Origin: Bacteroidetes bacterium GWF2_38_335
GTDB lineage: Bacteria; Bacteroidota; Bacteroidia; Bacteroidales; GWF2-38-335
Length of the DNA: 64,000 bases
NCBI GenBank assembly: GCA_001769535.1
Contig: MEOH01000002.1
Coordinates: 310,001 to 374,000 of the forward strand
Direction: 5' to 3'
Each line of letters begins with the position of its first letter. Position 1 is the stretch's first letter. A program made the position numbers and the translations under genes. Below are positions 1 to 64,000 of this stretch, piece by piece. A model generated the notes under the pieces. It had not been told where the DNA came from. It did no database searches and saw only the letters and a list, made by a program, of their open reading frames with translations.

Positions 1-2
1 GA

Positions 3-608
3 AGTCTGACCGCTATTGTAGTCCCTGCCAACTCACCCGGTATTGAAATAAAACCCAGACTGCAGAAAATGGGTCAGAAAGCATCTGTACAAAATGAAAT
101 CATTTTCAAAGATGTTGAAGTTCCGGTTACCAACCAACTCGGCGAAGAAGGACATGGCTTTTTAATTGCCATGAAAACTTTCGACCGCACCCGTACAGGT
201 GTTGCTGCATTAAGCGTAGGTGCTGCCCGCGCTGCTTTTGAAGTTTCCAAAAACTGGGCAAAAAACAGAATCCAGTTCGGACAACCTGTTTCATCACTCC
301 AGGCAGTAGGTTTCATGCTGGCCGATATGGCAGTTAAAGTTGAAACCGCCCGCCTGATGACCTGGTATGCTGCTTATGCTTATGAAACACAACAGAAAAA
401 TTATTCAACTCTATCAGCCATGGCAAAATTGCATGCTTCGGATGCTGCAATGGCAGTAACTACCGATGCTGTTCAGGTAATGGCCGGCGACGGTTATTCA
501 TACGATTACCTGGTTGAAAAAATGATGCGCGACGTTAAGTTATGCCAGATATACGAAGGAACTAATCAGGTTCAGAGGGTTGTTATATCTAAAGGTATTC
601 TTAAATAA
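3..608 (+). CDS. Acyl-CoA dehydrogenase, C-terminal part (5' end outside window)
   Basis: FAD-dependent acyl-CoA dehydrogenase, which introduces the alpha-beta double bond into acyl-CoA (fatty-acid beta-oxidation or branched-chain amino-acid breakdown). The frame is open from the first bases of the window, giving residues like IVVPANSPGIEI before the first ATG at 69, so that ATG is internal and the gene is cut by the window edge. What is present is the end of the middle beta domain and the whole C-terminal helical domain. The segment ARAAFEVSKNWAKNRIQFG is the usual start of the helical bundle. IYEGTNQ near the end carries the glutamate that is the catalytic base in short-chain members. The substrate cannot be told from this part. 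A strong intrinsic terminator follows the stop codon, so this ends its transcription unit. Confidence 0.93.
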   Translation, partial: SLTAIVVPANSPGIEIKPRLQKMGQKASVQNEIIFKDVEVPVTNQLGEEGHGFLIAMKTFDRTRTGVAALSVGAARAAFEVSKNWAKNRIQFGQPVSSLQAVGFMLADMAVKVETARLMTWYAAYAYETQQKNYSTLSAMAKLHASDAAMAVTTDAVQVMAGDGYSYDYLVEKMMRDVKLCQIYEGTNQVQRVVISKGILK

Positions 609-630
609 CCTCTGTGATCTCAAAAAATTA

Positions 631-664
631 AAAAAAGCTTTTCCATTTGGAAGGGCTTTTTTTT
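631..664 (+). terminator. Rho-independent terminator after acyl-CoA dehydrogenase
   Basis: An A-rich 5' arm AAAAAAGC-TTTTCC pairs, with two G-U pairs, to GGAAGG-GCTTTTTT across an ATTT loop and ends in a run of eight T. It lies 22 bases after the stop codon. Confidence 0.85.
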
Positions 665-692
665 ATCTTTACGGATAATTGAATTGAATTTA

Positions 693-1295
693 ATGAAAAA
701 GCTGCTGACCTTATTTCTCTGCGCCCTCCTCCTCTCCGGATTCTCACAGGACAAGGAACTGATCGGACTGAATTTCAATCCGCATGTTTCCTATTACAAA
801 CTGGGAAACCTGAAGACAGAGAAAATCCTTGCCTTCGATTATGGTTTTCATTATGAAGTTGATGTGTCAGAATTTATGTATGTTCAGCTTGGACTTACTT
901 ATCTGGATATCGGACAGAAATCAACAAGTCAGCTTCCAAACAATGGTGGATTGGTAACCACTGTTTCAACCTATTATCACAATTATTACACCAGCATACC
1001 TTTGAATTTGTTTATCAAAGTGAAAAAATTCTGGTTTGGTGTGGGCGCCAATGCCAATATATATCTGTATTCAAAAATCAGGGATCATCTTGGCCAGGTT
1101 GCCACCGACCGCAATGACAACAACCGCAGTGTGATGTTCGGGTTAAAAATTGCAGCCGGAATAAAAGAAAAACTTACAGATAATGTTTATTACCACATCA
1201 TGGCTTATACCCAGCCCATTTACTCACAGATGAACTCGATAAATTATGGTGTTTCGGCTGGTATTTCGGTTAATTTGTATGGGTCGGAGGAGTAA
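693..1295 (+). CDS. Small secreted outer-membrane beta-barrel-like protein
   Basis: A protein of 200 residues with a clear signal peptide: MKKLLTLFLCALLLSG followed by FSQ, with likely cleavage near residue 19. The rest alternates hydrophobic and polar residues with many aromatics (YVQLGLTYLDIG, FWFGVGANANIYLYS, VYYHIMAYTQPIYSQM). This is the pattern of 8-stranded outer-membrane barrels of the PorT/OmpX-like families common in Bacteroidota. I prefer the ATG at 693 over an in-frame TTG at 684 because the signal peptide begins cleanly with MKK. Family assignment is by pattern only and no specific function can be given. It stands alone between a terminator upstream and a convergent Usp gene. Confidence 0.75.
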   Translation: MKKLLTLFLCALLLSGFSQDKELIGLNFNPHVSYYKLGNLKTEKILAFDYGFHYEVDVSEFMYVQLGLTYLDIGQKSTSQLPNNGGLVTTVSTYYHNYYTSIPLNLFIKVKKFWFGVGANANIYLYSKIRDHLGQVATDRNDNNRSVMFGLKIAAGIKEKLTDNVYYHIMAYTQPIYSQMNSINYGVSAGISVNLYGSEE

Positions 1296-1301
1296 GTAAA
1301 T

Positions 1302-1322
1302 TACCGCCGTCGGAGACGGTGG
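1302..1322 (+). other. Short GC-rich hairpin
   Basis: CCGCCGTC and GACGGTGG form an 8-bp stem (one G-U pair) around a GGA loop just after the stop of the barrel gene. It is followed by A-rich rather than T-rich sequence, so it is a weak terminator candidate at best. Confidence 0.4.
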
Positions 1323-1352
1323 CTAAAAAAACTTTTAAAAAAGAAGAATATT

Positions 1353-1423
1353 GAACAAGGAACATCGATATTCGATTTTAGAAGTTTTCTAGTTCAAAAA
1401 TCTAAAATCGGTGTTCCTTGTTC
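1353..1423. repeat. Long imperfect inverted repeat between convergent genes (REP-like)
   Basis: The left arm reads GAACAAGGAACA, then 8 unpaired bases, then CGATTTTAGA. The right arm reads TCTAAAATCG, one extra G, then TGTTCCTTGTTC. That gives 22 paired positions around an 18-base loop. It sits between a plus-strand and a minus-strand gene end, where REP/BIME-like palindromes and bidirectional terminators are usual. From memory similar palindromes recur in Bacteroidota genomes, but no second copy is visible in this window. Confidence 0.7.
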
Positions 1424-1515
1424 TTAAATCAAAATCATTTTTACTGCCAAGCCATTATTACACATCCACATCCTTAAAAGTTGGTTTTTAAATCTTTATT
1501 AAAGGACAAATAGGA

Positions 1516-2355
1516 TCATACACAAGGCACATACAAATCATTCCGGGGCGCAATAGCCAGCACCGGCAATGAGGTATGTCTATTAAGAAAATGCAATTCG
1601 CGGGTGCCCAGCAATTTTTCCAAAAGCGAAGGTTTTGCTGTAGTCATAATCACCACCATACCCTTTTTGTTGAGCATGCTGTATTTATAGGACTGACTGT
1701 CAATATTGTTGACCTTGCAATCGAGCTTTGTTTCGGTATGATTGATGTTGAATTTCTGGAAGATTTTTCGTGTGTAAATCAGATTGTTTGATAGTCCGGG
1801 ATCATCAGAAGCCGGAATCATTACTCTTATTTCCGACTTGTTAAGCCGTCCGAAAAAGCCCGCCCAGTTGGATTTTTCTTTCGAAAGTTTCAGGTAGGTC
1901 AATGGCAGATAAACTGTTGAATACAAATCGGCTACCTCAACTTTTTTATTTATGAGCAGGTATGGAATTCTCGATTTGGCAATTTTTTTCAAGGCATATT
2001 TTGGTGTAATGTACTGAATCATGTTTTTCTCATGCACACCCAGCACCACCATCACAGCATCAATTGTTTCGGAAGTGCCATTGATAATCTTACATGCGCA
2101 TCCCTCCTCATACATGGTTTTTACCTCAAACGGGCATCCCTGGCGCACTGAAGCAGCAATTTCCTCAAGTTTTTGTTCAACTTTTTCTTCGGTGTTCTTT
2201 TTAAACAATGTATTGGTATTGTCATCGATCACATGCAGAATGGTGAGATTTTTATTGAAAATCCTGGCCATTTCGGCAGCATGTTTCACCGCATTATCTC
2301 CAACCTCCGTAAAATCAGTGTAAACAAGTATATGCTGTAGTTTATTAATATCCAT
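1516..2355 (-). CDS. Universal stress protein (UspA) family protein
   Basis: A cytoplasmic Usp-fold protein of 280 residues. The first half (about residues 5-137) matches the Usp domain: ILVYTDFTEVGDNAVKHAAEMAR, then NKNLTILHVIDD, later VVLGVHEKN and IPYLLINKK. The usual ATP-binding signature (G-x2-G-x9-G-S/T) is not recognisable in the GVHEKNMIQY region, so ATP binding is doubtful. The second half (about 170-280) looks like a degenerate second Usp unit ending in LPVLAIAPRND. I place the start at the ATG at 2355. A TTG two codons earlier is possible but would shorten the 11-base gap to recN. It is the last gene of the bamD-rpoZ-coaBC-DUF4835-recN run. Target and role are unknown. Confidence 0.85.
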   Translation of the reverse strand: MDINKLQHILVYTDFTEVGDNAVKHAAEMARIFNKNLTILHVIDDNTNTLFKKNTEEKVEQKLEEIAASVRQGCPFEVKTMYEEGCACKIINGTSETIDAVMVVLGVHEKNMIQYITPKYALKKIAKSRIPYLLINKKVEVADLYSTVYLPLTYLKLSKEKSNWAGFFGRLNKSEIRVMIPASDDPGLSNNLIYTRKIFQKFNINHTETKLDCKVNNIDSQSYKYSMLNKKGMVVIMTTAKPSLLEKLLGTRELHFLNRHTSLPVLAIAPRNDLYVPCV

Positions 2356-2366
2356 TTTCAAATAAA

Positions 2367-4010
2367 TTAATTGGAAAGCAGAACCCGGGCATTATCCATG
2401 GCTGCATCGGAAAGCTTTTCGCCACTGAGCATTTTGGCAATCTCCTCGATGCGCTCGTTTTTGTTCAAGAGCCGGATGTTTGTCCCTGATTTATCTTTAA
2501 AAACCTTATAATGATTAACACCTTTTGCTGCAATCTGAGGCAGATGCGTAATGGTAACCACCTGATTATCTTTTGAAAGGTTCATCATGATCTTGCCCAT
2601 TTTATCGCCTATTTCACCCGAAACACCGGTGTCAATCTCATCAAAAATAATTGTGGGCATGGATTGTGATTTTGCCTGCAGACTTTTTATGCTGAGCATC
2701 AAACGGGCAATTTCGCCACCCGATGCAATTTTTCCAACCTCACGGGGTTCGATTCCCTTATTTGCAGAGAAAAGAAATTCAGCCCTGTTAATCCCATATT
2801 CATTGAGACTTTCCTCAACAGTTAAACTTACTTTAAATGAAACATCTTGAACAGCCAATGATTTCATCAATACTGTAATTTCCTTTTCAATATTTGAAAT
2901 CACTTTTTTTCTTTTTTCAGAGATCATAACGGCCTCATCCCAAAGTTTTTTGAACAACTCATCACGCTGCTTTTTCAGTTTTTCGGTCTGCACATCCGAG
3001 TTCTCAATGGCAATAATTTTTTCCTCAAAATCATTTCTGATATCAATAAGCTCTTTTACAGTGGATACTCTGTGCTTGTTTTGCAGAGAATAAATGCTAT
3101 TCAGCCGCTCATTGATGGCTTCGATGCGGGCCGGACTATATTCAATCGTTCCTTTTAGATTTTCAGATTCCCCGGAGATATCCTTAAGGTCAATCATGGC
3201 ACTTTCGATTCGCTGTATAAAATCTGCTGCCTGTGGCAGATATTCAGTATTTTTTTCGAGCTGTTGCTTTACCTTCTTCAAAATATCATACACACTATTA
3301 TCGGAATCAGTAATTCCATCGGTCACTGCCTGAAGTGAGTTTAAAATTTCTTCGGAGTGGTTAAGAACCTTCAATTCATTTTCAAGATCTTCCTGTTCAT
3401 TTTCCGATAATTTAACCTCATCAAGCTGGTTGAACTGGAACTGATAATAATCCAGATCGCTTTTTTGTTTCTCAGCTTTTTCAACAAGGTTTTTATATTC
3501 ATTGTCAATCTTAACAAAGCTGTGATAACCCAACCTGAAATTTCTTACCTGACTTTCAATTCCGGCAAATACATCAACAACTTTAAGTTGATACAGACTG
3601 TCTTTAAGGTTCAGGTTCTGGTGTTGGGAATGAACATCGATCAGACTAAGGGCAATTTCCCTGATAACATTAAGGTTAACCGGAGTGTCATTGACAAAAG
3701 CGCGCGATTTACCATTGGCTAAAATTTCGCGTCGCAGCAAGATGTTTTTATCAAAATCGAGGTCGTTTTGTTCAAAAACGGGGGCCAGACTTTCATTGTC
3801 AACGGAAAATTCACCTTCGATCACACATTTCCTTTCCTGATCCAAAATAAGGGACGCATCAGCGCGGTTTCCGAGCATCAGAGATACGGCACCCAGAATA
3901 ATTGATTTACCCGCACCTGTTTCGCCGGTGATTGTAGAAAAGCCCTCGTGAAAATTAATTTCGAGGTTATCAATTAGAATGAAATTCTGGATCTTTAATG
4001 ATTTGATCAT
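2367..4010 (-). CDS. recN: DNA repair protein RecN
   Basis: An SMC-like ATPase used in recombinational repair of double-strand breaks, 547 residues, the normal length. The Walker A motif GETGAGKS is at residues 29-36 after the typical N-terminus LKIQNFILIDNLEINF. The middle is a long coiled coil (about 160-380). The C-terminal lobe has the ABC signature in IASGGEIARLML, Walker B in TIIFDEIDTGVSG and the H-loop in ITHLPQIAAKG. It lies downstream of the DUF4835 gene after a 134-base gap that holds a duplicated sequence and a hairpin, and 11 bases upstream of the Usp gene. This position after bamD-rpoZ-coaBC-DUF4835 is common in Bacteroidota. Confidence 0.97.
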   Translation of the reverse strand: MIKSLKIQNFILIDNLEINFHEGFSTITGETGAGKSIILGAVSLMLGNRADASLILDQERKCVIEGEFSVDNESLAPVFEQNDLDFDKNILLRREILANGKSRAFVNDTPVNLNVIREIALSLIDVHSQHQNLNLKDSLYQLKVVDVFAGIESQVRNFRLGYHSFVKIDNEYKNLVEKAEKQKSDLDYYQFQFNQLDEVKLSENEQEDLENELKVLNHSEEILNSLQAVTDGITDSDNSVYDILKKVKQQLEKNTEYLPQAADFIQRIESAMIDLKDISGESENLKGTIEYSPARIEAINERLNSIYSLQNKHRVSTVKELIDIRNDFEEKIIAIENSDVQTEKLKKQRDELFKKLWDEAVMISEKRKKVISNIEKEITVLMKSLAVQDVSFKVSLTVEESLNEYGINRAEFLFSANKGIEPREVGKIASGGEIARLMLSIKSLQAKSQSMPTIIFDEIDTGVSGEIGDKMGKIMMNLSKDNQVVTITHLPQIAAKGVNHYKVFKDKSGTNIRLLNKNERIEEIAKMLSGEKLSDAAMDNARVLLSN

Positions 4011-4061
4011 ATCCGTTAATTAACGGGATAAATTTAATAATAAAAAGTGTTTGCCACTAAT

Positions 4062-4153
4062 GCGTGAATGAAATATTTGGGAGAATATTTAATTGCCGCT
4101 TCCCGATAGTTATCGGGAGCGCGAATGAAATATTTGGGAGAATGTTAGTTGCC
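4062..4153. repeat. Direct repeat pair flanking a perfect-armed hairpin at the DUF4835 gene end
   Basis: Two copies of a 35-36 base sequence (4062-4097 and 4119-4153) share an identical core GAATGAAATATTTGGGAGAA. Between them lies TCCCGATAGTTATCGGGA (4101-4118), a stem-loop with 7-8 bp arms. Read on the minus strand, each copy begins GGCAA(C/T)TAA, that is Gly-Asn-stop. The copy at 4119-4153 supplies the actual last two codons and stop of the DUF4835 gene, and the other copy repeats them downstream. Confidence 0.75.
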
Positions 4154-5047
4154 CCCCTCGCGGATTTTGGCGTATTTGGAGCCGTTGGCGGGATCTATTT
4201 CCTTGAGGGCTTCATAAACCCTGTTTTTTTCATCGGGGAATGATTCTGTAAAAATATTCACCAATTCATCTGCTTTGGCGTCAAAGAAAAGCTGAAGAAT
4301 GAACAAACCGGGTTTTTGGCGGTAAACATTCTGAAGCAATTTTACCGATTCGGCAATTTCTGCTCTGCCGTCTTCAGGTTTTTCAGACATCAGATCTAAT
4401 CCAAGTCTGTGATACCGATACATGCATTTTCTAAAATCACTGTATTTATCGTTAAGCAGGTTTTCAACAAGCCAGTAGCGATTCCGCTCATTTTCAAAAG
4501 CTTTCCATCCCTTTTCCTTTTCATTTTGAGCTTTGCTCACAATGGTTTCGGCTTTTTTGAAATACTCATCCCCTCCCTCCATTGAAAATGAATCATAATC
4601 AAGTCCGATAATTACATAGGCATAAAAAGCAAGTATAGATGTAAGATTAGATGTGTGTTGTGCCTCGTTGAATTCAAGCGTTTGATATTCCTGAAACTTG
4701 AAAGTCATATTTTTATCATTGAAATTGAGTATGGTTGAATAATAATTGGTATTAAAAACCGGACGGCGTGCCTGAACGGTAAGCGTAGCATCAAATTCAT
4801 CGGCTGAAATTTCCTTGCTGATGGTAATGATCATTGTGCACTCAATTCTTTCATCCATTGAGAAAACATGATTGGTCCATTTACGGTTGTTCATAAACTC
4901 GTAAAGACTGGTCTGCATAGTTTCATATTTCTGTTTATTGGTCCCCTGCACCTGTGAGGAGATTACCTGTATCCTGCAATCGAGTTCCTGTGCAGAAACA
5001 GTTTGCAGAACAAAAAGAGTTAAAATAACAAACCAAATATTTCTCAT
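4145..5047 (-). CDS. DUF4835 family secreted protein (PorD-like naming)
   Basis: A Bacteroidota-specific protein of 300 residues with signal peptide MRNIWFVILTLFVLQTVSAQ. The mature N-terminus ELDCRIQVISSQVQGTNKQKY, the block NRKWTNHVFS and the ALKEIDPANGSKYAKIREG end are typical of the DUF4835 family. I recall some annotation pipelines calling this family T9SS protein PorD, but this sequence alone shows no mechanism. It sits 2 bases from coaBC in the bamD operon, an association that is conserved in the phylum. Its stop codon lies inside a short duplicated element (4119-4153), so the last residues Gly-Asn may derive from that repeat. Confidence 0.85.
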   Translation of the reverse strand: MRNIWFVILTLFVLQTVSAQELDCRIQVISSQVQGTNKQKYETMQTSLYEFMNNRKWTNHVFSMDERIECTMIITISKEISADEFDATLTVQARRPVFNTNYYSTILNFNDKNMTFKFQEYQTLEFNEAQHTSNLTSILAFYAYVIIGLDYDSFSMEGGDEYFKKAETIVSKAQNEKEKGWKAFENERNRYWLVENLLNDKYSDFRKCMYRYHRLGLDLMSEKPEDGRAEIAESVKLLQNVYRQKPGLFILQLFFDAKADELVNIFTESFPDEKNRVYEALKEIDPANGSKYAKIREGGN

Positions 5048-5049
5048 AA

Positions 5050-6246
5050 CTAAAGAATTTCAATTATTTTATCCAGAATATCAGCCGCGACTTCGTTCTT
5101 GTGTTTTAACTCAAAGTTACAAATTTTATTGTCTTTGTCAATAACTGTTATCTTATTTGTATCAAATCCGAATCCGGCGCCCTTATCCCTGAGTGAATTC
5201 AGGACAATCAAATCAAGGTTTTTTGATTTTAATTTTTTAACTGCATTTTTCATTTCATCCTGCGATTCAAGAGCAAAGCCGACAAGCACTTGTTTTTTGG
5301 TTTTGGCTTTCCCCAATTCTGCAGCAATGTCTTTGGTAGGTACAAGTTTGATGATCATTTCATCACCTTTGCGTTTTATTTTTTCGGGGGCAACTTTTTC
5401 GGGAGTAAAATCTGCAACAGCTGCAGCCATTACTGCCACATCTGATTTTTTAAATAGTTTAACTGCGGCAGCAAACATTTCGCCCGCAGTTTTTACCTGA
5501 TGTATTTTAATGAGAGGGTGAGTAGGCAATCCTGAAGCCGGTCCACATATCAGATCAACCTGTGCTCCCATTTCTGCTGATTTTATTGCAATAGCAAAAC
5601 CCATTTTTCCTGATGAATAATTGCCTATAAATCTGACAGGATCAATGGGTTCGTAAGTTGGTCCGGCGGTTATCAGAATTTTTTTTCCGTCAAGACTTTT
5701 TTTTTTACTAAAATGTTTTTTTACGGCTTCGAGGATTTCCTCAGGCTCTTCCATCCGTCCCTTACCCGATAATCCACTGGCCAGTTCGCCTGATGAAGGT
5801 TCGAGAATAATATTTCCCCTTGATTTCAGTATGGAAAGGTTGCCTTGTGTAGCGGGGTGGGCGTACATATCCATATCCATTGCCGGGGCGAGCATAACCT
5901 GGCATCTCATGGACAGATAGGTTGTCAATAAAAGATTATCACAAACACCGGTCGCCATTTTTGCCATGGTGTTGGCTGATGCAGGGGCGATAAGAAAAAG
6001 ATCGGCCCACACACCTAAAGCAACGTGTGAATGCCAATCGCCGTCGTCATAAGAAAAGAAATCGGACATTACCGGATTGTTGGAAAGGGTAGCCATGGTA
6101 ACCGGGGTAATGAATTCCTTTGCAAGCGGAGTCATCACCACCTTAACTTTAGCCCCTTCTTTAACCAGCAAACGGGTCAGTGTTGCGGCCTTATACGCAG
6201 CAATACTGCCCGTAATACCAAGCAATATTTTTTTATCCTTCAGCAT
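5050..6246 (-). CDS. coaBC: CoaBC: phosphopantothenoylcysteine decarboxylase / phosphopantothenate-cysteine ligase
   Basis: A bifunctional coenzyme A biosynthesis enzyme of 398 residues. The N-terminal FMN-dependent decarboxylase (CoaC, residues 1-180) shows LLGITGSIAAYKA, the catalytic His74 in SHVAL, the PASANTMAKMATG flavin loop and the PAMDMDMYAHP motif. The C-terminal ligase (CoaB, about 188-398) starts KKILITAGPTYEPIDPVR and has FIGNYSSGKMG, the AAAVADFTPE loop and KIKRKG. It is tightly packed: 3 bases after rpoZ and 2 bases before the DUF4835 gene, so it is part of the bamD operon. Confidence 0.97.
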   Translation of the reverse strand: MLKDKKILLGITGSIAAYKAATLTRLLVKEGAKVKVVMTPLAKEFITPVTMATLSNNPVMSDFFSYDDGDWHSHVALGVWADLFLIAPASANTMAKMATGVCDNLLLTTYLSMRCQVMLAPAMDMDMYAHPATQGNLSILKSRGNIILEPSSGELASGLSGKGRMEEPEEILEAVKKHFSKKKSLDGKKILITAGPTYEPIDPVRFIGNYSSGKMGFAIAIKSAEMGAQVDLICGPASGLPTHPLIKIHQVKTAGEMFAAAVKLFKKSDVAVMAAAVADFTPEKVAPEKIKRKGDEMIIKLVPTKDIAAELGKAKTKKQVLVGFALESQDEMKNAVKKLKSKNLDLIVLNSLRDKGAGFGFDTNKITVIDKDNKICNFELKHKNEVAADILDKIIEIL

Positions 6247-6249
6247 TGG

Positions 6250-6570
6250 CTATGATTCTTCTGGCCTGCGGAAATAGATGTTTTCGTCAAGATATTCCTG
6301 AAGAGCGATCAGGGTTGGCTTGGGAAGTCTTTCGTAAAATTTTGAGATTTCGATCTGTTCCCTGTTTTCAAAAATCTCTTCCAGATTGTCGGTATAAGAT
6401 GCAAACTCATCAAGTTTCTTGTTAAGCTCTTCTTTCATTTCAACAGAAATCTGATTAGATCTTTTTGCAATAATTGTTACGGTTTCGTATAGATTACCTG
6501 TTTCTCTTTCAAGTTTGTTGAGATCGTGGGTAATGGTAGTAACCGGAGCAGTTGTTTTTTTGTAATCCAT
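6250..6570 (-). CDS. rpoZ: RNA polymerase omega subunit, Bacteroidota type
   Basis: A protein of 106 residues that starts MDYKKTTAPVTTITHDL and contains the Rpb6/omega core ETGNLYETVTIIAKRSNQI, followed by LNKKLDEFASYTDNLEEIFENREQIEISKFYE in pieces typical of the Bacteroidota omega subunit. Omega helps assemble and stabilise RNA polymerase. It lies between bamD (5-base gap) and coaBC (3-base gap), the usual context in the phylum. Confidence 0.93.
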   Translation of the reverse strand: MDYKKTTAPVTTITHDLNKLERETGNLYETVTIIAKRSNQISVEMKEELNKKLDEFASYTDNLEEIFENREQIEISKFYERLPKPTLIALQEYLDENIYFRRPEES

Positions 6571-6575
6571 GTTAA

Positions 6576-7370
6576 TTATTTTGAGTTCTCAATAAATTCA
6601 CGTGATGAATCAAAGTACTTTTCAGCTTCCTTGATGTGTGTTGTGGAGGGAAATTCGTCAACCAGAGTATAGTACTCAGTAATTGTTGACTTGTATCTTT
6701 CCACCTGTTTCTTTTCGATGCTGTTCTGAGCCAGCAGATAACTTGATTTTACTATCAGAAAGAGAATCTCTTCACGATACTGTGAGTCGGGATAATCTTT
6801 CAGACTGTTTTTCAGTGATGTAACAGCAGCTTTATAATATCCAAGATCAAAATACAATTTTGCATTTTCATACGCTTTCTGTTCCAGCTTGCTTCTAAGT
6901 TTCTCTATCAGATTGTTACATTCAGCAACCCTTTCGGAATTTGGATATCGGTCAATAAAAAGCTGCAATTCATCTAATGCCCTGACTGTTGATGTCTGGT
7001 CAAGTTCAGATTCAGGGGAATCAAGATAATAGCAATAAGCACTCAGATATTCCACTTCCTCGATATGCTTGCTGTTTGGGTATGATTTGGCAAATTTTCT
7101 GAAATGATAGCCTGCCATCAGATAATCATTGAGGGCATAATGGGAATAACTGTAATAGAAATAAATTTCTTCTCCTTTATCCAATCCAATCCACAAAGGG
7201 TACAGCTCTTCAAATAAAGTCATGGCCCTGAAATAATCCTTTTTTTCGTAATATTCCATTGCCTTTGAATATTTCAGCTCATAATCATTTCCCTTAAGAA
7301 GTTTCTGATATTCACTGCACGAAGGCATAAATATCACTAGAACAATTATATAAATAAGAATCTTTCTCAT
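6576..7370 (-). CDS. bamD: BamD: outer-membrane assembly lipoprotein
   Basis: A lipoprotein of the BAM complex that helps insert beta-barrel proteins into the outer membrane, 264 residues. The signal MRKILIYIIVLVIFMPSC ends in a lipobox with Cys18. The mature part consists of TPR-like helix pairs: LKYSKAMEYYEKKDYFRAMTLFEEL, AGYHFRKFAKSYPNSKHIEE, LQLFIDRYPNSERVAECN, VTSLKNSLKDYPDSQYREE and YTLVDEFPSTTHIKEAEKYF. The repeated Y/F-P-x-S turns are characteristic. It is the first gene of the bamD-rpoZ-coaBC-DUF4835-recN-usp run, and a -7 box lies just upstream. Confidence 0.94.
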   Translation of the reverse strand: MRKILIYIIVLVIFMPSCSEYQKLLKGNDYELKYSKAMEYYEKKDYFRAMTLFEELYPLWIGLDKGEEIYFYYSYSHYALNDYLMAGYHFRKFAKSYPNSKHIEEVEYLSAYCYYLDSPESELDQTSTVRALDELQLFIDRYPNSERVAECNNLIEKLRSKLEQKAYENAKLYFDLGYYKAAVTSLKNSLKDYPDSQYREEILFLIVKSSYLLAQNSIEKKQVERYKSTITEYYTLVDEFPSTTHIKEAEKYFDSSREFIENSK

Positions 7371-7386
7371 TTTAAAAAATTGATTG

Positions 7387-7394
7387 CAAAGATA
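7387..7394 (-). promoter_or_regulatory. Possible -7 box for bamD operon
   Basis: On the minus strand the sequence reads TATCTTTG, an exact match to the Bacteroidota -7 consensus TAnnTTTG. It lies about 17 bases upstream of the bamD ATG. No clear TTG -33 element is seen at the usual 19-21 base distance. Confidence 0.45.
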
Positions 7395-7467
7395 GTTTTT
7401 TTACTCGAATTATCTATACGTAATAATAAAGGATTTATTATATATGTTGGTAAAAATTAAAAAAATA

Positions 7468-7499
7468 TTGGAAATAAATATAATAAAACTGTAAATTTG
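7468..7499 (+). promoter_or_regulatory. Promoter for alpha-oxoamine synthase gene
   Basis: TTG at 7468-7470 and TAAATTTG at 7492-7499 match the Bacteroidota -33 TTG and -7 TAnnTTTG elements with a 21-base spacer. The -7 box ends 36 bases before the GTG start. Confidence 0.6.
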
Positions 7500-7535
7500 T
7501 GGGCATTTTTATTATTAACTTAAAATTAAAACGCC

Positions 7536-8792
7536 GTGGATCTTTTTGAAAAGAGAATAAAAAACAGGGGCCCTCTTGGACAGTACCAGGACAAAGCTCA
7601 TGGATATTTTATGTTTCCGAAACTGGAAGGAGAAATCGGAACAAGAATGAAGTTTCGTGGAAAAGAAGTATTGGTATGGAGTTTAAACAACTACCTCGGA
7701 TTGGCTAACCATCCCGAAGTAAGAAAAGCTGATGCTGAAGCTGCTGCAAAATGGGGACTTGCTGCTCCAATGGGAGCCAGAATGATGTCGGGACAAACCA
7801 TTTACCATGAACAGTTAGAAAGAGAACTGGCTGAATTCGTTCAGAAGGAATCTGCATACCTGTTAAATTATGGTTATCAGGGTATGGTTTCAATTATCGA
7901 CTGCATGGTTGACAGAAATGATGTAATAGTTTACGATTCTGATTCACACGCATGTATTCTTGACGGAGTAAGATTGCCAATGGGTAAACGTTTCGTTTAC
8001 GCACACAATAACATGGAATCTCTTGAAAAACAGTTAATTCACGCCTCAAAACTTGTTGAAAAAACAGGCGGTGGTATTTTGCTTATTACTGAAGGTGTTT
8101 ACGGTATGGTTGGTGATGTGGCAAAACTTGATAAAATTGTTGCGTTTAAAAAGAAATACAATTTCCGAATCCTGATGGATGATGCTCATGGTTTTGGTAC
8201 AATGGGCAAAAACGGTCGCGGATCAGGTGAACACTACGGCGTTCAGGATGAAATTGATATTCACTTTGGAACTTTTGCAAAGTCAATGGCTGGTATTGGC
8301 GGATTTGTTGCCAGTAAAAAGCCCATCATTGATTATCTTACCTACTCCATGAGATCACAGGTTTATGCAAAATCACTTCCAATGCCTATGGTTATGGGTT
8401 CATTGAAGAGACTTGACATGATCCGCACTATGCCCGAATTAAGGGAAAAATTATGGACCATCGTTAACGCACTGCAAAACGGTTTAAAAGAAAAAGGGTT
8501 TGATATTGGTAAAACCGAATCACCTGTCACCCCTGTATTCTTTAAACTTGATGTTGATGGCGGTGTTGGCGAAGCTACAAACATCACTGTTGACCTCAGG
8601 GAAAATTATGGGATTTTCTGCTCAATCGTAGCATATCCTGTTGTTCCTAAAGGTGTAATTGAACTCCGATTGATACCAACTGCAGTTCATACACTTGATG
8701 ATGTTAACTACACCATTAAATCTTTTTCTGAAGTTGGCGAAAAAATTAAAGCAGGCTTCTACAAAAAAGAAATGCCAAACATGACTCTTTAA
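7536..8792 (+). CDS. PLP-dependent alpha-oxoamine synthase (serine palmitoyl- / cysteate acyl-transferase type)
   Basis: A pyridoxal-phosphate enzyme of 418 residues that condenses an amino acid with an acyl thioester, with loss of CO2. The Schiff-base lysine is K249 in FGTFAKSMAGIGGF. His138 in YDSDSHACI stacks on PLP, and Asp215 with His218 in MDDAHGFG complete the family signature. The long N-terminus with YFMFPKLEGEIGTRMKF and VWSLNNYLGLANHPEV resembles the Bacteroidota group from which both serine palmitoyltransferases (sphingolipids) and cysteate fatty-acyl transferases (capnine/sulfonolipids) have been described. Amino-acid choice cannot be read from the sequence. 2-Amino-3-ketobutyrate ligase or 8-amino-7-oxononanoate synthase are less likely alternatives. 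The start is GTG at 7536; there is no better ATG. It is a single-gene unit with its own promoter and terminator. Confidence 0.88.
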   Translation: MDLFEKRIKNRGPLGQYQDKAHGYFMFPKLEGEIGTRMKFRGKEVLVWSLNNYLGLANHPEVRKADAEAAAKWGLAAPMGARMMSGQTIYHEQLERELAEFVQKESAYLLNYGYQGMVSIIDCMVDRNDVIVYDSDSHACILDGVRLPMGKRFVYAHNNMESLEKQLIHASKLVEKTGGGILLITEGVYGMVGDVAKLDKIVAFKKKYNFRILMDDAHGFGTMGKNGRGSGEHYGVQDEIDIHFGTFAKSMAGIGGFVASKKPIIDYLTYSMRSQVYAKSLPMPMVMGSLKRLDMIRTMPELREKLWTIVNALQNGLKEKGFDIGKTESPVTPVFFKLDVDGGVGEATNITVDLRENYGIFCSIVAYPVVPKGVIELRLIPTAVHTLDDVNYTIKSFSEVGEKIKAGFYKKEMPNMTL

Positions 8793-8820
8793 GTCATTGT
8801 TTAAGTTTAATTTATAAAAT

Positions 8821-8850
8821 AAAAAACCCTCTGAACTCAGAGGGTTTTTT
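8821..8850. terminator. Bidirectional intrinsic terminator between convergent genes
   Basis: AAAAAACCCTCTGA, a two-base loop and TCAGAGGGTTTTTT form a perfect 14-bp stem with A and T tracts on both sides. It can therefore end both the synthase gene (plus) and the FN3 protein gene ending at 8871 (minus). Confidence 0.9.
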
Positions 8851-8870
8851 ATTTGTATTTGTGCAACTTA

Positions 8871-11800
8871 TTATTGCTTAACAAGCTTTTCAACCATTAT
8901 TCCTGATTCGGTTCTGACTTCCAGATAATAAATACCCGGTGCAAATTTGCTGACATCAATCATTGTATTTAATTCAACAACATCAGATATATCTTTTATC
9001 ATCAGCAATTGGCCCTGCACATTTCTGACAGACAATACCACATCCCCGGGTTCAGCCAGTCTGAGTGAAGTAAAGAATTCTCCGTTGCCCGGATTTGGAT
9101 ACACAACCAATCCGTCGGAAACTTCGCTCTCCTGAACACCTACAGTAAATCCAACATATATTGAGTCGGTGGCAAAACATCCTTCAGCATCTGTTACCTC
9201 AACAAAATACCAACCAAAATCATTAACAGAGAGTACATCATTTACTCCGGTTACCGTTAAATCACTGTTATGCCAATAAATAATCTCATAACTGTCTATC
9301 AAATACAGGTCGATGGGGAAATCTGCCATAATTACTTCAATCATATCACCATTACCAATTTCAACATCAAGGTTATAGCTTGTAATAAATGATTCAATAA
9401 GATTGTTTTCCAAAATTTCATCATTGTCATATTCAAACCACAAACTAACGGGATAAGATCCGGGAGTTGAAATATCTACAGTTCCGTCAAAAACATACAG
9501 CAGAGAATCATATGGATTAAGTTCAGATTCCAGGATAAGCATTTCCTCAATCACTGCACCGCCATCAAACTGGTATGCCGGATAAAGAGTATCTCCTGCC
9601 GGAATCACTTCCGATCCTGTATTTACAATGTACATTGAAATTTCAGTTGTTACAGCATCGCTGCATATTTCCTCAAGCTCATAGGGCATATCAACAGTTG
9701 CATCGGTTGCATTATTGAGGAACAGTAAGTTAAACTGAAAATCAATATACTGTGGTGATGGCCAGCTTGAAATAATTACAAAATAGGTTCCTGTAGTGAT
9801 GGGAACATCTGTGAAACTAAATCCGGTGGTCGGACTGTTTGCCGAGAACACACAGCTTGTTCCGGGGTCATCAGGACAACCGTCAAAAATAAACAATCCC
9901 GCATAATTATTGGGAGTGGTCAAATCACCTGCAAGTACACCTTCATTTGTAATCTCTATCTGATAAACAATATCATTGCCATTCAGGTAATTGCTTCCGC
10001 ATGGATTGGCTCCAACGTCAGAGCCGTAATTATCACCATATCCTTCAGTTGTTCCGGTAATATTAACCGCAGGCAATTCAAGACCGATCGGATTTTCACA
10101 GTATGCACCCTGGGGAGGTTCAGCAACAGATACAGTTACGGTCCAATCCTGTGAAGTGATTCCATCTTCTGCAGTAACAGTGTAAGTAATTGGTGCGCTG
10201 AAGTCATTGGCAGTTATACCGCTAATCTGGTCAACACCTGAAATTTGTGCAGTGGCACCATAGGATAATGTAAAATCTGCAAATAAGGAGTAAACATCTG
10301 CTTCAAAGTTAACGGTTACAAATACTGAATGGAAGCCATAATCAATAACAGCTTCACTTATCTGCTCAGGAAAAGAATAGGTTAAAATATCGGTTTCATC
10401 ATTAACCGCTGCCTGTGTTGCTGTAACAGTCCATGTTTCCATAGTACCATCTTCGGCATACACTTCATAAACAACAGGTGAGGTGAAATCATTTACTGTA
10501 ACGCCACTTACCTGATCAGTTCCTGAAATCTGAGCCACAGCACAGGGCGACAGAGTGAACGTTGCAACCATATTGGCAAGATCGGCTGAACTGCCCACTG
10601 TAATTGCAATGGTATTTTCTCCCTCGTTTATAACAGCAGGTGCATATAATTCGGGGACAGAATATGACAGAATATTGGCATCAGAACCTTCATTTCCAAA
10701 AACAAGCTCCAAAAAATTTAGTTTACCAACATCGCTGGCCTTGTCATCACAAATGTGTAAAATCCAGGTACCGTTTGGATCGGTGCCATCATTAAAATCA
10801 TCGAAATTCCCCATTGGAATATAACTGCCAATAAACGGAGCTGTACCGGAAGTTATGGGATCACCAACACATCTGTTGAAATCTGTATATTGTGAGCAGG
10901 TTCCGTCAGATATTCCATAATTATCCCCTGAGGATCCATTATCTGAAGTTAATTCAATAGTTATCCCGGATGGTGATTCAAGTGAAATATCAAGATCAGC
11001 GGCATAAGTATGTTTTACGATTAACTTAACATTATTAAGTTGAATATCGGTTCCCAGGCTGGTACCGGGAACATCAATCACATTAACAGGCAGATCATAG
11101 CAGGTATTATTATATATAGGGTAATTGATTTCACAAACCGAAGGATTGCTGAGAGGGGAAACCATTGTTGTAAAATACCATGGTCCGCTCCATTCACTTG
11201 TTTCAGCACCACAATCTGACCGGATATAAAATGCATATTCTGTCGATGAATTCAACCCGGAAAAGGTGTATGGATTTTCAGCAATGTTTTCAATGGTTGG
11301 AACTCCGGTGAAAGACAATGGAGATGGTCCAAATTCAATATCCCATTCAGTTGCATCAAAACCCGTCCATGAAAAAACTGCCTGATCGTATGAAATATAA
11401 TCCTCTGTCAAGCTAATGGGCATCGGGCATGTAGCAGGAGTAGTAACTCCTGTATAAACCCATGTACTCAGATCTGCAATATTACAGGAATCCTGAACAT
11501 AAAAGTCATAGCTTGTTTCGGGTGAAAGACCGGCAATTGTCATGGGATTTGTAACATCCAATAATAATGTTCCGGTTCCCGGAGTAAAACCGCCCGGACC
11601 GTATTCAATGTTCCAATGTTCAGAACTTCCGGTTGTCCATGAAAGTTGCACTTCATCTGCATCATAATAGGTAGCCTGAAAATCGGAGGGCGCAGGACAA
11701 GATACGTTCGAAGTAAAATAAAATGGTCCTTCCCATTCGCTTAAATCGCCCAAAGTACAATCAGACTGCACATAAAATTCATAGCCTGTTACCGGGGTCA

Positions 11801-13496
11801 ATCCAGTTATTGAAAGAGTTGTTGAAGAATGACCACTGACGAGTGTTCCTGTCCCGGGAGTAAAACCTGCCGGTCCCCATTCAATGTTCCATAGAGAGGC
11901 AGGGCCTGTTTCATCCCAGATCAGGTCGGCAGAATAACCAAGAACATTATCGACATTAAGGTTATCCGGACCAGGACAAGTAGGTGGAATGCAATCACCG
12001 GTAAAAGAACAGAAAGGACTGCCGGAAACAGATCCATACCAGAAACTACAGATTTCATCTCCCCATGGGAAATTTATTATAAAACTGCATTCACCAGGAA
12101 ATGAACCTCCATTGAAATATAACTCAATTGCAGCATCATGACACAATTGTATAGAGGATGCAGATTCGGATCCATAATCAAAAGAAACCTGACCAGCGTA
12201 TACACCATTCTGATAAAACGAAACACTGGCTCCATTCCATCCATCGCCCCATGAGTCATACATGATTACTGGATATGAACATGAAACTGAAGGATCACAA
12301 ACCAGAGTATTGAAGCCGTAAGGGCCAGTCCAGTTACTATAATCACCGCTGCCACAATCAGATTGAACATAGAATTCATACCCGGTATTTGATGAAAGTC
12401 CGGTTAATTCATAATAAGTGGCAGCAATTCCGTTTAAGGAAATTCCTGTTCCCTGAGTAAAACCTGTAGGACCATATTCGATATTCCATAAAGTTTCTGA
12501 TCCCTGGCTATTCCAGTCAAGTGTGGCTGAGATGTCAGTCAAATCGGTAACATTCAAATCTATAGGTTGCAAACAACTTGGAGGAGTGTGGAAATAATAA
12601 GGTCCTGTCCAATAACTTACATCCCCTCCACCACAATCAGTCTGAACATAAAAACCATAATCTGTTTCTTCTGTCAGTCCGGTAAGGTTAAAATTAGCAG
12701 ATGTCAGTCCGGTAACCAAAGTGCCTCCGCCCGGCGAGAACCACCAGTTTCCCCATTCAATATTCCATAATGTACCACTGGATGAAGACCAGCTTAAATC
12801 AGCTGATTCAAAAGTAATGTTTTCGGCATTTTGCCAATCCGGTTGAATGCAACTGGGGGGAGTTGTAAAGCAATATGGTCCAGCCCATGAGCTTAAGTCG
12901 CCTGCTCCGCAATCGGTCTGGACATAATAACAATAAGTTGTTTCCTCAGTTAAACCGCTCAGATTATATATAGCAGAAGTTAATCCATTGACCATTGTTC
13001 CGGTTCCCTGTGTAAAACCCGAAACACCCCATTCAATATTCCACATACTTCCTGTAGATGATGGAACCCATGTTAGATCAGCAGAATCAAAATCTATATT
13101 TGATGCACTGAGAGTATTGGGTTTTATACATGAAGGACATGTGGCAGCACCAAGATCTGCTACAGAGGGAGGTGGTCCACCGGAGTAATATATTTGAGCA
13201 CCCTCAGCGTCATAAACGTAATAGCTATTTTCGTATGGCCAGCCACCCGGTGTATAGGAAATTGTGATCAAATCTCCTGTATTAACATTAAAGGTATAAG
13301 TTGTTGGTCCGGAACCATATCCATCAGCATAAGGTATAACTGCCGAACCATTTACATTAACAACGATATATCCGCCATTCCATCCATCGCCATATGAATC
13401 ATAAAGCACAACAGAATAGGTACACTGGGCATTTACCCCCTTAGAAAAGAATAAACTTAAGACAAATAGAACCAGAAACAACTTCTTCATATACAT
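8871..13496 (-). CDS. Giant T9SS-secreted multidomain protein A (DGWNGG / FN3 / P-domain / DUF5018-like)
   Basis: A cell-surface or secreted protein of 1541 residues. Signal peptide: MKKLFLVLFVLSLFFSKGVNAQ (the ATG at 13490 fits as well as the one at 13496). Domains in order: a DSYGDGWNGG domain (about 25-120); three fibronectin III-like repeats, each with a WNIEWG or WNIEYG strand and a YVQ(T/S)DCG motif; a second DSWGDGWNG domain (about 404-500); three more FN3 repeats (to about 784); a proprotein-convertase P-domain (about 789-935, with LESPSGITIEL and NGTWILHICDD); two DUF5018-like units (YTVTAEDG-type ends); a GTYFVIISSWPSP beta-sandwich; a CARDB/Ig-like region; and a T9SS type A sorting domain starting at VVYPNPGNGEFF and ending MVEKLVKQ. 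No protease or glycosidase catalytic motif is visible, so an adhesive or structural role is inferred. It is closely related to its upstream neighbour (13631-17857). Confidence 0.9.
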   Translation of the reverse strand: MYMKKLFLVLFVLSLFFSKGVNAQCTYSVVLYDSYGDGWNGGYIVVNVNGSAVIPYADGYGSGPTTYTFNVNTGDLITISYTPGGWPYENSYYVYDAEGAQIYYSGGPPPSVADLGAATCPSCIKPNTLSASNIDFDSADLTWVPSSTGSMWNIEWGVSGFTQGTGTMVNGLTSAIYNLSGLTEETTYCYYVQTDCGAGDLSSWAGPYCFTTPPSCIQPDWQNAENITFESADLSWSSSSGTLWNIEWGNWWFSPGGGTLVTGLTSANFNLTGLTEETDYGFYVQTDCGGGDVSYWTGPYYFHTPPSCLQPIDLNVTDLTDISATLDWNSQGSETLWNIEYGPTGFTQGTGISLNGIAATYYELTGLSSNTGYEFYVQSDCGSGDYSNWTGPYGFNTLVCDPSVSCSYPVIMYDSWGDGWNGASVSFYQNGVYAGQVSFDYGSESASSIQLCHDAAIELYFNGGSFPGECSFIINFPWGDEICSFWYGSVSGSPFCSFTGDCIPPTCPGPDNLNVDNVLGYSADLIWDETGPASLWNIEWGPAGFTPGTGTLVSGHSSTTLSITGLTPVTGYEFYVQSDCTLGDLSEWEGPFYFTSNVSCPAPSDFQATYYDADEVQLSWTTGSSEHWNIEYGPGGFTPGTGTLLLDVTNPMTIAGLSPETSYDFYVQDSCNIADLSTWVYTGVTTPATCPMPISLTEDYISYDQAVFSWTGFDATEWDIEFGPSPLSFTGVPTIENIAENPYTFSGLNSSTEYAFYIRSDCGAETSEWSGPWYFTTMVSPLSNPSVCEINYPIYNNTCYDLPVNVIDVPGTSLGTDIQLNNVKLIVKHTYAADLDISLESPSGITIELTSDNGSSGDNYGISDGTCSQYTDFNRCVGDPITSGTAPFIGSYIPMGNFDDFNDGTDPNGTWILHICDDKASDVGKLNFLELVFGNEGSDANILSYSVPELYAPAVINEGENTIAITVGSSADLANMVATFTLSPCAVAQISGTDQVSGVTVNDFTSPVVYEVYAEDGTMETWTVTATQAAVNDETDILTYSFPEQISEAVIDYGFHSVFVTVNFEADVYSLFADFTLSYGATAQISGVDQISGITANDFSAPITYTVTAEDGITSQDWTVTVSVAEPPQGAYCENPIGLELPAVNITGTTEGYGDNYGSDVGANPCGSNYLNGNDIVYQIEITNEGVLAGDLTTPNNYAGLFIFDGCPDDPGTSCVFSANSPTTGFSFTDVPITTGTYFVIISSWPSPQYIDFQFNLLFLNNATDATVDMPYELEEICSDAVTTEISMYIVNTGSEVIPAGDTLYPAYQFDGGAVIEEMLILESELNPYDSLLYVFDGTVDISTPGSYPVSLWFEYDNDEILENNLIESFITSYNLDVEIGNGDMIEVIMADFPIDLYLIDSYEIIYWHNSDLTVTGVNDVLSVNDFGWYFVEVTDAEGCFATDSIYVGFTVGVQESEVSDGLVVYPNPGNGEFFTSLRLAEPGDVVLSVRNVQGQLLMIKDISDVVELNTMIDVSKFAPGIYYLEVRTESGIMVEKLVKQ

Positions 13497-13583
13497 TGGT
13501 TTAATAATAAATATTCTTTTTTTAATACAATCAATAAAATTAATAAAAACTTCAATATCTGACCGTTTATCTTATATTTTTTT

Positions 13584-13612
13584 CAAAAAAAAAGGCAGCC
13601 GAAGCTGCCTTT
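13584..13612 (-). terminator. Intrinsic terminator of giant protein B gene
   Basis: On the minus strand AAAGGCAGC, a TTCG tetraloop and GCTGCCTTT are followed by a run of T (AAAAAAAAA on the plus strand at the 5' side). It is 19 bases past the stop of the 13631-17857 gene. Confidence 0.9.
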
Positions 13613-13630
13613 AAATAAATTATTGATAGT

Positions 13631-16600
13631 TTATTGAATAACTATTTTTTCAACAAAGAATGATGAATCGGATCTTACTTCAAGATAGTAAACTCCGTCA
13701 GCAAATGCACCTAAATCAATTTTTTGTTTGAAATCTGATACTTTGCCAGCTTCTTTTTTGAGAATAATCTGACCCTGAGTGTTTCTGATTATCAAACTAA
13801 GGTTTTCATCCTTTTGAAGATTTACATTTACAAAGAATTCTCCTTTGCTTGGATTAGGATAAACGCTCAATGACATATTATCATCAACTTCATTGATATT
13901 GACCACATAGTCTATAAATATTGAGTCTGTGGCAGTACATCCATTAGCATCAGTAACATCTACATAATACCAACCTGATGTATCAGCTGAGTGAATTGGA
14001 GACACACCTGTATCTGTACCATCTGCGTTATACCAGTAGTATGAAGCAAAGCCACCAATTGTAAACAATGTATATGGCAAAGTAGTTGTGGTAATGGTGT
14101 CACCACCTGCAATAGTAACAGAAAGAATTGTATTCTGAACTGTTCCGATCAATGTATCATTGAAAGAAATGTCGTCATTATCGTACTGGAACCAAAGCAT
14201 GAAACTGTACACACCTGTTGCTGATAAATCAACTGTTTCATCAAAAATAAACAAAGTTGAATCTCCGGGCATAAGGTCTGATCCAAGAATCAGTGTATCC
14301 TCAACGATAGTGCCACCGTTAATCTGGTAGTATGTATAAATAGTATCTCCAGTGGGAACATTAATTCCACCGGTATTTCCAATATACATCATAACCTGTT
14401 CAGTACTTGTGGCGCTGCAAACGTAATTTGCTGTATCTGGAAATACTACTGCTAAATCTTGTGGCAGCGGAGTAAAGGCCAGATTAAAAGTAAAGTCAAT
14501 AGACTGAGGTGAAGGCCATGATGAAATGATTACATAATAGGTACCCGGACCAATTGCAACATCAGCGAAGCTAACAGAACTACCTGAATTGGTTGCTGCA
14601 TTAATACAGTTTGTACCTGCAACATTTGGACATCCATCATAAATCATCATACCAATCCATGTATCGGGGCTGGTCATATCACCAACAAGTGTACCTGCTC
14701 CATCAACTGTGAATTCATAAACAATATCATCACCGTTAAGGTAGCTGTCTCCACAAGGATTTCCGCCAAGATCAGATCCGTAATTATCGCCAAAACCATC
14801 AGTTGTTCCGGTTACAGCAACAGCCGGTAAAGTTAAAGGTATAGGGTTATCACAAAAAGCACCCAGAGGAGCGACATCCTGAGTAAGTGTAATTGTCCAG
14901 TCCTGAACAGTTGTTCCGTCTTCAGCGGTAATTGTATAAATCAAAGGATTAGTGAAATCATTTGCAGTAACAGCACTTGTCTGAGCAGTACCAACAATAG
15001 CAGCATCAGCACCATAAGAAAGTGTAAATGTTGCAATCAGTGAAGTAATGTTTGTCATCCAGCCAACATTAACCGCAACTGTGTGGTTTACATTGTCAAT
15101 GGTTGCAGGAAGAGTTTCACCGGGAACAGAATAAGTCAGAATGTCGGTTTCTGTATTTGCCGGAGCAACAGTAACGTTCACAGTCCATGTTTCAGGTGTT
15201 CCGTCTTCAGCATAAACTGTATAAACCACAGGTGCTGAAAAGTCATTTGCTGTAACACCACTTGTTTGGGGAACACCGCCGATATCAACGGTTGCACAGG
15301 TTGAAGTTGTATAGGTTGCAATCAATGAAGTAATGGTTGCACTGAATCCAACAGTTACATCAATAGTATTGGCAACATCATCAATGGTTGGAGCAGCAAG
15401 TTGATCGGGAAGCGAGTATGTAAGGAAATCAGCATCTGAACCTGAGTTTCCAAAAACAAGTTCTGCAAAATGGAAGGATCCCACATCACCGCCAGCATCA
15501 TCACAAACATGAAGTACCCAAACGCCATTGGGGTTAGAGTTATCATTAAAAGTGGCAAAGTCACCCTCAGGAATAAATTGACCGTTGAAAGGAGCAGTTC
15601 CGGATGTAACAGAAGTAGCTGCGCACATTACAAAACTTGTAAACTGTGAACAAGTACCATCGATTACACCATAATCATCACCACCGCCACCACTGTAAAC
15701 TGAAAGATCAGTAGTTACGCCGTTAGGTGATTCAAGGGTAATACTCATATCGCCATCATAAGTATGATCAATGATAAGTTTTACTTCCCTTAACTGAATG
15801 TCGGTTCCCAATTGAGTTCCGGCAACACCGGTAACATTGATGGGGATATCCAGACAAACGTTATCAAGAATAGCTAAACCAACTTCGCAGGGAGTAGGAT
15901 TTGTAAGAGGAGCCATCAGAGTTGTAAAAGTAAAAGGACCAGTCCAAGTACTTGTTGTTCCTCCGCCACAATCGGCCCTTACAAAATAGTCATAGCTTGT
16001 TTCACCGGTTAACCCGGTTAAGGTATAAGGATTAGTTACATCTTCAATAGTCGGTGTACCTGTTGCTGTATATGGAGAAACTCCGTATTCAATATCCCAC
16101 AATGTTGCATCAAAACCATTCCAGTCAAGGATTGCCTGAACATCAGTAATTCCGTAGGCATCAAGAGCAGTTGGTACTGCGCAAAGAGCAGTGGTTGTAA
16201 TACTTACGGGACCTGTCCAAGAACTAACATCGCCCACTCCGCATGAATCCTGAACATAGAATTCATAAGCAGTTTCGGGAGTAAGACCGGTAATGGTGTA
16301 CGGACTAACAACATCAACTATTAAAGTACCGGCACCGGGGATAAATCCTGCAGGGCCATATTCTATATTCCAATGGGCAGCACCACCTGAGGTCCATTCT
16401 AAAGCAACCTCATCTGAATCATAGTAAGTTGATGAGAAAGCAGTTGGCTGGGGGCAGGAAATTCCGGTTGTAAAGCTAACCGGACCGGTATAAGCGGAGG
16501 TATCACCTGGAGTACAATAAGCCCTGACATAAACATCATAATCAGTTTCAGGAACCAGACCTGTAATGGTAAAAGGAATTGTATTAGTATAAACATAAGT

Positions 16601-17857
16601 TCCATCGCCCGGAGTGAAGCCAGGAGCACCATATTCAAGGTACCATTCAGTAGCAGAAGCAAATTCAACCCAATTCACATCAACAGTATGGGCTGTAATA
16701 TTTGAAACGGCAAGATTTGTAGGTTTTGGACAACTGGGAGCTTGTTCAACCAATACATTGTCAATAAAACAATCAGGACCGTAACCAGAATTAAATCTGA
16801 ATCTAATCAAAACAGTAGACCCAAAAGAACTTAAACTTATGGGATCAGAGTTGACAAATGTACCTGGAGTTGTGGTACTTGCACCATCACCAGATTCAAA
16901 AGTCGCACCTATATTATTCCATACCTGAGTCCATGTTGCTCCAAGATCATCAGAAACAAGAACTTCAAGTTGGTCAGTCGGATAAGAAGTATTAAATAAA
17001 TGAGACCAGTCAAAAGAAAACTGAGGAGCAGTCAATGAAGATAAATCAAACAAAGGAGTTGTCATATATGCATAGTTTCCTGAAGTCCAGCTCCAGAAAT
17101 TAGCTCTTGCACATTTTATAGTTCCAACGTATTGCATACATGTTTGTGTACCGCCTGTAAGATCCCAGCATGTTGGAGGCCAGGTATCAAATGTTTCCAA
17201 ATATGGGAAACTAGTAACAGTTTCACAAAGGGTTGCAAAAGAATATGGACCAGCCCAAGAGCTAAAAGTTCCACCGCAGTCACTTTGCACATAAAAATCA
17301 TAATTTGTGGAAGCAGTTAAACCAGTCAGGTTATAAGTAGTGGCTGCAATGCCCGAAACGAGTGTTCCTGAACCGGGGGTGAAACCATCTGGGCCCCATT
17401 CAATATTAAAATTGGGACCAACGCCTACCCAACTAAGGTCAGCAAAAACATTTCCTGCTGCTGCGTTTAATGATGCGGGTGCGGGACAAGCCGGACAGCT
17501 TGCAGTTCCGATTGTTGATGAGGCCAAAGGTGCAACTCCACCTCCATCAGCAAAAATTTGAACACCATCAGAGTCAAATACCCTGTAACCGTTTTCATAA
17601 GCCCAGCTTCCGGCGGTATAGGTTGAAGTAATCGCATCGCCTGTGGAAACTGTAAAGGGAAAATCAAGTGGACCGGAACCGGAAGCCAAAGTAATAGCTG
17701 TCAAAACGGGTGTACCGTTAACAAGAATTGTCAGGTTGCCTCCATTCCATCCATCACCATATGTATCGTACAACTGAACTTTATAGCTGCACTGCGCATT
17801 AATCTGCGTAACAAATGATAATAGAAAAACAATAAATGGGATAAGAATTTTTCTCAT
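13631..17857 (-). CDS. Giant T9SS-secreted multidomain protein B (paralogue of A)
   Basis: A secreted protein of 1408 residues with signal MRKILIPFIVFLLSFVTQINAQ. Order of modules: a DTYGDGWNGG domain (about 23-115); one FN3-like repeat (to about 212); a MAM/choice-of-anchor J-like jelly roll (about 213-372, starting FPYLETFDTWPPTCW and ending CFIDNVLVEQ); three FN3 repeats with WNIEYG-type strands (to about 655); a P-domain (about 659-802, LESPNGVTTDL and VWVLHVCDD); two DUF5018-like units; a GTYYVIISSWPSPQ sandwich; a CARDB/Ig-like region; and a type A sorting domain with LSVYPNPSKGEFFVNV. Architecture from the P-domain onward is the same as in protein A, so the two arose by tandem duplication. 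The main difference is that the jelly roll replaces the second DGWNG domain and some FN3 repeats. No catalytic residues are recognised. It has its own promoter and terminator. Confidence 0.9.
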   Translation of the reverse strand: MRKILIPFIVFLLSFVTQINAQCSYKVQLYDTYGDGWNGGNLTILVNGTPVLTAITLASGSGPLDFPFTVSTGDAITSTYTAGSWAYENGYRVFDSDGVQIFADGGGVAPLASSTIGTASCPACPAPASLNAAAGNVFADLSWVGVGPNFNIEWGPDGFTPGSGTLVSGIAATTYNLTGLTASTNYDFYVQSDCGGTFSSWAGPYSFATLCETVTSFPYLETFDTWPPTCWDLTGGTQTCMQYVGTIKCARANFWSWTSGNYAYMTTPLFDLSSLTAPQFSFDWSHLFNTSYPTDQLEVLVSDDLGATWTQVWNNIGATFESGDGASTTTPGTFVNSDPISLSSFGSTVLIRFRFNSGYGPDCFIDNVLVEQAPSCPKPTNLAVSNITAHTVDVNWVEFASATEWYLEYGAPGFTPGDGTYVYTNTIPFTITGLVPETDYDVYVRAYCTPGDTSAYTGPVSFTTGISCPQPTAFSSTYYDSDEVALEWTSGGAAHWNIEYGPAGFIPGAGTLIVDVVSPYTITGLTPETAYEFYVQDSCGVGDVSSWTGPVSITTTALCAVPTALDAYGITDVQAILDWNGFDATLWDIEYGVSPYTATGTPTIEDVTNPYTLTGLTGETSYDYFVRADCGGGTTSTWTGPFTFTTLMAPLTNPTPCEVGLAILDNVCLDIPINVTGVAGTQLGTDIQLREVKLIIDHTYDGDMSITLESPNGVTTDLSVYSGGGGDDYGVIDGTCSQFTSFVMCAATSVTSGTAPFNGQFIPEGDFATFNDNSNPNGVWVLHVCDDAGGDVGSFHFAELVFGNSGSDADFLTYSLPDQLAAPTIDDVANTIDVTVGFSATITSLIATYTTSTCATVDIGGVPQTSGVTANDFSAPVVYTVYAEDGTPETWTVNVTVAPANTETDILTYSVPGETLPATIDNVNHTVAVNVGWMTNITSLIATFTLSYGADAAIVGTAQTSAVTANDFTNPLIYTITAEDGTTVQDWTITLTQDVAPLGAFCDNPIPLTLPAVAVTGTTDGFGDNYGSDLGGNPCGDSYLNGDDIVYEFTVDGAGTLVGDMTSPDTWIGMMIYDGCPNVAGTNCINAATNSGSSVSFADVAIGPGTYYVIISSWPSPQSIDFTFNLAFTPLPQDLAVVFPDTANYVCSATSTEQVMMYIGNTGGINVPTGDTIYTYYQINGGTIVEDTLILGSDLMPGDSTLFIFDETVDLSATGVYSFMLWFQYDNDDISFNDTLIGTVQNTILSVTIAGGDTITTTTLPYTLFTIGGFASYYWYNADGTDTGVSPIHSADTSGWYYVDVTDANGCTATDSIFIDYVVNINEVDDNMSLSVYPNPSKGEFFVNVNLQKDENLSLIIRNTQGQIILKKEAGKVSDFKQKIDLGAFADGVYYLEVRSDSSFFVEKIVIQ

Positions 17858-17895
17858 ATTAGCTAAATGTTAAATTATTTCTTTATTTTTTTTTA

Positions 17896-17925
17896 CAAAA
17901 TTAAGGCATAAATTCTGTTTTTCAA
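17896..17925 (-). promoter_or_regulatory. Promoter of giant protein B gene
   Basis: On the minus strand TTG (17923-17925), a 19-base spacer and TAATTTTG (17896-17903) match the Bacteroidota -33/-7 consensus exactly. The -7 box lies 38 bases upstream of the ATG. Confidence 0.68.
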
Positions 17926-17978
17926 TGTATCTAACAAAAGAAATATCAGTTTTTTGTCACAGAATATGAACATTGATC

Positions 17979-18012
17979 AAAAAAAAAGCCGTCAAAAAAA
18001 TTGACGGCTTTT
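17979..18012 (-). terminator. Intrinsic terminator of giant protein C gene
   Basis: On the minus strand AAAAGCCGTCAA, a T5 loop and TTGACGGCTTTT are followed by more T. It lies about 20 bases after the stop of the 18032-23917 gene. Confidence 0.9.
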
Positions 18013-18031
18013 AATTTTTTATTGATGAAAA

Positions 18032-21000
18032 TTATTGAACAACAATTTTCTTAACCAGATTTTGAGTTTCAGTGGTCAGTTTCAGATAGTAAACACCATC
18101 AGCAAACTGATTGATATCAAACTGTTTGGTTAAACCAATTGAATTCGATTGATCAGTTAAAACAACCTGACCCTGAGCATTCATTATTACTATTGTAATG
18201 TTTTCAGAAACATTGCTTACGTAATTAATTGTAAACACGCCCTTGTTAGGGTTGGGGTAAACTGAAACACTTACATTTTCTGAAATTTCAGAAACAGCGT
18301 CAATCAAATGAACATAAACTGAGTCCATTGAATAACAACCATTATCATCAGTAACTTCAACAGAATACCATCCGTCAGCATTTACTTCGAAAGTCTGGTT
18401 TGTTGAACCATCCTGCCATAAGTAAACCGGATTGTATGGATAAGCGTGTGCATCCAGGGTATGAGGGTAAGAAACTACGTCAATGGTATCATCAACACCA
18501 CCAAGATCAACATTAAGCTGGTAGGAAATAACCTGACCATCAAGAGTGTTGTTGGCAGCAACTTCATCAGCAGCATAGTCAAACCAAATAGTGAAATTAT
18601 AAGTTCCGGGCAGGAAGCTTTCTTCTGCATCAAACTCATCAAAAACCACATCACCGGGGTTAAGGTCGGCTGACAAAGTGATAACATCGCTAACAACGGT
18701 AGTACCGCCATCAAGTGTGTAATAAATATCGATGGTTTCGCCAGCAGCGATTACAGTTTCACCAATGTTCTGGATTCCGATTGGTACAGTGTCAGTACCG
18801 TCGAAGTCACAAACATAATTGATTACTTCCGGGAAAACCAATTCAAGATCAGTTATAAGATCAACATCCATGAAATCTACAACAATACCTGTTTGTGAAA
18901 ATCCAACTACATCAGCTGCAAGTGTTGAGGCAAATGCTGCATCAGTAAAAGTAATTTCCATATTAGAAATATCATTGATGTTTTCATGAGCTGCAGCATT
19001 TCCTGTCATTCCGATAATTGCAGTAGTTGTTGAAGTAGCTGCAATGTTAACGGTCAAACCAGCTGGTACGTTAGCAACGTTGTAATGAACTCCGGGAGTC
19101 ATTAAACCAACAGTGGTAAACGCATCATAGGCAAGTGTCAGATTGATTGTATTTCCAATGCTTCCGTCGTTGGCAACAGCTTCGGTAAATGTTGTTCCGT
19201 CCCATGTTAATTCAACAACATAAGGATCCATGAAATCAACATTAATAGCAGACTGTGAAGAACCTGTAATTAAAAGGGCATCAACAGCAGTGAAAGCTGC
19301 ATCAAGGAAAGTGATTCCCATGTTTGCAATATCATCAGCATTCATATGAGAAGCAGCATTACCTGTTAAGGCAACAGTTGCAGAAGTTGTACCTGTAGTA
19401 GTAATAACAACAGTTAAACCGGCAGGAACGTTTGCAACAGTATAATCAGTTGCTTCAACCAAAGTACCAACAGTGGCAAAAGTTTCATCAGTCAGTGATA
19501 AATTCATAACTGTAGAAATACTTCCGTCATTGGCAACATCTTCAACAAATGTATTCACATCCCAGGTTAAAACCGGAGGATTGTTAAAGTCAACTGCCAA
19601 AGCAGTATTTGAATAGTTGATTACACTTGCGGCATTAGCACCTGTGAAGGCAGCGTTAAGGAAAGTGATTCCCATATTTGCAATGTCATCAATATTTTCA
19701 TGATTTGTTGCATTGCCTGTAAGAGTGATAGTTGCATTATTGGCATCAGATGTAACAATAGAAACAGTTAAACCTGCAGGAACGTTTGCAACAGTATAAT
19801 CAGTTGCTTCAACTAAAGTTCCGATAGTTGCAAAAGTTTCGTTTGCAATGGAAAGAGTTACAACAGTTGAAATACTTCCATTGTTTGCAGCATCTTCGGT
19901 AAATGTTGAGCCTGACCAGGTAATAACGCCCGGAGCAACATCAATATAATCAACAACCAAGGTAGTTTGAGTATAACCTGTAACCAGAGCAGCAGGAGTT
20001 GCAGTGAAAGCAGCGTCAAGGAAAGTGATGTCCATGTTTGCAACATCATCAACGTTCATGTGAACAGCTGCGTTTCCGGTAAGTTCAACAGTTGCAGTTG
20101 TGGTTGAAGTGTTAGTGATAAGAACAGTTAATCCAGCGGGAACGTTTGCAACGGTATAATCAGTTGCTTCAACTAAAGTACCAACAGTTGCAAAAGTTTC
20201 ATTAGCAAGAGTCAGGTTAACCACAGTTGAAATGCTTCCATCATTTAAGATATTTTCATCAAATTCAGTAGCACTCCATGTGAGGACAGGAATTACTTTG
20301 TTTATTTCGCCCGGAGTAGGAATTGCAGGTATGTAAGTGTTTGTATTTAACGGACCACCTGTGCCATTGGCAATTCTTGAACATGAATGAATTGTTGCAC
20401 CACCAGCTGCACCTTCGTTAATCTGAGGTTGTCCGGCGTTTATCAACACAATAAGACCAGCATCATCAGTTGCAGCAGAATTGCTGTATACAAGGGCATC
20501 CAAAATGTTTGCAGTTGTAACGGCAGTATTTGTGGGGAAACTTGTTGCATCACCCATATATAAGGCAACTGCATCAACACCGTTTTGAATACCATTTGTA
20601 GTAAATGATGTTAAATCAACATTCGGAACCAATGCGCTACCGATTACAAAATAACCGTTAGCATCAGTTGAATATCCATCCAGATCAATTGCATTATAGC
20701 TCAGATCTGTTGCACCATTATATAATACTACTACCATACCGGTAAGAGATGTATTACCAAAACCACCGTCGTATAACTCGATAAATTCATTTCCATCAGT
20801 TGCTGTTTGATCACAATCAACTTCATTTATTACAACCACAGCATTATCATTAAAATCAACGGTAATTGCAGACTGTGAATAGTTCAAAACATCAGAAGCT
20901 ACGCCACCTGTGAAAGCAGGATTGAGGAATGTAATGTCCATATTCGCAACATCATTTATGTTTTGATGAGCAGTTGCGTTACCAGTCAAAGTAACAGTTG

Positions 21001-23917
21001 CAGCAGTAGTGCTTGTTGTTACAATTGAAACAGTTAATCCGGCGGGAACGTTTGCATTAAGGAAGTCAGCACCATCAACAAGTGTACCTACAGTAGCAAA
21101 AGTTTCGTCAGTCAATGTAAGGTTAACAACAGTTGAAATACTTCCGTCGTTTGCAGCAGCTTCGGTAAACGAAGTTGCGCTCCATGTTAATACAGGAGTC
21201 GGAGGAGGTGTGCCGGTAACAGTGAACTGAACATTTCCGCTAGCGGTGGTATAGCCATAAATTACAGCAATATAAGTACCAGCAGCAAGAGTTGTTTCAG
21301 TAATCAAACTTTGAGTACCTGCGCCGCCATCATCATCATAACCCAAATTATTGGTTGGGTTTGCGGGAGAAGTAGTCATATCATTAACGATATCAACACA
21401 AGCAGTAAAATAAGCCAATTGTGTATCAAAATCAGATCCGTCGGTGGTAATAACCACGTTTTCATAATCCTGATCCAATGTAAATGCTACATATAAAGGA
21501 GTATTTGGGCAAAGTGCACTTGTGTATGCAGGGTCGTTAATATCGTATGCAAAAGCACTGGCACAAACAGTTTCAACAGGAGAAGGAATCTGTGTTACAG
21601 TAACAACCCAATTCTGAGTTGTTGTTCCGTCTTCTGCAGTAATTGTGTAAGTAAGTGCAGCAGTGAAATCATTAACAGTTACACCTGAAGTTTGGGCAAC
21701 GGTTGCAATTTCTGCATCAGCACCAAATGAAAGGGTGAAATCAGCAGTTAATGTTGTAATATCTGCACACTGATTAATTTCCACAGCAATGGTATGTGCT
21801 GTTGCATCAATGGTAGCTGCACCTGTTTGTTCATCAAAACCAAAGGTTAAGAAATCGGTTTCAGTATTGACGACAGCTTCAGTTACAGTAACTACCCAAT
21901 CCTGAGTTGTTGTTCCGTCTTCTGCAGTAATTGTATAGGTAACTGGAGCAGTGAAGTTATTGGCTGTTGTACCTGAAACCTGGGGAACTGCTGCAATTGC
22001 AGCATCAGCACCGGTTGACAAGGTAAAAGTAGCAACCAATCCGGTCATTACAGTTCCGTTTCCAACTTCAATATTAACAGTATGCGCTGTTGGATTAATT
22101 GTAGCAGGACCTGTTTGTTCAGGGAAGCTGTAAGTTAAAATATCAGTTTCAGTGCTAAACGGAGTGTAAGTTATTTCGAAATCATAATCTGAAGTAGTAT
22201 AATTATCACCCCATAAAATGTAATAGTTTGTTCCCGAAGTAACAACAAATGAATCGTCAGATTGAGTTGAACAATCGTCATCACTGCTGGCAATAGCAGT
22301 AACACCGGGACATTCTGCATAAGCCCATAATCTAGTGTCTTCAGTGGTATGTCCGCAAGTAAATATTCTAACGTTTCCGTCGCCGGGAGCAGTAAATATA
22401 AACCATTTATCACCTGTGCTGTTGTCTGCATGGTTGATACCAACATTTGCAATGATTGGATCGGTGCAGGCTGAGCCGGGAGTAGTAGTAGTAAATGAAT
22501 ATGGACCTGACCAGGTACTTTGAATACCACCACAATCAGTCTGAACATAGTAATCATAAGCAGTTCCTGCAGTAAGTGTGGTCAGTGAATAAGTTGAAGC
22601 AGTCAAACCATTGACAACTGTTCCTGTGCCGGGAGTAAAACCGTCAGCACCCCATTCAACATTCCATAAAGATCCTGTTCCGTCAGCCCAATCTAAATCA
22701 GCTGAAGTTTGTCCAATATTAAGAGCAGTAAGCCCTGTTGGTGAAGGACAAGCAGGAATATCTGAAATACTAAAATCATCAACATATAAATAATACATGT
22801 AATCAGACTTATATTGAATAGCGATATATTTTGTTCCTGCAGGAATTGTTACAGTATATTCTGTCCATGCTGTATTTAAGGCATCTGTAATATCAGCACT
22901 CCAGATAAAATCGGTAGTGTAGTTATTTCCGGTTGTTGAAGTACCAACAGAAAAGGTTTCAGTTGATGTATTAGATTTCCTATACCAGAAAGAAAGAATT
23001 TTTCCTGTAGAATAGTTCATCTCTGGAGATATCAGATACTGATTATAAGGAGTACCCGATGAATAAGAAGAAAATCGGAAAGATCTAGCACCACTATGAA
23101 ACTGTGTAGTTGAATGGGTCATAAGGTTTCCGGCAGGAGGTGAAGCATTTGCGTAAGCCATTGTCCAACATGTTGGGGGAGCTGTGGTTGCTTCAAATCC
23201 TTCAGTGTAATTTGTTGTAAAAACATCACATTGAGTGGTAAAAGCATATGGTCCAGACCATAAGCTTAAAGGTCCGCCGCAATTTGACTGGACATAAAAT
23301 TGATATACTGTTCCAGAACTTAAGCCAGTTGCAGTCCAGGGTTTTGAAGCAACTCCTGTAACTGAAGCAACAGAAGCTCCTGTTCCTGGTGTAAACCCAG
23401 GTAATCCGACTTCAACGTTCCATGCTGTAGCCGAACCCGATTCAGTCCAGTTAAGATCAGCAGTTGAAGCAGTAAGGTTTGAAGAAACTCCGGTTGTTGG
23501 AGAAGGACAGGCGGGAGGAGTATATCCGATTTGCAAATCAAATGTAATTGTAACAAAATCAGAATATACATCCGCATCGTTTGATGAAACAACAATCGTT
23601 GAAAAAGTTGGTGATATAACTTGTCCATTTAATTGATCATCACAACCTGCTGTAACAACTGGTACTCCATCAACAACGAGGTTAAAAGTATACCAACTTG
23701 GACAATTTCCACTGATTAATGAACCAGCACTATTTACAAGGGTTATTGAATTAATGGTACCACCCCCGGTACAAGTAATATTTGCGGGTGTGATTGTTAC
23801 TAAAGTAGGGTCAGAATCATTTCCTGATGCAGTAAATGTCTGTGTACAAGTTTGCGAATAAAGATTTCCACCATAGAAAATCAACGCAAAAAGAAAAAGT
23901 AGGATGTTTTTTCTCAT
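18032..23917 (-). CDS. Giant T9SS-secreted repeat protein C (FN3 / anchor J / lamin-tail / five ~118-residue repeats)
   Basis: A protein of 1961 residues with signal MRKNILLFLFALIFYGGNLYSQ. Modules: an N-terminal beta domain (about 23-134); FN3-like repeat; a choice-of-anchor J/MAM-like jelly roll (about 229-390, TNYTEGFEATTAPPTCW to LYVDDFSISD); second FN3; two PPC-like sandwiches flanking two DUF5018-like units (about 481-895); then five copies of a ~118-residue unit. Each unit begins LTW(S/D)xxxFxE and contains NDGSISTVVNL, ETFATVGTLVE and NVPAGLTV. A lamin-tail-like domain (about 1027-1207, VVINEVDCDQTATDGNEFIEL) is inserted after copy 1. The end has a CARDB/Ig region and a type A sorting domain (VSVYPNPNKGVFTINY). 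No enzyme motif is seen. The repeats are very similar at DNA level, so they can recombine and the copy number may vary between strains. Confidence 0.9.
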   Translation of the reverse strand: MRKNILLFLFALIFYGGNLYSQTCTQTFTASGNDSDPTLVTITPANITCTGGGTINSITLVNSAGSLISGNCPSWYTFNLVVDGVPVVTAGCDDQLNGQVISPTFSTIVVSSNDADVYSDFVTITFDLQIGYTPPACPSPTTGVSSNLTASTADLNWTESGSATAWNVEVGLPGFTPGTGASVASVTGVASKPWTATGLSSGTVYQFYVQSNCGGPLSLWSGPYAFTTQCDVFTTNYTEGFEATTAPPTCWTMAYANASPPAGNLMTHSTTQFHSGARSFRFSSYSSGTPYNQYLISPEMNYSTGKILSFWYRKSNTSTETFSVGTSTTGNNYTTDFIWSADITDALNTAWTEYTVTIPAGTKYIAIQYKSDYMYYLYVDDFSISDIPACPSPTGLTALNIGQTSADLDWADGTGSLWNVEWGADGFTPGTGTVVNGLTASTYSLTTLTAGTAYDYYVQTDCGGIQSTWSGPYSFTTTTPGSACTDPIIANVGINHADNSTGDKWFIFTAPGDGNVRIFTCGHTTEDTRLWAYAECPGVTAIASSDDDCSTQSDDSFVVTSGTNYYILWGDNYTTSDYDFEITYTPFSTETDILTYSFPEQTGPATINPTAHTVNIEVGNGTVMTGLVATFTLSTGADAAIAAVPQVSGTTANNFTAPVTYTITAEDGTTTQDWVVTVTEAVVNTETDFLTFGFDEQTGAATIDATAHTIAVEINQCADITTLTADFTLSFGADAEIATVAQTSGVTVNDFTAALTYTITAEDGTTTQNWVVTVTQIPSPVETVCASAFAYDINDPAYTSALCPNTPLYVAFTLDQDYENVVITTDGSDFDTQLAYFTACVDIVNDMTTSPANPTNNLGYDDDGGAGTQSLITETTLAAGTYIAVIYGYTTASGNVQFTVTGTPPPTPVLTWSATSFTEAAANDGSISTVVNLTLTDETFATVGTLVDGADFLNANVPAGLTVSIVTTSTTAATVTLTGNATAHQNINDVANMDITFLNPAFTGGVASDVLNYSQSAITVDFNDNAVVVINEVDCDQTATDGNEFIELYDGGFGNTSLTGMVVVLYNGATDLSYNAIDLDGYSTDANGYFVIGSALVPNVDLTSFTTNGIQNGVDAVALYMGDATSFPTNTAVTTANILDALVYSNSAATDDAGLIVLINAGQPQINEGAAGGATIHSCSRIANGTGGPLNTNTYIPAIPTPGEINKVIPVLTWSATEFDENILNDGSISTVVNLTLANETFATVGTLVEATDYTVANVPAGLTVLITNTSTTTATVELTGNAAVHMNVDDVANMDITFLDAAFTATPAALVTGYTQTTLVVDYIDVAPGVITWSGSTFTEDAANNGSISTVVTLSIANETFATIGTLVEATDYTVANVPAGLTVSIVTSDANNATITLTGNATNHENIDDIANMGITFLNAAFTGANAASVINYSNTALAVDFNNPPVLTWDVNTFVEDVANDGSISTVMNLSLTDETFATVGTLVEATDYTVANVPAGLTVVITTTGTTSATVALTGNAASHMNADDIANMGITFLDAAFTAVDALLITGSSQSAINVDFMDPYVVELTWDGTTFTEAVANDGSIGNTINLTLAYDAFTTVGLMTPGVHYNVANVPAGLTVNIAATSTTTAIIGMTGNAAAHENINDISNMEITFTDAAFASTLAADVVGFSQTGIVVDFMDVDLITDLELVFPEVINYVCDFDGTDTVPIGIQNIGETVIAAGETIDIYYTLDGGTTVVSDVITLSADLNPGDVVFDEFDAEESFLPGTYNFTIWFDYAADEVAANNTLDGQVISYQLNVDLGGVDDTIDVVSYPHTLDAHAYPYNPVYLWQDGSTNQTFEVNADGWYSVEVTDDNGCYSMDSVYVHLIDAVSEISENVSVSVYPNPNKGVFTINYVSNVSENITIVIMNAQGQVVLTDQSNSIGLTKQFDINQFADGVYYLKLTTETQNLVKKIVVQ
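18870..20295 (-). repeat. Four adjacent ~360-bp intragenic repeats (copies 2-5)
   Basis: Four in-frame units with boundaries near 20295, 19930, 19568, 19206 and 18870. The stretch TATAATCAGTTGCTTCAAC recurs in three of them (19440, 19795 and 20155 regions). The DNA similarity is high enough to suggest recent duplication or gene conversion. Confidence 0.85.
20836..21220 (-). repeat. Repeat copy 1, separated from copies 2-5 by a lamin-tail domain
   Basis: It encodes the same ~118-residue unit (NDGSISTVVNLTLTDETFATVG) as copies 2-5. It is separated from them by about 540 bases coding for a lamin-tail-like domain at 20296-20835. Confidence 0.8.
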
Positions 23918-23963
23918 AAGCTTTCTTTATTAGATTTATTAATTATTTTTCAATTAAGAGGTA

Positions 23964-23971
23964 CAAAATTA
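23964..23971 (-). promoter_or_regulatory. Possible -7 box of giant protein C gene
   Basis: TAATTTTG on the minus strand matches TAnnTTTG. It lies 46 bases upstream of the ATG. The nearest upstream TTG has only a 16-base spacer, so the match is partial. Confidence 0.42.
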
Positions 23972-24167
23972 CTAAATTTGAAACACCCAATTTATGATTT
24001 TGTTCATTTTTAACAGATTTTTATCAATTATTTGTTAATAAACTGATTTATAAAAAAATAAATCTGTACGATAATGAACAGCGCAAAATTTTTTCTTCAT
24101 TTTTTTTAACCTTCTTGCTTTTTAATCATCTTTTTTGTAAATTAACCGATTATTAAAAACTGAACCC

Positions 24168-27100
24168 ATGAAACGCTACTTTCTGATCCTGATTTCGGGA
24201 TTGCTTTTTTACAATCTTTCTTTGGCACAATTGACTGTAACCGGTGGATTAACTGCCACCCAACTGGCAGAGATTCTTGCCGGTCCGGACATTACCGTAT
24301 CCGGAGCAACGCTTACAGGCGATGCAGTTGCCTCAGGATCTTTCAACGGATCACTTTCCAATATCGGATTGTCTTCGGGTGTTATCCTGTCAACAGGAAA
24401 TATTAACCAGTCGCCCGGACCAAACACTGCCACCAACAGTGGATCTGACCTTGGCGAACCCGGAACTGCACAAATGACGGCTCTTGCCGGGGCTGCAACC
24501 GAGGATGCCATCACCCTTCAGTTCAGCTTTGAGGTTCAGTCCGAAATGATCCAGTTTTCCTATGTTTTCGCTTCCGAAGAATACCCCGAATATGCTCCAC
24601 CAAACAGCTCCAGTTATAATGACGTTTTTGCTTTCTATATCAGTGGTCCGGGTATCACTGGTGAGGAAAACATAGCACTGCTTCCTGGTACTTCAGATGT
24701 TGTTTCCATTAACAACATCAACGCCATTACCAACAATATGTATTACATCAGCAACGCCGGCGGCACCACTGTTCAGTTTGATGCTTTTACTACTGAACTT
24801 ATTGCCCGTAAGGACGGACTGATTCCCTGCCAGACATACACCCTGAAACTTGTTATCGCTGATGCAGGTGACGGTGTTTACAATTCTGCAGTTTTTCTTC
24901 AGGAAAACAGTCTTATTCAGGGTGTTGTTGCTGTTCAAACTCAAACAATCAACTCCGACGATATTGCTTTAGAAGGATGTGTGGACGCCAGTTTTGACTT
25001 TTCTCTTGAACAACCTCTTACTTACGATTATACCATCGATTTTACCATAGCTGGATCTGCTACCAACGGAATTGATTACGAATTTATTGATCATTCAATT
25101 ACTATTCCTGCCGGTCAGACTGCTGCTACAATTATTATTCAGGCTATCCAGGACGGTTTTGCCGAAGGCCAGGAGTCTATTTATCTTATCTATAAACCTG
25201 AAATATGCTCTGATTTTGATACCGCTCAACTATTTATTGATGATGCTGTTCCTATTGAATTTAGTATTATTGAAACAAATCTTGATTGCTACGAAGATAA
25301 TTCCGGCGAAATATTTGTTGATGCCACTGGTGGTTTCCCCCCTTATACTTTTCATCTTACTGATGAGTCAAGCACAACTACTTTGTATTCTACCAATCCT
25401 ATGACCGGACTGGCAGCCGGAACCTATTCCGTTCAGGTTTATGATATTTATGGCTGTAAAGCCGAAGCTCTTGTTATTGGTGGCTCATTCGATGCAGGTG
25501 TAACATTTTTGCCCGATGGCAGTGGTGTTACCTACACCAGTTCAATTGTTATATCAGGTTTTGATCCGGGACAAACACTGGATGACCTGAGCATGCTTCA
25601 GCAAATTTGTGCCAATATGGAACATTCCTATTTGGGCGATCTGCAAATTAGAATCACCTCTCCCACCGGTCAATCCTGCATTTTAAAACAATTTTCAGGC
25701 GGCGGTTCAACCGACCTTGGCGAACCTGTTGCTACCGGTCCGGTCGATGGCGGCGCCGGTTCAGGTATTGTTGATCCGGGTAACGGCTTTGATTATTGCT
25801 TTAACGCTGATCCCGATTATGGTACCATGGTAGCAGAATCATACGTTTACCAACATACTTATGTAGATAACGTAGGCCACAATCTTACTGATTATTATTT
25901 GCCTGCAGGTTCTTATATTCCTTACCAACCTCTGAGCACTTTGCTTGGCTCATTGCTCAACGGAACATGGACTCTGTCTGTAACAGACCAGTTCGCTCTC
26001 GATAATGGTTATATTTTTAACTGGAATATCAGTCTGATTTCCGATTTACCCGATACAGTTGCTGTTTTGACACAACCCGACGGAATGGATGTAAATGGTT
26101 TTGTTACTCAGGCCCAGTGCGGCGGCAGTGACGGCGCAATTAATATTACAGTAAACGGTGATGTTCCGCCTTTTACCTATTTATGGAGCAACAGTGCCAC
26201 AACTGAAGATATCAGCGGAATCCCATCCGGCAGTTACAGTGTAACTGTTACTGATAATGCCGATTGCCATCAGACCGAATCATTTATTCTGAACAACATC
26301 AGCAGTATTAATACTTCAAAAACAATTACTCACATTACTTGTAATGGTGGAAATAATGGTGCCATTACCCTTACAACTTCGGGGGGCACTGCTCCTTACA
26401 CTTACGCATGGAGCAGCGGTCAAACTACTCAGTCTGTTTCCGGACTTGTAGCCGGAACCTACAATCTTACCATTACTGATAATACCGGCTGTATATATCT
26501 GGAATCTTTTACCATAAATCAAAATCCTCCGATATCTGTTGCTACAGTTTCTGTCCTGAATGAAATCTGCAGTTCTGACAACGGGTTAATCGACATTAAC
26601 CCCTCAGGCGGCACAGGATCATATGCATATGCATGGAGCAATGGCGCTACCACACAGGATATAATTGACATACCTTATGGAACATATTCTGTTACTGTAA
26701 CTGATGGAAACGGCTGCTTCACAACAAGAACCTACTCAATCATTAACGATGTAAGCAACTGCTCTGCTTTTTGCTTCCTGGATATCAGCAGCTCAAGCAT
26801 TACCAATGATCTATGCGGATCGGGAACAGGTGCTATTGACATTACGCTCGAGGATGTTACCTTCCCGTATGTGATAAACTGGAGCAATGGTGCCACTACC
26901 GAAGATATTTCAAATCTTGTTTTTGGTAATTATACTGTGACAATTAACGACGCAAATAACTGCCAGTTGATTGAAACAATAACTGTTCCAAACAATACCG
27001 GCACACTTGACATTACCAGTTCAAATGTAACCAACGAAACCTGTGGCAATGATCTGGGTGCCATTGATATCACCCTTTCAGGTGGTTCTTTGCCATACAC

Positions 27101-30100
27101 TTACTCATGGAGTAACAGTGCTACTTCACAGGATATTGCTGGTCTGGCTGCCGGAAATTACACAATAAATATTACTGATGGCAGTAATTGCGTGTTGTCT
27201 GAAACATTTACCGTAGCCAATAACACCGGAACAATGAATGTGGCTTATGATACAGATAACGATATTTGTGATTCGGGGCAGGGATCAATTACCCAGACTG
27301 TCACCGGAGCATTTGGCTCAGTAAGTTATCACTGGAGTACTGGTCCGACAACCGCCTCATTGGTTAATCTGCATGCAGGCACCTATATCTGTACAATTAC
27401 AGATGCAGCAGGTTGCAACACCATTGAAACCTACTACATAACAAACTCCCCGGGCACAATGCATCTTAGCTCAACAGTTGTTACCAACGAAACCTGTAAT
27501 AATAACAGTGGTGCAATTAATCTGACCATTGCAGGTGGCGGCGGCGGATACACATACAACTGGTCAACCGGGGCAACTACAGAAGATGTTTCAGGATTGA
27601 ATGAAGGTATTTATCATTGTACTATTACAGATATTAACTCCTGTTTCGTTCATACCGGTTATATCTATGTATTTAATGATGCCGGTAATCTTGCAGTGGA
27701 AAATCAATTTATAACTGATGAAATCTGTAACAACCAGCATGGTGCTGCCAATGTTAATATAACAGGCGGAACTACTCCGTATGTTTATCACTGGAGCAAT
27801 GGTTCTACTGCTCAGGATTTACTCAATGTGCATGATGGTAATTATACTCTTACCGTAACAGATGCAAATGGATGTATAACCGAACATATGGTTGAAATTT
27901 TGAATACTCCAGGCGATCTGGAAATTCTTGCTGCCCTTGTTACAAATGAAATATGCGGAAACAGTCAGGGTGATATTAATATTACTCTTGATGGCGGAAC
28001 CACTCCTTATAGTTATATCTGGAGCTCAGGACAAACTTCTCAGGATCTTATTAATGTTGCTGAAGGAACTTATTCATGCACCATTTCAGATGTTAATGGT
28101 TGTGTCGTAAATTATACCGGTACCATCGAAAACAACGCCAGTACACTTGCAACTTCGACAGTTATTACAAGTGAAATATGCTCTAACAGTACCGGATCTA
28201 TTGATCTTACTCTGACAGGTGGAGCAAGTCCGTACACATATTTATGGAGTTCAGGTCAAACAACACAAGATATCTCGGGGTTAAGCGGAGGAGTTTATTC
28301 TTGTGAAATAACTGATAATTCAGGTTGCCACATCAACACAGGCATCATAAATATTTATAACAATCCGGGTACCTTGAATGCTACTGCCGTTTCGACCGAT
28401 GAAACATGTTCAAACGATGCCGGAAGTATCAATGTTACAACCACCGGGGGTGCAACGCCTTACTCATACATCTGGACAGGCGGCGCAACTACCGAAGATT
28501 TATCTGGATTAAGTGCCGGCACCTATTATTGCACAATTACAGACATCAACGGATGTGAAGTAATAATTAGTAAAATCATCACCAATACACCTGGTACTCT
28601 TGCCATTTCAAATGCTCTGGTCAGCAATGAAACATGTAATGACAATCTTGGAGCCATTGACCTGACAATTTCAGGAGGAACTTCGCCTTATACTTATTTA
28701 TGGAGCAATGCACAAACAACACAGGACATGGTTTCGCTCAACGAAGGAAATTATACCTGCACTGTATCTGACGCAAATGGCTGTCAGGTTATTTCAAGCG
28801 TATACACTGTTGCAAATAACCCCGGATCACTTGCACTGACTGACATCATCATAACTGATGAGAACTGCTCCAATGGACTTGGAAGGGTTAATATTACGAT
28901 TTCAGGCGGCGTGACTCCGATTACTTACCTATGGAGCAACAGTGCCATAACCCAGGATATTATCGGTCTTCATTCGGGCAATTACGCTTGTACTGTTACC
29001 GATGCCACCGGATGTAAATTATTCATTAATGCAACCGTTGGCAATAATTCGGGAACACTGAATGTCAACAATTCTGTTGTTACCAATGAGGCATGTAATA
29101 ATAATGCCGGAGCCATTGATATTTCTGTTCAGGGAGGAACCATTCCTTATACATACTTATGGAATTATGGACAAACCACTCAGGATATTTCAGGATTATC
29201 TGAAGGTAATTTTGAAGTTCAGATTACTGATGATAACGGATGCATCATTACTTTTGTAACTGAAATCCTTAATCTTGGCAGTGATCTTGATATTACAAGT
29301 GTCAGTATTTCTGATGAAATGTGCGGAAATAATGCCGGGGCAATAAATATTACTACCGTTGGCGGAAATACACCATACAGCTACATTTGGAGCAATGGAA
29401 ACATTTTTGAAGATGTTTCGGGTGTTGCAGCAGGCAATTACAATGTCACCATTACCGATAATAATGGCTGTACCGTGACTGATGGTTTTACCATTAATGA
29501 AAATAACGGTACTCTAAACCTTATTTCAGTAAATGCTGTTGATGAAAGCTGCGGCGAAGTAAATGGCTCAATTGACGTCACTTTCTCAGGTGGTTTTGCA
29601 CCGGTAACTTACTTATGGAATACAGGTGCTGTAACACAAGATCTGACAGGTATTCCGGCCGGCAATTATATTATTACCATCACTGATACTTACGGATGTA
29701 ATATTAATGCGTCCGAAACCATTGTTAACTTATCAGGTGGATTTGAAATCAGCAATTCTGTTGCTGTAAATGAAAGTTGTGCCGATGAAGCGGGTTCGAT
29801 TGACCTTACTATAACAGGCGGACTTCCTCCCTATTCATACACATGGAATACTGGGGCGGTTACCGAAGATTTATCAGGACTTTCAGCCGGAACATACAAT
29901 TGTACTGTAACGGATGCCAATTTATGCAGTATTTTATTTGAAGAAACAATTATCAATCAGACAACCGGAATTGCCATTTCAAATTCGGTGACTCAGAATG
30001 AGACCTGTGGCAACAACGTTGGCTTTATTGATCAAACAATTTCAGGCGGAACAACTCCGTATTCATATAACTGGAGCAGCGGTCAGGTTACTCAGGATCT

Positions 30101-32714
30101 TGTCGGGTTATCTGAAGGCACCTATACCTGTTCCGTTTCAGATAACACAGGATGTGTAGTTATTGGGACTTATGTGGTTGAAAATGATGGCGGTGATTTT
30201 ACTGTCAGTTCAGTTATCCAGTCCGAAACCTGTACAAACTCACAGGGTCTCGTTAATATTACTGTTAGCGGTGGAATGCCTCCTTACACTTATTTATGGA
30301 GCAGCGGGCAAATGACGCAGGACATTACAAATGTCACCACAGGCAACTACACTGTTACCATAATGGATGATGTTGGATGTGATTACATTGCCGAATTTGA
30401 AGTTGGTTATCTTGATAATCCAAATCTTGGATTTGCTTCTGTAAATGATACCAATGAGTCATGCGGTAATGGAAACGGAGTGGTTTCTGTTAGTCCGGCC
30501 TACCCGGGCACTTATATTTATACTCTGAATGGAAGTTCACCTTCATCTATGACTCCATATCCAAACTGGACAGGATTGTCAGCAGGAACGTATGTTGCAT
30601 CCATCAGTGATGCCAATGGATGTATTGTGGAATCTGATATCGAATTGATTAACACAGCACCATATTCCACCTCCCTTTCACATCTATTTGATGATAATTG
30701 CGGAAACGGCGAAGGAGCTATTGATATTTCAGTTTCTCCCGCAGGTACTTATATGTTTGAATGGAGTAATGGTGAAACTTCCGAAGATATTTACAATCTG
30801 AATGGAGGTACCTATTCCTGTACAATTTCAGATGAAACAGGATGCCTCAGCTACCTGACCCAGAATATTGAAAATACGACCACCGTTGCCGGTTCCGGAA
30901 CTGCAACAGAAGAATATTGCGGAGATGCAACCGGATCAATTGACCTCACAATATCCAGCGGAACACCTCCATATACTTATACCTGGAACAACGGTGAAAC
31001 CACTGAAGATATCGGATCACTTTCTGCCGGAAATTATTCTGTCACAGCAACTGACAATACCGGATGCTCAGAAATATTCGATTTTACAGTTGCAAATAAT
31101 ACCGGAACACTTTCTGTTACAGGAACTGTTACAAATGACAACTGTTATAATGCAACAGGAGCAGTTAATCTTAACATTACAGGAGGTTCAGGGAACTATG
31201 CTTTCGGATGGAGCAATGGTGCATCAACCGAAGATATTTCAGGTCTCATCGAGGGTATTTATGAAGTAGTGGTTTTTGATCTTGACCTCAATTGCAGAGT
31301 AACTCAGCAGTATGAAGTAATCAATAACGCTCCTTTTGATGTTACTTTTACTCAGGTTACAAATATTGCCTGCGGTGAATTTAATTCAGGAGCCATCGAA
31401 ATATTCCTGTATCCATCTACCGGTTCATACACATACATCTGGAATAACGGTGCAACAACACTCAATCAAAGCGGATTGTCTGCAGGAAATTATTTTGTAA
31501 CAATTTCCAATTCAGTAGGTTGCGATGAAATACTTTCCTTTGAAGTATTATCAGAATCAAATATTGCTGCATCCTCGGTTATTACAAACGAAAACTGTAG
31601 TGACGGAACAGGCACTGTTAACCTTAGCGTAACAGGTGGAATTGCTCCATATAGTTATTCATGGAGTAACGGACAAACTACCCAGGACATCTCTTCATTG
31701 CACGCAGACACATACACCTGCACTGTAACCGATAGCGAAGGATGTATTGCCATTGAAGAAGCAATTATTACAAATGGTACTTCACTTACATCATCAACGG
31801 TTATAACCGACGAAAGCTGTGGTGACAATCAGGGTTCAATTGATCTGACAATAACCGGAGGAACAGCTCCATACGAATATGAATGGAGCAACGGGTTTAC
31901 TTCGCAAAACATTGAATCACTGGCTGAAGGTACTTATACAGTAACCATCACCGATCAAAACAATTGCGTTTTGGTTGTGGATGCCTTTGTTGATAACAAT
32001 ACCGGCACACTTGCCGTAACCGGAATTGTTGATGACGATTATTGCTACAATGCCGACGGAAGCATTACCCTTGTAATTACAGGTGGTTCGGGAGATTATG
32101 CTTTTGACTGGAGCAATGGATCTACAAACCAAAATGTGACTGGTCTGACCGAAGGAATATACACTGTAATGGTATTCGACATCGGACTAAATTGCAGACT
32201 GACAGAGGAATTCACAGTAGGAAACACCGGAAGCTTCTCTATCTCCTCCAATTTCATTACCGATGCAAGCTGCTCAACCTGTGATGACGGTGCAATAAAT
32301 ATAACCTTATCAGGTGGCGGCGGACCATTTAATTATGATTGGAGCAATGGAGGCGGAACTCAGGATATCTCAGATTTGCTTCCGGGAACTTATACCGTCA
32401 CCATTGAAAATGGTTCGGGTTGTATCATTGTTGAAACCTTTGAGGTTGGATTCCTTACAATTATTTCCGGATTTGAACAAACAAGTTCTATTACCGTTTA
32501 TCCAAACCCATCGGAAGGTCTGTTCAATATAGAGATGCCAAAAACCGCACGCTCAAATATGAAATACTCTGTAGTTGATATTTTGGGTAAGGAGGTTGTA
32601 AGCGGAACCATTTCAAATTCTGTTTTTCAATTGGATTTATCAGGAAACAAAGCCGGATTTTACCAATTGATTTTTGAAAACGGCATGACCGTCAAACTGG
32701 TCATTACACAATAA
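24168..32714 (+). CDS. Giant SprB-repeat adhesin-like protein, T9SS type A
   Basis: The largest gene here, 2848 residues. Signal MKRYFLILISGLLFYNLSLAQ. Residues 22-262 are a choice-of-anchor L domain (LTATQLAEILAG, FVFASEEYPEY-like FSYVFASEEYPEYAP, VFAFYISGPG). Residues 263-365 are Calx-beta-like. One SprB-type unit (about 366-440) precedes a P-domain (about 442-629, IRITSPTGQS and LNGTWTLSVTD). Then come 28 more SprB-type units of about 76 residues (PY(T/S)YxWSxGxTTQD, L-x-A-G-x-Y, TDxxGC), giving 29 in total. Most units carry one Cys after NE(T/I) and one in the final GC. A type A sorting domain closes the protein (ITVYPNPSEGLFNI). SprB repeats are known from the mobile gliding adhesin SprB of Flavobacterium. 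Surface adhesion is inferred; gliding is not shown. It is divergent from the three minus-strand giants. Confidence 0.93.
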   Translation: MKRYFLILISGLLFYNLSLAQLTVTGGLTATQLAEILAGPDITVSGATLTGDAVASGSFNGSLSNIGLSSGVILSTGNINQSPGPNTATNSGSDLGEPGTAQMTALAGAATEDAITLQFSFEVQSEMIQFSYVFASEEYPEYAPPNSSSYNDVFAFYISGPGITGEENIALLPGTSDVVSINNINAITNNMYYISNAGGTTVQFDAFTTELIARKDGLIPCQTYTLKLVIADAGDGVYNSAVFLQENSLIQGVVAVQTQTINSDDIALEGCVDASFDFSLEQPLTYDYTIDFTIAGSATNGIDYEFIDHSITIPAGQTAATIIIQAIQDGFAEGQESIYLIYKPEICSDFDTAQLFIDDAVPIEFSIIETNLDCYEDNSGEIFVDATGGFPPYTFHLTDESSTTTLYSTNPMTGLAAGTYSVQVYDIYGCKAEALVIGGSFDAGVTFLPDGSGVTYTSSIVISGFDPGQTLDDLSMLQQICANMEHSYLGDLQIRITSPTGQSCILKQFSGGGSTDLGEPVATGPVDGGAGSGIVDPGNGFDYCFNADPDYGTMVAESYVYQHTYVDNVGHNLTDYYLPAGSYIPYQPLSTLLGSLLNGTWTLSVTDQFALDNGYIFNWNISLISDLPDTVAVLTQPDGMDVNGFVTQAQCGGSDGAINITVNGDVPPFTYLWSNSATTEDISGIPSGSYSVTVTDNADCHQTESFILNNISSINTSKTITHITCNGGNNGAITLTTSGGTAPYTYAWSSGQTTQSVSGLVAGTYNLTITDNTGCIYLESFTINQNPPISVATVSVLNEICSSDNGLIDINPSGGTGSYAYAWSNGATTQDIIDIPYGTYSVTVTDGNGCFTTRTYSIINDVSNCSAFCFLDISSSSITNDLCGSGTGAIDITLEDVTFPYVINWSNGATTEDISNLVFGNYTVTINDANNCQLIETITVPNNTGTLDITSSNVTNETCGNDLGAIDITLSGGSLPYTYSWSNSATSQDIAGLAAGNYTINITDGSNCVLSETFTVANNTGTMNVAYDTDNDICDSGQGSITQTVTGAFGSVSYHWSTGPTTASLVNLHAGTYICTITDAAGCNTIETYYITNSPGTMHLSSTVVTNETCNNNSGAINLTIAGGGGGYTYNWSTGATTEDVSGLNEGIYHCTITDINSCFVHTGYIYVFNDAGNLAVENQFITDEICNNQHGAANVNITGGTTPYVYHWSNGSTAQDLLNVHDGNYTLTVTDANGCITEHMVEILNTPGDLEILAALVTNEICGNSQGDINITLDGGTTPYSYIWSSGQTSQDLINVAEGTYSCTISDVNGCVVNYTGTIENNASTLATSTVITSEICSNSTGSIDLTLTGGASPYTYLWSSGQTTQDISGLSGGVYSCEITDNSGCHINTGIINIYNNPGTLNATAVSTDETCSNDAGSINVTTTGGATPYSYIWTGGATTEDLSGLSAGTYYCTITDINGCEVIISKIITNTPGTLAISNALVSNETCNDNLGAIDLTISGGTSPYTYLWSNAQTTQDMVSLNEGNYTCTVSDANGCQVISSVYTVANNPGSLALTDIIITDENCSNGLGRVNITISGGVTPITYLWSNSAITQDIIGLHSGNYACTVTDATGCKLFINATVGNNSGTLNVNNSVVTNEACNNNAGAIDISVQGGTIPYTYLWNYGQTTQDISGLSEGNFEVQITDDNGCIITFVTEILNLGSDLDITSVSISDEMCGNNAGAINITTVGGNTPYSYIWSNGNIFEDVSGVAAGNYNVTITDNNGCTVTDGFTINENNGTLNLISVNAVDESCGEVNGSIDVTFSGGFAPVTYLWNTGAVTQDLTGIPAGNYIITITDTYGCNINASETIVNLSGGFEISNSVAVNESCADEAGSIDLTITGGLPPYSYTWNTGAVTEDLSGLSAGTYNCTVTDANLCSILFEETIINQTTGIAISNSVTQNETCGNNVGFIDQTISGGTTPYSYNWSSGQVTQDLVGLSEGTYTCSVSDNTGCVVIGTYVVENDGGDFTVSSVIQSETCTNSQGLVNITVSGGMPPYTYLWSSGQMTQDITNVTTGNYTVTIMDDVGCDYIAEFEVGYLDNPNLGFASVNDTNESCGNGNGVVSVSPAYPGTYIYTLNGSSPSSMTPYPNWTGLSAGTYVASISDANGCIVESDIELINTAPYSTSLSHLFDDNCGNGEGAIDISVSPAGTYMFEWSNGETSEDIYNLNGGTYSCTISDETGCLSYLTQNIENTTTVAGSGTATEEYCGDATGSIDLTISSGTPPYTYTWNNGETTEDIGSLSAGNYSVTATDNTGCSEIFDFTVANNTGTLSVTGTVTNDNCYNATGAVNLNITGGSGNYAFGWSNGASTEDISGLIEGIYEVVVFDLDLNCRVTQQYEVINNAPFDVTFTQVTNIACGEFNSGAIEIFLYPSTGSYTYIWNNGATTLNQSGLSAGNYFVTISNSVGCDEILSFEVLSESNIAASSVITNENCSDGTGTVNLSVTGGIAPYSYSWSNGQTTQDISSLHADTYTCTVTDSEGCIAIEEAIITNGTSLTSSTVITDESCGDNQGSIDLTITGGTAPYEYEWSNGFTSQNIESLAEGTYTVTITDQNNCVLVVDAFVDNNTGTLAVTGIVDDDYCYNADGSITLVITGGSGDYAFDWSNGSTNQNVTGLTEGIYTVMVFDIGLNCRLTEEFTVGNTGSFSISSNFITDASCSTCDDGAINITLSGGGGPFNYDWSNGGGTQDISDLLPGTYTVTIENGSGCIIVETFEVGFLTIISGFEQTSSITVYPNPSEGLFNIEMPKTARSNMKYSVVDILGKEVVSGTISNSVFQLDLSGNKAGFYQLIFENGMTVKLVITQ
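25491..26055 (+). other. P-domain inserted between SprB repeat 1 and 2
   Basis: The segment codes for a proprotein-convertase P-domain-like beta sandwich (GDLQIRITSPTGQSCIL and GTWTLSVTDQF) embedded in the SprB array. No subtilisin-type catalytic domain accompanies it. Confidence 0.75.
26060..32465 (+). repeat. Array of 28 SprB-type repeats (~76 residues each)
   Basis: In-frame units of roughly 230 bases, recognisable by the TGGAGC/TGGAAT codons of the WS/WN motif and by the TGC/TGT codons near each end. DNA divergence between units is substantial, unlike the near-identical repeats of the 18032-23917 gene. Confidence 0.88.
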
Positions 32715-32721
32715 TAAATAT

Positions 32722-32754
32722 AAAATGCCTGTGAAATTCACAGGCATTTTTTTT
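32722..32754 (+). terminator. Intrinsic terminator of the SprB-repeat gene
   Basis: AAAATGCCTGTGA, a three-base loop and TCACAGGCATTTT are followed by TTTT. The stem starts 8 bases after the stop codon. Confidence 0.9.
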
Positions 32755-32831
32755 GTAAAACATTTTTAAAGCATTCACTTCTTCAGACTTTTTAATTTAC
32801 TTTGTCTTAATATTAAAATCTGATATTTTAT

Positions 32832-34727
32832 ATGAAAGCAACTTTTTCAAAAAAAATCCGCTACAAATTTGATAATTTGATGAGTAAAGGTCCGGGTGCC
32901 ATGATTGGACTATTGGGCATACTGTCAATACTGGTTGTAATTGTTGCAGCAACAATTATCACATTGTTTTCTGTTGCTCCCGAAGGCGGCGAGCCCATGG
33001 GCTTTTTTGAAAGCATCTGGCAAAGTCTGATGCGCACCATGGACTCCGGAACAGTTGCCGGAGATGCAGGATGGAACTTCAGAATTCTGGCATTCATCGT
33101 TACCCTTGGTGGGATTTTCATTTTGTCAACACTTATCGGGGTTCTGTCATCAGGTATCCAAAACAAACTCGACAGCTTAAGAAAAGGACGCAGTCTGGTT
33201 ATTGAAAAAGATCACACCCTGATTTTGGGATGGTCATCAAAGGTTTTTACCATTATTTCAGAACTGATAATAGCCAATGAGAATCAAAAAAAACCAAGAA
33301 TTGTGATTTTAGCCGACAAAGATAAGGTTGAAATGGAAGATGAACTGAGAGATAAAATTTCAAATTTCAAAAATACCAGGGTTATCTGCAGAAGAGGAAA
33401 TCCCGGTGACATGGCCGATCTGGCAATTGGAAACCCCCAGGCTTCGAGATCCATCATTATACTGGCTCATGAGCATGGCAATTCTGATCCTGAAATCATT
33501 AAAACCATTCTTGCCATCACCAATAACCCCGACCGAAGAGAAGAACCCTACCATATTGTAGCTGAAATTAACGAGGAAAAAAATCTTGAGGTTGCAAGAA
33601 TGGTTGGAAAAGATGAGGTAGAACTTATACTTACCGATGACATAATTGCCCGAATAATGGTTCAGACTTCACGTCAGAGTGGACTCAGCATTGTTTATAC
33701 CGAACTGATGGACTTTGACGGTGCAGAAATATATTTTAATGAAGAACAAAAACTTATCGGAAAGAAATTCAGCGACTCCCTTTTCGCCTATGAAGATTCA
33801 ACCGTGATCGGACTTAAATATGCTGACGGCAGGGTGCAGATTAACCCACCCATGGATTACATTATTTCACAGGGCGATGAAATCATTGCCATTACCGAGG
33901 ATGATGACACATTGGTGGTAAATGAGAAAAAACAATTCACTATTAATGAAGAGTCAATTTGCAACAGTCATATAATAGAGGCTGAACCCGAAAAAATCTT
34001 GCTGCTTGGATGGAATAAAAGAGCCAATATTATCGTAAAAGAAATGGATAACTATGTTGGCAATGGTTCATACATGAAAATTGTTTCATCCTATGACAAT
34101 TGCAGAAATGAAATCGAGAAACTTTCAGTAAGATTAAAAAACATCCGGCTGGAATTTCAGCATGACGATACCAGCTCAAGAGAAGTTATTGACAGTTTGA
34201 ATGTTATAGACTTTACCTCAGTTCAGGTTCTTTGCTACGTCGATGAATTGAGCTTACAGGAAGCTGATTCCCAAACACTGATTTCGCTGCTTCATTTAAG
34301 AAGAATCTGTGAAGAATCAGGGAAAGATCTTAAAATTGTCAGTGAGATGCTTGACCTTAGAAACCGCGACCTTGCCGTTGTCACAAAAGCCGATGATTTT
34401 ATTGTCAGCGATAAACTCATCAGTTTACTCATGTCACAGGTCTCAGAAAACAAATCGCTGATGGCTGTTTTCAATGATCTGTTTGATGCTGATGGCAGTG
34501 AAATTTATCTTAAGCCGGTTACTGATTATGTTTCCCCCGGTGTATCCCTGAACTTTTACACACTTCTTGAAAGTGCCCGCAGAAAAGGTGAAGTAGCAAT
34601 TGGTTACAGGATTAACAAAGATGCCTACGATGCTTCCAAAGCATTTGGAGTTACTGTAAACCCTGTAAAATCAAATGTGGTTACGTTTACTGAGCATGAC
34701 AGGGTAATTGTAATAGCAGAAGATTAG
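32832..34727 (+). CDS. CASTOR/POLLUX-like ion channel with RCK domains
   Basis: A membrane protein of 631 residues related to the CASTOR/POLLUX/DMI1 group of RCK-gated cation channels. The N-terminus has a TM helix (about 21-46, AMIGLLGILSILVVIVAATIITLF), a short pore-like region (FFESIWQSLMRTMDSG) and a second TM helix (about 84-110, ILAFIVTLGGIFILSTLIG). Two tandem RCK/TrkA-N-like regions follow: HTLILGWSSKVFTIISEL (about 131-360) and EKILLLGWNKRANIIVKEM (about 378-631). The GWSxK and GWNxR motifs are typical of the family. Ion selectivity is not evident. It ends 8 bases from the convergent pgeF stop. Confidence 0.85.
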   Translation: MKATFSKKIRYKFDNLMSKGPGAMIGLLGILSILVVIVAATIITLFSVAPEGGEPMGFFESIWQSLMRTMDSGTVAGDAGWNFRILAFIVTLGGIFILSTLIGVLSSGIQNKLDSLRKGRSLVIEKDHTLILGWSSKVFTIISELIIANENQKKPRIVILADKDKVEMEDELRDKISNFKNTRVICRRGNPGDMADLAIGNPQASRSIIILAHEHGNSDPEIIKTILAITNNPDRREEPYHIVAEINEEKNLEVARMVGKDEVELILTDDIIARIMVQTSRQSGLSIVYTELMDFDGAEIYFNEEQKLIGKKFSDSLFAYEDSTVIGLKYADGRVQINPPMDYIISQGDEIIAITEDDDTLVVNEKKQFTINEESICNSHIIEAEPEKILLLGWNKRANIIVKEMDNYVGNGSYMKIVSSYDNCRNEIEKLSVRLKNIRLEFQHDDTSSREVIDSLNVIDFTSVQVLCYVDELSLQEADSQTLISLLHLRRICEESGKDLKIVSEMLDLRNRDLAVVTKADDFIVSDKLISLLMSQVSENKSLMAVFNDLFDADGSEIYLKPVTDYVSPGVSLNFYTLLESARRKGEVAIGYRINKDAYDASKAFGVTVNPVKSNVVTFTEHDRVIVIAED

Positions 34728-34735
34728 AAAATCAA

Positions 34736-35521
34736 TTACTTGATCATGATACCGGCTGCAAACCTGCCTGTTTTTCCTCCGGATTTGCGGTGAGAAAAAA
34801 AATCATTGTCATTGGAATAATTGCATATTCCTGAAATTTCAATGTTTTTGCTCAGCACTCCGGCCTCAGCCAGAACAGACCTGTTGGCCTCCCAAAGATC
34901 AAAATATGTTTTATCGTTTTTTCTGATGATAAATGGATTTTGACTGCCAAAAGATTCACGGGCTTTTTCAATCACCTCTGCTCCTACTTCATAGACTTCC
35001 GGACCAATTGACGGACCAACCGCAACTTTAATATCCGACGGTTTACATGAATAAAGAAGCTCCATTGCCTCTATCACATTGGCGGCGATTTTTTTTACTG
35101 TACCTTTCCATCCGGCATGAGCTACTCCCACTGCTTTTCCCACAGGATCAAAAAAAAGTATTGGTACACAATCTGCCCCTTTAACGCAAAGGCACAAACC
35201 CGGTTTATTGGTAATCATGGAATCGGTTTCGCAAATCTCACTGCCATGATAAGGTTTATCAACAACTGTAACAATATCACTGTGAATCTGCTTCTGAAAA
35301 ATAAGACAATCCTGATTAACCCCAACTGCATCTGCAAGAATTTTCCTGTTGTTTTCGACGTTTTGGTGATCATCACCAGAATTAAACCCAAGATTAAAAC
35401 TTTCCCAGGCGCCTGAACTGACTCCGCCCCTGCGGGTGGTCACAAAGTGAAACACATCAGAAAATGAGTCAAGATTATTGAAATGTAAAAGTGGTACAGA
35501 TCCGTAATTACGGGTAATCAT
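34736..35521 (-). CDS. pgeF: Peptidoglycan editing factor PgeF (YfiH/DUF152, laccase-domain)
   Basis: A cytoplasmic hydrolase of 261 residues that in E. coli removes wrongly incorporated serine from UDP-MurNAc peptides; other members act as purine-nucleoside enzymes. Signature residues are present: FVTTRRGGVSSG, IFQKQIHSDIV, the metal-site motif in KGADCVPILF (Cys) and VGVAHAGWKGTVKKI (His), then VGPSIGPEVYEVG and ISGICNYSNDNDFFSHRKSG near the end. The length is normal. It lies 11 bases downstream of the CAP/OmpA-like gene, so the two are probably co-transcribed, both acting on the envelope. Confidence 0.92.
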   Translation of the reverse strand: MITRNYGSVPLLHFNNLDSFSDVFHFVTTRRGGVSSGAWESFNLGFNSGDDHQNVENNRKILADAVGVNQDCLIFQKQIHSDIVTVVDKPYHGSEICETDSMITNKPGLCLCVKGADCVPILFFDPVGKAVGVAHAGWKGTVKKIAANVIEAMELLYSCKPSDIKVAVGPSIGPEVYEVGAEVIEKARESFGSQNPFIIRKNDKTYFDLWEANRSVLAEAGVLSKNIEISGICNYSNDNDFFSHRKSGGKTGRFAAGIMIK

Positions 35522-35532
35522 TTCAGGATTTA

Positions 35533-37974
35533 TTAATCAGTTGATTTGCACTTTTTACAATACATCTCTTTGACTTTTTCATTTTCAAAAACCTGGAAAG
35601 TCAGTTTTCCTTTGTTGATGAGGTTGCAGAACCTTTCGGGGTTTTGTTCAATCGCCTTGGTCACAGCTTTGGTAAATGTCGAAGTGTAAAGCTTTTCTTC
35701 TGTTTTGGTACATAGTGAGATGTAGGCAAAAACCAGCTCTTCAAATACATACTTGCCATTTACAAAAGGTTCAAGCAAACGGGCAGCAAATTCATAATCG
35801 TTATTGCCCATGAACACATAAGCCAGTTTCAGGGAGTTCTGCCAGTTTGATTCTTTAATGTCAACAATGGTTTTGATGCGTTCCATACTTTCGGCAAATA
35901 ATGGTCCGGGATCATCCAGCGTATCAAGTGTTTTTATTATGGTCATCTGATATTCGAGGTTCAGCATATCAATGGTTTTCTTCGACAGCGCTTTGTTGTA
36001 CATTCCATCAATAATTTCCTGTATTTTTCTTACATGCTCCTCGTCGCCCAGCGGAGCATAAATAAAGTTGCAGTATAAGTTATTGAACAGGATGTATTGA
36101 TTTGATGGATCAAGCTGGTTAAGATTTTCAACCCTTGAGCAACAGTCCTCATCCACATCACCATTATTCACAAACTGCTCGAGCCACAGTTTATTCATTG
36201 CCAATCCGGCTGTCGCCTGACTTTCCGGAATTTCCATTTCAAATACAGCCTCTTTAGTGTATTTTTTTGCAACAACCTGTTTGAACAGATATTTCTGTAC
36301 CCTAAGTGCCTCAATATAATCACCCTTTTTCACAGCATCATTAAACATTTTCACTACATATGCCTGCTCTTTATCTCCGTCTATATCATAAGTGATTTTC
36401 ATGTCAATTTTGGCATAGCGGTGGTTTTTAAGGATGTTTTCAAGCTTTTTATCCAGACTGTTTTCACGGATATTTTTCTGAGCTTCTTCCATGGTCATTC
36501 CGGCAAGATTGCTGAACTCTGTTCCGGCCACATCTCTCTTAAATTCTTCCCAGTTATCAGCAGTAGTAACATTTGAAATAATTTTGTCTTTATGTTTGGC
36601 CTGCAATGCATTTTTTATACTTTCTGCACGTTTCAACTGGAGGCTTCTATTGATTTCATCGGTACCCTCGATGGAGGAATAAGCGGAAATATTCAGCTCA
36701 TTAATAATAAACTCAGGTTCCTTTAGCGCTTTGATAAAAGGATCAATATCTTCCTGTTTATACACAGATTTTCCCTTTTCAAAAGGAATTTTAAAGCTGA
36801 GCGTGGATTTTGTTGCCCGGGGAGAATATTCCTCGGTTCCCGGAGGATTTACAGTATCAGCCAAAAGCTCCAAAAGGTTATTATACTCAACGCCACCTGC
36901 TTCAATATATGAAGGAGGAATGTTTTTACAGACATATTTATCCTTGATAAAAACAAGGTTCATTTCATACTGGTCTTTATCAAGTTTTGCAATCGCAGCA
37001 GGTAATTTACCAATTAGCACATCCACATTCTTTTTTCTTTCCTTATCACCAACAACAAGGTTTTTCTTAAGCATTTTCGATGACCAGATTCTTTTAACCA
37101 TAACACCCTTGTTCACCAGATTGTTGTCAACAATATTGGATCCAACACAGGGATATTGGTCGCGCTGTACAATATCAACTCCGATTCCATCCTTTGAATC
37201 TTTCAGTATTTTTTGAATTTCTTTATATTTGTCTGATTTGAAATAAACCTTGTCATCTTTCACATACAGACCCTTTTGCAGTTCAGCCAGCATTTTGTTT
37301 TTATCGTATTTTTTACAGGCTTTTTCATCATAAGGGAACAATCCATATCTCTTTTTGGAAAAAGGAATATCCAATTCGTTTTTGCGGGCAGCTCCTTCGT
37401 TAAAAGAACTGTAGTCGCCAAACACCATAGAATAATACAGTTTTTTACCAGATGGATCAATGGCGGCGCCAATTCCTGCAAATATCCAGAGCTGATTAAA
37501 AGCAACATCCATTTTCTTTTGATTTGTCATGATTTTCACCACAATATCCTCGGCCACCTGCTGGTAATTTTTATAAACAGACCCATCCTTCACATTGGTT
37601 TTGTCAATCATTTCAAAAGCATTTTTCGATCCTCCATAATAAATTGACCTTTTTCCGGTATCTTTTTTCTTTGATCCTGACTGTAAAATAGTAACGTTGT
37701 CGATCTGTGCACAATATTGAGCCTGATCTTCCGCAGCAAAAGTCAGAAACTGGAGTGAAGACAAGGTATCCACACCCTGCTTTTCTCGTTGCAGGTTCAG
37801 TTCCAAAAGCAGAACTTCGGCTAAACGGGCAGACTGAAAATCGTTAAAATCGATGATTTGAAAATACTCGGTTTTATATTTTGACGAGTCAATTCCCTGT
37901 GCGTTCAATCCGGAGAATTCCAAAAGCAATACAATGAAAGCTAATGATTTAACAAAAATAATTATTCTTTTCAT
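35533..37974 (-). CDS. Secreted CAP-domain / OmpA-like multidomain protein
   Basis: A protein of 813 residues with signal peptide MKRIIIFVKSLAFIVLLLEFSGLNAQ. Residues about 45-190 look like a CAP/SCP domain (LLLELNLQREKQGVDTL, LTFAAEDQAQYCAQ, NQLWIFAGIGAAIDPSGKKLYYSMVFG). About 215-385 has no recognisable family. About 395-475 resembles an OmpA-type peptidoglycan-binding fold (IPFEKGKSVYKQEDIDPFIKALK, LNISAYSSIEGTDEINRSLQLKRAESIKNAL), though the usual GHTD-x-G motif is altered to AYSSIEG. The C-terminal third is helical and TPR-like and ends in CKKCKSTD. The protein is probably periplasmic or outer-membrane associated. Function is unknown. It is followed closely by pgeF. Confidence 0.75.
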   Translation of the reverse strand: MKRIIIFVKSLAFIVLLLEFSGLNAQGIDSSKYKTEYFQIIDFNDFQSARLAEVLLLELNLQREKQGVDTLSSLQFLTFAAEDQAQYCAQIDNVTILQSGSKKKDTGKRSIYYGGSKNAFEMIDKTNVKDGSVYKNYQQVAEDIVVKIMTNQKKMDVAFNQLWIFAGIGAAIDPSGKKLYYSMVFGDYSSFNEGAARKNELDIPFSKKRYGLFPYDEKACKKYDKNKMLAELQKGLYVKDDKVYFKSDKYKEIQKILKDSKDGIGVDIVQRDQYPCVGSNIVDNNLVNKGVMVKRIWSSKMLKKNLVVGDKERKKNVDVLIGKLPAAIAKLDKDQYEMNLVFIKDKYVCKNIPPSYIEAGGVEYNNLLELLADTVNPPGTEEYSPRATKSTLSFKIPFEKGKSVYKQEDIDPFIKALKEPEFIINELNISAYSSIEGTDEINRSLQLKRAESIKNALQAKHKDKIISNVTTADNWEEFKRDVAGTEFSNLAGMTMEEAQKNIRENSLDKKLENILKNHRYAKIDMKITYDIDGDKEQAYVVKMFNDAVKKGDYIEALRVQKYLFKQVVAKKYTKEAVFEMEIPESQATAGLAMNKLWLEQFVNNGDVDEDCCSRVENLNQLDPSNQYILFNNLYCNFIYAPLGDEEHVRKIQEIIDGMYNKALSKKTIDMLNLEYQMTIIKTLDTLDDPGPLFAESMERIKTIVDIKESNWQNSLKLAYVFMGNNDYEFAARLLEPFVNGKYVFEELVFAYISLCTKTEEKLYTSTFTKAVTKAIEQNPERFCNLINKGKLTFQVFENEKVKEMYCKKCKSTD

Positions 37975-38169
37975 TTCCGAAAAATGCTTAATTTTATTTG
38001 GTACAAAGTAGTGATTTTATCAATATTAAAAAAGGTTTTTTTGATCAAGTTGGCTCACTGTTAAAAACTTTCGGAAAGTGTCTAAATCCCACTGATGAAG
38101 AATTTTAAATTCAGCCGGTTACAGATGTTAAAGTTTTGTTAATCATTTCCTATGAGTAAAGGGATTGAC

Positions 38170-38177
38170 TATTTTTG
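38170..38177 (+). promoter_or_regulatory. Possible -7 box of histidine kinase gene
   Basis: TATTTTTG matches the TAnnTTTG consensus and lies 21 bases before the TTG start of the kinase gene. No TTG at the expected -33 spacing is seen. Confidence 0.4.
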
Positions 38178-38198
38178 TAGTGCACAAAATAAAGTACG

Positions 38199-39464
38199 TT
38201 GAAAAAAAGAACCATAAAGATACTGATCTATCTGAGTGCCTTTTCTCTATTGGGTTTGATAACAACCCAGCTCTTTTGGATCAGAAATGCTATTTTCCTT
38301 TCCGAGGCACAGTTCGACCATCGGGTTTCTGAGGCATTGCAGGACGTATTGGTTGAATTGCCCAAATACAGCAAAGAAGGATGTGAAAAATCATGCATTT
38401 ATTCTTGTCCGAGCAACCGCAACCAGATGCTCGAAATTATCAACCCTACCATCCTGGATTCATTACTGAAAGCCACTTTCGAAAGCTATGAGCTGGGTTC
38501 CGATTTCGAATACGCCATCTTAAACTCATCAAATGATTCGGTTATTTTCAGAAAAACCGGTGTTATTGACGACAATTTTGAAATAAAAACCCATAAAAAG
38601 GGGCTTACCTGTATCGAAGCAACAGACCTGTACACCCTTGAAGTATATTTTCCCCAGAAACGCATGATCATTCTCAGGGAACTTTCTCTTTGGCTTGTGA
38701 TTTCAATAATCCTTATTCTGATAGTGATTTTCTCCTTCGCTGTGAACATCATGGCTATTTTACGACAAAAGAAAATCTCGGAAATAAAAAATGATTTCAT
38801 CAACAATATGACCCATGAGTTTAAAACTCCCATTTCGACCATTTCAATGGCTTCGGAAGTGCTCATGAATGCCGATGACGAATCGCTAAAAGAAAGGGTA
38901 AGAGTTTATTCCAAGGTAATTTATGATGAAAATCTGCGCTTAAAATCACAGGTTGAACAAGTGCTTCAATCTGCCATGCTTGAAAAAAGCGAACTGAATT
39001 TTAATAAACATGAAATCAGGGTACATGATATCCTCAATGAAATTGTTAGTAACATTCAGCTTGACAAACAAAGAAAGGAAATATCCTGGATTATCAATTT
39101 GGATGCTGAAAACGACAAACTTTTAGGCGACCCGATGCATATGCGCAACCTCTTTTCAAACCTTCTGGATAATGCCTGCAAATACTCCGGTGAATCACCA
39201 ATTATAAATATTTCGACAAAAAACGAGGCAAAACGCATCATTGTTGCTGTCGGTGACAATGGTATCGGTATTTCCCCTGCCAATCAAAAATATATTTTCG
39301 ATAAATTTTACAGGGTTCACACCGGCGATGTGCATAACGTAAAAGGTTTTGGACTGGGATTGTTTTATGTGAAGTCCATTGTAACCGCACATGGCGGCAC
39401 CATTAAGGTTCAAAGTGAAATAGACAAAGGCAGTGTTTTTGAAGTTACACTGCCTCTGGCCTGA
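38199..39464 (+). CDS. Membrane sensor histidine kinase with cysteine-rich periplasmic domain
   Basis: A two-component sensor kinase of 421 residues. TM1 is at about 8-28 and TM2 at about 164-187, enclosing a ~135-residue periplasmic sensor region with C62, C66 and C70 (GCEKSCIYSC) and C138. The H-box is NNMTHEFKTPIS with the phospho-acceptor His206. The N-box is LFSNLLDNACKYSG, the G1 box VGDNGIGIS, the F-box FDKFYRV and the G2 box GFGLGLFYVKSI. There is no HAMP domain. The start is TTG at 38199; no ATG exists before residue 77, and TM1 needs this start. The family resembles RprX-like kinases of Bacteroidota. No response regulator gene is adjacent in the window, so its partner lies elsewhere. 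It is convergent with a flavodiiron protein gene. Confidence 0.9.
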   Translation: MKKRTIKILIYLSAFSLLGLITTQLFWIRNAIFLSEAQFDHRVSEALQDVLVELPKYSKEGCEKSCIYSCPSNRNQMLEIINPTILDSLLKATFESYELGSDFEYAILNSSNDSVIFRKTGVIDDNFEIKTHKKGLTCIEATDLYTLEVYFPQKRMIILRELSLWLVISIILILIVIFSFAVNIMAILRQKKISEIKNDFINNMTHEFKTPISTISMASEVLMNADDESLKERVRVYSKVIYDENLRLKSQVEQVLQSAMLEKSELNFNKHEIRVHDILNEIVSNIQLDKQRKEISWIINLDAENDKLLGDPMHMRNLFSNLLDNACKYSGESPIINISTKNEAKRIIVAVGDNGIGISPANQKYIFDKFYRVHTGDVHNVKGFGLGLFYVKSIVTAHGGTIKVQSEIDKGSVFEVTLPLA

Positions 39465-39481
39465 TTCTTTTTTTTTTGAAA

Positions 39482-40642
39482 CTAAATTTTCTCTAACACT
39501 TCATTTCTGATTGCCAAAAGTTCCTCTTCACCCGGAATGTAATTCACATTTACCGTATGGACAATCTGAAACTCCGATTCGGTCATATATCTTTCCATCT
39601 CCTTGATATTTTGCTTAGCCCAGCCATACGATCCAAAGAGAATGGTCTTTCTGTTTTTGGGCGACAATCCCTGCAAATAGGTTAAAAATCCGGCAACGGA
39701 TGGAAGAATACTTTTGTTCAACGTAGGTGACCCGACGCAAACATATTCAGCATTCAGTACTTCGGTCATGATGTCTGAAATGTGATTATCCTGAAGGCAA
39801 TATTTATAAATCCTGTAACCTTTTTGCTCAAATGCATCATAAATTGCATTGGCAATTTTCTCGGTTGAACCCCACATGGTATCATAAACTATCAAAACCT
39901 TTTTATCCAGTGTGTTTGAACTCCAGTCGCGGTATTCCCTGATAATCTCCGGAATATGTTTGCGCCAGATAATTCCATGTGAATTGGCAATTACTTCAAT
40001 ATCCAGTTTTAATGCGTCATCCAGGGCTTTAACAACCTGACTTGAATAGGGCAAAACAATGTTTGCATAATATTTCCTGGCTTCTTCCATGATGATATCC
40101 AGGGGGTATTCATCATCGAAACGCTCTGATGAAGCAAGGTGCTGACCAAAAGCATCGTTCGAAAACAAAATCTTATCTTCAGCCAGATAAGCCACCATAT
40201 TATCGGGCCAGTGAACCATGGGTGTTAATAGAAAATGCAGGTTTCTTTTGCCAAGATTGATTACATCTCCCGATTTCACCTCCACAAAATTCCAGTCTTT
40301 TTTATAATGCGCTTTTAAACCTGAAACCCCTTTTGGTGAAGCATAAACCTTTGCAGCAGGATTCAATTCAACAATTTTTGGTATGGCCCCGGAATGGTCC
40401 ATTTCAACATGATTGCAAATTATTGTATCAATTTTTGAAGGGTCAATTATGGTGGAAATCCTTTTCAGCATTTCATCTGTAAGATAGGATTTTACTGAGT
40501 CGACCAAAGTAATTTTTTCATCAATAATCAGATAGGCATTATAGGTTGAACCCCTTTGGGTGAGGTAACCGTGAAAATTCCTTAAATTCCAGTCAATTGC
40601 TCCAACCCAGTATATTCCTTTTTTTATTTCTGTGGCTTTCAT
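39482..40642 (-). CDS. Flavodiiron protein (FprA-type A flavoprotein)
   Basis: A cytoplasmic enzyme of 386 residues that reduces O2 to water and/or NO to N2O. The N-terminal metallo-beta-lactamase-like domain has the diiron ligand motif H78-x-E80-x-D82-H83 (NHVEMDHSG), His144 (PMVHWPDNM) and Asp163 (FSNDAFG), with a further His in NSHGIIWR. The C-terminal flavodoxin domain starts KKVLIVYDTMWGSTEKIA (FMN-binding loop) and has VCVGSPTLNKS and LFGSYGWAKQ. No rubredoxin or reductase extension is present, so it is a simple class A protein needing a separate electron donor. I choose the ATG at 40642, because upstream codons back to 40672 look untypical (MQFCLLKISN). It implies life with intermittent oxygen or NO exposure. 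Confidence 0.93.
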   Translation of the reverse strand: MKATEIKKGIYWVGAIDWNLRNFHGYLTQRGSTYNAYLIIDEKITLVDSVKSYLTDEMLKRISTIIDPSKIDTIICNHVEMDHSGAIPKIVELNPAAKVYASPKGVSGLKAHYKKDWNFVEVKSGDVINLGKRNLHFLLTPMVHWPDNMVAYLAEDKILFSNDAFGQHLASSERFDDEYPLDIIMEEARKYYANIVLPYSSQVVKALDDALKLDIEVIANSHGIIWRKHIPEIIREYRDWSSNTLDKKVLIVYDTMWGSTEKIANAIYDAFEQKGYRIYKYCLQDNHISDIMTEVLNAEYVCVGSPTLNKSILPSVAGFLTYLQGLSPKNRKTILFGSYGWAKQNIKEMERYMTESEFQIVHTVNVNYIPGEEELLAIRNEVLEKI

Positions 40643-40981
40643 ATTTGATATTTTTAATAAACAGAATTGCAAAATTAATAAAAGATTTTATGACTTTGGA
40701 TATTTTTTTGTGATATGCATTTCCTGTTCGGGAACAGGCAAATAAACAATTTCAATACTTGCGAATGGCTCAAGGATGTTTTGAAAAGATTGACAAGCCA
40801 AAAAGCAAACAAGCTCGACGAGCTGCTGCCCCGGAACAGGAAAAAAATCAAAAACCAGATTGCTCCACAATAAACAAACTTAATTTACAGTCATAGAATT
40901 TTCAAGACTTGCTTGGTAGAGGAGATACGAAAATTCTTGGTTCCTAATGATTGTAATACGCTATGAAATATTACAATTTCA
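40643..40981. other. Intergenic region with small hairpins, no gene recognised
   Basis: About 340 bases without a convincing gene. The 60-codon frame on the minus strand (40688-40870) has no family likeness. Three short hairpins are seen: CCTGTTC-GG-GAACAGG at 40723-40738, AGCTCG-A-CGAGCT at 40812-40824, and ATTGTAATA with TATTACAAT at 40949-40976. The last lies 6 bases past the stop of the 40982-42568 gene and may help end its transcript, although it lacks a T-tract. AACAGG recurs near 40835, so some of the region may be a decayed inverted repeat. Confidence 0.5.
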
Positions 40982-42568
40982 TTATTTTAGGATCATTTTT
41001 TCGCTTTTAACTAATTTCCCATCAACAAACAAATTGCATAGGTATGTGCCTTTTACCCAACCGGAAGTGTAAATTTCTGTTTTATCGGATTTTATTGGGA
41101 TGGTTGTTTTGGCATGGCCGTTTAAACCGGTTATCCGGAGTTCTGATTTTGATCCTTCGGGCAAAAAAGTTTGAACTGTGAAGTTATTTTGACTTGGATT
41201 AGGAAATATTTTAAAATCAATGTTTACGATTTCCTGTATATCATCACCAAGAACAACATGTATGGTCTTTGTTGCTGTTTCAACACAGGTGTTGTGTGTC
41301 ACTGTTACCTGAACATTGTAATCGCCAATGGCTGTGTAAATATGGCTGGGGTCTTTTATGTTATCTGACCCTGAATCACCGAAATCCCAGTCCCATGAAT
41401 CAACGTAAGCGTTATTATTGTAAAACTGGACTTCGACCTGTCCTTCGGCCAATTCGAAGGTATCGGTAAGGGTAAAGACCCGTGGTTTAATGTACCGGCA
41501 CTCTATTGTGTCAAGGGGCATCTCCCAACAGGCAATTGCTTTTTGGGGCTGGCCATTTACAGAATCAATTTCTCCACCAACATACAACCTGTCCTGCCAT
41601 TCTTCTAATGCCAAGACACCCCATTTCACGCCACCACCAACCATTTGCCAAGCTGTACCATCCCATCGGGCTAACCGATCAGTAAATACTCCGCCAATTG
41701 TATCATAAGATAAACCAGCATACAAATCACCGTTATAAAATTCAATTGACAAACAACTGGATTGATAACCATTTCCATAACCAACCTTTTCCCAATTAAA
41801 ACCGTTCCAAATTGCCACATTATCAGTTAAAATAGTGTCATCAACCACAATAAAACCACCACCGACATATAAAAAGTTGTTGAATGTATCAACTTCCATA
41901 TCCCTTATTAAATCACTCATATGTCCTCCAACATCTTCCCAAGCAGCCAAACCAGTCCCTCCAACATATTTTTTTAACACATTCCATGACCCTCCTGCAT
42001 ATAACTCTCCGTTATATATTTCCAATGCATAGGTCGAAGCAAAGGGCAACGAGCCAATGTCAACATAATCGCTAATATCAGCATCGTATGCGGCAATCCT
42101 TGAGGCGGTCCCGGGTTTATTTGTTGCCAAAATTAACGTATCCCTAAATACCACCATGTCATTCACGGCGCTTCCTAATTCACCGAAACTATTTGGCAAT
42201 GACTCCCATTGAATTCCATTCCATCTGGCAATTCTATCAGTATTTGCAACTCCACTAGCATTTGAAAAATAGCCACCAAAATACAATTTCCCTTTATATT
42301 TTGTGACACATACTCCACCATTATTTATCCCTCCGTCAAACTTTCCCCAGTTAATTGTATCCCAAACACCTGCACCATAAAGTAAATTTGTGCCTCCATA
42401 ATAAAAACCTCCTGTAGCATATAACTTGTTTCCCTCACAATATAATCCCCTCACTGAAGCAATCCCAGGGTAATTTGATAAGGTATCATTTCCAAAGGAT
42501 ATCCAATTTTGAGAAAACCCTGATAGATAAAAAATAATCAGAACAATATGTATAAACTTTGTTTTCAT
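40982..42568 (-). CDS. T9SS-secreted beta-propeller-like protein with PKD domain, copy 1
   Basis: A secreted protein of 528 residues. Signal MKTKFIHIVLIIFYLSGFSQ. Residues about 22-345 are propeller-like repeats of the type NGELYAGGSW, NNFLYVGGGF, NGDLYAGLSY and QDRLYVGGEID alternating with ARWNG or AIWNGFNWE motifs. A PKD domain follows at about 365-440 (VDSWDWDFGDSGSDNIKDPSHIY). A type A sorting domain ends the protein (KIFPNPSQNNFTVQ to LVKSEKMILK). Ligand or role is unknown; the blades resemble Kelch-like repeats without catalytic residues. The upstream gene is a clear paralogue, with an identical segment EGQVEVQFYNNNAYVDSWDW in the PKD region. Confidence 0.85.
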   Translation of the reverse strand: MKTKFIHIVLIIFYLSGFSQNWISFGNDTLSNYPGIASVRGLYCEGNKLYATGGFYYGGTNLLYGAGVWDTINWGKFDGGINNGGVCVTKYKGKLYFGGYFSNASGVANTDRIARWNGIQWESLPNSFGELGSAVNDMVVFRDTLILATNKPGTASRIAAYDADISDYVDIGSLPFASTYALEIYNGELYAGGSWNVLKKYVGGTGLAAWEDVGGHMSDLIRDMEVDTFNNFLYVGGGFIVVDDTILTDNVAIWNGFNWEKVGYGNGYQSSCLSIEFYNGDLYAGLSYDTIGGVFTDRLARWDGTAWQMVGGGVKWGVLALEEWQDRLYVGGEIDSVNGQPQKAIACWEMPLDTIECRYIKPRVFTLTDTFELAEGQVEVQFYNNNAYVDSWDWDFGDSGSDNIKDPSHIYTAIGDYNVQVTVTHNTCVETATKTIHVVLGDDIQEIVNIDFKIFPNPSQNNFTVQTFLPEGSKSELRITGLNGHAKTTIPIKSDKTEIYTSGWVKGTYLCNLFVDGKLVKSEKMILK

Positions 42569-42575
42569 TTCAACC

Positions 42576-42606
42576 CAAAATTAATACAAAATTAAAAAAG
42601 AATCAA
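42576..42606 (-). promoter_or_regulatory. Promoter-like sequence overlapping the upstream terminator
   Basis: On the minus strand a TTG at 42604-42606, inside the terminator stem, lies 20 bases from TAATTTTG at 42576-42583. A second TAATTTTG sits at 42587-42594. The proximal box would give a very short leader before the ATG at 42568. Confidence 0.4.
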
Positions 42607-42627
42607 GTAATCACTTGATTCTTTTTT
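42594..42627 (-). terminator. Intrinsic terminator of copy 2 gene
   Basis: AAAAAAGAATCAAGT, a four-base loop and ACTTGATTCTTTTTT form a perfect 15-bp stem 30 bases beyond the stop codon of the 42658-44241 gene. Confidence 0.9.
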
Positions 42628-42657
42628 ATTTAACACATACTTTGAATATAATCTTAA

Positions 42658-44241
42658 CTATTTCAAAATCAACTTTTCACTTTTTACCAACTTACCATCT
42701 ACAAATAAATTGCAGATATATGTGCCTATGACCCATCCATCTGTTTTGACCAATGTCATTTCTGACTCAACAGGGATGATTGTTTTTGTGTGACCGTTTA
42801 TTCCCGTAATTCTGAGTTGACAATTTTTATATTCTGAAAAATTTAACTGTACGGTAAAGTTGTTGTCACTTGGATTTGGGTAAACTTTGAAATTTAAACT
42901 TTCAATCTCCTCCATTCCTACGCCATTCCTAATATGAATAGTTTTTGAAGCAGTTTTTACACATGAACTATGCGCAACAGTTACCTGTATGTTAAAATCA
43001 CCAGTATCCGTAAAAATAAATGCAGGATCTTTAATATCTGCTGTTCCCAAACTACCAAAATACCAGTCCCATGAATCCACATACGCATTATTGTTGTAAA
43101 ACTGTACTTCGACCTGACCTTCGATTAAGTCAAATGTGTCGGCAACCGTAAAAACTCGGGGTTTGATATAACTACAACTAGTATCAGGAACAAATACCTT
43201 TGCAAGGCCAAATGCAGGAAGGTCACCTGCTTGATTAAAATAGCCACCAACATACAAGGTGTCCTGAAAAACCTCAAGGGCAGCTACAGTATTGTTTGTC
43301 CCAGACCCTACACTGTCCCATTTTTCACCATTCCAAAATGCTATACAATTGACTTCTAAACCATCATTTAGATTCGTCATGCCACTACCAATGTACAAAT
43401 CACCTCTATATACAGCCATTGATTTAAACCAGACAGCCGTTGGCAAATTAGTCCCCAATGAATTCCATTTAAAACCATCCCACATGGCTGCCATATATGA
43501 TGGAACACCTCCGTCAATATACCCAAAATCACCGCCAACATAAAGAAAGTTATTAAATGTGTCAACTGTCATATCATATACCCAAGCATCAGGCCCACCG
43601 GGAAAATCCAGCCAATCTGTACCGCCAAGATACTTCCTGAGGCCAAAATTCCCTCCTGCAAACAACTCACCATTAAATGTCTCAAGTGCCCTTACCCAAT
43701 TACAGTCCATATCACCCACATTCAACCAGTTTTCTCCATCAAAAGCAAGGATTTCCCTGCCGGCAACCCCTCCAATACTATTAAATTCTCCTCCGACAAA
43801 AAGTTTGTTTTCAAAAACAATGAAATCATAAACATCATTCCCCGCTGCACCTCCAGCAGGCCCACTCCAATTTGTGTCATTCCAAGAAGCAAGGTATGCA
43901 GTATTTGAAGCATTTTCCACTTCTAAAAAACCACCCCCCATAAACAATTTTTCACTGAATGACTTTAAACACTTTGGAGAACCTGCAAATTGCGAAATTC
44001 CATTGCCTAAAGTGAACCAATTGGTATTTTTAATTTCAAAAATACCATTTACGTAAGTCGAATTTACTTTCAGAAATGCTCCACAAACAAAAAGAGAACT
44101 ATCCCCTTTATTTAAAAAACATTCAATCACAGCACTCCCTCCACTTGTAATTGTATCAATATTCGAAAAAGAAGTACTCCACTGTTGGGAATATCCATTT
44201 AACGTTAAGACAAAAAATAATATTAACAGTACTCTTTTCAT
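42658..44241 (-). CDS. T9SS-secreted beta-propeller-like protein with PKD domain, copy 2
   Basis: A secreted protein of 527 residues, paralogous to 40982-42568. Signal MKRVLLILFFVLTLNGYSQ. I prefer the ATG at 44241 because it opens the signal peptide and avoids overlap with the preceding gene's stop at 44243; an ATG at 44253 adds MSNK. Propeller-like repeats occupy about 25-350 (EKLFMGGGF, NKLFVGGEFN, NGELFAGGNF, NNFLYVGGDF, QDTLYVGGYFN). A PKD domain lies at about 370-440 (VDSWDWYFGSLGTADIKDP), and a type A sorting domain ends it (KVYPNPSDNNFTVQ to LVKSEKLILK). The loop WDFGD of the copy-1 PKD is WYFGS here, so calcium or structural features of that domain may differ. Confidence 0.85.
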   Translation of the reverse strand: MKRVLLILFFVLTLNGYSQQWSTSFSNIDTITSGGSAVIECFLNKGDSSLFVCGAFLKVNSTYVNGIFEIKNTNWFTLGNGISQFAGSPKCLKSFSEKLFMGGGFLEVENASNTAYLASWNDTNWSGPAGGAAGNDVYDFIVFENKLFVGGEFNSIGGVAGREILAFDGENWLNVGDMDCNWVRALETFNGELFAGGNFGLRKYLGGTDWLDFPGGPDAWVYDMTVDTFNNFLYVGGDFGYIDGGVPSYMAAMWDGFKWNSLGTNLPTAVWFKSMAVYRGDLYIGSGMTNLNDGLEVNCIAFWNGEKWDSVGSGTNNTVAALEVFQDTLYVGGYFNQAGDLPAFGLAKVFVPDTSCSYIKPRVFTVADTFDLIEGQVEVQFYNNNAYVDSWDWYFGSLGTADIKDPAFIFTDTGDFNIQVTVAHSSCVKTASKTIHIRNGVGMEEIESLNFKVYPNPSDNNFTVQLNFSEYKNCQLRITGINGHTKTIIPVESEMTLVKTDGWVIGTYICNLFVDGKLVKSEKLILK

Positions 44242-44242
44242 T

Positions 44243-44863
44243 TTATTGGACAATCATTCGTTTTGTTTTTTGAACAACTCCGTTAACTAATAAAGAATAA
44301 GAATATAGTCCTGGAACAAAATTTGCTTTTTCAATAACCAATTGGTTTTTATTACTTTCTATAGGGTATTCAAGCACTGTCCTTCCATAAGTATCAACCA
44401 CAACAATCTTGCCCTCAATGCTTTTCGGAACAGAATATTCAATCACAGTTTTATCATTGAACGGATCAGGATAGTTTTCACCAAGCCATAAATCATTATT
44501 ATCTGTATCATCCTCAATTACTGAATCGTTCTGTTTTATTGTCAATGACCTTGTTTCAATATCCAATGGGCATTCAGGCACTTTCTCTCCAAACAACAAC
44601 ATCAATAAAGATTGGGCATTTGCAGTTCCCAAACCAGCAGGACATCTATTTGCTATTTCCCTTATTTGCTCCACTTCGATTTCAGTTAATTCATAAACAG
44701 ATTTGTTTTCAATATACAAAGATAATAAAATTGAATGTAAAGTCAACCAATCATTTACCTGAATGTCAGAGGAAACAATTCCGTTTAGTTTATTTTGAGC
44801 CAAACTAAAAAAACAAAAAAGCAAAACATAATATTTTTTAGAAAACAAAACCACCTGCGGCAA
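44243..44863 (-). CDS. Short T9SS type A sorting-domain protein, possibly a truncated remnant
   Basis: About 206 residues with no ATG start. The frame could begin at TTG (44863), GTG (44854) or a later TTG, and only then gives the signal-like stretch KKYYVLLFCFFSLAQ. Residues 40-110 include LREIA-like EIEVEQIREIANRCPAGLGTANAQ followed by PECPLD. This motif normally precedes the sorting domain in long Bacteroidota cargo proteins. The rest is a type A sorting domain (LGENYPDPFNDKTVIEYSVP to VQKTKRMIVQ). So it looks like the tail of a larger gene joined to a poor start, either a decayed gene or a very short cargo protein. It ends 1 base before copy 2 and is probably in its transcript. Confidence 0.6.
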   Translation of the reverse strand: MPQVVLFSKKYYVLLFCFFSLAQNKLNGIVSSDIQVNDWLTLHSILLSLYIENKSVYELTEIEVEQIREIANRCPAGLGTANAQSLLMLLFGEKVPECPLDIETRSLTIKQNDSVIEDDTDNNDLWLGENYPDPFNDKTVIEYSVPKSIEGKIVVVDTYGRTVLEYPIESNKNQLVIEKANFVPGLYSYSLLVNGVVQKTKRMIVQ

Positions 44864-44931
44864 ATAAATAGCTTCTATATTGAATATTAGGGAAAATAAT
44901 GTCAGTCATTAAAGAGAGAGTATGCCGCAGG
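44854..44931. repeat. Short inverted repeat at the start of the truncated cargo gene
   Basis: CCTGCGGCA (44854-44862) and TGCCGCAGG (44923-44931) are perfect 9-base inverted copies 60 bases apart. The left arm includes the putative start codon of the minus-strand gene. Confidence 0.55.
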
Positions 44932-45010
44932 GAATATATTTTAAAGAACGTTTTTATACCGTTTATGACTAATTGGGTTTTGAATGACAAACCTAATTAT
45001 TTATTTTTCT

Positions 45011-45018
45011 TACATTTG
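45011..45018 (+). promoter_or_regulatory. -7 box of C1 peptidase gene
   Basis: TACATTTG is an exact TAnnTTTG match 21 bases before the ATG at 45040. No well-spaced -33 TTG was found. Confidence 0.5.
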
Positions 45019-45039
45019 TAATTCAAAAATATTCACATC

Positions 45040-46278
45040 ATGAAAAAAGCTGGTTCGGTTATATTTATTTTGATTGCAATTACTGCTTTCGGTCAAAGCA
45101 AAATCAAAGACAAAGTCCGTTTTAAAGAATACGACTTTTCCAAAAGTTTTTATTATACATCCATTTTAAAAGATGTGCAGGACCAGGAGGATAAAAAAGC
45201 CGGAGAAAAGAAAGCCCGTACGATTTTATCTGTTGATTTTACAGGAAAATCATTCCCGACAAAAATTGATGAGTACAAAACCGTATGGCATGGTAAGCCC
45301 GTTTCGCAAGGTAACGCAGGCACTTGCTGGTGCTTTTCTGCCACTTCTTTTTTTGAATCAGAAGTGAAACGGATTTCCGGAAAAGAAGTCAAATTATCCG
45401 AAATTTATACTGTGTACTGGGAATATGTTGAAAGAGCACGCGATTATGTCAAAACTCGCGGCGAAACTTATTTTGCCGAAGGCTCGGAAGCTGCTTTTGC
45501 CGGAATTATTTATGAAAAATACGGCATTGTTCCCGAAAAAGATTACTCCGGTAAGCTCAACGGTCGCAAACACCACTCACACCGCGAAATGGTTGAGGAA
45601 ATGACCAAATACCTCGAAAAAGTTAAGGAAAATGGTGCATGGAATGAAGAGGAAGTGGTAAAAACCATTAAATCTATCCTTGATTATCATATTGGTACTC
45701 CTCCGACAGAAATTACTGTTGATGGAAAAAAAATGACTCCGCTTCAGTATCTGAATGATGTTCTGTCATTAAAAATTGGTGATTATTACAGTTTCATGTC
45801 AATCAAAAACGCAAAGTACGATCAAAAAAGCGAATTAATCGAAGCCGATAACTGGAGACATTACGATGACTATTACAATGTGTCCCTTGATGATTACATG
45901 ACTCTGATTAAAGAAGCTGTTGACAAAGGCTTTTCAATCAGCATCTGCGGGGATATTTCGGAGCCCGGACATGATTCGGAATTTGAGGTAGCCGTGATTC
46001 CCTCTTATGATATTCCATCAGAATACATCAACGAAGATTCAAGAATGTACCGTCTCGAAAACAAAACCACAACCGATGACCATTGCATCCACCTTGTGGG
46101 ATATAAGGTTGTTGACGGTATTTACTGGTTTCTTATGAAAGACTCTGGCGCCGGTGCATTTGACGGTCCAAATAAAGGTTATTATTTCTTCCATGAAGAT
46201 TTTATCAAACTGAAAATGATGAACATCCTCATTCATAAAGATGCTGCAAGGAAAGTCCTTGACAAAATTATCAAATAG
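45040..46278 (+). CDS. Secreted C1-family (papain-like) cysteine peptidase
   Basis: A protein of 412 residues with signal MKKAGSVIFILIAITAFGQ. The papain/bleomycin-hydrolase active-site start is clear: oxyanion Gln90 and nucleophile Cys96 in SQGNAGTCWCFSATSFFESE. The His is most likely His348 in TDDHCIHLVGYK, which aligns with DHAVAAVGY-type motifs. The third residue, normally Asn in KNSWG, appears as Asp368 in FLMKDSGAGAF. The insert between about 170 and 340 and the SE-x-Y segment after the Cys helix resemble the C1B/aminopeptidase C branch. It is probably periplasmic or exported. Five bases separate it from the YciB-like/Nudix gene, so they form an operon with a -7 box upstream. Confidence 0.87.
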   Translation: MKKAGSVIFILIAITAFGQSKIKDKVRFKEYDFSKSFYYTSILKDVQDQEDKKAGEKKARTILSVDFTGKSFPTKIDEYKTVWHGKPVSQGNAGTCWCFSATSFFESEVKRISGKEVKLSEIYTVYWEYVERARDYVKTRGETYFAEGSEAAFAGIIYEKYGIVPEKDYSGKLNGRKHHSHREMVEEMTKYLEKVKENGAWNEEEVVKTIKSILDYHIGTPPTEITVDGKKMTPLQYLNDVLSLKIGDYYSFMSIKNAKYDQKSELIEADNWRHYDDYYNVSLDDYMTLIKEAVDKGFSISICGDISEPGHDSEFEVAVIPSYDIPSEYINEDSRMYRLENKTTTDDHCIHLVGYKVVDGIYWFLMKDSGAGAFDGPNKGYYFFHEDFIKLKMMNILIHKDAARKVLDKIIK

Positions 46279-46283
46279 GAACC

Positions 46284-47357
46284 ATGAACCGGATTGACCT
46301 CCTGAAGAAATTGCTGCCCGGATTTCTTCCCCTCTTCGTTTTTATTGCTGCCGATGAAATATGGGGAACCGAAACCGGATTGATTGTTGCAGTGGTTTTT
46401 GGTATCGGTCAGCTGGGACTTACATTTTTCCGGGAAAAAAGACTTGATAAATTTGTTCTCTTTGATACCCTCCTGATTGTTGTGCTTGGAGCGGTTTCCA
46501 TTCTTCTTGAAAATGACATCTTTTTTAAATTGAAACCCGGACTCATTAACCTGATTCTGGTTGCCATCCTGGGCATTTCTGCCTATTCAGGAATCAACAT
46601 CATGGGAAAAATGTCGGAACGGTACATGAAAGGTGTTGAGTTCAACGAAATGCAGATAAAACAGATGAACAGAAGCATGCGAATTCTTTTCTGGATTTTT
46701 CTTGCTCACACCGTTCTGATATTTTATTCTGCTTTCTACATGTCGAAAGAGGCATGGGTTTTTGTCAGCGGCGGACTGTTTTACATTATTTTCGGTGGTT
46801 ATTTCCTTTTCGAAATTGCCAGAAATAAATTAAAATCGAAAAAAAATCAGGTTTATTCAGATACCGAAGAATGGCTGCCTGTTGTTGATGAAGAAGGGAA
46901 AATTATTGGCAAAGCCCCCCGCTCCCATTGCCATAACGGACAAAAAATTCTTCATCCGGTTATTCACCTGCACGTGGTGAACAAAAAGATGATCTACCTG
47001 CAAAAACGCAGCATGAACAAATTGGTGCAACCTGGAAAATGGGATACTGCAGTTGGTGGTCATATCGCTTTTGGAGAAACCATTGAGCAGGCAATGATGC
47101 GTGAGGCAAAAGAAGAAATCGGGCTGGAAAATTTTCAGGCAAAATCAATTTCACGATATGTTTGGGAAAGTGACATTGAAAAAGAATTGATTTTTATGTT
47201 TCTTACTTATTTTTCGGGGCCGCTCAAAACAAACCCAAACGAGGTTGAAGAAGGCCGATACTGGACATTAAAGCAAATTGAAAGCAATTTGGGAAAAGGC
47301 ATTCTTACACCCAGCTTTGAACGGGAGTATGAAATCCTGAAAAAAATCCTCAAATAA
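46284..47357 (+). CDS. YciB/IspZ-like membrane domain fused to a Nudix hydrolase domain
   Basis: A protein of 357 residues. Residues 1-178 are a polytopic membrane region (helices near 12-22, 32-48, 58-75, 88-105, 133-150 and 158-177). Its segments VFIAADEIWGTETGLIVAVVFG and LFDTLLIVVLGAVSILLEND recall the septation protein A (YciB/IspZ) family. Residues about 196-357 are a Nudix domain of the IPP-isomerase/YfcD-like group (VVDEEGKIIGKAPRSHCH, LHPVIHLHVVN). Its Nudix box is complete: G259-x5-E265-x7-R273-E-x-x-E277-E278-x-G280. The Nudix side would face the cytoplasm. The substrate is unknown. It is the second gene after the C1 peptidase and convergent with the methyltransferase gene (4-base gap). 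Confidence 0.85.
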   Translation: MNRIDLLKKLLPGFLPLFVFIAADEIWGTETGLIVAVVFGIGQLGLTFFREKRLDKFVLFDTLLIVVLGAVSILLENDIFFKLKPGLINLILVAILGISAYSGINIMGKMSERYMKGVEFNEMQIKQMNRSMRILFWIFLAHTVLIFYSAFYMSKEAWVFVSGGLFYIIFGGYFLFEIARNKLKSKKNQVYSDTEEWLPVVDEEGKIIGKAPRSHCHNGQKILHPVIHLHVVNKKMIYLQKRSMNKLVQPGKWDTAVGGHIAFGETIEQAMMREAKEEIGLENFQAKSISRYVWESDIEKELIFMFLTYFSGPLKTNPNEVEEGRYWTLKQIESNLGKGILTPSFEREYEILKKILK

Positions 47358-47361
47358 CCTC

Positions 47362-48072
47362 TTACTGCTTTTTTCCCAAAATAAATATAACAGGCCTGTT
47401 GTGAATATCAGGCATGTTTTTTCTCCAGAATGAAACGGTATCTGTTCGCAAAAATTCCGTAGGCAATGTCAGATCACATCCTATAAACAACAATGTTTCA
47501 CTGTTGCATACCGAAAGTATTTCCTCCAGAAATTTGAGGTTGCGGTAAGGGGTTTCCATGAAAATCTGGGACTGGTTTTCAACAACCGCTTTTCTTTCCA
47601 GTTCTTTTATTTTTTTATCCCTTTCAGGATTTTTCACCGGAAGATATCCGTTAAAGGCAAAATTCTGCCCGTTAAATCCTGATGCCATCATGGCAAGCAA
47701 TATTGATGACGGCCCTACCATCGGAGCCACCCGGATATTTTTTTCATGTGCCAGCGACACAATTACTGCTCCGGGATCAGCAATTCCCGGACAACCAGCT
47801 TCGGAAACAAGTCCCATGTTAAACCCGTTCAGCAGCGGCGTAATAAATGTATTGATTTCTTCGGAACGGGTGTGCTTATTTAAAATAAAAAAAGTCAGTT
47901 CATCAATGACAATTTCCCTGTTTAGCTTTTTCAGATAGCGTCGTACAGTGCGCTCATCTTCTGCAATAAAATGCTTTATTGAAGATGCAACAACAGATAC
48001 ATCAGTGGGAATTACCCCTGATAATTGGGACTCACCAAGTGTATTGGGTATGAGAAATAATGTTCCCGTCAT
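47362..48072 (-). CDS. RsmI-like SAM-dependent methyltransferase (tetrapyrrole methylase fold)
   Basis: A cytoplasmic protein of 236 residues that resembles 16S rRNA 2'-O-ribose methyltransferase RsmI. Motifs: GTLFLIPNTLGE at the start, HFIAEDERTVRRYLKK (RsmI usually has AEDTR), GLVSEAGCPGIADPGAVIV (the SAM-site loop) and PMVGPSSILLAMMASGFNGQNFAFNGYLP, then IFMETPYRN. It is the shorter subgroup common in Bacteroidota (about 235 residues), a paralogue of true RsmI, whose substrate I do not know. A single gene, convergent with the Nudix fusion. Confidence 0.88.
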   Translation of the reverse strand: MTGTLFLIPNTLGESQLSGVIPTDVSVVASSIKHFIAEDERTVRRYLKKLNREIVIDELTFFILNKHTRSEEINTFITPLLNGFNMGLVSEAGCPGIADPGAVIVSLAHEKNIRVAPMVGPSSILLAMMASGFNGQNFAFNGYLPVKNPERDKKIKELERKAVVENQSQIFMETPYRNLKFLEEILSVCNSETLLFIGCDLTLPTEFLRTDTVSFWRKNMPDIHNRPVIFILGKKQ

Positions 48073-48133
48073 CTTGTTAAAATTAGCTGATTTTTATTGG
48101 CTGTCTTCAGAACAAAATGAACTGTAAATAATT

Positions 48134-49504
48134 TTACTGATCAAAGAAGAAATCATTCAGTTCATAAATATCGTCAATGGTATAGTCTGATTTCATGTCG
48201 AAGAAATCATCAACAGCCTGCAAAAGTTCATCGAGAGAAATGTAATCATCTTTGTCTGTGTCAAGGTTTTTAAACTTCTCAGGAATTTCTATGTAATACT
48301 GGGTAAATTTCTTTGGACCTTCGCGCAGACTTGGATAATAGTCGTACATCTCAGACCTTTTCAGGCCACCTTTAGGCACCATGGCAATAATTTCATCCTC
48401 GGTCATGGTTACACCACGCAAATTAACAATTGCATTTTTAGCAGATTCCTTTTCATCATCACGGAAATCGGGAATACCATCGTCATCAGCATCAAACGGA
48501 CAGCCGTAATCGTTGACTTTTATACCGAGCGGAGTTCCGGGGCATTTATCATCAATATCCTTGATGTGGTCGTTGTCTTCATCTTCCAGGTCAATAGCAA
48601 CAAAGTCAACATCCATGTAATGTTTGTCTTCAATGGTTAATGGAGGCGGTGAAAAGAGGTCGAATTTAAAGGTTAGGTAAGAATATAAAAACTTATCCTT
48701 TTGCTTTGTGCCTTTACGGATGTCTTCACCGTTTTTGCTCACATTATCAACCAAATCATTCAATATCATGTGGTAAGATACACCCAAACGAATATCCAAT
48801 CTGTCGGTGACTTTCATATCAACCCCGGCAGTAATTGGCATGGCAAAAGCAACCTGTGGGTAATCACCCAATCCGTCGAGATCAAGTTCCCTGAGGTCGG
48901 TTTCATAACGGTAATCCCTTTGTAGGATGATGCTTGTATGGGCAGTTACGGGGTCTTCCTCTATATTTCTTAAGGTACCATCAGACCAATAATAATACAG
49001 GTTGTCGTTGGCATCATAAAGATCGCCCTTTGAGTTGAATTCGAAAGATTCCATACCCAGACTGATAAACGGCATGACATTTCCGGTTTTCTTCATCAGT
49101 CCCCTGAAATTATATTCCACATTCGCACCGATATTAAGGATATCTGTCTGGAAATTAAGGTTTCTGTTGCTCGATCTTTCAATTCCCGATAATTTACCAC
49201 TTATCAGATTAAAGGTAATATTCACCGAAGGGGATAGTCTTCTGGAGATAGAGAAATTCAGGGCATTTCGACCGACAACCGGACTGGAATTATATATATC
49301 ATTTACGTCGCCGAAGAAAGTTATTACCCCATATCCCAGGCCAATTACAGGTTTAAACACAGGAAATTCAACAGCCGACTCATCATCCATCAGCAAGTAA
49401 CGGTAATCGGCATCGGCAGGTAATCCACCTGACTTAGTGGTATCTTCCTGTGCGAAAGACGCCAGACTACAGCAAAAAAGGAATAATGCAATATAAAACC
49501 TCAT
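48134..49504 (-). CDS. Outer-membrane barrel-like protein with TSP3 and EF-hand calcium motifs
   Basis: A protein of 456 residues. Signal MRFYIALFLFCCSLASFAQ. Residues about 50-290 show alternating aromatic strands of an outer-membrane barrel (FKPVIGLGYGVITFFGDVND, LNFSISRRLSPSVNITFN, VMPFISLGMESFEF, RLDIRLGVSYHMILND). About 310-350 is a thrombospondin type 3-like calcium repeat (DEDNDHIKDIDDKCPG, DADDDGIPDFRDDE). Near the end DTDKDDYISLDELLQ is an EF-hand loop with all the acidic positions. The architecture resembles OmpA-type envelope proteins, but no OmpA C-terminal domain is seen; the TSP3-to-EF-hand tail replaces it. It lies 82 bases downstream of the SPOR-domain gene and is probably co-transcribed with it. 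Confidence 0.78.
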   Translation of the reverse strand: MRFYIALFLFCCSLASFAQEDTTKSGGLPADADYRYLLMDDESAVEFPVFKPVIGLGYGVITFFGDVNDIYNSSPVVGRNALNFSISRRLSPSVNITFNLISGKLSGIERSSNRNLNFQTDILNIGANVEYNFRGLMKKTGNVMPFISLGMESFEFNSKGDLYDANDNLYYYWSDGTLRNIEEDPVTAHTSIILQRDYRYETDLRELDLDGLGDYPQVAFAMPITAGVDMKVTDRLDIRLGVSYHMILNDLVDNVSKNGEDIRKGTKQKDKFLYSYLTFKFDLFSPPPLTIEDKHYMDVDFVAIDLEDEDNDHIKDIDDKCPGTPLGIKVNDYGCPFDADDDGIPDFRDDEKESAKNAIVNLRGVTMTEDEIIAMVPKGGLKRSEMYDYYPSLREGPKKFTQYYIEIPEKFKNLDTDKDDYISLDELLQAVDDFFDMKSDYTIDDIYELNDFFFDQ

Positions 49505-49586
49505 AGTAATATTTTATATCAGCTTTCGAATTTTTTACGTAAAAAAAAGAAAATGGTTGTATTATTATGACTGATTTTTCTCATTA

Positions 49587-50936
49587 TTATTTATACCACT
49601 GCTGATGAGATACCATTAGTGCTTCCTGCACAGTAATTCTTTGTCCGCTGTTATAAGCAGAAACAAATGCATCATCAATGGTTGTGGTGCTCCATATATT
49701 TACCCGGTAATCTCTGGCTTCTTTATATTCTTTGAAAGTACCGACTGTATATTTATTCCAACCGTCATGTTGTTCAATCTTCACATTATCTTTTACGAAT
49801 TTTTTGAAATAATCCGGGTTGCGATAGTTTTTCAAAGCACAAATTTGCACACTGTAAGATACTCCGGTTACAGGATCCAGGCTTCCATTATTTCCATTAT
49901 TTCCGTTATTCCCATTGTTTCCATTGTTCCCATTGTTCCCGTTATTCCCGTTATTCCCGTTGTTGCCATTATTCCCATTATTTCCATTGTTCCCGTTGTT
50001 CCCATTATTGCCGTTGTTCCCATTATTCCCATTGTTGCCATTATTTCCATTGTTCCCATTGTTCCCGTTATTTCCATTATCAGCAAGCACGTCGAAGCCA
50101 CTCAGGTTCATTTCTTTTTCAATGATGGCAATGGTTTTGGTATTTCCGGTTCCGTCGAGATAGGAGAATGTACCCTCAAGGTTCAGGTCGGCAATGGTTT
50201 TCGCTCCTTCAGGAATGAGTTTGTAAGACACAACATATTTTGGATCGGTGGGCATGGTCATCCAGTTGATATTTACCTTGTTATCCTGGAACATAAATAT
50301 ACCTTCCCTGTTTTCCTTATTCACAGCAAGAAACCCTGCGGGAATTTTCTCTTCAATTTTGCCAAAATCAAATTTATCACCTTTATTGACCAAAATGTTA
50401 ACCATTATTGATCCGTCATTTTTATCAACGTAGGGTTTTTGACGGTAACATAAAATTTCATTGGGGTCCATTTTGTTAATATCGAAGGAAGTGTCATTAT
50501 TGGCCATCGGATTACCGTTTACGCGTATTGATATAGCCTGAACATCAACACTTTTACGGTCATTTTCTTCAATGTACGAGAACTGTGAATTAAAGAAGAA
50601 TACTCCGTCAACAGTAGGATCGGTCATAACCTCAAAGGAAATGGTAAACTCATTGGCTTGAGGCAGTTTAAGCCACAACACTTTCGCTTTTTGATCTTTA
50701 AAAGTGAAATCACCGTTTTCCACGCTGAGCGGAGTTACATTAAAACCAACGGGGAAATCCATCTGAAAACGGGCGAAACTTTGCAGATCAGACTTGTTAA
50801 TTTTTACCTCAACGGTAAATTTTTCTCCGGCCTGAACCTCATTGGGGGCTTTAACCTCAATGTTAATCGTGTAATAGAAATAGTTGAAAACAACTATTCC
50901 CGCAAGATTAAAAAGTATAACAAAATACTTTACCAT
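49587..50936 (-). CDS. Membrane-anchored cohesin-like / (NGN)n linker / SPOR-like protein
   Basis: A protein of 449 residues. A hydrophobic N-terminal segment (4-22, YFVILFNLAGIVVFNYFYY) is a signal anchor or signal peptide. About 26-140 is a cohesin-like beta sandwich (VQAGEKFTVEVKINK, ARFQMDFPVGFNV), and a second related segment lies at about 155-275 (IEEKIPAGFLAVNKEN). Then comes a 65-residue low-complexity linker of Asn-Gly-Asn repeats with 22 glycines. The C-terminal ~90 residues resemble a SPOR peptidoglycan-binding domain (YSVQICALKNYRNPDYFKKF, YTVGTFKEYKEARDYR). It probably bridges the membrane and cell wall. The role is unknown. It is in tandem with the EF-hand outer-membrane protein gene. 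Confidence 0.78.
   Translation of the reverse strand: MVKYFVILFNLAGIVVFNYFYYTINIEVKAPNEVQAGEKFTVEVKINKSDLQSFARFQMDFPVGFNVTPLSVENGDFTFKDQKAKVLWLKLPQANEFTISFEVMTDPTVDGVFFFNSQFSYIEENDRKSVDVQAISIRVNGNPMANNDTSFDINKMDPNEILCYRQKPYVDKNDGSIMVNILVNKGDKFDFGKIEEKIPAGFLAVNKENREGIFMFQDNKVNINWMTMPTDPKYVVSYKLIPEGAKTIADLNLEGTFSYLDGTGNTKTIAIIEKEMNLSGFDVLADNGNNGNNGNNGNNGNNGNNGNNGNNGNNGNNGNNGNNGNNGNNGNNGNNGNNGNNGNNGNNGNNGSLDPVTGVSYSVQICALKNYRNPDYFKKFVKDNVKIEQHDGWNKYTVGTFKEYKEARDYRVNIWSTTTIDDAFVSAYNSGQRITVQEALMVSHQQWYK
49884..50078 (-). repeat. 9-bp period minisatellite coding for (Asn-Gly-Asn)n
   Basis: Twenty-two in-frame 9-base units (minus strand AAY-GGR-AAY). The third codon positions vary irregularly between T/C and A/G, so the protein repeat is conserved while the DNA copies differ. 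Neighbouring SPOR and cohesin-like domains are unaffected. Confidence 0.95.
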
Positions 50937-51106
50937 TTTAAACTATTTTTGTAACCGGTTCAAAATTAAACTATAAAGTTACAAAATAATTATAAAAAAG
51001 TCAAATTATTAACAATTGTTAATAACTTTTGTTGAAAATAAGTTAATTTACTAAATGTTAATAACTTATTTGTATTTGAAAATTTGTCAATAAGTGAATG
51101 GGGTGT

Positions 51107-51142
51107 GAAAAAACACGGGGTGACTTTTGTCACCCCGTGTTT
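51107..51142 (-). terminator. Intrinsic terminator of LOG-like gene
   Basis: AAACACGGGGTGAC, a TTTT loop and GTCACCCCGTGTTT form a perfect 14-bp stem. On the minus strand it ends in TTTTTT. It lies about 50 bases past the stop at 51194. Confidence 0.9.
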
Positions 51143-51193
51143 ATGGTTTATTAAGATTTTATTAGCTGTCTTTTAGCAGCAATAGCAGAATTG

Positions 51194-51907
51194 CTAAAAG
51201 TTGGGCTTGTGGACATATTTTGAATAAAACTTGTCAATGTATTCTACTGCTTCTTCGGCAGTATCAACAACAAGCATCAAATCTAAATCACCTTCACTGA
51301 TGTTTTTTTCCTTAATTTCCATGGTATTTTTAATCCAGTCGATCATTCCCTGCCAATAGTCCTTTCCGACTAATATAATTGGGAAACGGGCCACTTTTCC
51401 TGTTTGTATCAGAGTTACTGCCTGAAACAATTCATCCAGTGTGCCAAAACCGCCCGGCAAAACAATAAATCCCTGTGCGTACTTCATAAACATGGTTTTA
51501 CGCACAAAGAAATAATCAAAATTGATCATTTTATCAGAGTCGATGTATTTGTTGGGTTCCTGTTCGAATTCGAGTATAATGTTGATTCCGACAGATTTCC
51601 CCCCTCCCCTTTTGGCTCCTTTGTTACCTGCCTCCATGATACCTGGTCCGCCCCCGGTTATAACTCCGTATCCTAAGCTGGTCAATCTAAAGGCAATATC
51701 TTCAGCTAAAATATAATACTTATTATCCTGACTGGTACGGGCTGATCCGAAAATCGAAACACAGGGTCCGATTTTAGACAGCTTATCAAATCCTTCAACA
51801 AATTCGGACATGATTTTGAAAATCATCCATGAATTGGTACTCCTGATTTCGGGCCAGTCCTTTTCCCTGAACGCCCTTTGTATTCTTTCTTCGTTACTTT
51901 TTCCCAT
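51194..51907 (-). CDS. LOG/TIGR00730 family Rossmann-fold protein
   Basis: A cytoplasmic protein of 237 residues of the lysine-decarboxylase-like (LOG) family. Characterised members hydrolyse nucleoside 5'-monophosphates to base and ribose 5-phosphate, including cytokinin ribotides. Motifs: VSIFGSARTS, YGVITGGGPGIMEAGNKGA, KTMFMKYAQGFIVLPGGFGTLDELFQA (the PGGxGTxxE motif) and FPIILVGKDYW. The N-terminal extension with WPEIRSTNSWMIFKIMSEFVEG is usual for the longer bacterial subgroup. A single gene with its own terminator. The real substrate is not known. Confidence 0.9.
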   Translation of the reverse strand: MGKSNEERIQRAFREKDWPEIRSTNSWMIFKIMSEFVEGFDKLSKIGPCVSIFGSARTSQDNKYYILAEDIAFRLTSLGYGVITGGGPGIMEAGNKGAKRGGGKSVGINIILEFEQEPNKYIDSDKMINFDYFFVRKTMFMKYAQGFIVLPGGFGTLDELFQAVTLIQTGKVARFPIILVGKDYWQGMIDWIKNTMEIKEKNISEGDLDLMLVVDTAEEAVEYIDKFYSKYVHKPNF

Positions 51908-52026
51908 AGTATAATCTGTTTAAAATTTGGAATACGCAAAAATACATAAAAAGTTATTTTGTGAAGATAATTCAATTTATCTAAAAAAAACAACTCCGAT
52001 AATATTTTCAGAAAAGCGACTGATTG

Positions 52027-55000
52027 TTACCTTAACAGCGTTACTGTTCCGGCTTTTTCACGCTGAACTTCTCTTTCATCTGTAAATTTCACGAGCCAGG
52101 TATATACTCCCGATGGTGCATAATCACCTCCCTTTATCCTGCCATCCCACCCGTGAAGCTCAGGATTGTCTTCAAAATACTTTACCGATTCGAAAACAAG
52201 CTCTCCCCATCTGTCATATATATAAAAATTGAATTTTTCAGAAACGATTCCGTTCCCAAGGACAAAAAAGTAGTCGTTGATTCCATCATTATTGGGAGTA
52301 AAAGCATCGGGTGCATAAAACGTATATTGGTCTTCAACCCATATCGTAGTTGTTGATGTATCACGACATCCGTATTCGCTGATCACCTCAAGTGTCACTG
52401 TGTACTTGCCAATTAAAGGATATTCGTGAACCGGACTGACCAAAAAAGAAGTGTTTCCGTCACCAAAACTCCATATATTCATATCACTGTAAACAGAATA
52501 ATTGTAGAAATCAACTACCGGATGGACAATGGATACCACCTGCTTGTCAGGAGCAAATCGTGATTCCGGCTTTGGATACACATGTATCATTTCAGGGTCG
52601 GTGAATACCGAAACACAACCATAATCGGATATAGCATTTACAGTAACATCATAATCGCCCGATTCATCAATATTAAAAACGGGGTTCATAATATGCGAAA
52701 AATAAGTTGTGGCCCCGCTCCGCAATACCCATTCGTATTCATACCCATCATCTCCGTCGTTCACATTGAAATGAACCTCAACAGGCTCACAGCCACCTGT
52801 AATGTCTGCCGAAATGCTTATCTCAGGGCTTGAAACCTGAACTATTTCAACCTGATCTGTGGCTTGCGGACTGCCGCATACATCCTCAATGGTTATTTCA
52901 ATTATTTCTGTTTCGTCGGTTTCCAGAGTATATGGAAATGAAATAATTTCACCATCAATGGTAATCATATATGGCCCGCCATCGCCTCCTCCGTATCCCA
53001 GTGATTCAATCACTACCGGTTCACCCGGACAAACAGAATCGTATTCGGGACTCACATTAATATATAATGCAGGGTAAACGTCAACCATGGTTCCTGAGTT
53101 TCGGATACACCCCGCCTGATCGGTTACAGTAATTGAATACCAGGTGCTGCCTGTCGGAGTGACGGACATTGATGAAGTGATGTTGCCGTTGTTCCACAGA
53201 TAGGAATAGGGCGGCAATCCCCCCGACACCATACAATGAACAAGTGCCGTGTGACCGATACAGGTCCATGTTTCAGGATTCATTCCCAGAACAAGTTCGG
53301 GATATTCTGCAATATCAAAGGTTTCATTTTCAACACAGCCATTGCTGTCGGTGATGGTAACCTGATAATTTCCGGCTGTAAGTGCAGACTGGTCCTGAGT
53401 ATTCGATCCATTTGACCATTGGTATGAGAAAATATCTGTTCCACCACTGACTTCAAGATTGATACTTCCGGATGCAGAGCCAAAACAAATCATATCGGAA
53501 CCATTGATTGTTGTAGTAACCGGACCGGGATAAATAACAGGTTGTAGTTCGGGACCGGCCACGCAATTATTTTGTGAGATGGTAAGCTGAATGTCGTAAT
53601 ATCCCGGAGCAGACCATTGAATAAGGTAGGGACCGTCGCCGGAGCCACTAAGGATATCGGCTCCGTTAAAATTCCAGAAATAATCTGCAATGGCTGAAGC
53701 ATTTCCTGTATAAGTTACGGTTGTTGTTTCATCGAAACAAGCAGGAGCATCAATGGTAAAAGCGGCTGAAAGATTGTTTACAAAAGTTACCAGAACATTG
53801 TCTGTAGCAACACACCCGTTAGAGTTATCTGTCACATGAATAGTGTACGTTCCAGGCTGATTGGCTTCGACTGTAAGAGAAGCTGCACCTGTTGCAATAT
53901 TCCCATCGTTGGTTGTCCATGAATAAGATATGTCAGTCCCTGTCTCAGAGCCCGATCCGTTAAGCAGCACGGAGGTCACAAAACAGTCAAGCGTCATATC
54001 TGAGCCCGCGTTGGCCACCGGCATGTCTTCGTCTTCAAGCACAGAAATGTCATCCGAATCAGTGCATCCGTTTACGGTATTGGTAACCAGCAAGGAATAT
54101 GTGCCTGCCTGATCGACCTCAGGGTTTTGAGAAGTTTGACCAGAAACAATATTTCCATCAGTGGTACTCCACTGGTAACTTATTCCGGCACCTGCACTCG
54201 ATCCCGATGCATCAGGTGAAACCGAGGAAACGGTGCAGCTTAAAACCAGATCGGAGCCTGCGCTTGCAACGGGATTGACCAGATCGGTGGTAACAACAAC
54301 CAGATCGGTTGCCACACATCCGTTGTCCTGATTGGTTACCTGAAGAGTATAGGTCCCACCCTGATCCACAACAGGAGATAATCCTGACACCCCGGAAACA
54401 ATGTTGCCGTCGGTGGTGATCCAGTTATAGGTAATATCAGTTCCCGTTGATGAGCCAGATCCGTCAAGGGTTTGCGTGGGGTTATAGCAATTGATCACAA
54501 GATCGCTTCCTGCGTCGGCAGTGGGCAACCCGGTATCCTGAATGATATCAGTCACATCAGATGCGGTACATCCGGTGGTAGAATTGGAAACTGTAAGAGT
54601 ATATACACCGGGCTGGTCGATCACCGGATTTGTGGTATTGGCACCCGAAACAATGTTACCATCGGGGGTTGTCCATAAATAAGAAAATCCAACACCCGAA
54701 GAAGAACCCGAACCATCCAGGGTAAGGGTGGTTGTAAAACAATCAAAAATCTGGTCGGCACCTGCAAAAGCAACCGGATTGGGGTTGACGGTAACCAGTA
54801 TTGTATCACCCACAAGACAACCTTCATAATATGAGTTCACGAAGCAAGTTCCACTGGAAACTGCGGTATAAAAAGGACTAAAAGAAGCGTCATGCCAAAG
54901 ATAAGTGGCACCGGCAACCATAGTACCGTCGAGGTTGACTGATCCGCCATCGCAAAACTCCTGATCGCCACCCAGATCAATATTCAGATTTTGAATACTG

Positions 55001-56142
55001 GCATAATACTCGGCACGATGAATATCACCAACCTGACTCTGATTTATAGCTGCAGCCATGCATGAACCATGGGTTGCAGGAACAGCTATCCATGCCGGCT
55101 GCGAATTATCATTTCGGGAATAAAGCGGATTACAGGCATCGCACTGGGTGGTAAAATCAGAGTAAAGGTATTTAACAGTAAAAGATCCGGTAGTGTCGGT
55201 GAGATAAACACCGTAATAACTTGCCTGACCAACAGAAGTAATTCCGGTTGTGGAATTGGGAAGCGAATTAACCCTGTAAATGTGAGCCCCTGAAGCTGCA
55301 GCAGCGGTTAAATCAGAAATTGTAAGCCGGTCACCGGCAGTAGAATTCAGTGAAACAATATTGCCTGTCCAGGAAGCCGGATAAAGATAAGCACTCTGGT
55401 CGCCAATGGCAGCACCAGAAACAGCCCATTCGGCAGTAGCATTGTGTGTGCCGTTGTTTCCATTGATTGTTTGGTCATTGATTACATTTCCCGATCCTTC
55501 ATCAAACCTCCAGTATCCGACAAGGGTTGCCCATACAGGATGGGTGTTATCTATTTTTTTGCACATCCAGTCGCGTATCTGAGTTTGAGTCAGGGCTGTT
55601 TTAAAATAACAGATTTCATCAATTCGACCGGTAAAAAAAAACTGATTACTGCGTCTCAGCCGTCCGATGCAAATATCGTAACCATCATTGGAATTAGCAG
55701 TAAGCACATCATTGAGTATTTTGGTACCACAGGCAATTCCATTGATATAAATGGTAGTTTGATTGAGATTTTTCACACAGGCAAAATGTACCCATTTGTT
55801 TATAGGTATTCTTTCGGTTGAAGTAAGATCTTCCCAGGCAACCCCTTCTTTGTTCATGTTAAAGCGGAGGAAGTTGGTCGGACTGATATCGATGTGGATG
55901 TTACATTTTCCGGCATCGGCAACGTTTACCACTTTATCAAAAATTGTGCGATAACCACCCGAGTTGGTTTGGTAAATCCATCCTGAAATTGTAAAATTTT
56001 CCCATCCGGAAAGACTGTTTCCTGCATTTGAGGATATGGTGAAATAATCATTGCCATCGAAGACAGCTGTGCTATTGGATCCCTGACTGATGCCCAGAAA
56101 AAAGGAAAAAACCGGAATAACCAGAAAAAGCTTTTTTATCAT
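52027..56142 (-). CDS. Giant LamG / Ig-repeat protein with T9SS type B (gliding-type) C-terminal domain
   Basis: A secreted or surface protein of 1371 residues. Signal MIKKLFLVIPVFSFFLGISQ. A LamG/concanavalin-like domain (about 24-225: AVFDGNDYFTIS, FTISGWIYQT, GRIDEICYFKTAL, VGYWRFDEGSGN). About 390-455 Ig-like. Four near-identical PKD/Ig-like units (about 455-785; AGSD-x-x-x-x-C, DGSGSxTG, W-x-T-x-DGNIVSG, QxGTYTL). One PKD unit, two SprB-like units (FSYQWSNGSNTQDQSAL, PPYSYLWNNG), further Ig/PKD domains, and a gliding-motility-associated C-terminal domain (YAPDAFTPNNDGINDYF, IYDRWGELVFES, GWDGRIKGGDYAPSGVY). This is the only type B cargo in the window; the others are type A. An adhesive or carbohydrate-binding surface role is inferred. 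Confidence 0.9.
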   Translation of the reverse strand: MIKKLFLVIPVFSFFLGISQGSNSTAVFDGNDYFTISSNAGNSLSGWENFTISGWIYQTNSGGYRTIFDKVVNVADAGKCNIHIDISPTNFLRFNMNKEGVAWEDLTSTERIPINKWVHFACVKNLNQTTIYINGIACGTKILNDVLTANSNDGYDICIGRLRRSNQFFFTGRIDEICYFKTALTQTQIRDWMCKKIDNTHPVWATLVGYWRFDEGSGNVINDQTINGNNGTHNATAEWAVSGAAIGDQSAYLYPASWTGNIVSLNSTAGDRLTISDLTAAAASGAHIYRVNSLPNSTTGITSVGQASYYGVYLTDTTGSFTVKYLYSDFTTQCDACNPLYSRNDNSQPAWIAVPATHGSCMAAAINQSQVGDIHRAEYYASIQNLNIDLGGDQEFCDGGSVNLDGTMVAGATYLWHDASFSPFYTAVSSGTCFVNSYYEGCLVGDTILVTVNPNPVAFAGADQIFDCFTTTLTLDGSGSSSGVGFSYLWTTPDGNIVSGANTTNPVIDQPGVYTLTVSNSTTGCTASDVTDIIQDTGLPTADAGSDLVINCYNPTQTLDGSGSSTGTDITYNWITTDGNIVSGVSGLSPVVDQGGTYTLQVTNQDNGCVATDLVVVTTDLVNPVASAGSDLVLSCTVSSVSPDASGSSAGAGISYQWSTTDGNIVSGQTSQNPEVDQAGTYSLLVTNTVNGCTDSDDISVLEDEDMPVANAGSDMTLDCFVTSVLLNGSGSETGTDISYSWTTNDGNIATGAASLTVEANQPGTYTIHVTDNSNGCVATDNVLVTFVNNLSAAFTIDAPACFDETTTVTYTGNASAIADYFWNFNGADILSGSGDGPYLIQWSAPGYYDIQLTISQNNCVAGPELQPVIYPGPVTTTINGSDMICFGSASGSINLEVSGGTDIFSYQWSNGSNTQDQSALTAGNYQVTITDSNGCVENETFDIAEYPELVLGMNPETWTCIGHTALVHCMVSGGLPPYSYLWNNGNITSSMSVTPTGSTWYSITVTDQAGCIRNSGTMVDVYPALYINVSPEYDSVCPGEPVVIESLGYGGGDGGPYMITIDGEIISFPYTLETDETEIIEITIEDVCGSPQATDQVEIVQVSSPEISISADITGGCEPVEVHFNVNDGDDGYEYEWVLRSGATTYFSHIMNPVFNIDESGDYDVTVNAISDYGCVSVFTDPEMIHVYPKPESRFAPDKQVVSIVHPVVDFYNYSVYSDMNIWSFGDGNTSFLVSPVHEYPLIGKYTVTLEVISEYGCRDTSTTTIWVEDQYTFYAPDAFTPNNDGINDYFFVLGNGIVSEKFNFYIYDRWGELVFESVKYFEDNPELHGWDGRIKGGDYAPSGVYTWLVKFTDEREVQREKAGTVTLLR
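53790..54780 (-). repeat. Four tandem ~248-bp Ig/PKD-like intragenic repeats
   Basis: Four in-frame units of about 84 residues in the 52027-56142 gene, each with AGxD...C, DGSGS or an equivalent, and NIVSG/NIATG motifs. The DNA is similar but not identical between units. Confidence 0.8.
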
Positions 56143-56470
56143 AAAAAGTTAAAGCTTACGTTAACGAATACTATTTATACATAAACGGCTCTAAAAATAA
56201 GATAAAAAAAATTACCAATAATACACATTGGTATAAAAAGTGGGCTGAAAAAGTAAAATTTATTAACAATTTTTCAGCATTGAGATGCAATAAGAGTTGA
56301 CTGAGAGCATCCATTAGTGATTTTCAGGGATTAACACCCATGACTTTTAAATGAAAAACCCTGAAAACCAGACTCTATTTTAGATAAAGCATATCTGATT
56401 TTCAGGGATTTTGAAATACAATGCAGTTTATGAATCTCCAAAAGGAGACTTAAAGCAATTGTATTGTAAT
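56143..56470. other. Intergenic region rich in inverted repeats
   Basis: There is no gene in these 328 bases. Seen here: GCTGAAAAA/TTTTTCAGC (56244-56278); TTTTCAGGG/CCCTGAAAA (56321-56367) with a second direct copy of GATTTTCAGGGATT at 56397-56410; and a long imperfect hairpin at 56415-56465 (AATACAAT with AATTGTATT outside, TCTCC-AAAA-GGAGA at the tip). The last lies just past the stop of the 56471 gene and may act as its terminator. The others lie in the leader or promoter region of the 52027-56142 gene. Confidence 0.6.
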
Positions 56471-56974
56471 TTATAGATAGTTCTTAGCTTTTTCGCTTTG
56501 CTCGGCAATTGCTTTTGCCTGACGGGCAAGATTGCTTTTTGTTTCATTTAGCGCTTTAGCCCCGGTGTTAACACTTTTAATTGCCTTTGGCATTTTAGTT
56601 TTCGGGGTAATATTTTTGGCTGTTGTAGTCATTTCTTCAGTCTTACCGGCAAGATTAATCACCTGTGCCTGGCATTCGCCTGTCCTTTTAGTCATGATTT
56701 CTAGATTATTTTTCAGACTTGCTTTTTTGCCCTCTGTAATGTTGTTTGCATCAGCTTCAAAACTTTTCAGCATTTCATCGACAACTTTAATATCTTCATC
56801 TGCTTTGCAGGTAGTATCATAAAGTTCAAAACACTTGTCGACCCAACCGTCTATCTGGGCTTCGCCAATAGGTTCAGGCTTTACAAGTTTTTCTTTTTCT
56901 TCCTGACCAAATGAAGCAACAGAAAGAAATGTAAGAAAAGCTACAATCATTAAGAATTTGAAAGATTTTTTCAT
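56471..56974 (-). CDS. Small secreted helical protein of unknown function
   Basis: A protein of 167 residues. Signal MKKSFKFLMIVAFLTFLSVASFGQ, so I use the ATG at 56974; a frame opening 12 codons earlier has an unlikely N-terminus (MKKINFNLIFRN). The mature protein is rich in Lys, Glu, Ala and Thr and mostly helical, with WVDKCFELYDTTCKADEDIK (two Cys), then long amphipathic helices (VVDEMLKSFEADANN, LKNNLEIMTKRTGECQ, ALNETKSNLARQAKAIAEQSEKAKNYL). It is probably periplasmic and possibly coiled-coil. I do not recognise the family. It is isolated, divergent from rplS. Confidence 0.72.
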   Translation of the reverse strand: MKKSFKFLMIVAFLTFLSVASFGQEEKEKLVKPEPIGEAQIDGWVDKCFELYDTTCKADEDIKVVDEMLKSFEADANNITEGKKASLKNNLEIMTKRTGECQAQVINLAGKTEEMTTTAKNITPKTKMPKAIKSVNTGAKALNETKSNLARQAKAIAEQSEKAKNYL

Positions 56975-57136
56975 ATTTCTGAATATTAGATTAAAATTTA
57001 TTTTTTTCAAGAGTAAAAGTAAGTCATTTTTTAAATATCACCCTTAAAAATCTGTTAATTTTCTTTCAAGTTCACAGGTAATTAGCTAATAGTAATTTTT
57101 TTTGTCAATAAATTATTACATATAAAAAAAAAGTTA

Positions 57137-57144
57137 TACATTTG
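57137..57144 (+). promoter_or_regulatory. -7 box of rplS
   Basis: TACATTTG is an exact Bacteroidota -7 match 44 bases before the ATG of rplS. No TTG is seen at the usual spacing upstream. Confidence 0.5.
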
Positions 57145-57188
57145 CACCTCTGAAATTTTGAATGTAAACATTTTAAAGAAATTTAGTG

Positions 57189-57536
57189 ATGGACTTAATA
57201 AAAGCAGTTGAACAGGATTTTGCAACAATGCCTAGCTATCCTGACTTTAAAGCGGGAGATACCATATCTGTCAATTATAAAATCAAAGAAGGAAACAAGG
57301 AAAGAATCCAGCAGTTTAGAGGCGTTGTGTTGCAGCGCAGGGGAAGTGGACATACCCAAACTTTCACAGTTAGAAAAATGTCGGGTGGTGTTGGTGTTGA
57401 AAGGATTTTCCCATTGGTTTCACCGGCCATTGACAGTATCGAAGTAAATAAACACGGTAACGTTCGCAGGGCTAGAATATTCTACCTGAGAGGATTAACC
57501 GGTAAAAAAGCAAGGATTAAAGAAAAGAGATATTAA
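57189..57536 (+). CDS. rplS: Ribosomal protein L19
   Basis: A 50S subunit protein of 115 residues at the 30S-50S interface. The sequence [65 protein letters not shown] and [22 protein letters not shown] is typical L19. I start at ATG 57189; a GTG codon just before it could also be read. It has its own -7 box and terminator and is not next to trmD or other ribosomal genes here. Confidence 0.98.
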
Positions 57537-57544
57537 TATCGATC

Positions 57545-57570
57545 AAAACCCGCTTTTGGCGGGTTTTTTT
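57545..57570 (+). terminator. Intrinsic terminator of rplS
   Basis: AAAACCCGC, a TTTTG loop and GCGGG are followed by TTTTTTT, 8 bases after the stop codon. In the other direction the T-tract is short (four T), so it may only weakly stop the convergent 57576-59663 transcript. Confidence 0.88.
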
Positions 57571-57575
57571 ATGTC

Positions 57576-59663
57576 CTATTTGCTGATAATCACAAACTCG
57601 GTTCTTCTGTTTTTGGCTCTGCCCTCCTCTGTTTCGTTTGATGCGATGGGTTTTGTTTCTCCAAACCCCTTATGCTGCATTCGGTCAAGTGAAATTCCCA
57701 TAAGCACCAGATAGTCATGAACAGCCTTGGCTCTTCGAATCGACAAATCCAAATTTGTTGCATCATCTCCTTCATTGTCGGTATGGCCTCTGATTTCAAT
57801 TTTAAGTTTCGGATTTTCTTCAAGGAATTTGATAAAATTATCAAGAATGATCAAACTTGACCTGTCAAATAAAGCAGAAGCTGTTTCAAAATTGATGTCT
57901 TTAATTTCAACAGTCTTTCCGGGTTCGATTGGTTTAACTTCAAAATCTATTTTGACGGGCTTATCAAATTTTTCTTCGGATGGCTTAATATACTGAGAAG
58001 TAAATGTATAGTCCTTTTTCTTGACGGTCATCAGAAATTCCTCATCCGGTTCGGCGGCAACGGCAATGGCATATTTACCGGTTTTTTTGTCAACCATACC
58101 TTCGGTTACTTTTGATGTTTTGGCACTGGTAATTTCAACTTTTGCATCTTTCAGTTCAACTCCTTTATCATCGAGGAGCTGACCTTTTGCAAAAATTACT
58201 TTTTTCGGCCGGGCATCTTCATACAGATCGAAGCCATAAATATCCCATCCACCTGTGCCTTCAAGTTTTGTGGAGGAAAAATATGCCTTTTTACCATCGG
58301 TACTCACAATAAAACCCAGATCGTCTTCGGCACTGTTTATGGGATAACCTATATTTCGTGGCTCACTCCATCTGCCCTCCTTTTGCTTTGAGAAGTAGAT
58401 ATCAAATCCCCCGATTCCCTTTTTGCCATCTGATGAAAAATAAAGAGTCTGGCTGTCGGAATGTATAAATGGCGATTTTTCGTTTCCTGCTGTATTAATG
58501 GTCGGACCAAGATTTTGTGCCCTGCCCCATTTTCCGGTTTCATCGCGGACCGATCTCCAGATATCACAGTTTTGAACTTCGGTATCAAAATCTATATTTC
58601 CCGGTCGCACACTGGCAAAATACAGAACCTTGCCATCGGCTGATATGGATGGCTGGCTTTCCCATGAATTGACGCCATTAACATTCGGACCAAGATTTTT
58701 CAGGGGACTCCATTCACCGTCAATAAATTCAGAGACATAGATATCACAATTGGTATAACCATCCCTGGTATCCTGGCACATGGTCACGTACAACTCACGG
58801 TTATCAATGGATATTGTAACAGCTCCCTGCTTTCCAGCCGATTTAAAATCATTGAAAGGAAGCGGCATGGGTTGGCCGGCAAGAAATTCTTCATTGGGAT
58901 CACCCACCGGACTTTTTCTCTGAGAAAAGGTAAACTCTTCAATAAAATCGCCTCCCACATGGGTAGTCATCCCGGTTTTATAATATCGATGGGTAAAAAA
59001 AGCATATTCACCGTCAGGGGATATCAAAGGAAGAAACTCATCTTCTTTGGAACAAACACCTTTCAGGGGAACCGGATTAAAAGGTACGGGATTGTTAAGC
59101 AGGTCTTCATACATAATGCATTGCCTGTATTTTTTTTCTGCTATATCTGTTTTAACCTGAGTACCCTTATTTTTTTCAATGAACACTTTTAAATATTCGG
59201 CTGCTTTTTTATAATCGTCTTCGCCATAGAAATACTCTCCGAGATAATTATACGAAGAGTAATCCATATATGATGGACAAAGTCCAATAACCATCAGATA
59301 GCTTTTTTTAGCTCTTGTAAAATATCCCGACATGCGGTTTGCTTCCATTTCGTCGGTGCTCATTTGCGCTTTCAATGCCTTTTGCCAGAAAATATCCCCC
59401 AGCACATAATGAGCTTCATAGAATTTCGGAGCAATCTCAAGGGCCTCATTTAAAAATTTTATGGCATCCCGTTCTTTTGTTTCCGCTTTGCCTGTTTTAA
59501 GTGTAACGAGTGCCTGATCAAACAACCCCAATGCTTTTTTATTTTTGGTGACAGGACATTCCTCTTCCTGTGCCGGTAATATAGCCGCACTAAAAACAAA
59601 CACAAGCAAAAGAAACTTTTGCTTGTGTTCTTTCAATAATTTATTTAATAACAGTAATTTCAA
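57576..59663 (-). CDS. PorE-like TPR / beta-propeller / OmpA protein
   Basis: An envelope protein of 695 residues. Signal (…FLLLVFVFSAAILPAQ). About 40-190: TPR-like helices (DAIKFLNEALEIAPKFYEAHYVLGDI, YKKAAEYLKVFIEKNKG). About 200-500: PD40/WD40-like propeller blades (LISPDGEYAFFTHR, SISADGKVLYFASVRPG, SDSQTLYFSSDGKKGIGGFDIYFS, STDGKKAYFSS). About 505-590: a carboxypeptidase-regulatory-like beta domain (AKGQLLDDKGVELKDAKVEI). About 595-695: an OmpA peptidoglycan-binding domain (IEIRGHTDNEGDD, LSIRRAKAVHDYL, KNRRTEFVI). This is the order described for PorE of the Porphyromonas T9SS, so a cell-wall link for type IX secretion is a reasonable inference. The start is TTG (59663 or 59636); no ATG precedes the signal peptide. 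It lies 2 bases after the AsmA-like gene. Confidence 0.85.
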   Translation of the reverse strand: MKLLLLNKLLKEHKQKFLLLVFVFSAAILPAQEEECPVTKNKKALGLFDQALVTLKTGKAETKERDAIKFLNEALEIAPKFYEAHYVLGDIFWQKALKAQMSTDEMEANRMSGYFTRAKKSYLMVIGLCPSYMDYSSYNYLGEYFYGEDDYKKAAEYLKVFIEKNKGTQVKTDIAEKKYRQCIMYEDLLNNPVPFNPVPLKGVCSKEDEFLPLISPDGEYAFFTHRYYKTGMTTHVGGDFIEEFTFSQRKSPVGDPNEEFLAGQPMPLPFNDFKSAGKQGAVTISIDNRELYVTMCQDTRDGYTNCDIYVSEFIDGEWSPLKNLGPNVNGVNSWESQPSISADGKVLYFASVRPGNIDFDTEVQNCDIWRSVRDETGKWGRAQNLGPTINTAGNEKSPFIHSDSQTLYFSSDGKKGIGGFDIYFSKQKEGRWSEPRNIGYPINSAEDDLGFIVSTDGKKAYFSSTKLEGTGGWDIYGFDLYEDARPKKVIFAKGQLLDDKGVELKDAKVEITSAKTSKVTEGMVDKKTGKYAIAVAAEPDEEFLMTVKKKDYTFTSQYIKPSEEKFDKPVKIDFEVKPIEPGKTVEIKDINFETASALFDRSSLIILDNFIKFLEENPKLKIEIRGHTDNEGDDATNLDLSIRRAKAVHDYLVLMGISLDRMQHKGFGETKPIASNETEEGRAKNRRTEFVIISK

Positions 59664-59665
59664 TA

Positions 59666-62536
59666 TTAACTGGCTTTTGCTTTTTGTATAAGCGCATCAC
59701 CTTCCTGTTTAGCTTTTGCCTTAACATTATCAGATTCAGTCTTTGCCTTAGTAACGGTTGCTGCAGCCTGTTTATTGCCTTCATCCTCTACCTGCTTAGC
59801 CTTTTTATCGCCCTCTTTTACAAGCTTTTCACCGGCTTCCTGGGCAATTTTCTTTTTCACGGGATTATTTCCGGCTTCTTTAATCAGCTTATCAGACTGG
59901 GCTTTGGCTTCAGATCTTATTTTATCAGCAGACTGTTTGGCAGTTGTCTTAATCTGGGTTGCTGTTTTTTCTGCCGCGCTCACAAGTTGTGCAGCTTTCT
60001 TTTCGGCTTCAGCGTATAGTTTAGCCGCTTGTTCCTCGGCTTTTTTAATGGCTTCGGCTTTGGCTTTATCCACTTCCTCATTTACCCTGTCCATAACCTG
60101 ATCTTTGATATTGTCAAGCGCATCGGCTGCCTGTTCTTTAAGATCCAGGGATATCTTTGGATTGGTGATGGTTCCGCTAATTATCGCGTTAACATCTATG
60201 ATGTCATTCATTGGAATTTCCACTCCTTCGCTCTTGGCTTTGGCAAAAAGATCGTTCAGCACATCATTAGCTGCACCGCCAAAATCTTTACGCGGAATTG
60301 AAAACTTCATCATATAGGCCAGAGACTGGTCGATACCCTGTTTACCCTGGATAAGTGTTTTTGTTCCGCCTACCTTTGTTTCAAATGGCTGAACTGAAAT
60401 ATTACCATCTGTCACTGTAAAGGCAAGTTTTACATCATCAAGCTTGATGATTTTAAATTTGTCGCTTTTGAGCAAATTTCCGATTTTACTGAACAGATCG
60501 GAGTTGTTGATCTGGATATTTTTAGTGGCCATGCTGCCTGATGCATTAACCGTTTTCATATCAGGCGCCATGGTATTGTCCAGAGAACAGGTCAGTTTAT
60601 CAACAGAAGCTGAGAATTTACCCGAACAGTTTTTTGCGATCGGCACCAATTCCTTAATAATTGCCACAGCATCGGTTGTTTTCTGGATGTCAAAATTGGT
60701 GATGTTCATGCCGAAATCAATGACCGGCTTGGTAACATCAGGTGTTGAATAACTTCCGAAAAGTTTCATTGAACCATCGAGCAGATTCATGGTAAGGTCG
60801 TTCAGACTCAGTTTACTGTCTTTCAGACTGATTCCGCCTTTAACGTCTTTTATCTCCATTTTTTCGTAGAGAATTTTTGTAATGGTTGAGTTCAAAACAA
60901 AATCAATATTACCCGGAACAGCAAAAGCGGTGGTTGGTTCACTTGAATTGGTTTCGGCTGCAGCAGTTTCTGAAGTTCCGGATGAGGTCATAAACTCATT
61001 CAAATCAAGAACTTCGGAATTAAATGTAAAGTTTCCGAGTAAGGTTTCGCCTTTAAAAGCATAGGCGAGGAAATTCTCGATTTTTCCGGATAAATGCAGA
61101 TCGCTCTTGCCCATGATGGCGTCAAAAGCGCTCAAATTAAAGTATTGGGGAGAGACTTCTATGCTTGTTTTACTGATCTTGATACCTTGGGGCAGATCCT
61201 CACTTTTGTATTCAAAGTTTGCCACATCAATAATTCCTTTAGAAAGAAACTCTTCATATTTTTCATTGTCAATGGAAGACATTCTGCCATTAAACTCAAC
61301 ATCAGCTTTCACATTTCCAACCATGGCCATGTCAGTCTGAACAACATCCTTCAGATTTGCCAGATCCATAGCACCTTTAAGCCAGCCTTCAAGCTGGGGA
61401 TCGCTGACCGGAGTCATGACCAGCAGTCGGGCATCAATCGGGCTGCCTGCAAAGTCAACATGCATTTTCTTAAGGTCAACGACAGTGTGATCTTCAACGC
61501 CATCAGAGTTTTTAACACTCAGGTCAACATTAATATTATTGGCTGCACCCGGAAGATCAGGATACTTAAACATGCCCTGATCAATTTTCAGGTCAAGATT
61601 AAAGCCCGGCATGGTATTGTCACTGTATAGACCTTTAACACTGCCGCTGAACTCAAGTTTCCCGGCTGTCTGCAAACTTTCAAAATCGTTCATATACAAT
61701 GCCGGAACCATGGACAGGAAGTTTTTGAAATCATTTTTCTTCACATTAAAAGCAAGGTCCATATCATAGCCATTGTCGGGCATTGCAAAAAATCCGTTCA
61801 CCCCAAATTCAAGTTTATTAAGGGCAAGGTCGGTTTCTTTGAAAGTAAATTTAAAAGCAGCCAGATCAGCATCAATGTCACCGGCAATTTTCAGAGCTGC
61901 TTCATTAACATAGCGCATTCCTCCATAATCCATGGTCATCTTATCTGCGTTTGCCGCGATGTTTAGAGTTGTGATGTCTTCGACCATATCTCCGGCAAGT
62001 TTCAGTTCAAAGCCATCAAGCTGCATAAAATAATCCAGGGATTTATCATCATAAACTATTTTACCACCGTGAATCTCAACATTATCCAGGCGCATGGCAA
62101 AATTTGATTCTTCCTCATCGGGTCTTTCCTCAGCCGGTTTGGCAATATCCCAGTTGGCTTTGCCATTGGCCAGAACTTTGGCCAGGACAATGGGGTTGTT
62201 AAGAACAACCGATTGAATTTTAATATTGTCGCCCATCACACTGAAAACATCAAGTTTCAATTCAAGATTTTCAATATAGGCAAGTGTATCACCTTCAAAT
62301 TCATTGATTCCCACAACCACTAGGTCGTGTAATACGAATTTGAGATCGGGAAAAGTCGAAAAGATTGTCAGGTCAAAGTCACCGAAATCAACCTTTGCAT
62401 TGAGGTTGTTATTGATTTCCTCTTTAGTCATTTCAATGATTTTGCCTTTAAAAATAAAGGGCGTTGCAATGATCAGAGCAATCAGGACAAACAGTACAAT
62501 AACGAACCATTTCAGAATTTTTTTAAATCTTTTCAT
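59666..62536 (-). CDS. AsmA-family protein with Ala/Lys-rich coiled-coil tail
   Basis: A protein of 956 residues with one N-terminal TM helix (about 10-30, WFVIVLFVLIALIIATPFIF). The AsmA-type start INNNLNAKVDFGDFDLTIFSTFPDL and the repeats of short beta segments (LKLDVFSVMGDNIKIQSVVLNNP, DLALNKLEFGVNGFFAM, LDLKIDQGMFKYPDLPG) run through to about 815. AsmA/TAM-like proteins help outer-membrane lipid and protein assembly. The last ~140 residues are a charged, Ala/Lys-rich coiled coil (KAEEQAAKLYAEAEKKAA, KTAKQSADKIRSEAK-like heptads), an addition not typical of AsmA proteins. It is probably co-transcribed with the PorE-like gene downstream. Confidence 0.85.
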   Translation of the reverse strand: MKRFKKILKWFVIVLFVLIALIIATPFIFKGKIIEMTKEEINNNLNAKVDFGDFDLTIFSTFPDLKFVLHDLVVVGINEFEGDTLAYIENLELKLDVFSVMGDNIKIQSVVLNNPIVLAKVLANGKANWDIAKPAEERPDEEESNFAMRLDNVEIHGGKIVYDDKSLDYFMQLDGFELKLAGDMVEDITTLNIAANADKMTMDYGGMRYVNEAALKIAGDIDADLAAFKFTFKETDLALNKLEFGVNGFFAMPDNGYDMDLAFNVKKNDFKNFLSMVPALYMNDFESLQTAGKLEFSGSVKGLYSDNTMPGFNLDLKIDQGMFKYPDLPGAANNINVDLSVKNSDGVEDHTVVDLKKMHVDFAGSPIDARLLVMTPVSDPQLEGWLKGAMDLANLKDVVQTDMAMVGNVKADVEFNGRMSSIDNEKYEEFLSKGIIDVANFEYKSEDLPQGIKISKTSIEVSPQYFNLSAFDAIMGKSDLHLSGKIENFLAYAFKGETLLGNFTFNSEVLDLNEFMTSSGTSETAAAETNSSEPTTAFAVPGNIDFVLNSTITKILYEKMEIKDVKGGISLKDSKLSLNDLTMNLLDGSMKLFGSYSTPDVTKPVIDFGMNITNFDIQKTTDAVAIIKELVPIAKNCSGKFSASVDKLTCSLDNTMAPDMKTVNASGSMATKNIQINNSDLFSKIGNLLKSDKFKIIKLDDVKLAFTVTDGNISVQPFETKVGGTKTLIQGKQGIDQSLAYMMKFSIPRKDFGGAANDVLNDLFAKAKSEGVEIPMNDIIDVNAIISGTITNPKISLDLKEQAADALDNIKDQVMDRVNEEVDKAKAEAIKKAEEQAAKLYAEAEKKAAQLVSAAEKTATQIKTTAKQSADKIRSEAKAQSDKLIKEAGNNPVKKKIAQEAGEKLVKEGDKKAKQVEDEGNKQAAATVTKAKTESDNVKAKAKQEGDALIQKAKAS

Positions 62537-62623
62537 TTTTTCCGGTTTTTACAAATTACTAAAAAATAAGGTATAAAAATAATGCTAAATTCTTAAAACA
62601 ATATTAAATGGCTGATTATTTTT

Positions 62624-62655
62624 CATAAAAAAAGGCGCAAAATTGCGCCCTTTTA
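62624..62655 (-). terminator. Intrinsic terminator of C69 peptidase gene
   Basis: On the minus strand GGGCGCAA, a short loop and TTGCGCC are followed by TTTTTTT, about 25 bases past the stop at 62674. Confidence 0.85.
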
Positions 62656-62673
62656 AAGATATTCGTATGTATT

Positions 62674-63999
62674 TTAATGTCCTTCGCCTGCGGGCATAAG
62701 CAGTTTCTCGCCTGTTTCACCGGCAACAGCTCTTTTCCAGGTTTCGCTATAACCAGGCTGTTTGACTTCGGGAGCCACATATTTATAATTTTCAGGGACA
62801 GGCAATTTCTTTTTCACATTGCCATCCATATATTTTGCAAACAAAAATTCATAAAACCAACGCCATTGGTTTGTCAGGTCATCACCAGTCCTTACAGAAA
62901 ATTCAGTAATATAATCAATGGCAGATTTTGGATCTTTGTTGTATTTTTCAACAGCATTTTTATCAATATCCTTTACTTTTTCGAAATATTTGCCTTCGAT
63001 AATATCCTGCAATGAATCAATCTCAGGATGAATCAAATTGTATCTTGTATAGGCAAAATTGCTTAATTCGTTGAAAGTCCAGTGTGCAGAGGTTTTACTG
63101 TAAGTCATCATATCTCCGTTTCCTACAGAGAAACTGTAAGGAACCTTAGTTGCTCCGCAGTACATTGGAAAATAAACGGTACTGGCAGCATCGTCAACGC
63201 TGAACCAGAGTATGCCCCCGATTGGATCGGGAAGCCATGAACGGCTTTGGGCAATAAAAGAAAAGCCTGTCTGTTGGGTTGCTGTTGCCCTTTCATTGCA
63301 GTAGGTTTTTCCATCAACTTCCCAGGTAAGTGGTCTCCAGCGGTAAGGGTTTCCCCATGGACCGGCACCCAAATCAACTGTCATATCAAGCGGGGTTCCT
63401 TCCAGATGGTCTCTCATAAAATCAAACATTTCCTTTTCGGTGATTTTATGGTCGGGCAGAATCCACAGCGGCATTCTGTTTTTCGGATTGTGGCCTGAAA
63501 CATAATCGAAATATTTATCCATATCCTTGTTCACTTTTCTGAACATTGACCAAACCCTTACTTCACAGAATCTTGCTCCGCCAAAGTCAACCGGAGCATA
63601 AGTATCAGAAAAACTAAAATCTTTGTCTACACCGGTAAAATATTTCATTTCCTTAGCAAAACTGATCACATCATAAGAATATACACATTCAAGTTCGGGG
63701 TTAAAAATGTTTTTCAGATTTTTTGAAGATATAGAAGTTTTTCCATTTTCAAGCGGGAATGTGGTAATTCTGGCATGGTTGGCATGGCCTGATACGTATC
63801 CATCAGGAATTTTAAGCGCTACCCAAACTGCCCCGTTTTTATCTTTTCCCTTACCGATCATTTCCAGAATCCAGACTTCATTTTTATCAGAAATTGAAAA
63901 AGATTCACCTGAACTGGCATAACCGTACTTTTCAGTAAGTTCGGCAAATATTTTTATGGCCTCACGGGCTGATTTTGCCCTTTGAAGTGTGATATAAAT
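62674..63999 (-). CDS. C69-family dipeptidase (secernin-like), N-terminus outside window
   Basis: The frame is open through the right window edge and codes for residues such as LQRAKSAREAIKIFAELTEKYGY and GESFSISDKNEVWILEMIGKGKDKNG. The ATG at 63861 is therefore internal and the gene is cut. What is present matches the C69 dipeptidase family (WVALKIPDGYVSGHANHARI, GPWGNPYRW, SFIAQSRSWLPDPIGGILWFSVDD). The N-terminal nucleophile cysteine and any signal peptide are beyond the edge. It hydrolyses dipeptides or acts on short peptides, probably exported. The terminator at 62624-62655 closes the transcript. Confidence 0.9.
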   Translation of the reverse strand: MYITLQRAKSAREAIKIFAELTEKYGYASSGESFSISDKNEVWILEMIGKGKDKNGAVWVALKIPDGYVSGHANHARITTFPLENGKTSISSKNLKNIFNPELECVYSYDVISFAKEMKYFTGVDKDFSFSDTYAPVDFGGARFCEVRVWSMFRKVNKDMDKYFDYVSGHNPKNRMPLWILPDHKITEKEMFDFMRDHLEGTPLDMTVDLGAGPWGNPYRWRPLTWEVDGKTYCNERATATQQTGFSFIAQSRSWLPDPIGGILWFSVDDAASTVYFPMYCGATKVPYSFSVGNGDMMTYSKTSAHWTFNELSNFAYTRYNLIHPEIDSLQDIIEGKYFEKVKDIDKNAVEKYNKDPKSAIDYITEFSVRTGDDLTNQWRWFYEFLFAKYMDGNVKKKLPVPENYKYVAPEVKQPGYSETWKRAVAGETGEKLLMPAGEGH

Positions 64000-64000
64000 C

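Follow-up and report, generated by a model that had tools for sequence, protein, structure and literature searches.

Do four neighbouring genes for giant secreted proteins form one functional unit at the cell surface, or did they come to lie together as separately expressed T9SS cargo? The question is raised by a stretch of 64,000 nucleotides (the window), which corresponds to bases 310001-374000 of contig C2 in a 5.27-Mb, 29-contig genome. An earlier note described four consecutive giant genes at 8871-32714, encoding proteins of 1541, 1408, 1961 and 2848 residues, and suggested that they may constitute one functional surface layer or adhesin set. We analysed the locus for transcription signals, domain content, relatives in other genomes and the genome-wide distribution of similar genes.

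Gene order and transcription signals

The list of open reading frames agrees with the run of four giant genes: P0001 (8871-13496, 1541 aa), P0002 (13631-17857, 1408 aa) and P0003 (18032-23917, 1961 aa) on the minus strand, and P0004 (24168-32714, 2848 aa), which carries the SprB repeats, on the opposite, plus strand. This difference in strand is absent from the earlier note. P0003 and P0004 are divergent and separated by a 250-bp gap, and the list contains no ORF of at least 100 aa in the intergenic gaps of the four genes.

Terminators were called by a consensus scan of the sequence. A terminator-like hairpin was found after each of the four stop codons, in line with the proposal that every gene has its own terminator. 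A 17-pair hairpin is located between the convergent genes P0007 and P0001 (8817-8854); the scan lists it on the plus strand only, and its symmetry could serve both genes. The remaining three are located 3' of P0002 (13591-13612, minus strand), 3' of P0003 (17984-18012, minus strand) and 3' of P0004, ahead of the adjacent channel gene (32722-32750, plus strand). The hairpin totals of the two scanned regions are close to expectation (9 with 12.4 expected, and 16 with 11.0 expected), hence the weight of this observation rests on the placement and length of the hairpins at the four stops (9-17 pairs) and not on their number.

A Bacteroidota-type promoter-like site, TTG-N19-TAATTTTG, occurs upstream of P0002 at 17896-17925 (minus strand), its -7 box 46 bp away from the gene. 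Upstream of P0003, at a distance of 54 bp, there is a TAATTTTG -7-like box alone (23964-23971, minus strand). The background for this pattern on both strands of the window is 13 full matches and 64 lone boxes, and the same scan revealed no site for P0001 and none near P0004. An operon would occupy one strand without internal terminators; the ORFs and consensus scan place the four genes on both strands with terminator-like hairpins between them. Operon structure and shared regulation were therefore rejected on the basis of gene orientation and hairpins. Separate regulation, previously offered as a possibility, is supported at the sequence level by the hairpin following each gene, the divergent P0003/P0004 pair and the promoter-like sites upstream of P0002 and P0003. 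The four genes look separately switched and of differing history, rather than components of one machine.

Export signals and domain make-up

All four tails exceed the cut-offs for a type A sorting domain with both PF18962 (38.4, 50.2, 55.5 and 72 bits for P0001 to P0004, cut-off 27) and TIGR04183 (47.2, 37.9, 49.2 and 53.6, cut-off 23), confirming the initial assignment. Inspection of the translations by eye shows that each N terminus consists of a hydrophobic start followed by Q (AQC, AQC, SQT and AQL, respectively); a passage in PMC5837995 states that cleavage by Bacteroidota signal peptidase I mostly exposes an N-terminal Q. The genome encodes both SprA (2692.8 bits) and PorU (1345.8 bits), each above cut-off. 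Passages in PMC10202324 and PMC12618676 describe type A tails as read by PorV and cut by PorU, with the cleaved proteins either lipopolysaccharide-anchored or released, and type B T9SS proteins as requiring a PorP/SprF partner. We infer that each of the four proteins exits via Sec and then crosses the outer membrane through SprA, and that the type A tail would be picked up by PorV and removed by PorU, leaving the protein cell-surface-bound or released. The fn3, SprB and other long repeats would form extracellular stalks, presenting DGWNG, cleaved-adhesin and choice-of-anchor L domains to polysaccharide or other cells in a putative binding role.

The proteins resemble RemA and AmyB, type A cargo of F. 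johnsoniae, in the type A sorting domain and in the presence of SprA and PorU in this genome. As points of difference, the block proteins are 1408-2848 aa long and have no catalytic family above cut-off. The Pfam search placed no catalytic family above cut-off in any of the four, which bears out their description as non-catalytic. Pur_ac_phosph_N, which does exceed its cut-off in P0001 and P0002, is the N-terminal, fn3-like part of purple acid phosphatase. Elsewhere in the window, three more consecutive minus-strand proteins with type A-like tails are encoded at 40982-44863; the second tail scores above the NCBIfam and below the Pfam cut-off, and the third below the Pfam cut-off.

According to Pfam, P0001 and P0002 have fn3, P_proprotein and DUF5018-type modules in common, and P0003 also contains fn3. 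P0001 consists of a signal-peptide-like start, a DSYGDGWNG domain (13140-13430), fn3 repeats, a second domain of this type (11997-12305), further fn3 repeats, P_proprotein, two DUF5018-type modules (residues 933-1126, 10119-10700), a C-terminal linker and the type A sorting domain (residues 1465-1541, 8874-9104, located with Pfam and NCBIfam), all on the minus strand. Both DSYGDGWNG-type domains were delimited by alignment of copies, and the DUF5018-type modules by Pfam. P0002 has a single DSYGDGWNG domain (17480-17794, minus strand) followed by fn3 repeats, P_proprotein, two DUF5018-type modules (residues 802-995, 14873-15454, minus strand, Pfam), linker and type A tail.

P0003 contains fn3, a cleaved adhesin domain, a DUF5018-type pair, a lamin-tail-like (LTD-like) stretch below cut-off, approximately five repeats opening like TWSATSFTE..NDGSIS (identified by eye), a C-terminal linker and the type A tail. 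The cleaved adhesin domain (22748-23230, minus strand) scores 40 bits with PF07675 (cut-off 21.4) when the excised piece is scanned, and residues 279-384 match the Lys-gingipain chain 4itc_A (E 1.1e-6). P0003 thus resembles Lys-gingipain in its cleaved adhesin domain, but lacks any peptidase match at E 0.1. The piece of P0002 that corresponds to this region of P0003 has no family match at E 1. The DUF5018-type pair of P0003 (residues 584-778, 21584-22168, minus strand) appears as a tandem in the DNA with 75% matches; it falls below the Pfam cut-offs (17.7 of 28.1 bits) and is 51% identical to the P0002 pair over 205 aa. The C-terminal region of P0003, of about 280 aa, is 33-36% identical to those of P0001 and P0002. 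Hence, the claim that three of the proteins share modules and the fourth is a SprB-repeat protein holds: fn3, DUF5018-type modules and the C-terminal region recur across P0001-P0003, and P0004 contains 27 SprB stretches.

The DSYGDGWNG domain, approximately 100 aa in length, opens both P0001 and P0002. In an alignment of 13 copies, the invariant residues include D10, G13, W16, N17 and E67. At E 0.1, no family of Pfam or NCBIfam matches more than one of these copies: one copy matches the beta-galactosidase galactose-binding domain PF21467 (8.2e-4), and other single copies show weak matches to unrelated families. A profile of the domain found nothing convincing among solved structures (best E 0.17). 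The structural model of the P0002 copy (mean pLDDT 94.9) gave no Foldseek match at 0.001, and the top two, at E 0.03-0.04, are 2xhh and vCBM60 (2xfd). The title of 2xhh places this structure in work on calcium-dependent carbohydrate-binding modules. VIA-align gave Z 8.3 over 87 residues for vCBM60 and Z 7.8 over 93 residues for 2xhh, with an unrelated structure next at Z 7.0. As models without a clear match usually top out at Z 7 to 8, these values are close to the no-match range and the CBM60 resemblance is suggestive only. The model thus weakly resembles calcium-dependent sugar-binding modules, with which it has 17% identity and no sequence match. In a literature search we found no paper on the GDGWNG motif and none on CBM60/CBM36 calcium-dependent modules. 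With no consistent family match, the domain is a candidate for a new sugar-binding family. A more far-reaching proposal, that P0001-P0003 are a tandem array diversified by duplication and module exchange in which DGWNG represents an undescribed CBM60-related calcium-dependent glycan-binding family, appears doubtful; if true, DGWNG modules would serve to vary the surface binding of the cell.

Relatives of the block and the origin of the cluster

To place the four genes among their relatives we used a sample of 60 genomes, the window genome included, with almost one genome per family. A single congeneric genome was available, the MAG G001 with 190 contigs. The tandem genes P0001 and P0002 encode paralogues with 51% identity over their last 770 aa; P0014 (1073 aa, C2:408260-411481), about 80 kb from P0002, adds a third member of the family. 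A first contig scan with P0002 as sole query returned no relative. At 1e-70, P0002 matches two of the 60 genomes, namely the window genome and G001, and BM523, a Marinilabiliales MAG reached by another route, shows that relatives exist outside the sample. The only P0001/P0002 relative in G001 at 1e-70 is P0013 (1930 aa, contig C187), flanked by housekeeping genes that we named by eye as phosphate dikinase-like and carboxylase-like.

P0003 has matches at 1e-30 in 8 of the 31 genomes searched, the window genome included, and most of those outside the genus cover common modules only. Its best relative in G001 is a 1521-aa protein on contig C147 (62-66% over the C-terminal half), with a second, shorter relative on C28. 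The gene order on C147 is a P0008 relative (63%), a 152-aa ORF, a P0009 relative (50%) and then the P0003 relative, which is the order of the window once P0004 and the channel gene are removed. No counterpart of P0001, P0002, P0004 or the channel is present among or beside these genes. The nearer contig end is 7.7 kb away from P0013 and 9.1 kb away from the C147 protein, hence the two proteins are at least 16.8 kb apart however the contigs join. The C147 protein adjoins a PorP/SprF gene, and beside it is a giant with SprB repeats whose end looks type B-like by eye (L103:17535-20000 and L104 for this locus). The giant is broken off at the contig end and about 33% identical to P0004 along the SprB repeats. 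The G001 relative of P0007 (76%) is found on C184, next to two further proteins whose ends look T9SS-like by eye.

No close relative of P0004 was found in G001, where the best match reaches 37%. The best match of all (51% in the N-terminal part, 44% across 2008 residues) occurs in another family (G047). When residues 1-651 of P0004 were used as query, 24 of the 60 genomes, again counting that of the window, gave matches at 1e-20, largely to single domains.

In a tree built on the C-terminal region, P0003 falls with two G001 relatives (100/98), apart from P0001 and P0002, which form the other group with P0013 and P0014 (89/96). The inner order of the latter group is not separated, and P0001 and P0002 as mutual closest relatives were therefore set aside. 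Recent transfer of the DUF5018-type module from P0002 to P0003 was likewise set aside, given that 14 of the 24 inner branches in a 27-module tree are open.

A second tandem is seen in BM523 (PKSZ01000618.1, L125), where one P0001/P0002-type protein is represented by its C-terminal part and, after a gap of 187 bp, a second member with a DTFGDGWNG domain starts on the same strand. It resembles the window in having consecutive P0001/P0002-type genes on one strand, but the contig is only 4872 bp long and no P0003- or P0004-type gene is visible beside them. On another BM523 contig (L123), one protein joins modules like those of P0002 (47%, 650 aa) and P0003 (60%, 189 aa). The BM523 contigs favour repeated tandem duplication together with module mixing. 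Arrays of the P0001/P0002 type recur, as BM523 shows, and so might be selected.

Downstream of P0004 is a gene for a Castor/Pollux-type channel protein (P0006, 32832-34727), with a patchy distribution of 3 of 60 genomes at 1e-70, including the window genome. We rejected the channel as a linked partner of P0004: nothing in G001 passes 1e-70, and the 74% channel relative in G028 adjoins an unrelated T9SS giant, P0011, which has no match to P0004 at 1e-10. G028 also encodes a 2809-aa protein with a T9SS-like end (L058:10425-18854) and a near-identical repeat of several hundred residues, which may be a true duplication or an assembly effect.

Of 386 candidate type A tails in the genome, 150 were scored, and the total of 150 is hence a lower bound. 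The P0001 tail is absent from the scored set, and the block counts three scored tails. With a 5-kb gap, there are six clusters of at least three tails (random mean 2.3 and maximum 8, from 2000 trials), and 58 tails belong to clusters of at least two (mean 37.2, maximum 60). The corresponding values are 10 clusters (5.0, maximum 14) and 75 tails (54.6, maximum 80) at 8 kb, and 11 clusters (6.8, maximum 15) and 80 tails (64.7, maximum 98) at 10 kb. Clustering is thus above the random mean and never above the random maximum. Spans of less than 24 kb with at least four of the 150 scored tails occur on seven contigs, with eight tails in one span on C11, and the C2 span of this kind is a separate cluster at 191-211 kb. 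Random labelling of 15 giants (14 counted plus P0001, contig breaks ignored) among 151 tails gives a probability of 0.008 for four ORFs of more than 1400 aa in a row, which suggests some regional cause beyond chance. Tail clusters are common in this genome, and the run of giants is not fully chance.

Taken together, we consider the block to be a small lineage-specific array of separately transcribed T9SS cargo genes and not a co-transcribed functional unit, with a probability of roughly 70%. What the sequences show directly is the tails, domains and separate hairpins, the genes for SprA and PorU, the paralogy, and a synteny that is broken in one congener. P0001 and P0002 would be the tandem paralogues of the array, and P0003 an older resident having fn3, DUF5018-type and C-terminal modules in common with them. 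P0004 would be an unrelated SprB-repeat protein on the opposite strand beside the array. The products are best read as surface-anchored or released binding proteins.

The proposal of a single co-displayed adhesin set or surface layer, kept together by selection, can draw on the adjacency of the genes, their common export tail, the modules common to three of them, the improbable run of giants and the BM523 tandem. We nevertheless regard it as unlikely, as the genes are on divergent strands and each is followed by a terminator-like hairpin, the block is split up in G001, where the relatives of P0001/P0002 and of P0003 are on different contigs and a close P0004 relative was not found, and the best P0004 relative occurs in G047, where no P0002 relative passed 1e-70.

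That the genes cluster by pure chance, in a genome that abounds in T9SS cargo, is improbable. The abundance of type A tails, the similar-sized clusters elsewhere and the only modest excess of clustering at the 10-kb gap would suit this explanation. It is opposed by the clustered tails at the 5-kb gap, the improbable run of four giants, the P0001/P0002 tandem paralogy with its similar tandem in BM523, and the modules in common with P0003; the grouping is hence not pure chance. The earlier note had foreseen a chance cluster if related genomes carried the genes at separate loci with unrelated expression. Of these two conditions, separate location is indeed observed in one congener.

The block is a further example of a common, known gene type; in the literature we found no paper on SprB-repeat T9SS gene clusters, nor on choice-of-anchor L domains together with T9SS. 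For an uncultured Bacteroidota lineage with this many type A tails, the array exemplifies how local clusters of giant exoproteins are built, and it cautions that giant T9SS exoprotein genes lying side by side should not be taken for a functional unit.

A SprB-repeat protein with a type A tail

P0004 comprises a choice-of-anchor L domain (24261-24914, plus strand; NF038133, 231 bits), a Calx-beta-like stretch below cut-off, P_proprotein stretches, the 27 SprB repeats and the type A sorting domain (32496-32705, plus strand, 72 bits). The model of the choice-of-anchor L domain (mean pLDDT 79.7) has weak structural matches to CBM61, a hyaluronan-binding module, MAM and Eph (best E 2.2e-3), and phmmer found no solved structure matching P0004 at 0.01. 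P0004 resembles SprB of F. johnsoniae in its long SprB-repeat array, but differs in its type A tail, its N-terminal choice-of-anchor L domain and the lack of a SprF gene on its contig. No CHU_C match was detected in P0004 at E 0.1, nor a type B (CHU_C/TIGR04131) tail, and the genome has 22 PorP/SprF hits, all outside contig C2, leaving P0004 with no linked gene of this kind. Type A tails are common on SprB-repeat ORFs: among the 39 such ORFs derived from the 150 scored repeats of the genome, at least 13 have one, P0004 included.

A passage in PMC12618676 reports that F. johnsoniae SprB with its own tail swapped for a type A tail was secreted, but surface-immobile or released; the same source also ties RemA, a type A protein, to F. 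johnsoniae gliding. It is highly improbable that this is a gliding adhesin locus in which P0004 plays the part of SprB: the 27 SprB repeats and 2848-aa length would fit, but we rejected this reading on the type A, not type B, tail and the lack of SprF on the contig, and the swapped SprB of that passage was not sent to the gliding track, with RemA as a caveat. P0004 is thus probably not a gliding adhesin; with a type A tail on SprB repeats and no SprF on C2, it is best interpreted as a stalk protein that stays static or is released. It would represent a natural counterpart of the published tail swap, with immobility or release as the predicted outcome, and the genome has at least 13 such proteins in all.

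Three further features of the window were observed. The product of 52027-56142 is a 1371-aa T9SS protein of type B (CHU_C) that contains Laminin_G_3 and PKD domains; it has no adjoining PorP/SprF gene, and its contig holds none of the 22 PorP/SprF hits. An OmpA/PD40 protein at 57576-59663 resembles the PorE and CHU_0125 families, with scores below both cut-offs. Finally, at 49885-50080 about 22 copies of a 9-bp unit encode an NGN-rich run within a 449-aa protein.
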